Assembly: GCA_964035545.1 (NCBI GenBank)
Contig: OZ037770.1
Coordinates: 5,003,662-5,067,661, forward strand
Length of the DNA: 64,000 nt
Reading direction: 5' to 3'
Source of the DNA: Bugula neritina
Lineage: Eukaryota > Bryozoa > Gymnolaemata > Cheilostomatida > Bugulidae
The stretch's first letter is position 1. Each line of letters opens with the position of its first letter. Made by a program: the position numbers and the translations under genes. A model generated the notes under the pieces. The model ran no database searches. It saw only the letters and a list, made by a program, of their open reading frames with translations, and had not been told where the DNA came from. Below are positions 1-64,000 of the stretch, in pieces.

Positions 1-343
1 GGGTACTGAGAGGAGGATACTGAGAGGAGAATACTGAGAGGAGGGTACTGAGAGGAGGGTACTGAGGGGAGGTTACTGAGAGGAGGGTACTGAGAGGAGA
101 ATACTGAGAGGAGGATACTGAGAGGGTACTGAAAGGAGGGTACTGAGAGGAGGGTACTGAGAGGAGGGTACTGAGAGGAGGGTATTGAGAAGAGGGTATT
201 GAGAGGAGAGTACTGAGAGGAGGGTACTGAGCGGAGGGTACTGAGAGGAGGACACTGAGAGGAGGGTACGGAGAGAAGGATACTGAGAGGAGAATACTGG
301 AAGGCGGGTACTGAGGAGAAGGTAATGAGAGGAGGGTACTGAG
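1..343. repeat. 14-bp minisatellite
   Basis: About 24 tandem copies of a purine-rich 14-bp unit (consensus TACTGAGAGGAGGG) run from the window edge to about 343, with point changes and a few length variants. The array is cut by the window start, so its full length is unknown. The - strand stays open through it and reads as a 14-residue peptide repeat, which is what any 14-bp repeat without stops would give; no coding function is supported. Confidence 0.93.
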
Positions 344-2508
344 TTATTGTTGGAGATCTTCGACTGCTCCATCTGCTTCTTATTCTTTTTTCCTACATAT
401 AAGATGACATAATTTGATAAATATTGCTGACTTTGTGCTGTCAAAATGTTTAGGAAACTGTGAGGCATACTGCATTATATCACTTACTTGTTTATATTAT
501 AAACTGTAAATTTTAAACAAACTGCTGACATACAATCATAACACCAGGTGTTATAGCAGACTCCAACTTTTTTGGTCTATAAACTTGGAAAATTGAATTC
601 TAAGCTATTCAAAAAATTACCTGCAGTGATTAATTAATCAACAGACAACTGCATAGTACATAGCTAAACACTAACGTGTTTAAACAGCTTTGAGTGCCTC
701 TGAAACTGAAGGTGTCCAACGTTTGCACTGTTCAAACATATATAACCAATGAAAAACAGAACCTAGAGCCGTGCTAGACTCAAACACTGACCGCAATAAA
801 TAGTTATATTCTTAGAAGGGTATGCCTTACTCACTCCACATAATATTGTATATAACCAATAGAATGCAAAACTCTGGCGGCTATGCTAGACTCAAACATG
901 AAGACAACAATGAGCATTTTTTAGGAGATTATGCTAAATGTATCAGCACCAAGTAACTGAGATATTGATACTAGTTAGCACTTACTTTATTCTGATTACT
1001 AAACAAAGTATCTACACAATCATTTAACTGAACCCACATACTGGAGAAAGTGAGAAAACATAACTCATACGATTATTTAGTGAGAAATACTTAAAATATC
1101 AAATTGTGCATGATTAATATATGAAATAAACAACATGTCTAGGAAAGTGTGAGGAAGTGAAAATTGGAAAGTTCAAGCAGTGTACTATAATATTGTACAT
1201 TTTCGCATATCTTAAAAGGCTCAGTTCATTTAAAGTTATTGAGAGAATGATTTATATAATTTACCAATAAATAATTTAACATAATTAGTAAAGTATCTAC
1301 TGTTTTCACAGTTATCCATGTTCATAGGATTTGACCTTTGTGCAAAAATCATCCAACTAAGGCAGCAATGATAATTTTATTTATATTTAATCATAACAAT
1401 ACAATTATCAAGTTGAAAGCATTGTAAAATTTAGACCTTTGTTGTAATTTTAGCAAGTAATGATAATATCATTACTTGCTAAAACTAAGAAAAATATTAT
1501 TTTTCTTGTTGCCTAATTAATATCATGTTATAATGTTGCATTTTGTAATATCACAGCGATTTCATGATTTGAGTTTTCATCTATAATTCCTTCAACATCT
1601 ATAACCAGGTGTTTGGCTTAAAAATTCATTCAACTGTTTATTAAAAATAAATTTCAGAGTTACATGTAGTTACAAAATAGGGATTCGCTTGTCTAAGTCC
1701 TACTTATTACCTGTAATCAATTATTGGAATTAATTTACCTTTAACAGAAGGAAGTATATGCACTGTTAGGGCATATATACACTATGTTTCTTTTGTTATT
1801 TTAACTATCTCCCAGGTTGTTACTTGATTTTACACGCTAGCATTCTCTATAGTTGTAACAACAGTAGACTCTACTAACACAGAAAATATCATGATGTTTA
1901 GTAAAATGTCACTTTAAATTCTTTTAACTTCACTTCTAAATTATCTATAAGCAATTGGATAATACATATCTGTAAAATTAGGCTTTTGTTTATAAAAGGT
2001 CACATTTGTATATAATTGTTTATCAGTAGGCTTATATGCAAATATATAACTATAATTCATGCTATCTACAGTTGGTTTGACCTCTCCTGTGTATAGCTGT
2101 CAAACAACTGTCAAATATAGCCATACTGTTATTTCTATGGTATTTGTCATATCAATGACAGTCCCAGCCTCCACAGCATCATTTGATTTTGAAAGTTTAC
2201 TCTATGAGGCAGACTTGTGTTTATCTATCTTATGACCGAGCAATAACACGTATTTACTGAACTGGGTAGTCTTTAGCTTTAGTATGGCTGGAGTCAACTT
2301 GGTGAAGAGCATGGTACTCTAGTTACTCATACAAAACTGTGGAGGTGTCAATGATGAAAAGCGCTGTACTCATGAGCAATAAATACTAGTAGTGTAGGTG
2401 AGTCTATAGCTTACATGATTATATTTTGTGTTCATTGCAAAATGTGAAAAGTGTTTTCTAACAGTATTTTGGCACTTTGTTGTAACAGCTGTCCACATTC
2501 CATTATAT
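344..2508. other. AT-rich intergenic DNA
   Basis: No gene recognised. It holds a pair of related direct repeats (about 736-790 and 849-905, both centred on ATATAACCAAT followed by a shared TGCTAGACTCAAACA), and a perfect hairpin listed separately. The last four bases (ATAT, 2505-2508) are the target duplication of the following LTR element. Confidence 0.6.
1448..1484. repeat. Perfect 17-bp hairpin
   Basis: Arms 1448-1464 and 1468-1484 are exact reverse complements of 17 bp around a 3-nt AAT loop. Such long perfect palindromes are rare by chance. It could be a fold-back transposon relic; no flanking element was recognised. Confidence 0.85.
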
Positions 2509-2917
2509 TGTGGTAGATTTTAGTGGTGCAAGTATTATGGTATTAATCGAAAAGGTTAACTCTATATTGTTTTATGCATCTTGTGAGTTCGACACTGTCG
2601 GAGTGTAGCTATGGACAGAGTGGCACCACTAGTAGCCACCAATCAGGACAATGACATTAATTGATAGCAGGTGGAGCTAGCTACTCGTAGTGGCAGTGCG
2701 CTGAGTAGCTAGCCGGCAGAGCAACTTGGGACTTCATTTAGAATAGTTGTGTATTAAAGCTCTTTCATTATGTAATCGTTTTTCTATTCATGTCAGCAGT
2801 AATAATCTTCTTGTATTTGTATAATCAATAAAATATCTTATCGTAAACAACCTGTCGCAGTGGCTTTGATTAAGTAGACCCACAAATAATAATAGTGAAC
2901 GGGCAAAATTCACTACA
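2509..2917 (+). repeat. 5' LTR of the gypsy element
   Basis: 409 bp, TGTGG...TACA, matching 9703-10111 base for base by eye. A polyadenylation signal AATAAA lies at 2827-2832 and a TATA-like TATTAAAG about 70 bp upstream of it, as expected for a combined promoter and terminator. Confidence 0.96.
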
Positions 2918-2918
2918 C

Positions 2919-2936
2919 TGGTGGCAGCAGTGGGAT
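2919..2936 (+). promoter_or_regulatory. Primer-binding site
   Basis: TGGTGGCAGCAGTGGGAT begins one base after the LTR end. A TGG start next to the 5' LTR matches the CCA end of a tRNA, as in many animal gypsy elements. The tRNA species was not assigned. Confidence 0.75.
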
Positions 2937-2972
2937 CTCACTTAATACAAATGCCCCTAGTCAGGGAGTAAG

Positions 2973-3842
2973 ATGGCCGACGAAGTCGTCGACGCGCCCC
3001 GACAGGAGCCAGCAGCAATGGAGGAGGATCACATAGGCGGCCCAGCGCTGCCTATGGACAGGTACCACTTGCGGGCTCCCACCTTCTCTGGAGAAGAAGA
3101 TGTGGAGCAATTCATCACTGAGTTCAGTGATGTGGCGGACATCTGCGGATGGCCGAACAGGGTTACTCTGATCCAGCTGCGGTTGTGTCTGACAGGGCCG
3201 GCTAAACCCTATGGGATAAGCCAGAATGTCGGTGACATATTTGAAGCAATACGAGCTAGGTTTGGATTAACCGCTCGAGATGCTCGCGTGCAACTGCAGA
3301 GTCTTAGGAGAAATCCTAGGACCAATCTGCGAGAGCACGCTACCGTAGTCGAACGACTGGCACAAGTTGCTTACAGCGACTTGCCTGCCGATGGTCGACA
3401 GAGCCTAGCACTGGATGCATTCCTCCAGTCTATTAACAACCTCGGTCTTAAACAGCATCTGCTGGTGGCCGAAGTTGAGACTATGGAGAGAGCTCTAAGG
3501 CTTGGGAATGCCTATTTCCAAGCCGACAGTGCAAGTCGACCTGGCGCGACAGTACAGCAAGTCGGGGCAGACGACATGTCAACGTCGTCAACGAAGACAG
3601 CTGTACAAGTCGCAGCGGCAGCAGCAGACGAATCTAGCTTAACCACGAGCTTGATTCGAGAACTGCTCGCCGAGTTCAGGCAACTGCGCCAGCAGGCGAC
3701 AGCCGAGAGACCCAAGAGGTCGTCGGTAGCTGTCGCCGACAGGCGCGGCCCCGTATGCTGGGGCTGTGGTAGTGGTGGGCACTTCCTACGAAGTTGCCCC
3801 CGCGGCAGTGGGAGGCGGTTAAACAGCGACGGCCCACGGTAA
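2973..3842 (+). CDS. gag: Gag polyprotein of the gypsy element
   Basis: 289 residues. It would form the cytoplasmic particle that packages element RNA. The N-terminal half is an alpha-helical capsid-like region (residues about 25-170, with YHLRAPTFSGEEDVEQF and a long helical stretch typical of retrotransposon gag). A single CCHC zinc knuckle lies near the C-terminus (CWGCGSGGHFLRSC, about residues 263-276) and would bind RNA. The start ATG is 55 bases after the LTR and is the first good one. The stop (3840-3842) lies inside a hairpin that forms part of the frameshift signal into pol. The reading frame is intact. Confidence 0.93.
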   Translation: MADEVVDAPRQEPAAMEEDHIGGPALPMDRYHLRAPTFSGEEDVEQFITEFSDVADICGWPNRVTLIQLRLCLTGPAKPYGISQNVGDIFEAIRARFGLTARDARVQLQSLRRNPRTNLREHATVVERLAQVAYSDLPADGRQSLALDAFLQSINNLGLKQHLLVAEVETMERALRLGNAYFQADSASRPGATVQQVGADDMSTSSTKTAVQVAAAAADESSLTTSLIRELLAEFRQLRQQATAERPKRSSVAVADRRGPVCWGCGSGGHFLRSCPRGSGRRLNSDGPR

Positions 3843-6526
3843 CTTCCGCCTACCGTGGGCCCGAGTTTAACCCCCCAAGGCAAAGGCTACGGCCCCCACC
3901 CCATCGGGTGAGGAGGCCGCCTTCGCCAGAGTGGCAAGTCCCAAGGAGAGTGAGTCGGCCGCAAGGCCCACCAATACCTCCGGCTTGGGCACTCAAAAAC
4001 CGCTTTGAAGGTTTGCTTGATGAGGGAGTGAACGACGAATGGGAGCACAACAGGGATTTTCCTCGGTTGCCCGCACGAGCATCAGTCCGAGAATTCACTC
4101 GGCCGCCCGTGCGTGAGCGAGACCGAGACGTACCCTGCCCGCCCATGCAACGTCGACGACCCCCTCGCAACCGCGAAGCACAGGTGCATCCCCAATTCCA
4201 TGCACATGAGGTGTCGCCTCAAGAGACAAATCGCTCAGTGAGCGCCCAGCCATATGGAAGCAGCTATTTCCTCCCCGGCAAAATTGCTGGTAAAGCTGCC
4301 ACATTCCTGTTGGATACTGGGTGTACCACAAATCTACTGAGTCGACGTCTCTTCGACACTCTCAGTGCCAAGGACAGGGCTAGCCTAGAACCATATGAGG
4401 GGGAGCACGGCACGTTGGCGGACGGGTCGTGTATTCCTTTCTATGGGGTAATCCAGTTGACTGGTAGAGTCCGTGATCAGATGATCAGTGAGACCTTCAT
4501 CGTCAGTCAACTCAAGGAGGATGCCATCTTGGGCATGCCATTTCTGAAGCGACACAGGTGCTACATCGACTTTAGCAAGTTGGCAGTAGTGATGGCGGGG
4601 CGTGAGCTGGCCTGTGTCGACCGATTTGGCCGCCCCTTGGTGGGGGGAGTGCAGGTGGTACAGCGCTGTACTGTACCTGGGCGCTCCCGGGCTACAGTTC
4701 GCTGCAGAGTGAACTGTAGGGAGATCTCCGAGCTCGGAGTGGTGGAAGGTGCACTGGGGGGCGTCCAGCTCGCTAACAGTCTGAATAGACTGGATGAGCG
4801 GAGGGAGTTCCTGGTCCAGTGCGTAAATCCTTTCACGGAGCCGGTAGAATTACCGGCTGGGTCTCTAGTAGGGAAGTTCCACTCCGTGCAAGAGGAGGAT
4901 GTAGGGCCTGCGCTGGAAACAGCGGGCGGTGCCCGGGGAGTACCCACTAGAGACGGCAGGGGGCCGGTGCCTGAACACGTAGCAGAGTTGTACGAGGATG
5001 CCTGTGATGGCTGCGAGAGCAAGCGAGAACGCCTGGAGATGGCGCGGCTACTCTCTGAGTACAAGGATGTGTTCAGTTGCGGCGACCATGACATGGGTCT
5101 GACTGAGACGGTTCGTCATGAGATACCCCTGGCGGCGGGGACGGTGCCGATTCGGCAGCCGACCCGCCGGTTAGGTCCTGAGAAAGAGAGAGAAGTGAGC
5201 CGTCAGGTGCAAGACCTTCTGAACCGGGACCTGATTGAGCCAGGCCATGGGGCCTGGAGTTCTCCAGTCGTCCTGGTTCGGAAAAAGGATGGTAGCTGGA
5301 GGTTTTGCGTTGATTATCGCAGGCTGAACAGCGTGACCATCCAGGACGCTTACCCTCTCCCGAGGATCGATGAGTCGCTCGATGCCTTAGCTGGTAGCAA
5401 GTTCTTCAGCACGTTAGACTTGCTAAGCGGGTATTGGCAGGTGCCCCTGAGTCCTGAAGCACAGGACAAGGCCGCGTTTATAACGCGGGATGGGCTCTGG
5501 AAATGGAAGGTGTTGCCATTCGGACTTACGTCCGCACCAGCCACCTTCCAGCGACTCATGGAGCAGGTCCTGAGTGGACTGCACTGGAAGACCTTGCTCA
5601 TATATCTCGATGATGTCATCGTCATCTCCCCCGACTTCGACACACATGTCAGTCGACTCAGGGAGGTGTTCGACAGACTCCGAGCTGCTAACCTGAAGCT
5701 AAAGCCCTCGAAGTGTGCATTACTGCAACGCGAGGTCAAGTACCTGGGCCATGTAGTTGGTCAAGACGGGGTCGCCACCGACCCCGAGAAGGTACGGGCT
5801 GTGAGGGACTGGGCCGTTCCTGTCGACCTCTCTGAATTGCGGGCGTTCCTGGGGCTGGTAGGGTACTATCGTCAGTACATACCAGGCTTCGCAGGAATTG
5901 CACAGCCGTTGAATCGGCTGACCGCAAAGGGGGTGCGATGGCAGTGGACGCAGGTTGAGCAGAAGGCATTTGACCACCTGAAGGATCGCCTGGTGGAAGC
6001 ACCCATCTTGGCGTATCCTGACCCTGCGAAGGAGTACATTTTGGATACTGATGCCAGTAACCATAATGTGGGGGCTGTGCTGTCGCAGGTCCAAGATGGT
6101 CGCGAGGTGGTGGTGGCTTACTATAGCAAGGCCCTGTCGGCGCCTGAGAAGAACTACTGTACAACCAGGAGGGAACTCTTGGCAGTAGTCAAGGCGGTCA
6201 AACACTTTAGACCATATCTATATGGGCGCACATTCCGGCTTCGGACGGATCATGCGTCCCTGATATGGCTGTGTCGACGGGCAGAACCATCCAGCCAAGT
6301 GGCGCGCTGGCTAGAGATCCTGGCAGAGTTTTCTTATCGGATCGAGCATCGACCCGGTAAGAAACACGGTAATGCAGATGGACTCAGCCGCCGCCAGGCA
6401 GATGGGTGTAAGCAATGCCAGAATATCGAGCGCAGGGACGGTGGACCCCCTCGCTCGGACGTCGAAGCGCAGTTGGGGAAAGCGGGTGTGTACAGCTGGG
6501 AAGAAGGGCAACTCCTGTCCGAATAA
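3794..6526 (+). CDS. pol: Pol: protease, reverse transcriptase, RNase H
   Basis: 910 open codons in the -1 frame relative to gag. The first codons before the slippery site are probably not translated on their own. In order: a Pro/Arg-rich linker; an aspartic protease with the DTG triad at residues 174-176; a reverse transcriptase (VDYRRLNS near residue 505; catalytic YLDD at 604-607); and RNase H with LDTDASN from residue 750 and RTDHASL further on. The C-terminal HGNADGLSRR is the usual RNase H end of gypsy elements. The frame then meets a TAA (6524-6526) and resumes directly as integrase. A decayed relative in this window has a sense codon at the aligned position, so the stop looks like a mutation. 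Confidence 0.95.
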   Translation: MPPRQWEAVKQRRPTVTSAYRGPEFNPPRQRLRPPPHRVRRPPSPEWQVPRRVSRPQGPPIPPAWALKNRFEGLLDEGVNDEWEHNRDFPRLPARASVREFTRPPVRERDRDVPCPPMQRRRPPRNREAQVHPQFHAHEVSPQETNRSVSAQPYGSSYFLPGKIAGKAATFLLDTGCTTNLLSRRLFDTLSAKDRASLEPYEGEHGTLADGSCIPFYGVIQLTGRVRDQMISETFIVSQLKEDAILGMPFLKRHRCYIDFSKLAVVMAGRELACVDRFGRPLVGGVQVVQRCTVPGRSRATVRCRVNCREISELGVVEGALGGVQLANSLNRLDERREFLVQCVNPFTEPVELPAGSLVGKFHSVQEEDVGPALETAGGARGVPTRDGRGPVPEHVAELYEDACDGCESKRERLEMARLLSEYKDVFSCGDHDMGLTETVRHEIPLAAGTVPIRQPTRRLGPEKEREVSRQVQDLLNRDLIEPGHGAWSSPVVLVRKKDGSWRFCVDYRRLNSVTIQDAYPLPRIDESLDALAGSKFFSTLDLLSGYWQVPLSPEAQDKAAFITRDGLWKWKVLPFGLTSAPATFQRLMEQVLSGLHWKTLLIYLDDVIVISPDFDTHVSRLREVFDRLRAANLKLKPSKCALLQREVKYLGHVVGQDGVATDPEKVRAVRDWAVPVDLSELRAFLGLVGYYRQYIPGFAGIAQPLNRLTAKGVRWQWTQVEQKAFDHLKDRLVEAPILAYPDPAKEYILDTDASNHNVGAVLSQVQDGREVVVAYYSKALSAPEKNYCTTRRELLAVVKAVKHFRPYLYGRTFRLRTDHASLIWLCRRAEPSSQVARWLEILAEFSYRIEHRPGKKHGNADGLSRRQADGCKQCQNIERRDGGPPRSDVEAQLGKAGVYSWEEGQLLSE
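3818..3861 (+). promoter_or_regulatory. -1 ribosomal frameshift signal between gag and pol
   Basis: The heptamer G TTA AAC (3818-3824) sits in the gag zero frame exactly as a tandem slippery site should. Six bases later a perfect 11-bp stem begins: arm 3831-3841, 9-nt loop 3842-3850, arm 3851-3861. Gag reads in frame 0 and pol in frame -1, and pol is open across this region, so slippage here joins them. The gag stop codon is inside the stem. G UUA AAC is an established slippery heptamer in arteriviruses. Confidence 0.88.
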
Positions 6527-8368
6527 CCCAACAAAGCTGTTAACAACCTTCACGCAAACCCCACGTTGCTTCGGAACGTCAGGGAGCTATGTCGGCTCCA
6601 GTCCACGCTACCAGGAGTGGTAGCTGACCTAGTCCGGGCCAAGAAGGAGGGACGGCGGCCGAGTGAGGCCGAACAGCGAGTGAAGAGTACTGAGTTTAAG
6701 TACTTCTGTGACCGCTGGGACTCCCTAAGGTTCAACAGCGATGGGCTGCTAACGATTACGTTGGCAGTCGGCACCAATCGCAGTGAACGAGAGAGGGTAG
6801 TCTGCCCGTCAGCTGTGCGGCGGGAGTTGATCTGGGACACCCATAAGCAAGCTCACGCAGGAGCTAGCCGGGTGATCAGGTGTCTTCAACTCCAGTGGTT
6901 TTGGCCCGGTATGACCCGGGATGTCCAACTCCGGGTGCGGAAGTGCGAGGTGTGCCAAGCTAGCAAGCATGGCCGCCCCACTGAGACCGCAGGGAGGCGT
7001 CGCCTCCATGCCGGTCGTCCGTGGCAGGTGGTTGCTGTCGATCTGGTAGGCCCCATGCCCACTACAGCGAGAGGTAATAACTGGATACTGGTATTAACTG
7101 ACCATTTCACACGGTGGTCTGATGCACTGGCTATTCCAGATGCGTCGGCCCCCTCGGTGGCCAGAGCTCTGGATCAACAGGTGTTCTGCTACTTCGGCTT
7201 GCCGGAGCAGATACACTCTGACCAGGGCGCCCAGTTTCAGTCGCAACTTATGAGCGATCTCTGTAGAACGTGGGGGGTAAACCAGAGTCGGACGACCCCG
7301 TATCACCCGCAAGGGAACGGGGTCGTGGAGCGGAACAACCGAATGCTAGGGGACTCTCTGAGAAGCCTGCTTATCGGTAGGAGCCAGGAAGAGTGGGACT
7401 TGGTGTTGCCGCAGATCATGCGAGCGTACCGTAGTACCCCTCACTCCAGTACACTGGAGACCCCTAATTTTCTCATGCTGGGGAGAGAAACAAGGGTTCC
7501 TGAGCACGTAACCTATCATGTTCCGAATCCAGAGAGCAATGTCCACGACTACGTGGACAAGCTCGTAAAACGCATGGGGACGGCTCACGAGGTGCTACGT
7601 GAGCAGCAGTGGCAGGTCAGGAGTGGTGACTCTGACGACCCACCCTTATACAAGGTGGGGGACTGGGTCTGGATGACCAGTCATCGCCGCAGGCGCGGAC
7701 AGGCAGCCAAGTTGCAGCCGAAGTTCGTAGGTCCCTACTGCGTAATTGAGGTAATGCCAAATCATACATACAAAGTGGAACGGTCTGGACAAGTGTCGGT
7801 CCAGAACGAGGCACGGCTTAAACCTCACTGGGCGAGTCCTGATGCGGCAGGTCAAGCACCTCCTCTCTTAGAGCCAGCTAGGCGCCCTCCTATGAGGGGG
7901 CGACCCATGGCATATCGAGAGATTGAGGAGATACTGCCAGACCAGGACGGGGCGGCTGATGCGCCAGCCGACCAGCCCCAACCTCCTCCACCCCAGGAAG
8001 AGGAGGTCGACACACCTGAAGACCTGTCGGAGCCGGCCCCACCACCTGTGGAGCCGGTCGACAGGCCCATCGTCCCGGATGAGATGGCAATTCCTCAAAA
8101 TCATGAGGAAGAGGCAGCTGGGGGGGGACCACCTGTACTGGTGGACCCCCCCGTACTGGCGACACCACCCGTGGTGGAAGAGTCACCAGTCGTAGCAAAT
8201 TCCCCAGTGCAGTTGGAGCGTAGCCAACGCACTAGGGCGCCTCCATCTTATTTAAAAGATTTCTTGTGTGATGCAGTGGAAAAACATCCATCTGCTATCA
8301 TAAAAGAAATCTGGGGGGACGAGCAATTGAGAGTTGCGTTTCCAAGGTATAAGGAGACGCAATTGTGA
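6527..8368 (+). CDS. pol: Pol continuation: integrase, separated by one stop codon
   Basis: Same frame as the protease-RT-RNase H segment; no ATG of its own lies near the start, so translation would need readthrough or repair of the TAA. It has an HHCC zinc finger (residues around THKQAHAG and CEVCQ). The catalytic triad is Asp at 7040-7042, Asp at 7220-7222 and Glu at 7328-7330, giving spacing D-59-D-35-E, normal for gypsy integrase. A GPY/F-type segment (KFVGPYCVIEV) follows, then a Pro/Glu-rich tail of about 170 residues. No chromodomain is evident. Integrase would insert the element's cDNA into the host genome. Confidence 0.93.
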   Translation, partial: PNKAVNNLHANPTLLRNVRELCRLQSTLPGVVADLVRAKKEGRRPSEAEQRVKSTEFKYFCDRWDSLRFNSDGLLTITLAVGTNRSERERVVCPSAVRRELIWDTHKQAHAGASRVIRCLQLQWFWPGMTRDVQLRVRKCEVCQASKHGRPTETAGRRRLHAGRPWQVVAVDLVGPMPTTARGNNWILVLTDHFTRWSDALAIPDASAPSVARALDQQVFCYFGLPEQIHSDQGAQFQSQLMSDLCRTWGVNQSRTTPYHPQGNGVVERNNRMLGDSLRSLLIGRSQEEWDLVLPQIMRAYRSTPHSSTLETPNFLMLGRETRVPEHVTYHVPNPESNVHDYVDKLVKRMGTAHEVLREQQWQVRSGDSDDPPLYKVGDWVWMTSHRRRRGQAAKLQPKFVGPYCVIEVMPNHTYKVERSGQVSVQNEARLKPHWASPDAAGQAPPLLEPARRPPMRGRPMAYREIEEILPDQDGAADAPADQPQPPPPQEEEVDTPEDLSEPAPPPVEPVDRPIVPDEMAIPQNHEEEAAGGGPPVLVDPPVLATPPVVEESPVVANSPVQLERSQRTRAPPSYLKDFLCDAVEKHPSAIIKEIWGDEQLRVAFPRYKETQL

Positions 8369-9702
8369 GTTGCCTACCCCAGTGGTGTGACACGAAACAC
8401 TACCGGGGATAAGAAATGAGCGAAGTCAGCTCGCTAGTGAAAGGGGGTTATACAATCACTTTCACTGCGGAAAGCGTTCTTTTCTGATTCAACTGTCAAC
8501 GTGCACGCATGTACTTGGCAGGCTGGCGCACTACGTAGCCTAAGTGGGCAGCAGACTAAAGTCAGGGCTGTCTTATGGTAAGTCTACTAGTATAATTCTA
8601 TTATTTAAGTAGAATTCAAGCTGGTAGCCTAAATCAGTCTCGCTTTATCATAACGATAAAGTTGATTTCCCAAGTCAGGTGATTCACTGACGACTTGAGT
8701 CGGGCGGTCGACCACATGATTAATTATTAATCAGTGGTTAGTGATTGCGAGACTCAGTCGAGGTGTCGTACTGACAGGTGCAAACCCCTCAACAGTTGTT
8801 GGCATTCTGTTGCAGGTGAGACTGGAATGGCGGGGCCAAATTCCTTCTCATGGCATAGCACAGTCACATTATTCATCTCAACTTTTGGCTAGATGCTGGC
8901 TGCTTGACTTGATTCCTGTAGCAACATGACAGCAGGCTGATGGCTGTCCTAACAGAAGTGCCAGAGACAACTGGCACGTAGCTCTTTCCTCCTCTCCTCT
9001 GGCGATCACGTTCCGGTATAGGCAGAGTAGCTCCTCCCTTTTCTCTCCTGTGGCTACATCCTAATAAGAAGAAGAAGTAATACTAAAGATTCCTGCATGA
9101 AGTTAAAAAGTAAAAATAGAAGTTAAGAAGAAGAAGTAATATTAAAGATTCCTGCATGAAGTTAAAAAGTAAAAATAGAAGTTAAGAAGAAGAAGTAATA
9201 TTAAAGATTCCTGCATGAAGTTAAAAATAGAAATTAAGAAGAAGAAGTCTTCCCCTTCTTCCCTTTGGGAATTCGACGGCGACGAGGTAGACATTGGTAG
9301 TAAAGAGACCAGTCAACCCCCCCCTCCATCTCCCCCCCTTTGGGGAGATTCCTTCCACTCTCTCCCCCCTTTGGGAGAGACTCCTTTGCCACGCTTGATT
9401 CTTCTGGGGACTCATCGTTTCCCCCATCGCTTGGCTTCGACTAGACGAGTGTGAAGCAGTACATCTCCTTCTCACTAAGTTCATGCTACCCTACATCATT
9501 TGGTGAAGAGACCCCCCCCCTACCCTGTGACTGACCCGGATCGATCGTGTACAACATGGACATCGTTTTGAATACATATTTTGTGTTCTCTCATTCCTGG
9601 TGGTTTTGATCTTTTTGTTTTATTTTACCTTTATTCCTTTTGTTATTTTTTTGAGATTATGTGCATCAATTGTAGAGTGTACTTTTCGATAGGTGTGGCG
9701 AG
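8369..9702 (+). other. Non-coding 3' region of the gypsy element
   Basis: 1.33 kb between pol and the 3' LTR with no envelope-like reading frame. It contains several small hairpins (for example around 8660-8700), the 59-bp tandem repeat listed separately, and two pyrimidine-purine hairpins (9328-9350 and 9358-9380, arms TCTCCCC/GGGGAGA-like). No clean polypurine tract lies directly before the 3' LTR; GTGTGGCGAG (9693-9702) is the nearest candidate. Confidence 0.7.
9066..9250 (+). repeat. 59-bp tandem repeat, three copies
   Basis: The segment TCCTGCATGAAGTTAAAA recurs at 9091, 9150 and 9209, an exact 59-bp period, within purine-rich AAGAAGAAGAAG blocks. The last copy has an internal 8-bp loss. 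Confidence 0.9.
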
Positions 9703-10111
9703 TGTGGTAGATTTTAGTGGTGCAAGTATTATGGTATTAATCGAAAAGGTTAACTCTATATTGTTTTATGCATCTTGTGAGTTCGACACTGTCGGAGTGT
9801 AGCTATGGACAGAGTGGCACCACTAGTAGCCACCAATCAGGACAATGACATTAATTGATAGCAGGTGGAGCTAGCTACTCGTAGTGGCAGTGCGCTGAGT
9901 AGCTAGCCGGCAGAGCAACTTGGGACTTCATTTAGAATAGTTGTGTATTAAAGCTCTTTCATTATGTAATCGTTTTTCTATTCATGTCAGCAGTAATAAT
10001 CTTCTTGTATTTGTATAATCAATAAAATATCTTATCGTAAACAACCTGTCGCAGTGGCTTTGATTAAGTAGACCCACAAATAATAATAGTGAACGGGCAA
10101 AATTCACTACA
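9703..10111 (+). repeat. 3' LTR of the gypsy element
   Basis: 409 bp, reading as identical to 2509-2917, with AATAAA at 10021-10026. Followed by ATAT, the target duplication. Confidence 0.96.
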
Positions 10112-10120
10112 ATATTACAT

Positions 10121-10275
10121 TAGTCTGCATGTGTTTATAGTCATGTTATAGTACTTGGTCTATTTATATAAGAGTATGTAATTTGCTGCATGAGTGATGA
10201 TTATTTGATATAGCTGCATGTGTTCAGGGGTAGAATATTGTGTAATATCTCTGTCTTTGAGGAGTTGTTGAATAA
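10121..10275 (+). repeat. Dispersed repeat, copy 1
   Basis: About 150 bp including TACTTGGTCTATTTATATAA matches 26390-26535 with moderate divergence. The gypsy element inserted just upstream of this copy. Family not recognised. Confidence 0.65.
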
Positions 10276-10329
10276 AGCTTTAAATTTGTTATCTTATATA
10301 TTATTTTACCTATCTATCACACTGTGCCC

Positions 10330-11093
10330 TATAATGCCCATGACACACTGCAGTCGAAACTCGACTGTGGCGGCCATTTTGAAGCTGCTCGCGCATACCT
10401 TCAATGTCACGTCCTACTTTTTGCTGGTCACACTACAGTTCACTACGAACGATGAAAGCTAACTGTCTCTAGTCTCGCAGTAAACTTTTAAACCAATAGG
10501 AATGCCATAAATCAAATTCTGCAGTATCCACAGTAACCAACAATCAAATTTAACGCAATTTCTTGAGATTTACTAGCATAATTTAATAAGATTTTCTAGT
10601 TATTTTTATTCTAATTTACTAGCTTCAATTATTCAAAATTACTAGCTTTATTTAATGAAATTACTTAGCTTTATTCAAGCTCATTCACTAGCCTAAAGAA
10701 CTAAATAGTACGCTAATAAAATTCAACCAAATTAGAAAAACTAAATATGCAGATAAAATTCAGCAAAATTTATCTAATGAATACTTATTTTCATGATTTA
10801 TTGAAACTTTCATACATAACTTCATCATAATTATTTTAAAAGTAAAATAATATAATTTTCGAAGAACCAAATCAAATAATAATGCTCGCTAGTAGGGGTT
10901 TACCTGGCCAGTCAGTGATTGGCTGATCGCTCAACTTCAGCGATGACAGTTCGACATGTCGAACTTTCATCGCATCGCTAAAAACTGACAGTTGCGTTCA
11001 GAAATCAGACAGTTGTGACATCACAGAGGTCATCGCTTAGCCTCGAAAACGCGTTCAGGATGGCCGTTTCGACTGTAGTGTGGCAGCCCCATA
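10330..11093. mobile_element. Candidate non-autonomous TIR transposon
   Basis: The left end contains GACACACTGCAGTCGAAAC; the right end read in reverse contains CCACACTACAGTCGAAAC, so imperfect inverted repeats of about 25 bp bound a 760-bp AT-rich segment without a coding frame. Both subterminal regions also contain a GCGGCCATTTTGAA-like or GGCCATCCTGAA-like motif. Target duplication is unclear. Confidence 0.45.
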
Positions 11094-11184
11094 ACAAGTG
11101 ATTGCAGTATTCTCAAAAGCTCATTATTGAATAAATTCCACTTATAATCAACCCATGTAATGTCTAATAATAAGGTATCATTAG

Positions 11185-11893
11185 TATTGAGTGCCAAATG
11201 GTCGGAAATTTGCTTTTATTGCATTACATAGGCTTATAATAAAGTATCTAACTATATTATTCTCTCTCATATGCTCACAAAACGCTCTCATTGGTCTATA
11301 ATTTGCTCTCATACCCTTATTTTTTGTGCTCTTAGGTCTATTATTTGGACTCATACTGTCATTATTCATTTCCATACCCTTATTTATCTTCCTTTTATGC
11401 TCATTCACTGCGTTTCCATTATCGCATTATGCGAATGGATTTTTTCATCCAGCTAATGGAAACAGTTACATCGGATGAAACCGCAACTATAAGGTAATGC
11501 AAACCACAAACCACAAATAATCCGTACGAAGCATTCATTCGCATTATGCGCAGTCATGGAAACGCAGTGATTATCCTGTCCCATACCTCCATTATGCACT
11601 CTCATGCCCTTCTTATTTGCTCTGTTATAGACATTATTCATTCTTCTTATGCTTATTATTCTCTCTTACACCTCTATTACTGTCTTGCTTTTGCGCCTGA
11701 TTCTGACTCACTAGTATTTGTGTACACTTCAAAATAGTTGAGTGTATGCCAGGCTATTTGGGTCACACTACTAAGCTCCACCCTGTATATCAAATCTGAT
11801 TGAATAACTGCAATGACACTAAGAATAATAATAAATGCTGGGTGGGTGCTTAGGTTTAATTAGCCATTCTTCATTTATATGTATCAGTCTAGG
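11185..11893 (-). repeat. Periodic repeat core, copy A (inverted)
   Basis: Reverse-oriented relative of 13885-14445 and 16470-16840. The shared core is made of loosely periodic 21-24-bp units rich in GAG.ATAAT-type words, and one strand stays mostly open, giving low-complexity Lys/Asn/Met/Arg-rich peptides. This copy is interrupted by a 164-bp inverted-repeat element. Confidence 0.75.
11406..11569. mobile_element. 164-bp MITE inside repeat copy A
   Basis: Ends are CACTGCGTTTCCAT and its exact complement, extending imperfectly to about 33 bp. Comparison with the uninterrupted copies defines the insertion exactly, with a 3-bp ATT duplication on each side. A 3-bp duplication would suit a PIF/Harbinger-mobilised element, but that assignment is inference. 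Confidence 0.8.
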
Positions 11894-13352
11894 AGTTGCC
11901 AAGTTTTACTAGAATGTTGTGCAGTTGGGTGCAGATATGTAGATTTTGACAAAAAATTCTTCATTAATAATATTTAGTTAGAAGCTCTTAGCTTTTGTTA
12001 GGTGAGCCCTACCAACATATTTGGAAGTGTAGAAAGCCAAGGATACAGCTGTTAGACAAGGACTGAGTAGCATTTTGTATTTGTTGACGGTGTTAGACAG
12101 AGCTGTTAGTATTTCCTAATACTTTGTAGGATTGTTAAATTTTAATGGTTGTATATAGTTGTATGATGTATCGTAAATCCTTATGCGTGGTTTCCAACAT
12201 CTCCATTACTGCACCTATAACCTCATAAAATGAAAAATTCATACTTATAGAGCTAGCTATATAGAACCTATAGAAATTAGTTACATGAGCAAAACAATAT
12301 GGGCTTGGTTTGTGTCACTTAAGACTTTCAAGATAATCACAAGAGAAGCAATTCCAGAAATGTTAAATACATAAGCTACAGTTGATAATGAGTATAAATA
12401 AAACAGAACACCAAAGTAAAAATAGTTAGTCTAATAAAAATAGGGTAATCCCTAAATATTTTTCTCCATCAAACGATAATTACAATATTAAACGCCAAAA
12501 TTTAGCATTTTGCATAATTTACAAATGTGTAGTAGAATGCCTTTAAAGTTTAGGTTAAACTTACTATACTTAAACATAAATAGTTTGTTGACAAATATCC
12601 TTTAACTAACTTGAATATTTATAGAAAGCCATTATGTGAGGCTAAACATTTTTTTGCCAAAGATTATTTAATAACATTTGCTCAGCATTCTCTATTTTCA
12701 AGGGCACTTTAAAATTCAGCTAGTCAACCATTTCATATAGGTATATTTCATATAGCAGCTATTTATAATCTAAAAACCCAGACTGAAATCACAAAACAGT
12801 TGTTATACTTGCTACTTGAACAGTTTTTGGCTGCTGTGCTGTACTTATTGTAGTGTCCTTGATCATAAAAAAATGGATGAATTTAGTTCTGTTAGTTAGC
12901 TTACTGACACTTTGCTGCCAATTTATTGATAGCCACTAGAGTAACCATAGAGCAATATCGCATTTAGCTCAATCATCATTTGCAAAAGCCGTTATGGAAC
13001 TTTACAGACAAATTGCCACACTAAGCATAAATCCACAGCTGTGTTTGTGTTGTCACATGTTTCAACAGCGATGAGTCACCAACTTTTCTCGTATTTTTAG
13101 CACTTGTTTTGTCACTTTTCACATTGAAATATTACTGTTTTTGATCCTCATGACTATTCTAGTAAGTGTAATAAGGTGGATTGCATATATGTGAAAGAGT
13201 AAAATGTTTTATTCTTCACTGATTATAACACTACAACAACTAGCTGACTGCTTTACAATCACGCACATTCTGATATTGCACTCAAAATGAGGAATAAGAA
13301 AATAAATGCATTAACTATTTACATAATGAGTAAAACAGATATACACATTTAG
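11894..13352. other. AT-rich intergenic DNA
   Basis: No gene, structural RNA or recognised repeat seen. Confidence 0.5.
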
Positions 13353-13884
13353 CCAGCCAGGGACACAGCAGTAAGGACCCTTAAGATATTTGCATTTACT
13401 TTCAGCTATTAGCTATTCTCATAATTCACATGGTGTAAAATATTTTTACTTATATTAGCTCTCTCCTAGAAAGGGTGAAAGAGTTTCACAGCGTAAATAG
13501 TGTGAACAACTTTGGTGGAAAATAAACTACACTAAAAATACACCTCCTGTGAAATTTCACGTCAATCTAGGCAGGCAGTGACACTTATGAACTTTATGAA
13601 CCTAATTGTTGCATTTGAAGTTAGTGAAAATAGCCAACTGCTAATTTTAGTACTTTGGCATTGAATTAAAAAGCCAATATTTAACTTGTCAGCAATTTAT
13701 TTTATAAGATGTTTTACCTACAGTAAAAATTTGAACAGTTCTATCTCAAAATAGAAGTTTAAAGCAAACATTATTCGGTTTGAATAGTTATTATAGGAGC
13801 TGCAAGCCCAACCGATCTGTGAATTTGCAAAGGGTGATTTAGCTTAAAAGACTTTAATATTGAGATAAGAATCTAGCTGGTATA

Positions 13885-14445
13885 AGTTGTTCACTCCTAG
13901 ACTGATACCAATAAATGAACAATGGCTAACTAAACCTAAGCACCCACCAAGCATTTATTATTACTCTTAGGGTCATTGCAGTTATCCAATCAGATTTGAT
14001 AAATCGGGTGGAGCTTAGTAGTGTGACCCGAACAGACTGGCATATACTCAACTATTGTGACATGTACACAAATAGTAGTGAGTCAGAATCAGGCACAAAA
14101 GCAAAACAGTAATAGAGGTATGAGAGAGAATAATAAGCATAAGAGAGTGAATAATGTCTATAACAGAGCAAATAAGAAGGGCATGAGAGTGCATAATGGA
14201 GGTATGGGACAGGGTGATGAGCATAAAAGGAAGAGAAATAAGGGTATGGGAATGAAAAATGACAGTGTGAGACCAAATAATACATGTAGATCTAAGAGCA
14301 CATATAATAAGGGTATGAGAACTAATTATAGACGGATGAGAGAATTGTGTGAGCATATGAGAGAAAATAATGGTTAGATACGTTATTATAAGCATATGAA
14401 ATGCAATGAGAAGCAAATTTTTGACCATTTGGCACTCCATATCTT
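13885..14445 (+). repeat. Periodic repeat core, copy B
   Basis: Fullest copy of the core. The + strand frame from 14057 reads 106 codons of low-complexity peptide (motifs such as [17 protein letters not shown]). Three copies share the same open strand, but the others carry different breaks, so coding is unlikely. Confidence 0.7.
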
Positions 14446-15095
14446 TAGCAGTTTTTTAATCATACGGCCATAGTATGAAACTGTTGGCTACTTTTTAGTG
14501 CTCGGATAACATTTCTGAGAGCTTAAATTTTACAATTAGTGCGATTTATAAGTTTTTCAATAGTCAATAAGAAGGGCATCCAACCTATGCAGAGCGAGGG
14601 CTACTAGAGTGAAACACTTAATGGCATGGTCCACTTTGTAAAATTTAGCATAAGCTGGGAGTTACAGCAACAGTATTTTTTAATCATTTCATTTTAAGTT
14701 TTAAGCCTACAAATAATTATTGCAGGGTGAATAATTTGTAGCATCTATATAAATAAGACAGTCAGAAGTTGGTTTTCCCACTCTAATTTTTATGCAAGTG
14801 TGAAATAATTTCATTTGTTATGCCTCTGAATGCCACACAAATGTATAAATGTTTTTGACAACATCATGTTATAGAAAGTATATATTTCATGCTTTGAAAA
14901 CAAGAAACTTCTAAATGGACATCTAGTTTACTTAGCATTGCAAATTGGGTGCCCCAAATTTAGTTTAGTTCGATATATCCGATAGTAAGAATAAAGGCAT
15001 CTTTTGAAATTAAGTTATTTGCAAGAAGAAAAATGAACTTTGGTGAATGCATAGCTTATACATTACGTTTTTCAAAGATTTTTTCAAACCATTAC

Positions 15096-15220
<125 letters not shown>

Positions 15221-16469
15221 CTAAAGAAAGGGTAGCTAGAGCTCCTTCTAGCCATTTGAACAAGACTTTTCACTATTATTTAAGGTAGAAGTAGCTCAGG
15301 CCTGTTCAATTCTATTCATGGTAGCTGCAGTAATATAAGCTCTGAATGCTATTGGAATGAAAGTAATTACAGATATATAATAACAATATTTCATTCTTTT
15401 TTAATTATTATTTTACACGGATTTTATGTTAACTGTGATTTTGGCAAAAAATAAAATCATAAACAAGACCACATGTTGTTCATGTAATTGCTGGTTGTTT
15501 TTTTAACTTTCACTGGGTGTTTTTGAAATTTAATAACCTCAACACACAACTTTTTACAGTTTTTCTTTAAAATATTTAGCCTAATATGCTTCAAAATGTA
15601 AGCAACTTTTTTATGCATCTGAAATTACATAGTGTGGTTAAATTGTGTAAATATTCCATTTAAAATTATTCTGTGATTATTCTGCTTTTTCTGTAACCAA
15701 AGTGTCCTTGTAGTTTTATTTTCACAGTTTTATAGCTCTATGTATCTCTTGCATTTTTTTTATGCACTCGCGTGACATTTTTTTTGGTTTTTTATTGCAC
15801 TGTCCGATTCCAGACTCTATTTTGAGATTTGAGTGCCGAGTCGGCTGACTCGGGTCTATGGCCCTGAGACATATGATTGTAGTAAACCCATTTTAAGCAG
15901 CTTCGTATATATGTGAGGACACTTCTACCAACTACCAAGGGACACAACAGTAAGAACCCTTAAGATATTTGCATTTACTTTCAGCTATTAGCTATTCTTA
16001 CAATGCACATGGTGTAAAATATTTCTTGCTTATATTAGCTCTCTCCTAAGAAAGGTGAAAGAGTTTCACAGTGTAAATAGTGTGTACAACTTTGGTGGAA
16101 AATAAACTAGAGTAAAAATACACCCCCTAAGAAATTTCATGTCAATTTAGGTGGGCAGTTACACTTATGAACCTTATGAACCTGATTGTTGCATTTGAAG
16201 TTAGTGAAAATAACCAACTGCTAATTTTAGTACTTTGGCATTGAATTAAAAAGCCAATATTTAACTTGTCAGCTATTTATTTAATAAGATGTTTTACCTA
16301 CAGTGAAAATTTGAGCAATTCTATCTCAAACTAGAAGTTTAAAGCACACATTATTCTGTTTGAATAGTTATTATAGGAACTGAAAGCCCAACCGACCTGT
16401 GAATTTGCAATGGGTGATTTAGCTTAAAAGACTTTAATATTGAGATAAGAATCTAACTGGTATAAGTTG

Positions 16470-16840
16470 TTCACTCCTAGACTGATACTTATGAATGAAG
16501 AATGGCTAACTAAACCTAAGCACCCACCCAGCATTTATTATTACTATTAGTGTCATTGCGGTTATCCAATCAGATTTGATAAATGGGTTGGAGCTTAGTA
16601 GTGTGACCCGAACAGACTGGGATATACTCAACTATTGTGACATGTACACAAATACTAGTGAGTCAGAATCAGGTGCAAAAGCAAAACAGTAATAGAGGTA
16701 TGAGAGAGAATAATAAGCATAAGAGAATGAATAATGTATATAACAGAGCAAATAATAGGAGTATGGTAGTGCATAATGAAGGTATGGGACAGAATGATGA
16801 GCATAAAAGGAAGAGAAATAAGGGTATGGGAATGAAAAAT
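16470..16840 (+). repeat. Periodic repeat core, copy C (truncated)
   Basis: Matches copy B up to GGGAATGAAAAAT, then gives way abruptly to the AT microsatellite. Confidence 0.7.
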
Positions 16841-17017
<177 letters not shown>

Positions 17018-17812
17018 GAGGTTACTCTAAAGTTTCATCAACTTAGTATCCAAATCTATATAACTGGTCAGCTCAACTGTTGGGCATGGACTGCTTACTT
17101 AAGAAAAGGTAGTTAGAGTTCCTTGTAGCCATTTGAACAAGACCTTTCACTATTCTTCAAGGCAGAGGTAGGTCAGGCCTGTTCAATCCTATTCATGGTA
17201 GCTGCAGTGATATAAGCTCTGAATGCTATTGGAATAAACGTAATTACAGACCTATAATAACAATATTTCATTATTTATAAATTATTATTTTATATGGATT
17301 TTATGTTGACAGTGATTTTGGAAAAAAAATCATAAACAAGGCCTTATGTTGTTCATGTGATTGCTGGTTGTTTGGTGAACTTTCACTGGGTGTTTTTGAA
17401 ATTTAATAACCTCAACACACAACTTTTTACAGTTTTTCTTCAAAATATTTAGCCTAATATGCATCAAAATGTAAGCAACTTTTTTATGCACCTGAAATTA
17501 CATAGTGTGGTCAAATTGTGTGAATATTCCATTAAAGATTATTGTGTGATTATTCTTTTTTTTCTGTAACCAAATTGTACTCGTAATTTTATTTTCACCA
17601 TCTTAATAGCTCTATGTATCTCTTGCATGTAGTTTTGATGCACTTGCGTGACATTTTTTTTTTTTGATTTTTCTTGCAATGTCCGATTCCAGACTCCATT
17701 TTGAGATTTGAGTGCCGAGTTGGCTGACTCGGGTTTATGGCCCTGAGACATATGATTGTAGTAAACCCATTTTAAGCAGCTTCGTATATATGTGAGGACA
17801 CTTCTACCAACT

Positions 17813-18409
17813 ACCAAGGGATATTTACATTTGCTTCAAACTTAGTATTGAGTATCATAACATATTGCACATTCCGAACCTTACAAATGTACTTATTATC
17901 AAATTTATAACCATAACCATTTCATGAGTCCCTGATTTAATTCCGCTCTTGAAAATATAAAACTATCAAGTTTAGAGGAGCATGGGCAGGGAGATCATTT
18001 AAGCGCACCTTGTAAATGCATTTTGGGATGAGCTTCCTTTTAAATAATGCGACATAGTTGTAGAATGCTTTTTCGAGCAGACAAAGCTGATGCTTTCCTG
18101 ATAGGAGGAAGTTGAAGAATAATCCAATGAGATTAGTACAAGAAGCAAAACTTGATGGTAGATCAGCTTCAGAATGGAGGCTGTTATTCAGCTCTCCAAA
18201 AAGATTGGGCAACCAGACAGGCACCACCTGGTAGCAGGTCTCACTCCAAAGCGCTGATCTTCGATGAAGAATGCATGTTGAACAGTCTGTAAAAGAGTTC
18301 CAGGAGATAGCCACCATCACCAAGTAGCCAGCACCAATAGCGCTGCTTCAACTGTCATTCTGCATGCTTGACCAGACATGTTCTCCAGAGTGGGTATTGA
18401 TGCTAACTA
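17813..18409. other. Unassigned region
   Basis: A 128-codon open frame on the - strand (17937-18323) shows no recognisable motif and no conserved partner here. It may be upstream sequence of the decayed gypsy copy that follows. No gene is called. Confidence 0.4.
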
Positions 18410-20600
18410 AGTTTTTGAAACCATCCGCTCCCGATTCGAGCTGACCGCACATGATGTAAAGGCCTGATTACAGGGACAACGGCGAGGGCCTAGGACATCC
18501 TTACAGGATCATGCCAACACGGTACAGAAGCTCATCTAGGTTGCCTATGGTAACCTAGACTTTGAAACTTGTCTGACTCTAGCCTTTAAAGCGTCTTGAC
18601 AATTACTCAGTAATCGGGACCGGAAGTGACATCTCCTCGTTGGTAAAATATAGGCGACCGAGGTCGCTCTGAACAGATTAAAGGCCTAAGTTTGCAGCGA
18701 AAACTCTCCTAAAGTTGATAGTAGTGCTCAAGAGATGGAGCTAGCATAGAGGGAGACTCTCCCAGCTACCCAGTCAAATATTTTGGTGGCAGCCACTACC
18801 GCAGCCTCGCCAACCCTAACTAAATTTTCCATGTTCCTGGAAGAAGTGAAGAGTATGCAGTAGAGACAAAAAACACACCAGAGCTATGACTAGGCTGAGC
18901 TGACTAACATAGTGTCTCATAGAATCTCTCTGGTCACAGAAACCAGCCCTATACAAGTGCTCATGCAATGACGTAGCGCGGAAAAAGAGAGTGAGGTACG
19001 TCAACTTAAGTACAGCATTCTTTCAAACGAGATAGGTGCTTGAGATTATGCATGGATTATCGCAAGCTTAGCAGTGTCACCATTCAGGATCCTTACTCTT
19101 TTCTCAAAATAAATGAGTCTTTATACTCCCTCATGGGGTGCTGGCACATTATCACAATGAACATTTTGAATGGCCAGTTCTTTTGTGTACTGATGCTCAG
19201 GACAAGGTGGCATTCAATACAGTGAAACGAGCTCTAGAAGTGAAAGGTGCTGCCATTTGGACACGAGTCAGTTGACTTCATTTAGTACACACCAGCAACT
19301 TATGACCTAACATTAAAGTTTGCTCAAAATCAATTGAAATTTACTATACATGCTATTTTTATGTGCTGGTTTTAACTACGCATAACAGAAAAGGCTGGAA
19401 GGGGATTCCCCAACATTAAAGCACAGGTCATTGTCATATGCACTTAATATTCTACATGTGCACCGTTACGACAAAACCGTAACGGTCCGTAACCAAAACT
19501 AGCTGAATAATTAGGAAAAAACATAGGAAATGAAGCAAAATTAAAAAGAACGTTGATTATTTAGGTGTATTTATTGGTGTTTTACTAGTTTTGGCCAAAA
19601 GACCATGTTCATTACCAGCTAAATTATGAAAAATAGCCAAAAACTGAAGATATCCAGTGTGTACTAAATTAAGTAAAATGACCCACACACTTCTGATTCA
19701 AACCCTATCTAATACAACATGGAGTAGCTTCTCAGTAAGCTAAACTAGAAGACACTGCTCCTTTATCTGGATGACTTTTTGCAATATCTGCAGACTTGCA
19801 GACTTATATCAGTTGCCTGTTGGAATGCACTCTAAATACTAATACTAGTGACTACCGTCGCGGTGCTGTGCTGTTCAAAGTACAGGGTGAAACTGATGTT
19901 TTGGTAGCCTATTGCAACAAGGCTCTCTCAATTGCCAACAAAAATTACTGCACTACCAGGAAGGTACTTTAGGCAGGGGTCAAGGCGGCTAACAATTTTC
20001 TGTCAAATTTTTATGAAAAACATTCAGACTAAAAACTGACCCGGTGTTACTTATATGGCTGTGTAAGTGGGCTAAACCTTTTAGCCAATTCGCCCGTTGC
20101 CTGGAAATTCTTAAAGAATTTGCAAGCCGTTTTGAGTGTTGTGCTAGTAAGAAGCCGGAGGACACCGAATAATTAAGGTGTTGTCTGGAAAAGAGCTGCA
20201 AGCAGTGCCTGCATATTTGAGGCATGACAGGGAACTTCCTTTGTCTGATGTTGAATATTAGCTAAGAAAGGCATGCATGTATAGTTGGAAACGGGGTTGC
20301 CTGCAGTCCAGAGCTCCTTCTGATTCTATCCATGCTCTCCAACCCAGCCCATTCTGTCCAGGAATGTCAAGCACTTGTGCCAACCTGTTGAGGTAGTGAA
20401 AATATTCCGAAAGAAAGACGACAATTCAGTAAAGACAAACCGTGGCAAAAAGGTGTTGAGTTTCATCAGTTTTGCCTCCACTGTGACTTCCTTAATACCA
20501 ATCCAGACAAATATTTGCCCATTTTCTTGGCAGCTCACATTCCTCTACATGAATAGAAATGAATGCCAGTCTCATAACATCGCCAGCAAAAGTTGATATA
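18410..20600 (+). pseudogene. Decayed Ty3/gypsy element related to the young copy
   Basis: Broken frames on the + strand align piece by piece with the intact element. Gag-like sequence (FELTAHDV, about 18435) is followed, after loss of the zinc knuckle and protease, by RT (CMDYRKLSSVTIQD at 19046), a YLDD-containing block near 19765, RNase H (NKNYCTTRK and LIWLCKWA-like sequence, 19930-20150) and the start of the integrase region to about 20600. Many stops and frameshifts; a MITE (19267-19682) splits the RT. No LTRs recognised. The spacing between the gag and RT motifs is about 1.4 kb shorter than in the intact element, pointing to an internal deletion. Confidence 0.85.
19267..19682 (+). mobile_element. 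MITE family M1, copy 1
   Basis: 416 bp, with inverted ends close to GTCATTTTACTTAATTTAGT followed by ACACAC. Inserted in the RT part of the decayed gypsy element. Possible ACA duplication just outside. No coding capacity. Confidence 0.88.
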
Positions 20601-21425
20601 GAAAACTCATAATCTGGCATTCGTACCTGGGAGTTAAATGAACAGCTTATTACAACCCCTTTTTAGAAGCTGTACTACCCTGTCATTAGACGGAGAGGTT
20701 TCCTATGTATCTGGCAGCATGATGTTGCGATTGGGCGCAGGATAGATCATTGACTGTAATTTCTCAGAGAACAGTGCGAACTACTATTACTACTACTAAT
20801 AGATAATGCTCAGTCCTGAAATTTGGTTAGTAACCAAATCGCTCGATAGCCACATTGCCTGAGCGGTAGATTACCAAAAGAATATCGAATGACGACCCCT
20901 AAACACATGGGCCATTCACTTCGCTAGTGGAAGCAAAGCAAGCCACACATACTCAATCTGTTCTTGACAACTTCATATTGAAAACTACACCAGACTGTGT
21001 GGATATAGAAGATAACTAAAAGATCATGGAAGGCAAGTCTCTAAGATTGAGTACACTTCTGGTATCAAAAAATAGTCTTTTAAGGAATAGTAACAACAGT
21101 CTAGACTCAATCCAACAAATTGAGTCGGCTGACTTGCTGAGTCATGCTTGTAGATCGGTAGAGTTGGGACCGGAGTCAAATATAAATAACGACAGCGGTG
21201 CCACCACACTTGCCCAAAAGCCAACTGTGTCTGGGCGGTCCTCTTTTAGGAAGAGTATGGTTATCAACAAGATTACCTGGTAAAGCATCAGCACATAGCC
21301 GGCTGTCACATGAACAGTTATTTGAAAAATTCCGAGAACTGGTTGCATGCCATGTTGTCAACCCTGGAAGGGAGAGTTGTTATTTTACGGTCCTGTCCTT
21401 AACTATCTAGCTTGAGCAGTTGATA
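20601..21425. other. Unassigned region after the decayed gypsy copy
   Basis: No motif recognised beyond scattered short open frames on both strands. It may hold the eroded integrase and 3' end of the preceding element, but no alignment convinced me. Confidence 0.35.
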
Positions 21426-22181
21426 CACAGGATAGTTAAGGGCATCCTCACTAAGAATATCATAAATTTCTCTCAAAATGTAGTTTAGGTTCTTGAATAA
21501 TATGGCTCTGTGGGTGGCATGCGTGCTGCCTACTTGTAATTGTTTAGCCTAAGATTAAACTACAACCAATAAGCAGCAACCTTCGTTAGGGCTGCGTTAT
21601 CTATCAACATTCCATTATTGGTGCTACATAAACAAAGTACAAAGCAAGCTATTCATTATAGCCTGCCAGCTAGCTAGCCTGTAATTATGATGTAGGCGCC
21701 AATATCTTCTCTTCCCTACGTGCTCAGTGAAGCGTGAAGCGCTGCGCGCTGCTAGTTTCTTATGAGAAAATATGGCATTTTCAGTGTATAAATCACCAAT
21801 TTATGAGCAATCTAGCAGAGTTATTGAAAAAAGAAAAAAAATTACACTTGAGAAATATCTCAGGATTCCAGCAGTGCAATTTTTATTCAGATATCATGCT
21901 TTGCTGCTGAGATATTTTACTGGTACTAAAAAGTCAGCTTTTCAGGCAAAATTGGCCAAAATTCGGCAGTTTTTTATCTATAACTTCGCAAAAAAAATGA
22001 AAATTGAAATTTCCAAAAAACTTACACTGGAGAAAAAGAAGATCTACAACGTAGTTTTTAAATTTTGACTCTAGCACAATTAGGTGAGATTTTATTTTAC
22101 TGGTACTGAATTCTTATATGATTACAATGCAAACCTCAGCAAGGCAGTTGCAGCTAAAAGGTTGCCCTTAACTATCCTGTG
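21426..22181 (+). mobile_element. TIR element family M2, copy 1
   Basis: 756 bp with inverted ends CACAGGATAGTTAAGGGCA and a TA on each side, which fits a TA-targeting transposase. It contains a 98-codon Lys-rich open frame (21772-22068). The second copy lies in opposite orientation 1.2 kb away. Confidence 0.85.
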
Positions 22182-23423
22182 TAGAGACTTTAACAACAGA
22201 CAGCAATTCCTATTGTTCCCAGACACCCAAACCATGCAAGTAGTAGTGGACAGACTACAAGACAATAAGAAAGATGACGATAATGCACGCTTCAACCCAG
22301 CAGACAGGCCAACAGTCAAAACTAGCCGGGATTTAGCGGCAAGGGCAGAATGAAGGCAAAAGGCTAACCAACAGAAAACAGGTGTCAGACCAAGGTGCCT
22401 AGCATCATTGATATGTTGAACGACCCTCTAGCATATTGCGGCAGCAAGCAAAAGCGCTGGTAGAGGAGATGGAGACTATTTCCCAAGACTGGACACTTGT
22501 ACAGAAGATATTATGCAAATGCGGTGCCTGTTAAGGGCTGTCAGCAGCACTGTGCTAAGAAGTTCTTCCTCTCGTTGGGTCCAAGAAACTCATGACACTA
22601 CTATGACATTACTATGCAATTAGTTACTTGTGCATGTGTCTTACATTTAAATATTATTCATTATTTGCGCAATGTACTTTTCTTTTTTCAATCTTTACTC
22701 AATCTTCTGATGGTTTTCTTTATTTTTGGTTCCTTAACTTGGAAAGCGGGTGATTTCGAACGGAAGAAATGTGTGCTGAAATTTTTGTGCATATTTCTGT
22801 TTGGTGTTATTGTGCAAATTTTTTCTGCACAGTTAAATTGTGTACGTACTCTGATTTTCACAATAATAATAGCTATGCATATTTTTACCGTTTCGTTGGG
22901 TTGCACTTTCATGATATATGTTCTCTTGCTTACTTTTATTGTGTTGTCCAATTCTGGATGCCACTTCAGGGTTAGGGTGCCGATATGGCCGAATAGAGAG
23001 CAAGGGTCTAAGTCATGCAATTCAGAGAAACCTGATTTGGCCGACCAACTTCGGCAACTATAATCTATGCATATATAAGTAGGCGCAGTGTCCAATGCCG
23101 TTGATGAGGAGCTGCATGGCACTGGACAAGACTGTTTTTATCAAGACACAGTTATATCTACCTAAAGTATATGTAGCTCTTTTTTACTACCTTCTGCAAG
23201 AAGTTACATGCTGGATCTTTCTATTTCACCAGACTTGTTTTTGTACATAGACAATAAAACAAAGAGTCACTGTGCTCATGTAATCGCTTCAGCTAAGTAA
23301 CTCACTCAGTTTCATGCAATGAATAATATCATAAAATTAGCATAAATCTACAACAATAGTGTTTAATACCAATTAAATATTATAATAAATTTTAGTGCAT
23401 TAGTGAGTTCTTGTACTTGACCT
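22182..23423. other. Segment between the two M2 elements
   Basis: 1.24 kb with no recognised gene. An AATAAA near 23254 and short open frames on both strands were seen. It is flanked by M2 copies in inverted orientation, so the three parts form a composite-like structure. Confidence 0.4.
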
Positions 23424-24176
23424 CACAGGATAGTTAAGGGCAACCTTTTAGCTGCAACTGCCTTGCTGAGGTTTGCATTGTAATCATATAAGAATTCAGT
23501 ACCAGTAAAGTAAAATCTCACCTAATTATGCTAGAGTCAAAATTTAAAAACTATGTTGTAGATCTTCGTTTTCCCCAGTGCAAGTTTTTTGGAAATTTCA
23601 ATAATTATTTTTTTTGCCAAGTTATAGACAAAAAACTTCGCAATTTGGCCAATTTTGCCTGAAAAGCTGACTTTCCAGTACCAGTAAAATATCTCAGCAG
23701 CAAAACATGATATCTGAATAAAAATTGCACTGCTGGAATCCTGAGATATTTCTCCAGTGCAATTTTTTCTTTTTCCAATAACTCTGCTAGATTTCTCATA
23801 AATTGGTGATTTATACACTGAAAATGCTATATTTTTTCATAGGAAACTAGCAGCGTGCAGCACTTCACGCTTCAATGAGCACTTAGGGATGAGAAGATAC
23901 TGGCGCCTACATCATAATTACAGGCTTGCTAGCTGGCAGGCCATTATGAATAGCTGGCTTTGTACTTTGTTTATGTAGCACTCATAATGGAATGTTGATA
24001 GATAACGCAGCCCTAATGAGGGTTGCTGCTTATTGGTTGTAGTTTAATCTTAGGCTAAACAATTGCAAGTAGGCAACACGCATGCCACCCACAGAGCAAT
24101 ATTATTCAAGAACCTAAACTACATTTAGAAAGAAATTTATCATATTCTTAGTGAGGATGCCCTTAACTATCCTGTG
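23424..24176 (-). mobile_element. TIR element family M2, copy 2 (inverted)
   Basis: 753 bp, bounded by the same CACAGGATAGTTAAGGGCA ends, closely matching copy 1 when reversed. The internal frame is shifted compared with copy 1. No clear target duplication. Confidence 0.85.
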
Positions 24177-26389
24177 ATCTAGGAGCTGTGCTATTATGGA
24201 TCCACTCTAGCATGTGTCAAATTGGATTTCGGTCATAAAATAAATCAAGCTGTTAAAGTATATACAGCTATAGAAGTTTCATCAGTGCTGCTTAAGCTAG
24301 GTGTAGTTATTGTACTGTGTTACAGGTTGTTGTGTAGTATTCCTGGTTGGTTTGAGTTATGTTCAAGTATTCTATACCTACATTGCTTGTCTCAATATGC
24401 TATAATATTTTATTCTTAAACATCTATTTGTTTAGTAAATGTAGTATTTGAAGAAACTTGGGTGTAGGAAGTTAAATGAATTAGCACAAGGTGTGTTCGC
24501 AGCTTCATGAATGTTTTGTATGTTTGCTGAAGTTTAGTTTTGCGGCTATTGTTAAAGCCAAAAGTTCACGTCATTTTCATGTAAAGGTTTTCATTACTTT
24601 AGTATCTGTTACAGCTTTCTATGCTGTATTTTAGCAATTTCCCAATCTTGAATATAAGTTGATATTAATTTTCTATTTGTAACAGCTCTATATAATTTAT
24701 TTTAGTAATCTTTTAATCTTGAGTATAAGTTGATTTTAGTTCATCTTCATTTAGAGGCGCAGCTTCTTTAAGGATTTTTCTTTCAAACATATAATCTACT
24801 TTATCCACCAACAAAAAAAGATTTATATCACTGGGAATGGTGGATATTTTTTTGCAACAAGAAAAATGTTACTTAAAATGTATTTAACAACCTGTTTAAT
24901 CAAAATGCATGTGTTGATTGAGTAAGATATTAGATTTGAAGAATCCCTGACACACTTCACTTATGCAGTACTAAAATATTCTTGTGCATATGTTTGTTTT
25001 AATTTGCATAAAGTTTTAAGGTTACATACCTAAACAATTGTGTTATATAATAAATTATGTGTGAGCATGTACTGAAGTGATTTTGAATTTCTAATTGCTT
25101 GGAAATGATGTTGCTGGTAGGCTTTGACTTTACTGCTACTATGAAACTTAGAGTAGTTATAGGTAACTTTCATTGCATGTTTTAGATAGCTGGTGCACTT
25201 TACAGCTTAATCACTGATATGGACTTAAAGTTCAAAATTGAAACTTTCAATCCCTATTGGTGATTAGGCTCTGCAGTGCAGCAGCTAAAAATAGCATAAA
25301 AATTTTACATTTTGCATTACTATGGCTATGGCTGTGCTATATAGTCAAATAAGGATATGCTATATTGTTTGCTCATCCATTACTTGTTTTGACTTCTTTT
25401 GGTTTCACGGTTTGATTCCCTCAGAGATAAATATCCATTAGTTGTTTTAACTACTTATGCGTGCATGGTTTGCTTCTCCCAGAGATGAGTAATATTTTTG
25501 TAGATGACTGTATGTGTTTGAATTTAAGAAAAGATGCAGAATCTGCTGGTTCAGCCTCCAACTGGTGGATCTCTGGGTATGTGTATTTAAACTCCTGAGT
25601 TGACTGGTTGTCACTGTGAATAGTTAGCACCAATATTCCAGCTTGAAGTAATAGTCTAGCTTACACTAATATTCTAGCTTACACTGGGTTAGGTGACTGG
25701 AGGGCGAAGGATTTCTGGTAGTTGTGTAGGTATCTCCTCCTCACTGTCTTACTGTCATCACCCTAAACCCTCCTCTAGTGATCGTCTCTTCCCAGCAGTA
25801 AATACATATTAAGAGTAGAAATAGTAAAACTATGTAAGTCTCTAATTAGTGCTACAGAGTAGAAGATACAGACTACAAATCTCTGTGTATGTAGTCTTGT
25901 TATCTAATGATACAAATTAGGTATAGCAATGCATAGGTATGCTGAAGGGTTGGTTCAGAATGGAACAATGGCAGATCAAATGTGGTTTTTATATAGCTAT
26001 TCTTTTTTCATCATAAGTATAATTATGTGAAAGGATATACAATTTCAAGCTATAAGGATTGTCTTTATTTCTCATTCTATAGAGTTTCTAATAGCCAATT
26101 CATGTTTGGTCTCGTTACACATTATTTGCTATGCTAACTTGACTAAACAGAAAGTGCTATACTACCTATTATATATTATGAGACAATGAAGATGGTAGCT
26201 AAAACTTGTATGTCTTATTGAGTTTAAATAAATTCAAAACACTTAATTTGAAAAAGATGGACATAAGTTACTGGGCCACATATTTCAATAGCACTGCAGC
26301 TAGTAGAGGTCAGTAATCTTGTAGAGTTAGTCATGAATGGTGGAATTTCCACTTCCAATCGTTGTCCAAATCTCTTTAGACTGCATAGC

Positions 26390-26535
26390 GCTGTGTTTAT
26401 ATTTGGTCATGTTGTAGTACTTGGTCTATTTATATAAGAGTTTGTAAATTGCTGGGAGATATATTATTTGATATAGCTTTGTTCAGAAGAAAATGTATTG
26501 TAATAATTCTGTCTTTGAGGAATTGCTGAATGCAT
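26390..26535 (+). repeat. Dispersed repeat, copy 2
   Basis: Diverged match to 10121-10275, sharing TACTTGGTCTATTTATATAA and a CTGTCTTTGAGGA word near its end. Confidence 0.65.
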
Positions 26536-26557
26536 ATTAGGATTCTACTGTTACACT

Positions 26558-26600
26558 ATTATATATTATATATATTATATATTATATATATATTATATAT

Positions 26601-26673
<73 letters not shown>
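26558..26673. repeat. AT-rich microsatellite
   Basis: TATATTA units grading into pure (TA)n. Confidence 0.95.
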
Positions 26674-26674
<1 letters not shown>

Positions 26675-27243
26675 CTTTGTTCAGGAGTAGAATATTGTGT
26701 AATACTGTTACACTATTATAACTATCTAGCATGTGTATTAAACTATCTAGCTTGTGTATTAAACTACAACTATTGAATGCTGTTACATTGTTATATTATT
26801 TAATTACTTTTTTGTATACAATTATATATGTGACTGTATCTAGCTTTGTTTATCCCACTATATAGGTGATTGAAATATTCTAAAAATTCCTTCGATATGA
26901 GTTCTTTGCATTTTCCGTAAACTGTGTTAAATCTAATAAAAATCACTTTGAGCCACAACTTATTCAACTTTAAAGTGTTTGATGCAAAGGAATATTAGTA
27001 ATGAATATATATTTATATATAATGAATTATATAAGTGTTTGAGAAAGTTGTCAAAGTCCTTGAATTAAATTTGTTGACCTGATGCTTTGTTCAGCCCTTT
27101 CTGAAAAAAATTTATGTACTACAATGCTGAAAATAGCAGGTGACCATATTTTATTACTTCATGTGTAATAAATGTTTTAGATGGAGTTGCTACACCTTAG
27201 CTGATACTTATTACCAAGAAGGACAATCTACTATTTGGTAGCC

Positions 27244-27256
27244 ATGGCAACAGCTG
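27244..27256 (+). CDS. Initiator exon (proposed)
   Basis: ATGGCAACAGCTG in a strong start context (GCCATGG), followed directly by GTGAGT. It ends in phase 1, which matches the phase-1 acceptor of the next exon and gives M-A-T-A-D. An upstream ATG at 27181 is closed by a stop after seven codons and could be a short upstream frame. The exon is short, so this call rests on context and phase. Confidence 0.55.
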
Positions 27257-30200
27257 GTGAGTGAATTTAAATACTATTTTATACACTTATTTCTTGGAAA
27301 GTAGAAATGTTTAAACTCTGAAGATATGTTGATATTATGCCACCGCAATATAATATATATATAGAAGTATTTTATTATCACTACTTCCTATGATACTGTT
27401 TTATGTCACCAATTAGTGTATTACTTTGAAAATAGTACAATAGATAATATTATGCAAGCAGTTGGGTTAGAGTTGTCTTATCTCAAAAGAATAAACACTG
27501 AACTATAAACTATACATTAAATGATTATTTAGAAAGAATATAAAGCTATCTAATAAAATATATGTTACTCATGGTTATGATTACTAAAATCTACCATATA
27601 ATTAATTTATTCATTCAGTAGTTGACAGGTGTCAGAATCATAGACAGCACCTGCTAGCACTGTGTAATAATTGAACTGTCACTGTATGATGTTACAGATA
27701 ATATGAGAATCTGGTTCAGACATTCTGGACAGCCTCCTGTAAGCTGGTCAGATGTCCAGTCTGCTAATACCAAGTCATATACTACTGCTGAGGTGAAACA
27801 TGAAGTTGGGAGTTATGATATCACAGATCTTAAACTGGAGGGAACCATTCCAAGTAACATTGGGGAGATTACTGGTGAAGCCCTGTGTCTATGTGTTTTT
27901 AACCTAACTGACAGAGCAAGTCTGGACAAGTGAGTGTCTACTAAGATAGCTGTGTAAATGATAAATGAGTTCAGTTGTGTAATTTATTAAATAATAATCG
28001 ATAATATAAGGTGCTGAAGCTGAGGCATATTTTTGCTCATAATATATTCATACAAAATAATATACATCAACATAGTAATATGTGCAACATTGTATGTAAT
28101 CTAAATGAGCTTATAATTGTAGAAACTAGGGAGTGTAAAACTGCCTGTACTGTTACTCAATATCATTGATTAAATCATGTTTTATGTATATATGTTTTGT
28201 CATCAACTACACAAATTAGTCAATATATTAACTTACATAGCAATTTGGAGTGAGACCTCATGTACTGTAAACTAACAGCTAACCTTGCATAATGAAGCTT
28301 CCTCTCGTTACCTTCAACATAATTTAGCTGAAAATCTTTGCTTTTCTTTGCGACAATATATCTGTTTCTTGCATGTTTTTTTGTTGAATACACAAGCAGC
28401 ATAATATCAGAATATATTTCTCGGAAATGTTGTTAAACAGCATAAAAAGAATGCCGATGCACAATATACTTTACATCTGTTTAGTATCTTGTAATCCGAC
28501 ATAAAATAGTCAAAGTCAAGAATAAGCAGCATATATAGTATATTCATTTTGATGGTGGACATAAACACATGACACACTTTATATTACAGTTTATGTCAGC
28601 TAACTCAGTTAGAGAAACTATACATAGGAGATAATCCTCTCAACACAATACCAGAAGCTGTGTCATCACTCACATCACTTGAAGAGTTGGATATGGAAAG
28701 CTGTGGATTATCTACTCTACCTGAGAGGTTTGTGTGCCAAAATATTTCCTTGGTTTCAAACCCTCAATATTTCACATTTTTAATGCTTATCAAGTAGTGT
28801 TATGCTATGTTATCATATATTGCCAACGTATATTAAAAAACCTAAGTATGCATTTTTTGAACTTATCTAAGAGTTTGTCTTAAGGTGGAAATAATATAAT
28901 TGTATGGTGTGCCATTGTATATCATTATATCACAAGAACTTTTTGTAATTATTAATAAAACAGCGATCTGTAGTTTACGTGCAACCATGGCAATGATCAA
29001 ATTTTTCTTGGGCTCTTGCGACAATCACTTTTGCTATCCATTGCCGCAATGAATTTGTTAAGGCTACTGCATTTTCTCTAGCCTGGTTGACTGCGCCTCA
29101 AGCAATATAGTATGTACGGTGTATATTATTATGACACAGTAAAATACATATATTCTACCCTTTCTGAGTATTGCAGTCTATGCCAGCTGACTCAGTTAGA
29201 GGAACTGAACATAGCAAAGAATCCTCTCAACATAGTACCTGAAGTTGTGTCATCATTCACACCACTTAAAGAGTTGTATATGAGGGTCTGTAAATTATCT
29301 ACTCTACCTGAGAGGTTTGTGGAACACAGTCTTTCTTGTTTCAAACACTCGATAATTCACATGTTGATATAATGCTTAGCAAGTATTGCTAATTAGTATG
29401 TCACTATGTATTGTTGAAAAGCATAAAGCTATAAATTAAAATTTTCTTGAGGCTATATGATATTAGAGTTTCTCAAATAACTCGAAAATAAATATGTTTC
29501 AGTTATCTGGCATTACATTTCCTATTGCTATAAAACCTTCCTTAACAAATACTATAGCACCCACTTTTTATAGTTTACTAGAATCTATTTCAAATTAAAT
29601 GTCTTTTACTTTGAATATACGTTGTCGCAATAAATTTGCTTTTTTTGCATGTTATACTTGATTGAAGACACAAGCATAGTATACAGAGTACATACTATTA
29701 TCCTGATACAGTGGATTACATATATACCATATACTTTATATTACAGTCTATGTCAGCTGACTCAGTTAGAGAAACTATACATAAGAGAGAATCCTCTCAA
29801 CACTGTACCAGAAGTTGTGTTATCATTCACATCACTTAAAGAGTTGGATATGATTTGCTGTAAATTATCTACTTTACCTGAGAGGTTTGTGGAACACAGT
29901 CTTTTTTGTTTCAAACACTCAATAATTTACATGTTGATATAATTCTTACCGTATATTGCTAATTAGTATGTCACTGTGTATTGTTGCAAAGCATAAAGTT
30001 ATAAATTATTAGTTTCTTGAGGCTATATTGTATTAGAGTGTTTCAAAACTTGAAAATAAATAATATATTTCAGTTATCTGGCATTACATTTCCTATTGCT
30101 ATAAAACCTTTTTAACTAATATTATAGCACCCACTTGTAGTTTACTATAGTGTGTATTTCTCATCAAATGGTTATTAGAGCCTTCTGTATTTCACTTTGA

Positions 30201-33200
30201 ATATGCCTTAGCGTAATAAATTTGCTACTTGGGTATTTTACTTGATTGAGTATGCAGTGCATGTTGTGATACAGTAGACTAAATATATCACATACTTTAT
30301 ATTACAGTCTGTGTCAACTGACTCAGTTAGAGAAACTATACATAGGAGATAATCCTCTCAACACAATACCAGAAGTTGTGTCATCACTCACATCACTTGA
30401 AGAGTTGGATATGGAGAGCTGTGGATTATCTACTCTACCTGAGAGGTTTGTGTGCCAAAATATTTCCTTGGTTTCAAACCCTCAATATTTCACATTTTTA
30501 ATGCTTATCAAGTAGTGTTATGCTATGTTATCATATATTGCCAACGTATATTAAAAAACCTAATTATGCATTTGTTGAACTTATTTAGGAGTTTGTCATA
30601 AGGTGGAAATGATATAGTTGCATGGTGTGCCATTGTATATCATTATATCACAAGAACTTTTTGTAATTATTAATAAAACAGCCATCTGTAGTTTACGTGC
30701 AATCATGGCAATGATCAAATTTTTCTTGGGATCTTGCGACATCACTTTTGCTATCCATTGCCGCAATGAGTTTGTTAAGGCTACTGCATTTTCTCTAGCC
30801 TGGTTGACTGCGCCTCAACCAATATTGTATGTACAGTGTAGATTATTATGACACAGTAAACTACATATATTCTACCCTTTCTGAGTATTGCAGTCTATGC
30901 CAGCTGACTCAGTTAGAGAAACTGAACATAGCAAAGAATCCTCTCAACATAGTTCCAGAAGTTGTGTCATCACTCACAACACTTAAGGAGTTGTATATGA
31001 GAATCTGTAAATTGTCCACTCTACCTGAGAGGTTTGTGGAACACAGTCTTTCTTGTTTCAAACACTCAATAATTCACATGTTGATATAATGCATAGCAAG
31101 TATTGCTAATTAGTATGTCACTATGTATTGTTGAAAAGCATAAAGCTATAAATTAAAATTTTCTTGAGGCTATATGATATTAGAGTTTTTCAAAACTTGA
31201 AAATAAATATGTTTCTGTTATCTGGCATTACATTTCCTATTGCTATAAAACCTTCTTCAACAAATACTATAGCACCCACTTGTGGTTTACTGGGATCTAT
31301 TTCACATTAAATGCTTATTAGCTTTCGGTATTTTACTTTGAATGTGCCTTGTCGCAATAAATTTGTTTCTTGAATATTTTACCTGATTGAATACGTGTCA
31401 GTTTACTTCATTTAGTACACACCAGCAAATTATGACCTAACATTAAAGTTTGCTCAAAATCCATTTAAATCTACTATACATGGTATTTTTATGTGCTGGT
31501 TTTAACTACGCATAACAGAAAAGGCTGGAAGGGGATTCCCCAACATTAAAGCACAGGTCATTGTCATATGCACTTAATATTCTATATGTGCAGACCGTTA
31601 CGAAAAATTCGTAACGGTCTGTAACCAAAACTAGCTGAACAATTAGGGAAAAACATGAGAAATGAAGCAAAATTGAAAAGAACTTTGATTATTTAGGTGT
31701 ATTTATTGGTGTTTTACTAGTTTTTACCAAAAAACCATGTTCATTACCAGTTAAATTGTGAAAAATAGCCAAAAACTGAAGATTTCGAGTGTGTACTAAA
31801 TTAATTAAAATGACCCATACACAAGTAGAGTATACACAGTATACAATAATATCTTGGTACAGTGAATTACATATATTATGCACTTTATATTACAGTCTAT
31901 GTCAGCTGACTCAGTTAGAGAAACTAAACATAGCAGATAATCCTCTCAACACAGTACCAGAAGTTGTGTCATCACTCACATCACTTAAAGAGTTGGATAT
32001 AGAGAGCTGTGGATTACCTACTCTACCTGAGAGGTTTGTGGAACACAGTCTTTTTGTTTCAAACACTCAATAATTCACATGTTGATATAATGCTTACCAA
32101 GTATTGTTAATTAGTATGTCACTATGTATTGTTGAAAAGCATAAAGCAAAAAGTTGGAATTTCTTGAGGCTATATGATATTAGACTTTCTCAAAACTCAG
32201 AGATAAATATGTTTCAGTAATCTGGCATTACATTTCCTATTGCTATAAAACCTTCCTTAACAAATACTATAGCACCCACTTTTTATAGTTTACTAGAATC
32301 TATTTCAAATTAAATGTCTTTTACTTTGAATATACGTTGTCGCAATAAATTTGTTTTTTTGCATGTTTTACTTGATTGAAGACACAAGCATAGTATACAG
32401 AGTACATACTATTATCCTGATACAGTGGATTACATATATATCATATACTTTATATTACAGTCTATGTCAGCTGACTCAATTAGAGAAACTATACATGAGA
32501 GAGAATCCTCTCAACACTGTACCAGAAGTTGTGTTATCATTCACATCACTTAAAGAGTTGGATATGATTTGCTGTAAATTATCTACTTTACCTGAGAGGT
32601 TTGTGGAACACAGTCTTTTTTGTTTCAAACACTCAATAATTTACATGTTGATATAATTCTTACCGAATATTGCTAATTAGTATGTCACTGTGTATTGTTG
32701 CAAAGCATAAAGTTATAAATTATAAGTTTCTTGAGGCTATATTGTATTAGAGTGTTTCAAAACTTGAAAATAAATAATATATTTCAGTGATCTGGCATTA
32801 CATTTCCTATTGCTATAAAACCTTTTTAACTAATATTATAGCACCCACTTGTAGTTTACTATAGTGTGTATTTCTCATCAAATGGTTATTAGAGCCTTCT
32901 GTATTTTACTTTGAATATGCCTTAGCGTAATAAATTTGCTACTTGGGTATTTTACTTGATTGAGTATGCAGTGCATGTTGTGATACAGTAGACTAAATGT
33001 ATCACATACTTTATATTACAGTCTGTGTCAACTGACTCAGTTAGAGAAACTATACATAGGAGATAATCCTCTCAACACAATACCAGAAGTTGTGTCATCA
33101 CTCACATCACTTGAAGAGTTGGATATGGAGAGCTGTGGATTATCTACTCTACCTGAGAGGTTTGTGTGCCAAAATATTTCCTTGGTTTCAAACCCTCAAT

Positions 33201-36200
33201 ATTTCACATTTTTAATGCTTATCAAGTAGTGTTATGCTATGTTATCATATATTGCCAACGTATATTAAAAAACCTAAGTATGCATTTTTTGAACTTATCT
33301 AAGAGTTTGTCTTAAGGTGGAAATAATATAGTTGTATGGTGTGCCATTGTATATCATTATATCACAAGAACTTTTTGTAATTATTAATAAAACAGCCATC
33401 TGTAGTTTACGTGCAATCATGGCAATGATCAAATTTTTCTTGGGCTCTTTCGACCATCACTTTTGCTATCCATTGCCGCAATGAATTTGTTAAGGCTACT
33501 GCATTTTCTCTAGCCTGGTTGACTGCGCCTCAACCAATATAGTATGTACAGTGTATATTATTATGACACAGTAAACTACATATATTCTACCCTTTATGAG
33601 TATTGCAGTCTATGCCAGCTGACTCAGTTAGAGAAACTGAACATAGCAAAGAATCCTCTCAACATAGTACCAGAAGTTGTGTCATCACTCACACCACTTA
33701 AAGAGTTGTATATGAGGATCTGTAAATTATCTACTCTACCTGAGAGGTTTGTGGAACACAGTCTTTCTTGTTTCAAACACTCAATAATTCACATGTTGAT
33801 ATAATGCTTAGCAAGTATTGCTAATTAGTATGTCACTACGTATTGTTGAAAAGCATAAAGCTATAAATTAAAATTTTCTTGAGGCTATATGATATTAGAG
33901 TTTTTCAAAACTTGAAAATAAATATGTTTCTGTTATCTGGCATTACATTTCCTAATGCTATAAAACCTTCTTCAACAAATACTATATCACCCACTTGTAG
34001 TTTACTGGAATCTATTTTACATTAAATGCTTATTAGCTTTCGGTATTTTACTTTGAATGTGCCTTGTCGCAATAAATTTGTTTCTTGAATATTTTACCTG
34101 ATTGAATACACAAGTAGAGTATACACAGTATACAATAATATCTTGGTACAGTGAATTACATATATTATGCACTTTATATTACAGTCTATGTCAGCTGACT
34201 CAGTTAGAGAAACTAAACATAGCAGATAATCCTCTCAACACAGTACCAGAAGTTGTGTCATCACTCACATCACTTAAAGAGTTGGATATGGAGAGCTGTG
34301 GATTACCTACTCTACCTGAGAGGTTTGTGGAACACAGTCTTTTTGTTTCAAACACTCAATAATTCAAATGTTGATATAATGCTTACCAAGTATTGTTAAT
34401 TAGTATGTCACTATGTATTGTTGAAAAGCATAAAGTTATAAATTACATATTTCTTGAGGCTATATGATATTAGAGTTTCTCAAAACTTAAAAATAAATAT
34501 GTTTCAGTTATCTGGCATTACATTTCCTATTGCTATAAAACCTTCCTTAACAAATACTATAGCACCCACTTTTTATAGTTTACTAGAATCTATTTCAAAT
34601 TAAATGTCTTTTACTTTGAATATACGTTGTCGCAATAAATTTGTTTTTTTTGCATGTTATACTTGATTGAAGACACAAGCATAGTATACAGAGTACATAC
34701 TATTATCCTGATACAGTGGATTACATATATATCATATACTTTATATTACAGTCTATGTCAGCTGACTCAGTTAGAGAAACTATACATAAGAGAGAATCCT
34801 CTCAACACTGTACCAGAAGTTGTGTTATCATTCACATCACTTAAAGAGTTGGATATGATTTGCTGTAAATTATCTACTTTACCTGAGAGGTTTGTGGAAC
34901 ACAGTCTTTTTTGTTTCAAACACTCAATAATTCACATGTTGATATAATGCTTACCAAGTATTGCTAGTTAGTATGTCACTATGTATTGTTGCAAAGCATA
35001 AAGTTATAAATTATAAGTTTCTTGAGCCTATATTGTATTAGAGTGTTTCAAAACTTGAAAATAAATAATATATTTCAGTGATCTGGCATTACATTTCCTA
35101 TTGCTATAAAACCTTTTTAACTAATATTATAGCACTCACTTGTAGTTTACCATAGTGTGTATTTCTCATCAAATGGTTATTAGAGCCTTCTGTATTTTAC
35201 TTTGAATATGCCTTAGCGTAATAAATTTGCTACTTGGGTATTTTACTTGATTGAGTATGCAGTGCATGTTATGATACAGTAGACTAAGTATATCACATAC
35301 TTTATATTACAGCCTGTATCAACTGACTCAGTTAGAGAAACTATACATAGGAGATAATCCTCTCAACACAATACCAGAAGTTGTGTCATCACTCACATCA
35401 CTTGAAGAGTTGGATATGGAGAGCTGTGGATTATCTACTCTACCTGAGAGGTTTGTGTGCCAAAATATTTCCTTGGTTTCAAACCCTCAATATTTCACAT
35501 TTTTAATGCTTATCAAGTAGTGTTATGCTATGTTATCATATATTGCCAACGTATATTAAAAAACCTAATTATGCATTTGTTGAACTTATTTAGGAGTTTG
35601 TCATAAGGTGGAAATGATATAGTTGCATGGTGTGCCATTGTATATCATTATATCACAAGAACTTTTTGTAATTATTAATAAAACAGCCATCTGTAGTTTA
35701 CGTGCAATCATGGCAATGATCAAATTTTTCTTGGGATCTTGCGACAATCACTTTTGCTATCCATTGCCGCAATGAGTTTGTTAAGGCTACTGCATTTTCT
35801 CTAGCCTGGTTGACTGCGCCTCAACCGATATTGCATGTACAGTGTATATTATTATGACACAGTAAACTACATATATTCTACCCTTTCTGAGTATTGCAGT
35901 CTATGCCAGCTGACTCAGTTAGAGAAACTGAACATAGCAAAGAATCCTCTCAACATAGTTCCAGAAGTTGTGTCATCACTCACACCACTTAAGGAGTTGT
36001 ATATGAGAATCTGTAAATTGTCCACTCTACCTGAGAGGTTTGTGGAACACAGTCTTTCTTGTTTCAAACACTCAATAATTCACATGTTGATATAATGCAT
36101 AGCAAGTATTGCTAATTAGTATGTCACTATGTATTGTTGAAAAGCATAAAGCTATAAATTAAAATTTTCTTGAGGCTATATGATATTAGAGTTTTTCAAA

Positions 36201-39200
36201 ACTTGAAAATAAATATGTTACAGTAATCTGGCATTACATTTCCTATTACTATGAAAACTTCTCCAATAAATACTATATCGCCAACTTGTAGTTTACTGGA
36301 ATCTATTTTACATTAAATGCTTATTAGCTTTCGGTATTTTACTTTGAATGTGCCTTGTTGCAATAAATTTGTTTCTTGAATATTTTACCTGATTGAATAC
36401 GTGTCAGTTTACTTCATTTAGTACACACCAGCAAATTATGACCTAACATTAAAGTTTGCTCAAAATCCATTGAAATCTACTATACATGGTATTTTTATGT
36501 GCTGGTTTTAACTACGCATAACAGAAAAGGCTGGAAGGGGATTCCCTAACATTAAAGCACAGGTCATTGTCATATGCACTTAATATTCTATATGTGCAGA
36601 CCGTTACGAAAAATTCGTAACGGTCTGTAACCAAAACTAGCTGAATAATTAGGGAAAAACATGAGAAATGAAGCAAAATTAAAAAGAACTTTGATTATTT
36701 AGATGTATTTATTGGTGTTTTACTAGTTTTTACCAAAAAACCATGTTCATTACCAGTTAAATTGTGAAAAATAGCCAAAAACTGAAGATTTCGAGTGTGT
36801 ACTAAATTAATTAAATTGACCCATACACAAGTAGAGTATACACAGTATACAATAATATCTTGGTACAGTGAATTACATATATTATGCACTTTATATTACA
36901 GTCTATGTCAGCTGACTCAGTTAGAGAAACTAAACATAGCGGATAATCCTCTCAACACAGTACCAGAAGTTGTGTCATCACTCACATCACTTAAAGAGTT
37001 GGATATAGAGAGCTGTGGATTACCTACTCTACCTGAGAGGTTTGTGGAACACAGTCTTTTTGTTTCAAACACTCAATAATTCACATGTTGATATAATGCT
37101 TACCAAGTATTGTTAATTAGTATGTCACTATGTATTGTTGAAAAGCATAAAGCAAAAAGTTGGAATTTCTTGAGGCTATATGATATTAGACTTTCTCAAA
37201 ACTCAGAGATAAATATGTTTCAGTAATCTGGCATTACATTTCCTATTGCTATAAAACCTTCCTTAACAAATACTATAGCACCCACTTTTTATAGTTTACT
37301 AGAATCTATTTCAAATTAAATGTCTTTTACTTTGAATATACGTTGTCGCAATAAATTTGTTTTTTTGCATGTTTTACTTGATTGAAGACACAAGCATAGT
37401 ATACAGAGTACATACTATTATCCTGATACAGTGGATTACATATATATCATATACTTTATATTACAGTCTATGTCAGCTGACTCAATTAGAGAAACTATAC
37501 ATAAGAGAGAATCCTCTCAACACTGTACCAGAAGTTGTGTTATCATTCACATCACTTAAAGAGTTGGATATGATTTGCTGTAAATTATCTACTTTACCTG
37601 AGAGGTTTGTGGAACACAGTCTTTTTTGTTTCAAACACTCAATAATTTACATGTTGATATAATTCTTACCGAATATTGCTAATTAGTATGTCACTGTGTA
37701 TTGTTGCAAAGCATAAAGTTATAAATTATAAGTTTCTTGAGGCTATATTGTATTAGAGTGTTTCAAAACTTGAAAATAAATAATATATTTCAGTGATCTG
37801 GCATTACATTTCCTATTGCTATAAAACCTTTTTAACTAATATTATAGCACCCACTTGTAGTTTACTATAGTGTGTATTTCTCATCAAATGGTTATTAGAG
37901 CCTTCTGTATTTTACTTTGAATATGCCTTAGCGTAATAAATTTGCTACTTGGGTATTTTACTTGATTGAGTATGCAGTGCATGTTGTGATACAGTAGACT
38001 AAATGTATCACATACTTTATATTACAGTCTGTGTCAACTGACTCAGTTAGAGAAACTATACATAGGAGATAATCCTCTCAACACAATACCAGAAGTTGTG
38101 TCATCACTCACATCACTTGAAGAGTTGGATATGGAGAGCTGTGGATTATCTACTCTACCTGAGAGGTTTGTGTGCCAAAATATTTCCTTGGTTTCAAACC
38201 CTCAATATTTCACATTTTTAATGCTTATCAAGTAGTGTTATGCTATGTTATCATATATTGCCAACGTATATTAAAAAACCTAAGTATGCATTTTTTGAAC
38301 TTATCTAAGAGTTTGTCTTAAGGTGGAAATAATATAGTTGTATGGTGTGCCATTGTATATCATTATATCACAAGAACTTTTTGTAATTATTAATAAAACA
38401 GCCATCTGTAGTTTACGTGCAATCATGGCAATGATCAAATTTTTCTTGGGCTCTTTCGACAATCACTTTTGCTATCCATTGCCGCAATGAATTTGTTAAG
38501 GCTACTGCATTTTCTCTAGCCTGGTTGACTGCGCCTCAACCAATATAGTATGTACAGTGTATATTATTATGACACAGTAAACTTCATATATTCTACCCTT
38601 TATGAGTATTGCAGTCTATGCCAGCTGACTCAGTTAGAGAAACTGAACATAGCAAAGAATCCTCTCAACAATAGTACCAGAAGTTGTGTCATCACTCACA
38701 CCACTTAAAGAGTTGTATATGAGGATCTGTAAATTATCTACTCTACCTGAGAGGTTTGTGGAACACAGTCTTTCTTGTTTCAAACACTCAATAATTCACA
38801 TGTTGATATAATGCTTAGCAAGTATTGCTAATTAGTATGTCACTATGTATTGTTGAAAAGCATAAAGCTATAAATTAAAATTTTCTTGAGGCTATATGAT
38901 ATTAGAGTTTTTCAAAACTTGAAAATAAATATGTTTCTGTTATCTGGCATTACATTTCCTAATGCTATAAAACCTTCTTCAACAAATACTATATCACCAA
39001 CTTGTGGTTTACTGGAATCTATTTTACATTAAATGCTTATTAGCTTTCGGTATTTTACTTTGAATGTGCCTTGTCGCAATAAATTCGTTTCTTGAATATT
39101 TTACCTGATTGAATACACAAGTAGAGTATACACAGTATACAATAATATCTTGGTACAGTGAATTACATATATTATGCACTTTATATTACAGTCTATGTTG

Positions 39201-42200
39201 GCTGACTCAGTTAGAGAAACTAAACATAGCAGATAATCCTCTCAACACAGTACCAGAAGTTGTGTCATCTCTCACATCACTTGAAGAGTTGGATATGTGG
39301 AGCTGTAAATTATCTGCTCTACCTGAGAGGTTTGTTTGTCACAACAAGTTTTATATATCTGTTTTAACATTCAATAACTATTATTTTATAGCAATATTTC
39401 AACACAGTAAATACTATATTAAGATGCAAACCTGCAAACCTACATATGAATCTCACCGTTTCTGGGGATATTGTCAATTAGCACACTATCTATAGAAGTT
39501 TCCTCGACTTCACAAATTACTTTATAGCATTTCAATATTTTTTTGAAATGCTCACCATGATAGGTTGACTAGGCTTTTCTTCAGAAACCGTTTTATTAAC
39601 TCTTTTCATTATATTATAACTATAGCTACTTCTGTACACAAAATTAGTATTTATTATATTATTATACTTACACAATTTGTCATTGTTGTCTCATAAATCA
39701 GGGAACTATTTTCTTATATAACTTCTATAATGCCATCACATAGCAACATACTTGACTCAATCAACTGTATTGTGTAAAGGTTACAAGTAAAAGTAAATTA
39801 AAAAAATTCTTAGTGGATTATGTAGTATTTTTGATTTAAGGTAATTAGGTTATTCAAGTTCTACTTTTAATTATTTCGAAGTAAAAGATCTGGCATTATA
39901 TTGTAAACCAAAGAGAACAAAACAAACCATTCAATATTGCAACTTTGTCTTTTTTTCATGCTTCACTTTAGTTGTCTCTCTCCAATTATCAGTGTAAAAG
40001 AAACCAATTTTTATCCTATACCTGTTCTCAAGCAGCTTGTTAATATATTGTTTCATATTTAATTTACATTCCTAAGTTACAAATTAACCGACCTTTGAAA
40101 GTGTAACAGATTCCTGCGAGACTATGACTTTCCAGAGTTGTATTCTTTCATCGCGAAATAATTCACAACTTCTACTTTCTGTCTAAAAATATACTGCATT
40201 TATTAGAATACTTAGTGAGAAGTTGTGTCAGAAGTATTTTATTTTACTTGAAATTACTTTAATGCCTTATGCAGATGCCACAAAGCTGCAGCCTACCATG
40301 TTCCTATTTGCTGATAACTGTATTATGGCACATACTAGGAATTTTCTACTCTGTAGTATAAAATATTATTCCTTCTAATAGAATACCATTGTGAACAGTT
40401 ACTCAGTTATCTGCCATATAGAAAAAGATTTCTGTATAATAGTATTCTGTCTAGGGTGTGTTTTTATGACAGTACTTAGTACATATGTAGCACTTTTCTC
40501 ACCAAATATACACTTACAATTATACTGTTATATTATATATCTTCATAAAATACTTAAAATGTTATGCATCGTATATATATAATATGATACTTGTACATAT
40601 TTGTGACTTAGACATACTTGTTTTCTTTTCTTAATTAATGTACTAATTCAAGGTATTGTATATAAACTTGCTATAGTAACTGCAACTTAGTACTATATTA
40701 TGTGTTATTATTTGTCACAAAACTGTTGGTAGTAGTGTGACGAGTTCGAAAAGTCTGGTAGTCAGAAGTGTGTAGGCAAGTAGCATACAGCTTGCTAATC
40801 CAGTTGAGAGTAAATAGAGTTGTGAATATAAGTAGACTTTATTCCTCCAGTAAGATATGCACAGATGAACTTATGAAAATGAACTCATTTGTAAACACAA
40901 CTGCCTCAGTATTCATAGTAAACAAAAAAACTCTAGGACATTCTCAAGCATTCTAGTATAGAAAATTCTAGTAGAAAAAATTCCTTACATGCCAATACTA
41001 TTTAGATAGAAAATCAAAACAAAACAAAACATTGGAATTTCCATGGTTATTTCGCAATTATTGCGCAACACCTTGTTTACATTGCTGAGCAGTAGTTAAC
41101 ATGACTAACGAAAACAGTAACAATGAACAATGACCCATCTCTTTGATTAGTCTAGAATATTTATGAACATTCCTGTATAATCATTAGGAAAAACCCGGTA
41201 AGTCTATAGGTATATGTACACTCAGAATTTGTGACAACCCCCCATTCTAAGAGAAATTATCTTGATAATTTCTCCTTACTTCTTAAAATTCTGAGTCAAT
41301 TCGGCTTAGATAATCGGCTCCAACATTGTCATTTCCTTTGATTGACTTCACCTTGCTTCTGAAGTTCTGTAAATACATGGCCAATCTCATCACTCTGCTG
41401 TTTCTTACTATACAGATCCAACAAATTATCTTTGCATTCTTTTCTTTCCTCATCATGATCAATAATTCCAGTACCAGCAGCATCTAAAGTCATCACAGCT
41501 CCAACAGTCATAGGGTCGGTAGGCATCTCTCGCTAAAAATATTTCTTCAGCATGTTGGCATGGTGTGTTCTCCTCTTGCCTCTAATGTTGATAATGTAGT
41601 CACTCAGTCTGACTTTCTCCTCAATATTGAATGGTCCTTGCCAATGCATCAGCAATTTATTTCCATCCCTAGGTAGAAGAATAAGCACTTTGTCACCAGG
41701 TTTGAAGTCTCTCTGCTTGGCTTTCTTGTCAAAATAGTGTTTGTATCTTTTTTGACTGTCTTTCAGCGAAGCTAGTGCCATTTCCATCATGTCATCTAAA
41801 CGCTCTCTCAATTCAAAAACATGTTGATAGCAGGTCTTGACTTCATCGGCAGTGTCTTCTTTTGTCCAAAGTTGTCGCAGGATGTACATTGGTCCACGTA
41901 CAGTTCTTCCATAGAGTAACTCGAATGGGGCGAAGCCTGTTGATTCCTGTGGGACTTCTCTATATGCAAATAGAGCCGCATTGATGAATCGATGCCACTG
42001 TCTTGGCTCTTTAGCACACAACTTTTTTAACATACTTTTGAGGGTTTCGTTGAACTTTCCCACAAGTCCATTGGCCATCGCATGGTATGGTGAGGTAGGA
42101 AGTTGCCGCATGTCAAGTAATCTGGTAAACTCTTTCATGTAGTCCGAGATGAATTGAGTTCCTTGATCACTTATCACCTCCTCTGGTATCCCAACACGAC

Positions 42201-45200
42201 TGTACATGTCAAGCAGCGCTTCAGCTACAGTAGCTGAATCAATGTTCTTCAATGGTGTAGCATAGTCAACTAAAGTTAGGATGTAGCGGTGTCCTTTCTC
42301 ACTTGGAGGGTTAATTGGTCCGATTAGGTCTATTGCACATCTTTTGAATGGGGTGTCAATTAGTGGAGTTTCCTGTACTGGAACTTTCATGACTGAGCCT
42401 TTTTTCACCGTCTTCTGGCAAATGTCACATGACTGACAGAAACGTACGACATCTCCGTTTAGTCCTGGCCAGAAGAAGTTGGAAAGTACTCTATCAGTGG
42501 TTTTCTTTACTCCTAGGTGTCCGCTCATTATTCAGTCATGAGCTTTCTGAAAAACTTCCTTTCTCAGTGAACTGGGTACCATGAGTTGTTTAACAGGTTT
42601 TACACTGACAGACTTCGAGTCGGTGTACTCACGGTACAGAATCCTCTTCCTCACCACAAACCTAGTGGTGCATCCCTTTTTCTCCTTCACTTCTTTTGCA
42701 TCGAAGAAACGTTCCAATGTGGGGTCATCCCTCTGCAGTCTGGCTATCTCATCTTTCGCTATACTTAATGGGTTAGCATTTGAATCAATCATCAGTGGTT
42801 TGTCTCCTGACTTTTCTTTGACAGCTTGAGCTCTTGTGGTTACGGCGCAGTCCTTCCAGTTTTCTAGCAGCTGGTCAGCTGATCTTGCTCCATCCACATT
42901 CCCAATAAGCAGGTCACAAATCGTTTTGTCCATTACTGCAGCTTTGACAACACCATTGTAAAATGGTGAGCGCACTGAGATAAGTGCCCACTGAGCCTCC
43001 CTAACACTTGCATCAGCCATATTCAGATAAACTGATTCTCCAGTTAGGTATTGAGGTTGCACATACTGTGCATTGACTACAATGCAACCACAGCCGGTGT
43101 CGCGCATTACAGTAGCTCGTTGGCCATTAACTTCCGCATCAAATATCGCTGTGCCCCCATCTTTGAATTTAAGTCCATTCTTGCAGACAGCAGCGTTGAC
43201 AAACTTTTTACCATTAACTGTAATTTCCATAAGTTCTTCCACTTTAGATGAGATTCCTGGATCTGTGACCACAGTCTTATTCTGAGTAGTAGCTATTGCA
43301 GCAGCAGCATGCACTGACCTCCCACCATACTTTCTGCAGTCTGAAGTATTGTGGTTGTTCATCTTGCAATGTGAACAGTACTTCTTCCCTCTCTGTGGGC
43401 AGTTACGAGCAATGTGTGACTTATCTTTGCAGATGAAGCATGCCCCATAGCTTTTACTTCCTTGTTCAGCATTCATGCTACCGGCAGGTGTGTTTTCCAT
43501 CCTTTTTGTATTAGTTCTCTTTGTCTTTGCTAGTTTCCTTCTACGAGCGTGCAAGAACAGTGACGCTGCATCACACATATCCTCACTGCTGTTGTAGGAA
43601 CTATGCTTTAAATGCACAGCTAGGTCGTCTGGGCATGATGATACAAATTGTTCAGTCGCCACTAGTTTGGCTATGTCCATGCCCCCTGAAAGCTCCACCC
43701 ACTTGTGCACATAATTTTCTATCCTAGTGAACAGCTGGGCAGGGGTTTCATCCTTGTAAGCTTCTGCCTCTCTGAGCTTTTTTCTGTAGCCCTCTTGTGT
43801 CAAGTTAAAGCGCTCCAACAAGGCTTCTTTAATTTTTTTATAATCTCTACGATCAGGAAGGTGACAACCGGATGTAAGCTTCTGTTGCCGTACCCCATAG
43901 GTACTGACTGAGATGGTAGGGCCAATCTCCCTTGTCCCAGTTACATCCTTCGGCAACCCACTCGAATTGCTCTAAATAGCTATCCATTTCATCCACCTTC
44001 TCATCAAAGAATGGTATTTTTGGTTTTGGTTTGTTAGCTGTTTCTAACCTGGCGCTTTCATGTCTTGAGTGCTCCAAACTTGTGTTATCTTTCAGCTTTT
44101 CCATATCTAATTCATGTCGTTGTCTTCTCTCTTCTGCCTCCTGGTCAGCTTTTATCTTCATCTCCATTAAGGCTTTCTCATTTTCTTGCTTGATCCTTTC
44201 TGCCTCACGCTAATTTACGCTCCTCTCGGTCCTTATCTTTTTTCTCTCGGTCCTTTTCTTTTTCCTCTCGTGCCTTTTCTTTTTCCTCTTGTGCAGCAAC
44301 AATGGGTAGGTTCTTTTCAACAAAAGCTACGAGCTTTTCCTCCACCAAACCAAGATCTTTACCCATCTGTGTCACTCTCTCCAACAACGCCATGATGTCT
44401 CAACAACTGCTAATTAATCCTGTGTATGCTCACGTTGTAACAGATAATTTCTCTGTGTGCGACTGAGACTTCCCGGAGCAGCCCCCAATTGTCACAAAAC
44501 TGTTGGTAGTAGTGTGACGAGTTCGAAAGGTCTGGTAGTCAGAAGTGTGTAGGCAAGTAGCATACAGCTTGCTAATCTAGTTGAGAGTAAATAGAGTTGT
44601 GAATATAAGTAGACTTTATTCCTCCAGTAAGATATGCATAGATAAACTTTTAAAAATGAACTCATTTGTAAACACAACTGCCTCAGTATTTATAGTAAAC
44701 AAAAAAACTCTAGGACATTCTCAAGCATTCTAGTAGAAAACATTCCCCACATGCCAATACTATTTAGATAGAAAATCGAAACAAAACAAAGCATTGGAAT
44801 TTCCATGGTTATTTCGCAATTATTGCGCAACACCTTGTTTACATTGCTGAGCAGTAGTTAACATGACTAACGAAAACAGTAACAATGAACAATTAGTCTG
44901 GCAGAACTGGGGGTTAGGTTCGCAATCTCCGATAAAGTTTTTTTCTCTCTTGATTATTTATCTTGAGGGTCCAGGTAAATGTTTCCAGGTGGGTGTGGAC
45001 CCACCACCCTTGAGCATTTCGAGAAATCCAAGATGGCCGCCAATTATGGAAAAATTGTCATCTAATAGGCATAAAGTTTATATTATGTTGCAAAAACAAA
45101 AGTTTTTTGATGATTCAAATAGATGTGCATTTTTGGAATGAATATGTGCCATGCCAGTGCAAAATTAATCAAAGTTAAGAGCCAAGAGACATGTTGTTCA

Positions 45201-48200
45201 GCTAAAAAATCGAAATTGCTTCAATAAAACAATCACATATAGTGCAAAGAAATGATACAAGGTTTTTAAATAATTGTTTGGACAGATATATTAAGAAAAA
45301 CATTGCTTATTACCAGTGAATAGAAAGTGAAAAAGAGATACAGAGGCATATTGCTCAGCTAAAGTTGAAATGGAACATATTATATATATATAACCATACA
45401 GATGTGACAAACTTTAGCTCATGTTCATATTAAACACCTTTCTCATTTTTTTCTATCATTAGAATTTGTTAGAAATGTTAGTTCATTGCAGCACACTCCT
45501 GTTACTGCTTCACAAGGGCAGAACTCTGTGCATGGGATAGATGTACTAGAATAGCCATATCTCCTTGTTTTGCATGATTGTTGGCTTCCACAGGAGCATT
45601 TAATGAATTTGGGCCATTTTACTTTATTTAGCACACATCAGCAGATTATGATCAAAAATTTTAAAGTTTGCTCAAAATTCATGAAAACTTACTATATAGA
45701 GTAGTAGAATTTGCTAATTCTAACTATGCATAGCAAAAAAACTGGGAAGAGGCCTTGCAACATTTAAGCGCGGCGTCATGTCATACGAGCTAAATATATA
45801 TTTGTGAACCATCACGGTCTATATAATATCTCAATGTACTAATAAATTAGGAAAAAAACATAGAAAATCATGCAAAATTGGAAAAGCCTCAATTATTCAG
45901 TTTATTTGTTAAAATTTTAATAGTTTGAGACAAAAATCTATATACAATAGCAGCTAAATTGTAAAAAATCGCCAAAAACTAATATCATTGAGTGTACACC
46001 AAATTAAGTAAAATGATCTACTTCATAATACTGTCTGGTGTAAGCACAACATCATTTCCGACTCTTTTTGGGAAAAGAGATTCGATTAGATCTCTTTTCA
46101 CCTACCAATGTTCTAGTAGGTTTAATGCCGCAGTTTTATATGGCTCCTGGAGGTGTGCTCTGGTGACATTGTCCAATAGCTTTATCTGTAGGAGGCAAAG
46201 TACATAAGTTAAAGGCACATCGCAAATAGCATTGCTGACCTTAGTTTTCTAAGCTTTTTGTCTTGTAGATGTCATGGAAGAGCACTTTGCATAAGGGTAG
46301 CAACATAGCATAAACCTGGTAGCTTGTATGAATAGTCATCCTGAAAAGAAGCCCTAGTGTCACCAAATTACACTTTTCTTCTACCAAGACATTTAGTATG
46401 ACTCCCTTTCCAATATTTTACATTGTTGCCACTGTATCACACTCTGAGAGGTCATGGGACGGCAGCAAATTGTCTATTATAGGGATTTGTCTCAAACTTT
46501 CTCACCTAGTGTGCTGTGGTCTAGGATGGGTGGCAATTTTGCAGGGCACCAAGTGCTATCAGAGAGTGTCATCTGATTCTGTCGTCAAAATCTTTATCTG
46601 AAAGGCCACATTTCAGTATTTCATCCTTCATTAGATCCATTAACCGTTTCTTTGGCCTCCCTCTCTTTCTCTGTATCTTTATCTCAGCCACCATTATAAT
46701 ACACAGTTAGTTTAAGGTCATAACTTTCCACATTCAGGCACTGCTTTATGTTATATATAAACGGTTTCCAGGGGATAGCTCGAACAGTTTTTGTCTCACA
46801 TTAACAAATTTTACATGAAAAGATGGCTCTTGCATTCCTCTTTCATATACTTTTTTGATTTTTCAATAAAAAATTTTCTGAGAAAGTTGTTGCATAATAA
46901 GTAAAATTTTACACCCTCCATGTTCCACTGCTGTAGCACAGGGGATTCATTTTATAAAGTCTAAAAGTTAAACTTGACATTCCTTGATATGTTTTCTCTA
47001 ATATACTTTCTTTGTTTTTTGAAATTCTGTTTATGCTCTTCACAATTTGGTAAAAACATACACCATATTGCAAGTTTCACTGCAATTATCTAAATTCTTC
47101 ATATGGTGGTTCTAGCTACGCTCCTGTGACTAATTATAACATTCCTAGTACGTTTGCCGCTGTGTGCTATCACAATAACATATAGTACCCTCTCGCACAA
47201 ATTGGCAATCTATTGGATTTCTGCCAATATAATGTTCCCTGTTTTACATTAGCACTTAGCTGAATCATCTCACTATGTTACAATAATATATTGAAAATGC
47301 CTCAGCACAACATAATTCTTTGTTTGTTTGGCAGAGTTAATTTCAGCTAAATCACTTCACTTTGCAGTCTTGTCAGTAAAGGTTTCTCTAATTCACATAT
47401 GATTATTTTAAGTACATTGTATTCTATAAGATCATTTCAAGGTTTAGTCCAGTGTTCAGTATCTAATTATTATGCATGTATGTTGTCTTACTGGTGAACA
47501 AAAGTTAAAAAAAAACTTTACAATTATAGCCATATTTATTATACATGCGTAGGATTTGCATAAGTTGACAAAAAAATTGCAACAAATCAGGGTTGAACCA
47601 TGACCAACCAACTCGTCTCTGACGCCTCTAACGCCTCTAACCTCTGGACCACGCTGTGATCGTAAAAGCGGCGCGCATTATATGAGTAACTATCATTACA
47701 TAAATATTTCGCTCGCAAATGGGTTATAATTATTAGGCTGTCAATTCATGTTGATAGCAGTCAACTGTTGCAATAGTCTCGGGTTACTATCAAAGCTAAT
47801 GGTTTTGAACAAATAACCCAAAAGTTTAAAAATAAGTAGCTTGCGTATTACTAGCTACAAAAACAGGTCTGAAATAGACTGGTAAAGCAAGCTCTTATTG
47901 TAGAGTTTGCAGATGTGCTCTAAAATAAAACTTAAACTGTATGCTATTACATAAGTATTTGTATGCGAGAGATATAAATGGACATTACTGAGTTTCTGGA
48001 AAACAACATACTTGAAGTTAACTTTGACAATGGTGTTTTCTTTTCATCATAGCTAGCCTATAGCATAAATCTCTAATCATATGAATCTTTATGAAGCCCA
48101 CAGCTCATGTAAGGGTGGCAATGTAATTTGAAACGAACAATTATGTTGCTGCATTGTGTCTAAGGTATATTAGAGAGCAGAATTTGGTTTTACTAGCCTA

Positions 48201-51200
48201 CCCCAACGGCATTCTACAATGCAGCTTATATGCTGGCAGTTGTAATAAGTACTGCCAATAGCAAGGTTACTATCACTGCTAGCTCTGTGCAGTATGTAAC
48301 CTCTTGAATAATTGCGCCAATTTTAAACTCTTGGAAGTTGGCCAAGTTATCATATCGCAGCCAGCCACCGGAGACAAAGCATCAGACCTATTCATATAAT
48401 ATTATACTGATGCACTTGGTAGCAGAGTGGCTAATCTAATATAGTTCATAGTTCAACACCCTTTACTTTGGGAATACAGCCTCTTTTTTTAGGTTTACCT
48501 TACAAAGCATGAAAATATCTAAACTGATATTCTGATAATTTAGAGGTACATTTTGAAAACTAGGTTAATTGCACTTGTTTGCACAACAACAATAATAAAA
48601 TAGATATTATGCCGTATAATAAAAACACACATAATACTATATAATATATTATAATGATAATAATATAATATTATAAGTACCATTACTGCATTTTATAAAT
48701 CACATGGTTGCCAAAAAAATGTATCACAAATTTTGTAATTATACATCAAAACTAGAACTAGCTAGGCAGCAGGTTAGAATAGAGTAAATTTTTAAAACAT
48801 GAAATCATGATTTGACTATTGTTTTATTTAGGCCAACCAACCTAGGAATACAAGATTGGGTTTTAGCTGACAGTTTATTATAACATTTAGCTTTTGAGCC
48901 AGCAGCACTGGCACTTTTGAAGTATAGGCAAAGTTAGTGAAGCGAGACTAACAAGCACTCAAATACAAGGCATATTGAGACGCAATAACAAGTCAGGAGC
49001 GTATAAATTGATAAGAATGTGGAAGGGGGACTATGTTTTTCAACAAGCTATAACTTAAACATGAATTGGCTTTTGAAAAAAATAAAAAAGTATATTGGAG
49101 AACATAACTTTCTTTATCTTTTCATATTTTTTTTGTTCCTGTGACATTCAACCTGTTCGAGCTATCAGTGGAACATTGTTCATATAGAACATAAAGCACC
49201 TGGCAAAGAGCCAGAAAATGAAAAGTATGACCTTAAACTAACTGTGTATCTTTTTCCTATCCTTTCTGCGCACATGTCCACACCATTGAAGAGGTTTCCT
49301 CTTCGTGCCTATTGCGATGGTTTTTATTTTGGCCTCCTCTCTTATATTATCACATGTTACATGGTCTTCCCACTCTAAATTGTAAATGTGTCGAAGCATC
49401 CTCATCTCAGTTGCACTTATCTTGTCTTCTTGTCTTTGAGTCAGTGGCCATGTCTGATATCCATACATCAGTGTAGTTTTTATTGCCATCTTGGATAACA
49501 GAACCTCCAGCTTAGTGGAAATTTTCTTATCTTCTTGTCGCGGACTGTTCTGAAAACTCAATTTTCATAGATTTTTTTAAAATTGACTTGGTCTTAGTTT
49601 TTCTTATTTTCCCTGTTTCCTTGAATGTAGAAGGTGGCAATGCTGCAAGTTTATGAGCCATTAAAGAGTCCGCATCCAAATTCTTGGTCTGCTTGAGTAC
49701 AATGGTTCGGGCATATATGACTTCAGTATCATACACAGTGGTATTAAAAACCTTAATATGCCTTTGAGATGATACCATTGTCTTCACTTAAGATATACAA
49801 GGATTTATTTAACCCCTCCGACTAATTCACTTTAAATTCTTGTATAGATGCTTTACCTATAACAAAAATATTGTCAATAATTATTGCTGAATAACTGATG
49901 ACTTTCTCTGTTTCAATATTGACAAGAGCAGCTGGGTGGCATTCTTCTTTGAGTAAGACATTGCAGAGTTCAATCTTCTTTTTGACAAACCTTCTGTTCC
50001 TTGAATCAGATTAGATTCTTGATTGCATCTCTTCCTTATGAGTAGTGGAAGCATTTATTTCAGACTCATCTCTGATGTCACTGAGGCCTTACTGTATCTT
50101 GTTGCATGCAGATCGAAGTGCTATACACCCACACCTTGACAATTTCAGTTTTATTGGTGATGCCAATGGTTCCCCCTTGCTGTGGCCAAATCTCACGAAG
50201 GTCACCTCAATGGTCATGTTTGACCAGATGCCATTGAGCTGGCCGAGTTTATGATGCATTGTGTGATTACCAGCCACGAATTCAATCCTTACATCTTGTG
50301 GCATGATCTACATGCTATACAGATATAAATACATTTCCTCTTCCATTGCTAGGTGTAAGGCCCAGTCTCCTTCTCTATCAGCTATGATGTGGGTGTTGAT
50401 GGTAAAATTTGGTCTAATAAAGCACATGACCCACAGTTTTGCTGTTCTTGAGCTCTCTGAAATCTTAGTCAACATCTTTTCAAGGTTCTCCATGCTAGTG
50501 ATTACACTTTCATCAAAGACTGGCTTCAACAGCTCTCCCACCAATATTCTCAGGCCCAGTACATTCTGGGAAGACTTTTTTTATTTAGCATTTTGGGGAA
50601 ACTGCCAAAAGTAGAATTAAATACTTTTACCAAATCCGTTTCAACCATTAGTGTTCCATTACACTGAACATAGGTCATTAAAGTGGAAAAATTAGTTGTA
50701 ATTTTTTATGAAAGGAGGTTGGTATGAAAAAGGTAGGGAACCATTGTTCTAATGGATGTATCACTTCCCCCAGCATAAAATAGATTCTTATTCATAAAAA
50801 AAACTGTTTACAAATGTTTTTAGAGATAAAGTCATATGTGCTGATTGTAGAAGGAGTTTTTGAAAGCAAAAATGTCAATATTTAGATAAATGATGTGTCA
50901 ATAATAATGCAATTAAATTATGTTAAGAAGTCATGGTGTTGTGTTATTAAGGTTGTTGGCCCCTTTTTCTAACTTTAAAAAACATGGCTAAAGTTTTAAA
51001 ACTGAAAATAACTTTTAAATTGGCAGCTCAACAAACCTTTTTGATAGGCATGCTAGTTTGAAACAAATTGCTATTTAGCACACATGACAATGGCGTTGCA
51101 TTTCAATTTTGCAGAACCGCCTTTAGTTTTATTTGTTGGACATATTTGTAATCAGCATTTAAAATTACCCCATACAGTAAATTTTCATGAATTTAGAACA

Positions 51201-54200
51201 AACTGATGCAGAGATGCAAGGAAATTATAAACACGGCAAGGCTAGGTTAAACTTAAAAAAATGAATGATTAGGGCTTAGCTTAGTTACCCTTAGGGATCA
51301 TTTGCCTATTACTAAAGAATACACATGATAAAGGCACATACATCTTTATTATATTAATTTCTAAAGATTTCAAAGCATTGGAACCTTAAATTTAGCCTCG
51401 GTGGGTAGATACATTTGAATTATAAAGAATCATCTAGTGCCTAGCAGCCATCTTGAATTTCTCAAAATGCTCAAGGGTAAGAAGTCCACATCCACCTGGA
51501 AACATTTACCTAGACCCTATATTTGAATAATCAGAAGAGAAAAAAACCTTTATCCGGGAGTGCGAACCTAAGTCAAAAATTGGTGTTTTTCTGCCAGACT
51601 AAATGACCCATCTCTTTGATTAGTCTAGAATATTTATGAACATTCCTGTATTCTCATTAGGAAAAACCCGGTAAGTCTATAGGTATATGTACACTCAGAA
51701 TTTGTGACATTATTGTTATACTAATATTGGGTATCTGTATGAAAACTATTATATCAATTACCTGTAGTTAGTTCTAATAATAGAAGTACTATATATTATT
51801 AGAATACAGAGACTACAGAAGTTACAGGAACTCAACATTTCACAAAATAACTTCACCAGTCTACCATCTTCAGTGTGTGCATTGAGTAATCTGCACACAC
51901 TAAATATATCCTACAACAGATCCATGAAATCTTTGAACCCTGAGATACTACAGCTAACACATCTTGGGTCCTTCAATACAGATGGATGTAATGCTCTAAC
52001 ATCTCCTCCACAAGAAGTCTGTAAAAGAGGACTCGATGCTGTGCGACAATACTACACAGACTTGGCTGAAGGTGCTGGTAGAAATCTTCCATTTGCGACA
52101 ATAGCAGTGTTGGGGAACACCATGGCAGGTAAAACCAGTCTAATTCGAACATTACAGAGCACTGACAGGAAGAGAGTTCTGACTGACAGAAGTCTTAATG
52201 CAGAGCATGATGAGACCACAAAGGTGTTTAATGTGGAAGAGGTGGAGGTGGATGGTACAACTCTTCGTCTCATAGATATGGGAGGCCAGGAGGTCTACCA
52301 TATCACATACCATTTAACAATGAGACAGAATTGTGTACCAGTCATTGTAGTCAACATGGAGCAGTATGATCAGATTTCGAAAATATCTACAGACAGAGAG
52401 GCTGTGAGAAAGCTGGCTTTTGACTTCATATCTCACCTCTATCTCGCTCATCCATCTCTTGGCCCACCTAAGCTTGTTTTCACACACAAGGACAAGTTTC
52501 CGAGGGAAGTTTTCCAACAGCTTCGAAGAAATTTTCTTGAAGTGTCTGAGCAGTTATGCAAAAATATTCTTGAAGAAGAGAAAAGTTTAGAAGGTGACTT
52601 TGCTCGAATTCAACATTTCACTGAATCAAATGGAAAAATCTTTGAAAAGGAAAGCATCTATGAGGTTGGGAAATTTGATGAGTACAAGATATTCGAATTG
52701 ATTAAAAAATCTCTTCTTCAAAGTTGCCAACAATTTATCAAACTCCTTCCAAAAGTCTGGGAGGATGTCAACACAAAAGTATTGTCATTGCAGTCTGCAC
52801 ACAATACCTTTGATGAAATCTTGGCAGAGATAAAGAAAGAACGGAATGACATTGATAGAAACCAATTAGATACGATTATCATGTACATGCATGATTGTGG
52901 AAAAGTTCTCTGGTATAGGAATATTGATGCACTCAGGCCATACATATTTCACAAGATCACGGAAGTTACCAAACTACTGTGTGTCTTGTATCACCATGAT
53001 CCAAACATCTGGCAGAGCAGAGTAGATCAGTTCAAACCATATTTTTCAAGAGGAGTGAGAATTGAGAAGCAGGACATTGAAGAATCTGTGAACTACTTCA
53101 AAGCAACCGGCTTAATGATGCAATCCCTTCTTGAATATGTGATTGCTCAGGAAACTTCATTCAGCGATCCAGGTGATGTTGAAATTGGGCTTCACTTGCT
53201 CAGCACGTTCCGTTTGTTGTATAGCCCTAGGAATGATGAATCTGATGATCCTTACTTCATAGTCCCTCAGTTTGCCACAGAATCCTACAGCCTCTCCTAC
53301 ACTCCACAAAAGGCGCTGATGCTTCATACCGAGACTCAGTTTAATGGTCTGGCATTACCGCAGCATGTCTACCATCAAATGACGGTCGGTTTGTTAGAAA
53401 TGTTTTCTAAAGAGTTTGCTACAATGCAAGTGAAGAAGAATGGTGCTAACGTCTACCAAGATGAAATATACACACAACTGGTACACGATTACGCATTGAG
53501 AAGAGTTTTACTTTACATTTCATCTGATGCGTCCAACATTTCCAGAATGTGGGAGAAACTCATTTCGGTCAACAACAACATCCTCAGACATGTTATGGAG
53601 ACTTGGACTGCTAGTCGACCAGTCACTACCTGCATTTGTGCTCACTGCTTGCTACTGGGGGTTTCCTGTCCTAAAAAAGTCCTTCACCCCAAATGGTGTT
53701 TTCGATCCTTAAAAAACCTGCTGTCACCTAATGTCAGAAAGTGTGATGGATCTTCAAAGATGTTATGTAATGAAGAGGAGGTCCCTAGCGTTTTAATACA
53801 CCCATGTATGTTCATTCATAAAATTGAATTTCAACCGAAATATTTTAAATAATTGTTTCAACAAGTAAATATTTACTACTTTGTGTTAAAAAACTTTTAG
53901 TAAAAATTTGAAGCAATTGGTTAAATACTTTGTCTTAATTTTAAAATGGCAACTTAAAAGCATAAGCTCCTATTCACATGTCATTATCTCAGAATTTAAA
54001 TTATTCAACGTTTAATAATACTAATCTTGTTTGTTTTATTCAGGTGAAAAATTGTCAGAAACAGAAACAAATAAGTTGAAGATGCTAGTTGCTGAGCTCA
54101 AACTGCGAGGAGATCAGAACAATTCAACTGGTAAATTCTTTTAGACAGAACTTGATGTTGGTCATTTTACTTAAGTTAGTATAGGAGTATGACCTGTGTC

Positions 54201-57200
54201 ATGAACACACCTGAATAATCAAGGTTCTTCTTAATTTTGCTTGATTTCTCATGTTTTTTTTTCAATCATTCAGCTACTTTTGACTGCAGAGTGAAAAAAA
54301 CCATAACTCTCTGAAATCAAAAGTAGCTCAATAATTAGAAAAAACATGGGAAATCAAGCAAAATTTAGAAGAACCTTGATTTTTTAGGTGTGTTCATTTA
54401 GGCTTTACTACTTTTGGGCAAAACCCATGTTCATTAGCAGCTAAATTGTAAAAAATAGCTATAAACAGGAGATTTCCAGTGTGTACTAAATTAAGTAAAA
54501 TGACCTATGTGTACAGCCACCACTTGATAAAACTCCTTGTTTTGCAAAGCTGGCCATACATGTAGATATCTAAAAGCTTTTTTATGCATTGGTCAATTGT
54601 AATCCATTGCTTTTTTGCTGTTAATGATTAGGCAAAATTTTAACTGTATAGTTTTCAAATGATGACAAAAATCAACTGTTCACATGACTGTCTAGAAATG
54701 TTAGCTGATGATCTGAGTGATCTCTCTGAAGATGATGGCAATCTGTACCTCAATGGAGAGAATGGGGAAGGCCTGAAGTTGATACAACTTGAATTGAAGT
54801 CAACCACCAACCCAAAGATAAAGCAGCTGTTCTCAGATACTGACAAGGTGAATGTATCAGTTGATGAATATATTATGTCTATAGACTCTCTCTACTAGAT
54901 AAACATGTCTAGTCGTTGAACTACTTCTAGAAAAAGATCAGTCTGTGTGACAGCCGATCCGATAGTGGTTACTGTATCAGCTGGTACTTGTTGCTACGTC
55001 AACACGGGTGCTGTTTGGCACAGATGCCTATGTTTTGTGATTCATTTAATGAAGGGTGAATGGATGGAGGACACAGATGCAAGCCACAACTCTATTTTTG
55101 TCTATTGCCAACAGTATATTTTTCAAGTTAGACCTCATTCATACTTAAAATCATACTCATAATTGCACTCATAATGTACTTGTACTTTACTGTAACCTAT
55201 AACCCTGAAAATTACAAACATATTGTTAACTTAACATTAATTACAAAGCTGACAAAACATTTAGTTAATGAAGTTCAAAACAAAAGATAATATACGTAAT
55301 ACTTGATACTTACAATTATTTTGACAGTTAAGAATAGATTGCCTGCATCTTTAGCAGGAGGACAATTGAGCTACACTGACTCATCGGTCAAAAACTGTCA
55401 GTAAATAGCTATCGCGAAAGCTTTCACAAATAGCTTTCGTTACACAATGATTTTTGGAAAGCTGCCAAAAAGCCACTGCAACAGTCTAAATGCAATTTTT
55501 CAGTTTACATCAGTTAACTTTTAATTTTTAGCCATTTTAGTTTTTGAGCTGTGTCTGTTTGGTTAAGGTTCAATCTGTTGTCACATGCAAATTAGGATGT
55601 ATATATAGTTTTGTGATTTTTAGCTACTTTGATGTACTGGTTTGTGCACCTGCTTGTAAATTTCTATGGCTTATTTTGGGTTTTTGAGAAGACTGGGAGT
55701 AGCATAAGTAGTTTTCCGAGAGAGATCTATAAAAAGCCAGGTGTAAATAAAGAGGAGAGGTAGAGAGGTCAGAGGTGTTTTGGAGAAGTGAATGGGATGT
55801 AGTGTTAACATTGCCCAGCAGTCTTTGTTGAGTAATTCTAGTGGAGCAAATATTTAATAATGTCGTTTTTTCCTGAAACCTTTAAACTTCTCTGTACTTC
55901 TACCATAATTTTCTGTTGCATCTGATAGTATCTTTAGAATTAGTGAACTTTTTGTTAACATGGTTTGGCTTTGAAAACTCAGTGCATATATGAGACTTTA
56001 AATGTCAAAATATATGACATGTCAATATAGCCAAGCATCGTCATTAGTTACTTCTATTGCTTTACCATGCAATTTATATACTTGATTTGTAGAAATTTAG
56101 GGTTGATTGCAACCTATTATCAATTGACCATAATCAATGTAATTGCAGCCTACTCTTGTTTTTAAACCATACTTTAATAGTCTTTTTTAATGCTTAAACG
56201 ATTACCAAATGCAATGGAATGTTTCATTGTTAAAAATATCATTTGCTGTAATACAATAGTTTATGCTACTCAAATAGCTAATAAACATATAAAAGATAAA
56301 ATACAAAAAGTAACTGAGGTGTAAAATGAATTTTACAAAAGGTTGTTTGACTGGTGTTTTACAAGACATAGAACTTTGAGGCCGGTTTAGAGTTTTAAAA
56401 TCTAACTTCATATTAGCTATTTATTTTTAAAGTGTTTCATCTTATACTGGATAATTTGACTCCTGTACGTCACTACTTTATGCAATACTCTAACTATATT
56501 TGTATCCAGGTGTTCAGTATGACCAGAGAGAGAGAGGAAGAGCTCTGATAATAAACAACAAGCATTTTGTTGAAAGACCAGACTTATGCAGGGAAGGTTC
56601 AGATGCTGATGCTGAGAACATGTCTGTCATGTTGAAATCTCTCAAGTTTGATGTTGAGACAAACACAGACCTAAAGGCAGGGGTATGTTGTTGTTATGGT
56701 GAAAACAATGCGAGCACTATTTAACCATTAAACCTCAAAAATTCACACAATGATGGACTGTAACTGTTCAGTTTATCAATGCCCAAAAATTAGGACTATA
56801 TAGAAAACCCTAAGCATGTTTGCTGATCACAATTTTCTTGTTTGCAGGTTGGATAATTATTATTTTATTCAGTTTTCATAACTTTGTATCAGTTATTAAA
56901 CATATTTCTTTTCATATTGGTAGGAAATGATGTCTGCTGTGAAGTCTGAGATAAGAATAGAGAAAAACAATGGCTTGGGCTGTCAAATACTGGTTATTAT
57001 GACTCATGGTGGAGAAGATAACTGCATATATGGAGCTGACCTTGAGCAGGTCAACCTTACAGACTTCTATGATTTACTTGCTCCTTTGAGTCTGAAGCCT
57101 AAACCTACAGTTGTTATCTTAGAAGCTTGCAGTGGAGGTAATTACATTTTTGTATAGGAAACTTTCATTTTTAGTCAAGTAGTGAAAATAATACAGAGAC

Positions 57201-58468
57201 CCTTGAAAAGCTCTTTCTGAACTGATCAAATTTCTTTTTTACTCACGATGCAAGTTTAAATGCATTTGTTTTTCTTACAGCAAACATTGATGTGAATCCA
57301 GACAGATCAGGTCTTGCAGCAGCTCAAGAAGAAGAAACTGAAGCTGTCTCTTCTGTACATTCTGAAGCTAATGATGATGATATTGTATATCCTGAAACAC
57401 CCAGTGTAATAAGACCCATCAGACCTGTCTCACCACCAGAATATAGAGTAGAAGAACATATGACAAGACTGGATGTTGATAATCTTCTTGTTCTGAAGAG
57501 TAACGTCTGCTGTAAGTATAATAAGAGACAGTGATTGGCTGATATTTCTAAACTGTTGTACTTTGTCACCTATCTAAAAAATGTTCTTTGCCTTTTTCTT
57601 GCGTTACTTCTACATTTTTAATCTTGTTGACTTGATAAGCTTCTTTAAACTGAGGTGACTAAAATGTTTTCTGGAACTTTGAGATTTAAGTTGTAGTACA
57701 CTATAGCTTAAAACATTTTAGACTTTGTCGGACTAGACCATGATTTTGGCTGCATTTAATATTATTATAGCATCAAAAAGACATCCTGAGTATGGATCTC
57801 CCATGATTAGAGTCCTAATATCTTCAATCTACAAACATGCCTGTCACCGTGATCTCTACACCATCTTTCAGCAGGTAAGTTAAAAGCTCAAAAGGTTTTT
57901 GCTATTTTAGCTTTTACGCCAAAAACTATTCCTCATCGTGGCATCTCTTCCATCTCCATGTGTTCAAACCATCATGTCATTTGAAAAAAACAATTTAAGT
58001 TGTTCTGAGTACAAGATAATGTCATTCAATGCTTTATTTGTTTAAGTTGTAGAGTTTAGTCTCTGTTGTTATGGTTTCTTTAGAGTACTGGCTCAGTACT
58101 ATATTGATAGTTTCTCTCCTTTTTTAATATGTTCTTGTAGTCTGCGCTAATAACTGGTCCACTTTATCAAATGACTTTACTGTATCGGACAACTCCAAAA
58201 GTTTTACTACTTAAGATTGTTAAAGTAGGATACAATATTCTAACAGCTGGGAGTTGTACTTTATTACTTTTAGTAGTGAACTGATAAACAGTCTTACTAG
58301 TCATTACTTACTCTACAGGTACAGACTAAACTAGTGAAGAAACTGTATGCAGATGAAGATTCAGAGAGAAGCAGAAATTTGATTGTAATCTGGAAGACTC
58401 TTCCTCCCCGTAAAAGACTTTACCTGTTTCCAGGCTTTGATGGGTTGGATGAAGAGGCCAAATCCTAA
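27244..58468 (+). CDS. LRR - Roc-COR GTPase - caspase-like gene (spliced, whole span)
   Basis: The gene model joins an initiator exon, an N-terminal exon, 18 LRR exons, a 665-residue Roc-COR exon, a short linker exon and five caspase-domain exons, all on the + strand with GT-AG borders and matching phases. LRRs would bind a ligand or partner. Roc-COR is a dimerising GTPase switch known from LRRK and related ROCO proteins. The caspase domain would be a cysteine protease output. No signal peptide or membrane segment was seen, so the product is probably cytoplasmic. An 11-kb transposon nest sits in the intron before the Roc exon. Joining LRR-Roc-COR to caspase rests on splice phase (54130 to 56510); two adjacent genes remain possible. 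Individual exons follow. Confidence 0.75.
27698..27929 (+). CDS. N-terminal exon of the LRR-Roc-caspase gene
   Basis: 232 bp, phase 1 in, phase 2 out, between a TTACAG acceptor and a GTGAGT donor. It encodes about 77 residues starting NMRIWFRHSGQPPVSW, with a YDITDLKLEGTIPSNIG segment that resembles a degenerate LRR or N-terminal cap. No known domain recognised. Its phase-2 end fits every LRR exon acceptor, so any of them could follow. Confidence 0.75.
28590..28727 (+). CDS. LRR exon 1 (type a)
   Basis: 46 residues, two 23-residue LRRs: YIGDNPLNTIPEAV and LDMESCGLSTLPE. Acceptor ATTACAG, donor AG|GTTTGT. The preceding exon leaves AA, giving Asn at the joint. Confidence 0.93.
29177..29314 (+). 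CDS. LRR exon 2 (type b)
   Basis: Two LRRs: NIAKNPLNIVPEVV and LYMRVCKLSTLPE. Acceptor TATTGCAG, as in all type-b exons. The only exon reading LEEL in its first strand (others LEKL). Confidence 0.93.
29747..29884 (+). CDS. LRR exon 3 (type d)
   Basis: Two LRRs: YIRENPLNTVPEVV and LDMICCKLSTLPE. It follows a type-b exon directly, so the first block of the array has lost or never gained a type-c exon. Confidence 0.93.
30308..30445 (+). CDS. LRR exon 4 (type a)
   Basis: Starts the first copy of the 5-kb duplication. Two LRRs with YIGDNPLNTIPEVV and LDMESCGLSTLPE; the following intron starts GTTTGTGTGCC, shared with all type-a exons. Confidence 0.93.
30894..31031 (+). CDS. LRR exon 5 (type b)
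   Basis: NIAKNPLNIVPEVV and LYMRICKLSTLPE. The intron after it carries a MITE M1 copy. Confidence 0.93.
31397..31814 (+). mobile_element. MITE family M1, copy 2, in the intron between LRR exons 5 and 6
   Basis: 418 bp. The empty site is visible in the equivalent introns before exons 10 and 18, which read GATTGAATACACAAG; comparison shows a 2- or 3-bp target duplication (TA or ATA). Confidence 0.92.
31896..32033 (+). CDS. LRR exon 6 (type c)
   Basis: NIADNPLNTVPEVV and LDIESCGLPTLPE; the Pro before TLP distinguishes type c. Confidence 0.93.
32461..32598 (+). CDS. LRR exon 7 (type d)
   Basis: YMRENPLNTVPEVV (Met where other type-d exons have Ile) and LDMICCKLSTLPE. Confidence 0.93.
33022..33159 (+). 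CDS. LRR exon 8 (type a)
   Basis: YIGDNPLNTIPEVV and LDMESCGLSTLPE; phase 2 on both sides. Confidence 0.93.
33609..33746 (+). CDS. LRR exon 9 (type b)
   Basis: NIAKNPLNIVPEVV and LYMRICKLSTLPE. The intron after it lacks the MITE and shows its empty site. Confidence 0.93.
34185..34322 (+). CDS. LRR exon 10 (type c)
   Basis: NIADNPLNTVPEVV and LDMESCGLPTLPE (Met in place of the Ile of exons 6 and 14). Confidence 0.93.
34752..34889 (+). CDS. LRR exon 11 (type d)
   Basis: YIRENPLNTVPEVV and LDMICCKLSTLPE; last exon of the first 5-kb copy. Confidence 0.93.
35313..35450 (+). CDS. LRR exon 12 (type a)
   Basis: Opens the second 5-kb copy (5,005 bp after exon 4). Its first base is C, still giving Ser at the joint (AG+C), and it reads LYQLTQ rather than LCQLTQ. 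Confidence 0.93.
35900..36037 (+). CDS. LRR exon 13 (type b)
   Basis: NIAKNPLNIVPEVV and LYMRICKLSTLPE; copy of exon 5 at +5,006 bp. Confidence 0.93.
36403..36820 (+). mobile_element. MITE family M1, copy 3, in the intron between LRR exons 13 and 14
   Basis: Same intron position as copy 2, 5,006 bp earlier; it was duplicated with the array, not inserted independently. Confidence 0.92.
36902..37039 (+). CDS. LRR exon 14 (type c)
   Basis: NIADNPLNTVPEVV and LDIESCGLPTLPE; copy of exon 6 at +5,006 bp. Confidence 0.93.
37467..37604 (+). CDS. LRR exon 15 (type d)
   Basis: YIRENPLNTVPEVV and LDMICCKLSTLPE; copy of exon 7 at +5,006 bp but with Ile rather than Met. Confidence 0.93.
38028..38165 (+). 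CDS. LRR exon 16 (type a)
   Basis: YIGDNPLNTIPEVV and LDMESCGLSTLPE; copy of exon 8 at +5,006 bp. Confidence 0.93.
38615..38753 (+). pseudogene. LRR exon 17 (type b), frameshifted
   Basis: 139 bp instead of 138: an extra A in CTCTCAACAATAG (others CTCTCAACATAG) breaks the frame in the first LRR. Splice sites are intact. Because all array exons are phase-symmetric, skipping this exon would keep the protein in frame; including it would truncate it. A sequencing or assembly error is the main alternative. Confidence 0.88.
39192..39329 (+). CDS. LRR exon 18 (type c, diverged), last of the array
   Basis: Starts LCWLTQ (Trp for Gln) and its second LRR reads LDMWSCKLSALPE, the most divergent of the array. 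The intron after its donor no longer resembles the others, marking the array end. AG joins A of the Roc exon to give Arg. Confidence 0.92.
39330..40712 (+). other. Intron between the last LRR exon and the transposon nest
   Basis: Unique AT-rich sequence without an LRR exon. With 51710-51811 it makes an intron of about 1.5 kb once the inserted elements are removed. Confidence 0.7.
40713..41236 (-). repeat. 3' LTR of the - strand retrotransposon
   Basis: 524 bp. The other LTR (44490-44893 joined to 51605-51709) matches closely but lacks a 15-bp stretch near 40955. Divergence of a few percent means this element is older than the gypsy copy at 2509. Confidence 0.92.
41237..41247 (-). promoter_or_regulatory. 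Polypurine tract
   Basis: On the - strand GAATGGGGGGT lies immediately before the 3' LTR, the normal place for plus-strand priming. Confidence 0.8.
41283..41526 (-). pseudogene. RNase H C-terminal remnant after integrase
   Basis: Reading on the - strand, a linker-like stretch (DPMTVGAVMTLDAAG) is followed, after a change of frame, by MYLQNFRSKVKSIKGNDN and VGADYLSR. The latter is the typical C-terminal end of gypsy RNase H. RT and most of RNase H are absent, which places a deletion junction near 41400. Its position downstream of integrase is the evidence for integrase-first order. Confidence 0.78.
41533..42528 (-). pseudogene. Integrase of the - strand retrotransposon, catalytically broken
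   Basis: 331 codons, in the same frame as the upstream gag-protease segment and separated from it by a TGA (42532-42534) that falls within the HHCC zinc finger (AHD stop, then GHLG; CQSCDICQ completes it). Catalytic Asp residues are present (CAIDLIGP, ISDQGTQF), but the third residue is Gly (codon 42058-42060, GGA) in NGLVGKFN, where the family has Glu. The C-terminal part has LMHWQGPFNIEEKV, a GPY/F-like segment. Two independent inactivating changes mean it cannot act as written. Confidence 0.88.
42532..43956 (-). pseudogene. Gag-protease and start of integrase, - strand retrotransposon
   Basis: 474 codons. They cover the gag C-terminal half (LLERFNLTQEGYRKK), two zinc knuckles (CFICKDKSHIARNC and CSHCKMNNHNTSDC), a protease-like core with DTG in VMRDTGCGCIVV, a linker (TTRAQAVKEKSG), and the first part of the integrase zinc finger ending AHD at the stop. 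The direct passage from protease to integrase, with no RT between, matches Gmr1-type order. Confidence 0.87.
43853..44393 (-). pseudogene. Gag N-terminal region, two frameshifts
   Basis: It begins MALLERVTQMGKDLG at 44393, passes through a Glu/Lys-rich coiled coil (EEKEKAREEKEKDREKK), breaks frame near 44205, continues through DEMDSYLEQFEWVAEG to about 43860, and breaks again before joining the downstream gag frame. Sequence on both sides of each break is gag-like. Confidence 0.82.
44472..44488 (-). promoter_or_regulatory. Primer-binding site of the - strand retrotransposon
   Basis: Two bases inside the 5' LTR, the - strand reads TGGGGGCTGCTCCGGGA, very close to the tRNA-Pro type site used by some retroelements. 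Confidence 0.72.
44490..44893 (-). repeat. 5' LTR, first part (split by a transposon)
   Basis: Matches 40713 onward up to AACAATGAACAAT, where the 6.7-kb TIR transposon enters; the rest of the LTR resumes after the repeated AAT, at 51605. Confidence 0.92.
45063..45609. other. Transposon interior, left
   Basis: AT-rich, no coding sequence recognised. Confidence 0.5.
45610..46019 (+). mobile_element. MITE family M1, copy 4
   Basis: About 410 bp, most diverged of the long copies; ends GGGCCATTTTACTTTATTTAG and AAATTAAGTAAAATGAT match the family. Lies inside the 6.7-kb transposon. Confidence 0.82.
46526..46699 (-). pseudogene. LINE C-terminal fragment, distal part
   Basis: The - strand reads RKRGRPKKRLMDLMKDEIL and then SDKDFDDRIR before a stop. 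This is the usual tail of a non-LTR retrotransposon ORF2. It is the continuation of 49249-49545, separated from it by the 2.5-kb TIR element. Confidence 0.78.
47590..47665 (-). repeat. tRNA-derived SINE-like sequence
   Basis: The - strand contains an A-box-like TGGTCCAGAGGTTAGAG and a B-box-like GGTTCAACC at suitable distance, as in tRNA-derived SINE heads. It does not fold as a functional tRNA. Confidence 0.45.
48412..48470 (+). repeat. Second tRNA-like sequence
   Basis: TAGCAGAGTGGCTAA resembles an A box and AGTTCAACACC a B box, but they are too close for an intact tRNA. Probably a relic. Confidence 0.35.
49249..49545 (-). pseudogene. LINE C-terminal fragment, proximal part
   Basis: The - strand reads LMYGYQTWPLTQRQEDK, then EMRMLRHIYNLEWEDHVT and QWCGHVRRKDRK, the region after the RT palm in LINE ORF2 proteins. 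Only the 3' end of the element is present, the usual result of truncated reverse transcription. It entered the transposase gene of the 6.7-kb element. Confidence 0.85.
49546..50570 (-). pseudogene. Broken transposase-like coding region of the 6.7-kb transposon
   Basis: Fragments on the - strand in consistent order: VGELLKPVFDES, AKLWVMCFIRPNF and ADREGDWALHLAMEE; then PQDVRIEFVAGNHTMHHK and IEVTFVRFGHSKGEP; then DTEVIYARTIVLKQTK and LMAHKLAALPPSTF. They resemble a large protein family repeatedly found in invertebrate DNA transposons; I cannot name the superfamily with confidence. Stops and frameshifts separate the pieces. Confidence 0.65.
50571..51434. other. Transposon interior, right
   Basis: AT-rich, no coding sequence recognised before the right inverted repeat (about 51435-51601). 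Confidence 0.5.
51605..51709 (-). repeat. 5' LTR, second part
   Basis: GACCCATCTC... to TTTGTGACA matches the end of 40713-41236, completing the split LTR. Confidence 0.92.
51812..53805 (+). CDS. Roc-COR exon of the LRR-Roc-caspase gene
   Basis: About 665 residues in one exon, phase 2 in, phase 1 out. It opens with about three LRRs (LQELNISQNNFTSLP, LHTLNISYNRSMKSLNP, then a degenerate one), passes CKRGLDAVRQYYTDL, and enters a Roc GTPase: P-loop GNTMAGKTS (52113-52139), switch II IDMGGQEVYH (near 52271), and base-recognition THKDKF. The rest (about residues 250-650) is COR-like with a CICAHCLLLG end. Roc-COR is the GTPase-dimerisation unit of ROCO proteins such as LRRK2 and MFHAS1. All G motifs are conserved, so GTP binding is likely. 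Start chosen because AG + A keeps the LRR frame; end at AT|GTATGT because phase 1 fits the next exon. Reading on instead gives a stop at 53852. Confidence 0.9.
54044..54130 (+). CDS. Linker exon after COR
   Basis: 87 bp, phase 1 on both sides, acceptor TTATTCAG, donor GTAAAT. Encodes CEKLSETETNKLKMLVAEL plus KLRGDQNNST, a short charged helix likely to be coiled coil. Its phase-1 end fits both the next small exon (54696) and, directly, the first caspase exon (56510). Confidence 0.72.
54161..54504 (+). mobile_element. MITE family M1, copy 5
   Basis: 344 bp, shorter than the others, with inverted ends GTCATTTTACTTAAGTTAGT and ACTAAATTAAGTAAAATGAC. Lies in the intron after the linker exon. Confidence 0.86.
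54696..54898 (+). CDS. Alternative terminal exon (acidic)
   Basis: It accepts from phase 1 (G+AA gives Glu) after a TCTAG acceptor and reads MLADDLSDLSEDDGNLYLN and onward to a TAG at 54896-54898. Used this way it would end a caspase-free LRR-Roc-COR protein. A GTGAAT donor at 54848 exists but leaves phase 0, which does not fit the caspase exon at phase 1. The residues are acidic with no domain I recognise. Confidence 0.55.
54899..56509 (+). other. Intron or intergenic gap before the caspase exons
   Basis: 1.6 kb, AT-rich. No exon with suitable phase was found. If the caspase domain belongs to a separate gene, its promoter and first exon would have to lie here. Confidence 0.5.
56510..56682 (+). 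CDS. Caspase exon 1: p20 N-terminus
   Basis: Phase 1 in (GT completes a Gly codon if joined to 54130), phase 0 out at GTATGT. It encodes VQYDQRERGRALIINNKHF, with the RGxALIINN strand that opens the caspase p20 fold, then REGSDADAENMSVMLKSLKF, matching the R.G...D...L...L.F pattern of caspases. No death-effector or CARD prodomain precedes it here. Confidence 0.88.
56924..57137 (+). CDS. Caspase exon 2: catalytic His and Cys
   Basis: Phase 0 in, phase 1 out. It contains LVIMTHGGEDNCIYGAD (catalytic His codon 57005-57007; the usual motif is SHG with IYG.D) and VVILEACSGG (catalytic Cys codon 57128-57130; the usual motif is QACRG). Both catalytic residues are kept, but the Gln before A-C is Glu and the Arg after it is Ser, so specificity or pocket geometry may be altered. 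Confidence 0.9.
57281..57511 (+). CDS. Caspase exon 3: intersubunit linker
   Basis: 231 bp, phase 1 on both sides, acceptor CTTACAG, donor GTAAGT. 77 residues, acidic and Pro-rich (EEETEAVSS, EANDDDIVYPETP), ending DNLLVLKSNVCC, which aligns with the strand that opens the p10 part. The Asp cluster is a plausible cleavage region between large and small subunits. Longer than the linker of most executioner caspases. Confidence 0.85.
57771..57874 (+). CDS. Caspase exon 4: p10
   Basis: 104 bp, phase 1 in, phase 0 out. HPEYGSPMIRVLISSIYKH aligns with the G.S.FI..L helix region of the caspase small subunit. Confidence 0.85.
58319..58468 (+). CDS. Caspase exon 5: p10 C-terminus and stop
   Basis: Phase 0, 49 residues and TAA. 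VQTKLVKKLYADED continues the p10 helix, and RKRLYLFPGF is the C-terminal strand (the family ends with a KELYF-like strand). An ATTAAA lies at 58536 and AATAAA at 59047. Confidence 0.86.
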   Translation, partial: VQTKLVKKLYADEDSERSRNLIVIWKTLPPRKRLYLFPGFDGLDEEAKS

Positions 58469-60699
58469 CTCAATACATGACTTTATTTGTAATTTGCACA
58501 ACACTCAGTTTAAGTTTGACTAAAATTCCGTGACCATTAAACCTAAACAGATAGTGAGTTTGTGTGAATGGGTTATGATTACTTGACAGTCAAATTATCT
58601 GTCAAATATTTTTTTAACTTTTGTATCTTACTTTAAGTATAGAGCTATATACTGATAACATTTACTTCTGTAAATTAGCTTGTGATTTCATCTCATATTG
58701 AATAATCATATTACTTGGTATAGGCTGTACTGTCATATTACAGGAATGATAAAATCAGTTCACTTGTGATTCTGTATGTTCTGCCTATATATAGGTTACT
58801 ATGCTATAGTATTTAGTATAATATGGTTGCAGTTGATTTTATATCTTGTAAAACAATAACCATTCCTGTTTATATCAATTATATGGTTTTTACTTAGCCA
58901 AATTTATTATCATTTATGTTTTGATGTGACACTAAGCACTGACTATGTTGTTTCAGCACATGTTCTAACTGCTATGCTAACATTATTATCATAATTTCAG
59001 TCGCTTAATGCTAATATCTATCAAAGATTGCTCTTTACATATTATCAATAAATATCATTCAAATAGTTTATGTAAAAATTTTTAAATGCTTTTATTATTC
59101 CAAGTCCGTAAAATTTCACTTCAATAATCTGTGACTTAACTAACAAGTCCATTATCTACAAATAATAGTCATTAAATCCGTCATGTTCTTATCTGCATCT
59201 GCAAACCAATCATTTCTCAAATGAGCTAATAAAATGATGAAATCAATTTTTATTGAATGCTATTCAGACATTTTGCGCAGATAGGGTTCATTAGTCTGTG
59301 AAGACAGCTCATTTCGAAGAAAGAAAACTCTGATCTCAAACGTCCTATGCCTTGCGGCGATACTCAACCAAGAAAGAGGCTTGGGAAGTAAACCCCAAGG
59401 ATAAATCAGGAGTTCGAGCCCTGAAGGCATTTTGTTGTTATTTATAACCTCATTCTGACAGCTACTGCGACGGCGCTGGTGCCGAACTGTAACGCCCTGT
59501 AGCAGCCCTGCTTTTCTATTGGATATGCCAGCGACGTGGAGAAAGATGACATGAACAACAGTGTAAACTAAACCATCCCTGGTTTGTAAACAGGCACAAT
59601 GTGGTCTTCAGTCTCTACTGATGTTTTATTGGTAAAACTGTCGTGAAAACTACAATTAATGAAGTTGTGAATATGCCATAATGAATGAAAATATGTGATA
59701 AAATTTTTCTCAGTGATTATTTGACACTAACTAATAAGCTTCAACTAAAGAACAAGTCTTGCTATAAAAATCAGTATACACCATTCAAATTATTAAAATT
59801 GTTATTAAAAAAGATGATACAAATGCCATAAATAATTGTCAAAAATACTACAATAACAATAATTACTTTGTTAGATCATCCAGGAATGGAGCTTATAACT
59901 TTGATGTTAATGTAGTAGGTATTTATTTCCTACTTTGATAATATTGATTCAAATGCAACAAAAATTTAACATAACGTAAGTAAAAGGTTAGCATAGAATG
60001 AGAGCTGAGAGTAAAAAATACTTCAATGAATGAATTATTTCAGGAGGCTGATTGTGTAAAAAACTATTCATATAACTTAGTCATAGTGAAATCATACACA
60101 TGGGGAAATCATGTTGACTTTCGTGTGCAAATTTGTCATAGCCATGAAAGCAAAACAGCTACATATACATGACTAATGTAATGGTTTTCTAATTATAGGT
60201 ACATTGGTTAACTTTGTTTGTTTTCACTGGCATTCCAATTGATTACAAACAGCCTGTTCTCCATATGATCAATGCCCAGTATACACCCACACACCATTAG
60301 TTTTTTTTCACTGGAGAAATCACTTCAGTTTTGCCTTCTGTGTAGATACAACACCGGGAACAGCAGATACAGGTTGTAAGCTGTCGCTCGATTGGCATAG
60401 AGCAGGGCACCAGGGGTTGTTTCCGTCGGTGGGAGAGGCTTTTAGATTTCATTGTACAGCTGCTGCTCGCTATAAGCTAGGCAGCTCCCAGCCAGTTACG
60501 TGCTTTTTTGCCACTGTCCGCTTTCCTCATTGGGTGCATGGGAAATAAGAGACATGATTAGCTCATTGTGACACTCTAAAAAAGCACTACTGGTTTTATG
60601 GTAGGGGCAGTGTTCTAATTCTTCAAGAGTGTACAGAGTTGGTTTTTAGTGAGGGACAGCTTCTTTAATATGGTAGAACCATGTAGTAACAGCTTATAA
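58469..60699. other. 3' flank of the LRR-Roc-caspase gene
   Basis: AT-rich to about 59270, with possible polyadenylation signals (58536, 59047), then a GC-richer patch holding the tRNA-like sequence, then AT-rich DNA. No coding sequence recognised. Confidence 0.5.
59349..59430 (+). other. tRNA-like sequence or SINE head
   Basis: 82 bp with GCCTT at one end pairing AAGGC at the other, a GAGTTCGAGCCC B-box-like arm (TCAGG/CCTGA stem) and a CTTGGG/CCCAAG hairpin. The D arm and anticodon arm are not convincing, so it is not called a tRNA gene. Confidence 0.35.
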
Positions 60700-62620
60700 A
60701 GCGACACATGACATTTCACCTCAACACTACCAGTGGCCCTGTCAACTTTGACAGTGTATATGCTCCAACGCTATCCGCCACACCAGATGACAAGGACACG
60801 TTTTATAAGAACCTCACAACCATCACCAGGACCATTTCCAGCACAGAACAATTATTCCTACTGGGGGATTCCAATGCCAAATTGAGTGCTGATCATGACT
60901 CATTTCTCCCGCTTAAGACGCTTTGGTGTCGGAAGAGCGAATGATAATGGTCAGATATTGCTTGAACTCAGTGTCCTCTACAACTTGTGCATTACTAACA
61001 CTTATTTCAAAGCTAAGCCACAAAATTTTCTAGAGATACCCACGTTGCAACCAATCCCTATTAGACATAATGCCATCAGGAATGTTTTCCACACTCGCTC
61101 CTGTCACAGTGCAGAGTGTGACACTGGCCACTTTCTTGCATGCTGCGAAATTAGGCTTCTACCAAAGCCGTTTTAACATACAAAAAACTGGGCACTCTTG
61201 CATACATATTACTAACAAGTCATAACCTGACCTTGTGGATCAATTTCCTGATGTTTTTTCAAAAATAATTCTTTTCCTCACAGCCTGGAAAATCTGCCAC
61301 AGCAAAGTGATAGGCTCTGCAAAACTCAATGCGCATTGCAGCCTTGACCACTTTTGGTAAAAAGACATCAAAGTCACATGATTGGTTTGATGCAAAGTCA
61401 ACTGAAATGACACCGATCATTGAAGCTTACCATGCTGCCTTGACAGAATACAAACGATCACCTAGTGACCAAAAACCTACGTGTTCTGAGGGCTGCCAGG
61501 AGTAAAACTACACAGAGCGCTAGGCGTTACGCCAATAAGTACTGCATGGTCTGAGCTTAGGGAGAGTATCCAAAATGCACCGCAACAGTTAACTAGCAAT
61601 GTGTGATGGCATCATGCAAGAAGGTAATAAGACCAATCTAAAGCAAGACAGCTTCTCTCAAACCTTTCACTAGAGAAGTCATCACTGACAAAGGAAAACA
61701 GATGGAGCGATGGGTAGAACACTACACCAACCTACACTCTCACCAGAATGTTGTATCTTCTTCTGCTCTTGATGCAGTTGAATGTATGTCCACTATTGAT
61801 GATTTTGATGGTGAAAGCACTGCGCATTACCCTAATAACGCCATTGATAGTTTGTCTTAGAGCAAGACACCTGGCAGTAATGCACTATCTTTTGATTACA
61901 TCAAGTGCTGCAAAACTGATCTTTTGCATCCCCTGCATGTCAATGCTGAGAAGAAGGTGCTGTGCCACGAGACTTGAGAGATGCAAACTTTACAAGAATG
62001 AGGGAGACAAAAAAGGTTTCTACAATTAAAGAGACATCTATCATACTACTCAGCATCATTGGCAAAGTATTTGCCGAAGTCATCCTGGCTCGCCTACAGA
62101 TACTACTGAACGGGTCTACCCGAGTCGCAGTGTGGTTTCCGTGCCGCAATTGACATGATCTTCTCTTTGCGACAGCTCCAGGAAAAGTGTAAAGAGCAAA
62201 AGATGCTTTTCTATGTTGCCTTTGTCAAATTGACAAAGGCTTTGTTCTGGTCAACAGAAAAGGGTTGCAAAAAAAATCCTTCCAGAGATCGTCTGCTTTT
62301 CAAAGCTGCAAAGCACGATAGATTCTTTTCACAATAAGATGAAGGGGACAGCAATGTTTGACAGCAACCTTTCGGAACCCTCCGACATACGAAGTGGAGC
62401 CAAACAAGGCTGCATTCTTGCACCAACACTCTTTGGTGTCTTCTTTGCCACGCTCTCAAAGCGCGCTTTCGATAATACATCAGAAGGTAGTTACCTACAA
62501 ACTAAATTCAATAATAAACTCTTCAACGTTGCCTGACTCAGAGCCTCCAAAAAGGTTTTTCAAGTTGTCATCAAAGACATGCTGGTTGCTCATGATGCTG
62601 CTTTGATTTGAATCATTGCT
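60700..62620 (+). pseudogene. Decayed LINE, endonuclease and reverse transcriptase
   Basis: The + strand has an APE-type endonuclease remnant (FDSVYAPTLSATPDDKD, EQLFLLGDSNAKLSADH, then after a frame change FGVGRANDNGQILLEL and CITNTYFKAKPQ). After about 500 bp of eroded sequence come RT pieces (LLSIIGKVFAEVILARLQ, DMIFSLRQLQEKC, SGAKQGCILAPTLFG). The catalytic FADD-like motif was not found intact. Multiple frameshifts and stops; no ORF1 recognised upstream. Full-length activity is excluded. Clade within LINEs not assigned. Confidence 0.87.
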
Positions 62621-62959
62621 TGCAATATAAGATTTAATGACTGTTGACATATGCCATGTGTTTTGTCGGTGAAACTTCAGGTTTAGGAGTTGTTTTCTCT
62701 CATAGCACTATTTATTTATTTATATATCAACTAACTAGTCTAAACTCTGTGGACATAAAATCAAATGAACAACTAATTGAGAATCATTCAACACTCTTTG
62801 TTTAAAATATTATAATGCTGCTCACTAACACAGACTAACATGCATGATTGAATAACTTTTTAACAGACATTGAGTGTTTTTTTAAACAATAAAAATCCTA
62901 GGTGGTATAAATTAGCAAATTGTTAAACCCCTTAAGGTATTCTGCAGTTATAATCAACT

Positions 62960-63055
62960 ATGACGAAGCCTACAGTTGAACTTAATTCTATTTCCTGTAT
63001 TGTTCATCTAGAACCGAAACAGGCATATATGACAAGCTATGGGACTGTGTTTGAG
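62960..63055 (+). CDS. Possible initial coding exon of an unknown gene
   Basis: 32 open codons from an ATG (MTKPTVELNSISCIVHLE...) to a GTAGGC donor, in otherwise stop-rich DNA, with balanced amino-acid composition. No following exon was identified within the window, so this is weak. Confidence 0.22.
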
Positions 63056-64000
63056 GTAGGCAAGTGACCCCATGTCAATTGATACAACTTACACTATCTT
63101 AAAACTCAATATACACTTATCTAGATATAAGAATGCTTGATAAACAAACCAATATGTCACAAACATTACCAGATATGAATCAAAACCAGATAGTTTATCT
63201 CTCCAGGTCTGTTATTTTACCTTGTCTTCATGTTTGTAATGATTAGCTAAAGCATCAGTTCCAATATATAACTTTTTTATTTATCAAATATTATTAAACT
63301 TGCGTTAATGTTGATGAAATTATATATATATATATTTCAATGTATAATAATGTTTGTGAGAATTAGTAAAAAAATACATAACGTGGAACTTTCTTGCAAA
63401 AATATAAATAGTTATTGCAGACGAAAAATGGATTTCAGTGCATATAAAAAATATGTATATAGATCTTGTATATGCTTCGTATTTTCACAAATGATTATAA
63501 TCTACACTATGTGTCCAATACCAAAATATGAACGTGGTCAAACAATAACAGAGTATTCTAAAAAAAACATTTTTAACTTTTCACCCCATAATCCTGTATT
63601 TTAATTCAGAGTTGAGGAGTTGTCGTTCTTGTCTAGAGTTGGCTATCAGAGAGAAATTTTCATGAGAACGTCTAGACAGATATGGCAAAGACTCGCTGAT
63701 TGTCCCAACAGCCACTGATTTATACACAGGATATCCCTTTTGACCTAAATACAACAGGATACTGAGAATAAATATTTATTGACAAGCTTCTCGTATAGTT
63801 CGATGGAAGTTGTCTTCTTTTTGAAGAATATTTTTCCTGAAATAGGTATATATAGATGGCTGAGTATTATAGATTTAGATAGCTGTTAAGAGTTATTATC
63901 TACAGGTGAAGGTATATTTAAACTGGTCAAGTTCTGTTAGGTTTTGAATTTTTACTGAGTTTAAAACGGTGTGACTTTGAATTTTATTTATTCTCATCTG
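63056..64000. other. AT-rich DNA to window end
   Basis: Nothing recognised. A 98-codon open frame at 63308-63604 is rich in Ile, Tyr and Lys, as expected of AT-rich DNA, and has no motif. Confidence 0.45.

Follow-up and report, generated by a model that had tools for sequence, protein, structure and literature searches.

The locus considered here raises the question of whether LRR exons, a Roc-COR GTPase exon and caspase exons that follow one another on a single strand encode one protein. The window, that is, the whole 64,000-nucleotide stretch that was analysed (C6:5003662-5067661), can with high probability be assigned to Bugula neritina chromosome 6, in an assembly of 215.8 Mb in 295 contigs. 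The sections of the tzBugNeri2.1 report drawn on here (PMC11480708) describe a B. neritina assembly of 216.00 Mb in 320 scaffolds, in comparison to which the genome as searched lacks a few small scaffolds. The genome was queried with Roc, caspase, the Roc-COR frame and the window caspase, and as only the best candidates were taken from each search, all family counts given below are lower bounds. The order proposed in the preliminary description is borne out within the window, in which 18 LRR exons, one Roc-COR exon and five caspase exons succeed one another on the plus strand. Elsewhere in the window, positions 4001-8000 have a G+C content of about 57%, compared with 30-40% over most of its length, and an Rfam search of this segment at gathering scores returned no match.

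The Roc-COR exon (51803-53805, plus strand, phase 2 in and phase 1 out) sits within an open frame of 694 codons, begins in LRR register and carries the last LRRs. Its Roc GTPase domain (52101-52382, plus strand) matches Pfam PF08477 above the cut-off (3.6e-7), and the sequences GNTMAGKTS, DMGGQ and THKD, which we take to be the G motifs of Roc, are visible, as had been noticed at the outset. The P-loop AGKTSL is nearly invariant (90% or more) across 37 aligned sequences. The COR-A match of the window exon (5e-5, 23.7 bits) falls under the cut-off of 35.3. The AlphaFold model of the exon has a pLDDT of 87.0; its top matches in the PDB are LRRK1, the Roco protein of C. tepidum and LRRK2 (best E 4.4e-25), and the structural match to Roc-COR structures spans most of the exon. 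A Roc G domain with its P-loop, followed directly by COR, places the encoded protein among the ROCO proteins. In comparison to four near paralogs the exon has dN of 0.048-0.066, dS of 0.172-0.221 and dN/dS of about 0.28-0.30, which shows constraint; its frame is intact.

The LRR exons form an array (28590-39329, plus strand) in which each exon encodes two 23-residue repeats and is symmetric, with phase 2 on either side. Seventeen of the 18 are open and 138 bp long, with acceptor ttacag or ttgcag and donor AG/GTTTGT; the remaining exon (38615-38753) has one base too many and is frameshifted. Inside the array is a 5.2-kb tandem duplication (29136-39335, plus strand; copies 29136-34328 and 34148-39335), and since the two blocks are 98.0% identical with introns counted in, a recent expansion of the array is likely. 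A candidate exon further upstream (27703-27929, plus strand, beginning MRIWFRHSGQ, with donor GTGAGT in phase 2) is tentatively assigned as the N-terminal exon of the window gene; its likeness to the N-termini of Watersipora proteins is weak and non-significant. The intron between the array and the Roc-COR exon measures 12.5 kb. Long open frames on the minus strand of this intron (41533-44209) are retroelement-like, with what we take to be integrase-like and zinc knuckle motifs that give a Gypsy-type appearance, and fragments at 49238-49787 (minus strand) resemble, by eye, the tail of a LINE-type reverse transcriptase.

The caspase is encoded by five exons on the plus strand. Exon 1 (56510-56682) has its conserved acceptor at 56510 in phase 0 and is frameshifted in the window copy. 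Exon 2 (56924-57137) contains the catalytic His (57005-57007, in THGGED) and Cys (57128-57130, in EACSG), both of which the preliminary description had recognised. Exon 3 (57281-57511) encodes the end of the large subunit, a 66-residue inter-subunit linker and the start of the small subunit, which continues through exon 4 (57771-57874, with KRHPEYGS) and exon 5 with the stop codon (58319-58468, ending ..LYLFPGFDGLDEEAKS). A stop that appeared inside the small-subunit exon was an artefact of a wrong acceptor and is removed by use of acceptor 57771; this acceptor is used by L048 and L049 and is present in six of seven further paralogs (L073-L078), the seventh, L079, having been missed by the search string. 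The joined window exons match Peptidase_C14 (PF00656) at 7.3e-27 over profile positions 1-213 of 233, and of the three Pfam families proposed as a check, Roc and Peptidase_C14 were recovered, with COR-A below its cut-off. By sequence, the large subunit, to which the PDB match is confined, comes closest to an ancestral effector caspase of the 3/6/7 type (3.8e-16), a result obtained with an early model that had a wrong small-subunit boundary, the matched part being unchanged. With the fold of both subunits and the catalytic His and Cys, the domain is a caspase of family C14. No CARD, DED or death domain was found in the joined model, which begins at the last LRRs (E up to 0.1), nor in the Watersipora proteins P0100, P0103 and P0104 (E up to 0.001); the death-fold prodomain of an initiator caspase is absent from the last LRRs onward.

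Whether the caspase is spliced to the Roc-COR exon depends on the exons between them. The preliminary description had joined linker exon 1 (54044-54130, plus strand, phase 1-1) directly to 56510, a join that must be rejected, as it skips a conserved exon overlooked at that stage, linker exon 2 (54696-54847, plus strand, phase 1-0). Across the window copy and 32 paralogs the Roc-COR exon ends T/GTA in 33 of 33 loci; linker exon 2 is present in 31 of these, with a GT donor at the same codon in all 31. Mean pairwise identity at this donor drops from 0.75 in the last 45 nt of the exon to 0.47 in the next 45 nt, and the in-frame stops beyond it lie at varying distances. With gapped rows excluded, pooled dN/dS amounts to 0.19 for the Roc-COR end (n=17), 0.37 for linker 1 (n=30), 0.32 for linker 2 (n=27) and 0.37 for caspase exon 1 (n=15, including one doubtful match, L047). 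To judge from these ratios, the linker exons behave as coding sequence under purifying selection. The phase match originally claimed at 54130-56510 is owed to an insertion in the window copy; in the paralogs linker exon 2 joins caspase exon 1 in phase 0, with the residues K/VFSMTRKRGRALIINN at the joint. Caspase exon 1 begins AG/GTG in phase 0 with the pattern VxxMTRxR in 26 of 35 rows, corresponding to 25 distinct loci because L045 and L057 are one place. Eight rows are unmatched by the pattern, among which L023, L041, L042 and L049 start alike by eye; L026 has GTA as its first codon. The same 26 rows carry a conserved ATG close to the exon start, and a separate caspase gene therefore had to be weighed.

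At this conserved joint the window copy is longer by two bases, a single additional AG within the run of AGs that follows 56524. Read from 56510 in phase 0, it yields VFSMTREREEEL and reaches a stop after 12 codons, and the phase match between 54130 and 56510 exists only because of the extra AG. As a consequence of the two bases, the window copy either needs a shifted acceptor at 56527 or is broken. Its product may derive from the shifted acceptor, be a ROCO-only protein or reflect recent decay. That the family makes fused receptors while the window copy itself is an allele limited to the ROCO part, or a pseudogene in decay, is a possibility to be taken seriously, which we place just short of an even chance: the extra AG throws the conserved frame into the early stop, and one of the 18 LRR exons is frameshifted as well. 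Set against this are the intact Roc-COR frame with its low dN/dS relative to the four near paralogs, the open caspase exons 2-5, the AG at 56525-56526, which offers an in-frame acceptor at 56527 with the frame RERGRALII, and the symmetry of the broken LRR exon, which makes it skippable.

The wider genome was examined for the same arrangement. Seventy Roc-COR frames were assembled, 64 from the Roc-COR frame search and six more from the Roc search, and among the caspase matches listed a same-strand caspase lies downstream of 59, 63 and 66 of them within 3, 6 and 12 kb, respectively. None of the 70 has a listed caspase upstream or on the opposite strand, and four have none downstream within 12 kb among the matches listed. 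The family thus comprises at least 66 units in which Roc-COR is followed by a caspase on the same strand. The LRR exons follow suit: 146 of the 150 matches listed are on chromosome 6, and for 128 of these 146 the nearest downstream Roc is on the same strand within 30 kb, with 18 having none and no case on the opposite strand. The caspase matches listed merge into 131 loci, 66 with a Roc upstream within 12 kb and 65 with no listed Roc in that interval; the Bugula caspase set looks large, as counted in this genome alone. Judged from their C-terminal ends, proteins P0001-P0037 include no spliced (cDNA-like) form with a caspase, most stopping shortly past the Roc-COR donor. An open frame of 2363 residues at C1:33884494, considered as an intronless copy, was rejected because it is a run of N. 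On a number of small contigs (L001-L003, L005-L008 and others), matches to the Roc profile contain TAA and TAG codons in frame that are read through, and TGA is scarce; these read as in some ciliate codes and are possibly cobiont contigs within the assembly.

A second bryozoan, Watersipora subatra, provides four predicted proteins (P0085, P0100, P0103 and P0104) in which a ROCO region and a caspase occur in one chain, joined as in the Bugula paralogs. The assembly is accompanied by RNA-seq and a transcript-based Ensembl annotation, as described in the sections of its report used here (PMC12902671), and the source names most of the relatives as MFHAS1 homologs. The cleanest full LRR-Roc-COR-caspase protein is P0103 (1219 aa; LRR 53-196, Roc 245-335, caspase 948-1211), which shows 30% identity across 99% of the query and has a Roc score of 26.2 of the 27 bits required; the search of related genomes for this domain order has accordingly returned an example. 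P0085 has LRR, Roc just below the cut-off, caspase and FN3, and matches 93% of the searched region at 36% identity. P0104 is without its N-terminus and has no Pfam Roc match, but its alignment covers 96% of the Roc-COR-caspase query; P0100 terminates inside the caspase. An AlphaFold model of P0104 from a 30-row alignment (pLDDT 68.2, small subunit poorly modelled) has among its top PDB matches LRRK1/Roco together with procaspase-1 and -7, caspase-9 and CED-3. The junction residues are NTDAVYKMTNPRGRVLIINN in P0085 and VYRMTRVRGRCLIINN in P0103, and the P0103 junction agrees with the phase-0 joint in Bugula. Five Watersipora ROCO predictions are caspase-less: P0087 and P0101 stop just ahead of the caspase, P0086 diverges there, and the ends of P0110 and P0112 lie at other places.

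Order and strand in 66 of 70 frames, the selection and fixed donors of the linkers, and the single chains in Watersipora together support the original claim that LRR, Roc-COR and caspase belong to one gene, with the amendment that this is a large family and not a single gene. The comparisons indicate that the LRR-Roc-COR-caspase fusion is real at the level of the family, and on balance it is probable that the window locus is a member of this bryozoan multigene family of receptors. Counted against the fused-receptor reading are the frameshift and broken LRR exon in the window, the four frames with no caspase within 12 kb among the matches listed, the five caspase-less Watersipora predictions and loss of the catalytic Cys in some copies.

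The last of these points bears on whether the caspase part serves chiefly as a scaffold or decoy, being in the main a pseudoprotease. Twenty further copies of caspase exon 2 were compared, the pattern for the Cys motif recognising seven and the other 13 being judged by eye. The Cys is lost in three (L086, L087 and L098; two Ser, one Ala), which are possibly pseudocaspases within the family, and the Gln of QACxG is replaced by Glu in 19 of the 20 (by eye), as in the window. Both His and Cys, however, are kept in 17 of 20 copies by eye; 17 copies adjoin a listed Roc frame, 14 of them with His and Cys, and L094, L095 and L099 are without such a Roc. QAC itself is kept in Watersipora P0085, P0103 and P0104, and the pooled dN/dS of caspase exon 1 likewise speaks against a degenerate role, which we consider improbable. 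One Arg in each caspase subunit is common to Bugula and Watersipora copies, and these residues presumably have a role in the caspase pocket. Very improbable is an arrangement of adjacent ROCO and caspase genes, duplicated as a block and never spliced together, with the caspase starting at the ATG of VxxMTR: that conserved ATG and the ends of P0086, P0087 and P0101 would suit it, but the invariant linker exon 2 donor at which conservation falls, the later stops at varying distances, the residues preceding the Met that are alike in Watersipora (VYKMT, VYRMT) and the four single predicted chains all oppose it.

For the fused receptors, the order of the parts suggests how they could act. The LRR solenoid would bind a microbial or non-self ligand, and binding would alter how the Roc-COR module pairs and its nucleotide state. 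Two zymogen domains of the caspase would thereby be brought together and activated by proximity, a mode established for initiator caspases; they would be cleaved within the long linker between the subunits and then cause cell death or set off a protease cascade. The active state might be a GDP-bound or empty Roc-COR dimer and not the GTP form. Dimerisation of Roco depends on the nucleotide: the C. tepidum protein is mostly a dimer when empty or bound to GDP and becomes monomeric with GTP, according to the study cited (PMC5714945), and because GTP favours monomers there, GTP binding need not activate the receptor.

A sensor, switch and protease in one protein may constitute a built-in death receptor for immunity or self-recognition. 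We put forward tentatively, as a reading that remains somewhat doubtful, that bryozoans possess a large and fast-evolving repertoire of one-chain death receptors in which shuffled LRR exons in tandem arrays provide variable recognition, with a Roc-COR switch and a killing caspase. If so, such a repertoire could act in defence against pathogens or in telling self from non-self between colonies, and no earlier apoptosome-like device would be built on a ROCO protein. For a colonial phylum it is a candidate repertoire for immunity or allorecognition. The ROCO proteins LRRK2, DAPK1 and MFHAS1 are studied in disease, and the way in which the GTPase controls an effector is disputed; in a natural ROCO protein whose effector is a caspase, such control could be read out clearly. 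The preliminary description knew of no described example, and our search of the open-access literature on such fusions and on bryozoan caspases likewise found no description of a ROCO-caspase fusion in the abstracts and sections covered. Neither caspases nor immunity are mentioned in the main text of the papers on the draft genome of B. neritina (PMC7576161) and the Flustra genome (PMC13326412).

Among known systems, the receptor would do in one chain the job that Apaf-1 and caspase-9 share as two. In Apaf-1/caspase-9 and CED-4/CED-3 a nucleotide switch likewise gathers initiator caspases; these are two proteins joined via CARD with an NB-ARC switch, whereas the Bugula family has one chain and Roc-COR. 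Those bacterial and fungal STAND/NLR proteins that bear caspase-like domains also combine a receptor with a built-in effector, but their switch is NB-ARC or NACHT and their protease of metacaspase or orthocaspase type. DAPK1 is a ROCO protein tied to cell death, as proposed for the Bugula family, and is not known to carry a protease domain. We take IPR009003 to be a serine peptidase of the PA clan. This entry, and not a caspase as in Bugula, is assigned to the brown algal ROCO peptidase in the sections of the algal study drawn on here (PMC11378527). The sections used of PMC6337361 place the DAPK1 kinase before Roc-COR, without LRR, unlike the Bugula order. MFHAS1/MASL1-type ROCO proteins share with the Bugula family LRR followed by Roc-COR; MFHAS1 consists of LRR and RocCOR only (same sections of PMC6337361), to which the Bugula family adds linkers and a caspase. 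In the same parts of PMC11378527, the brown algal ROCO receptors are likewise a large family with shuffled phase-2 LRR exons and are proposed immune receptors, and the three members of group 3 carry a C-terminal peptidase, a feature shared with the Bugula family. The algal LRR exons are 72 bp and encode one LRR (PMC11378527, sections as above), compared with 138 bp and two LRRs in Bugula, and the bryozoan family offers a parallel case to these shuffled ROCO genes.
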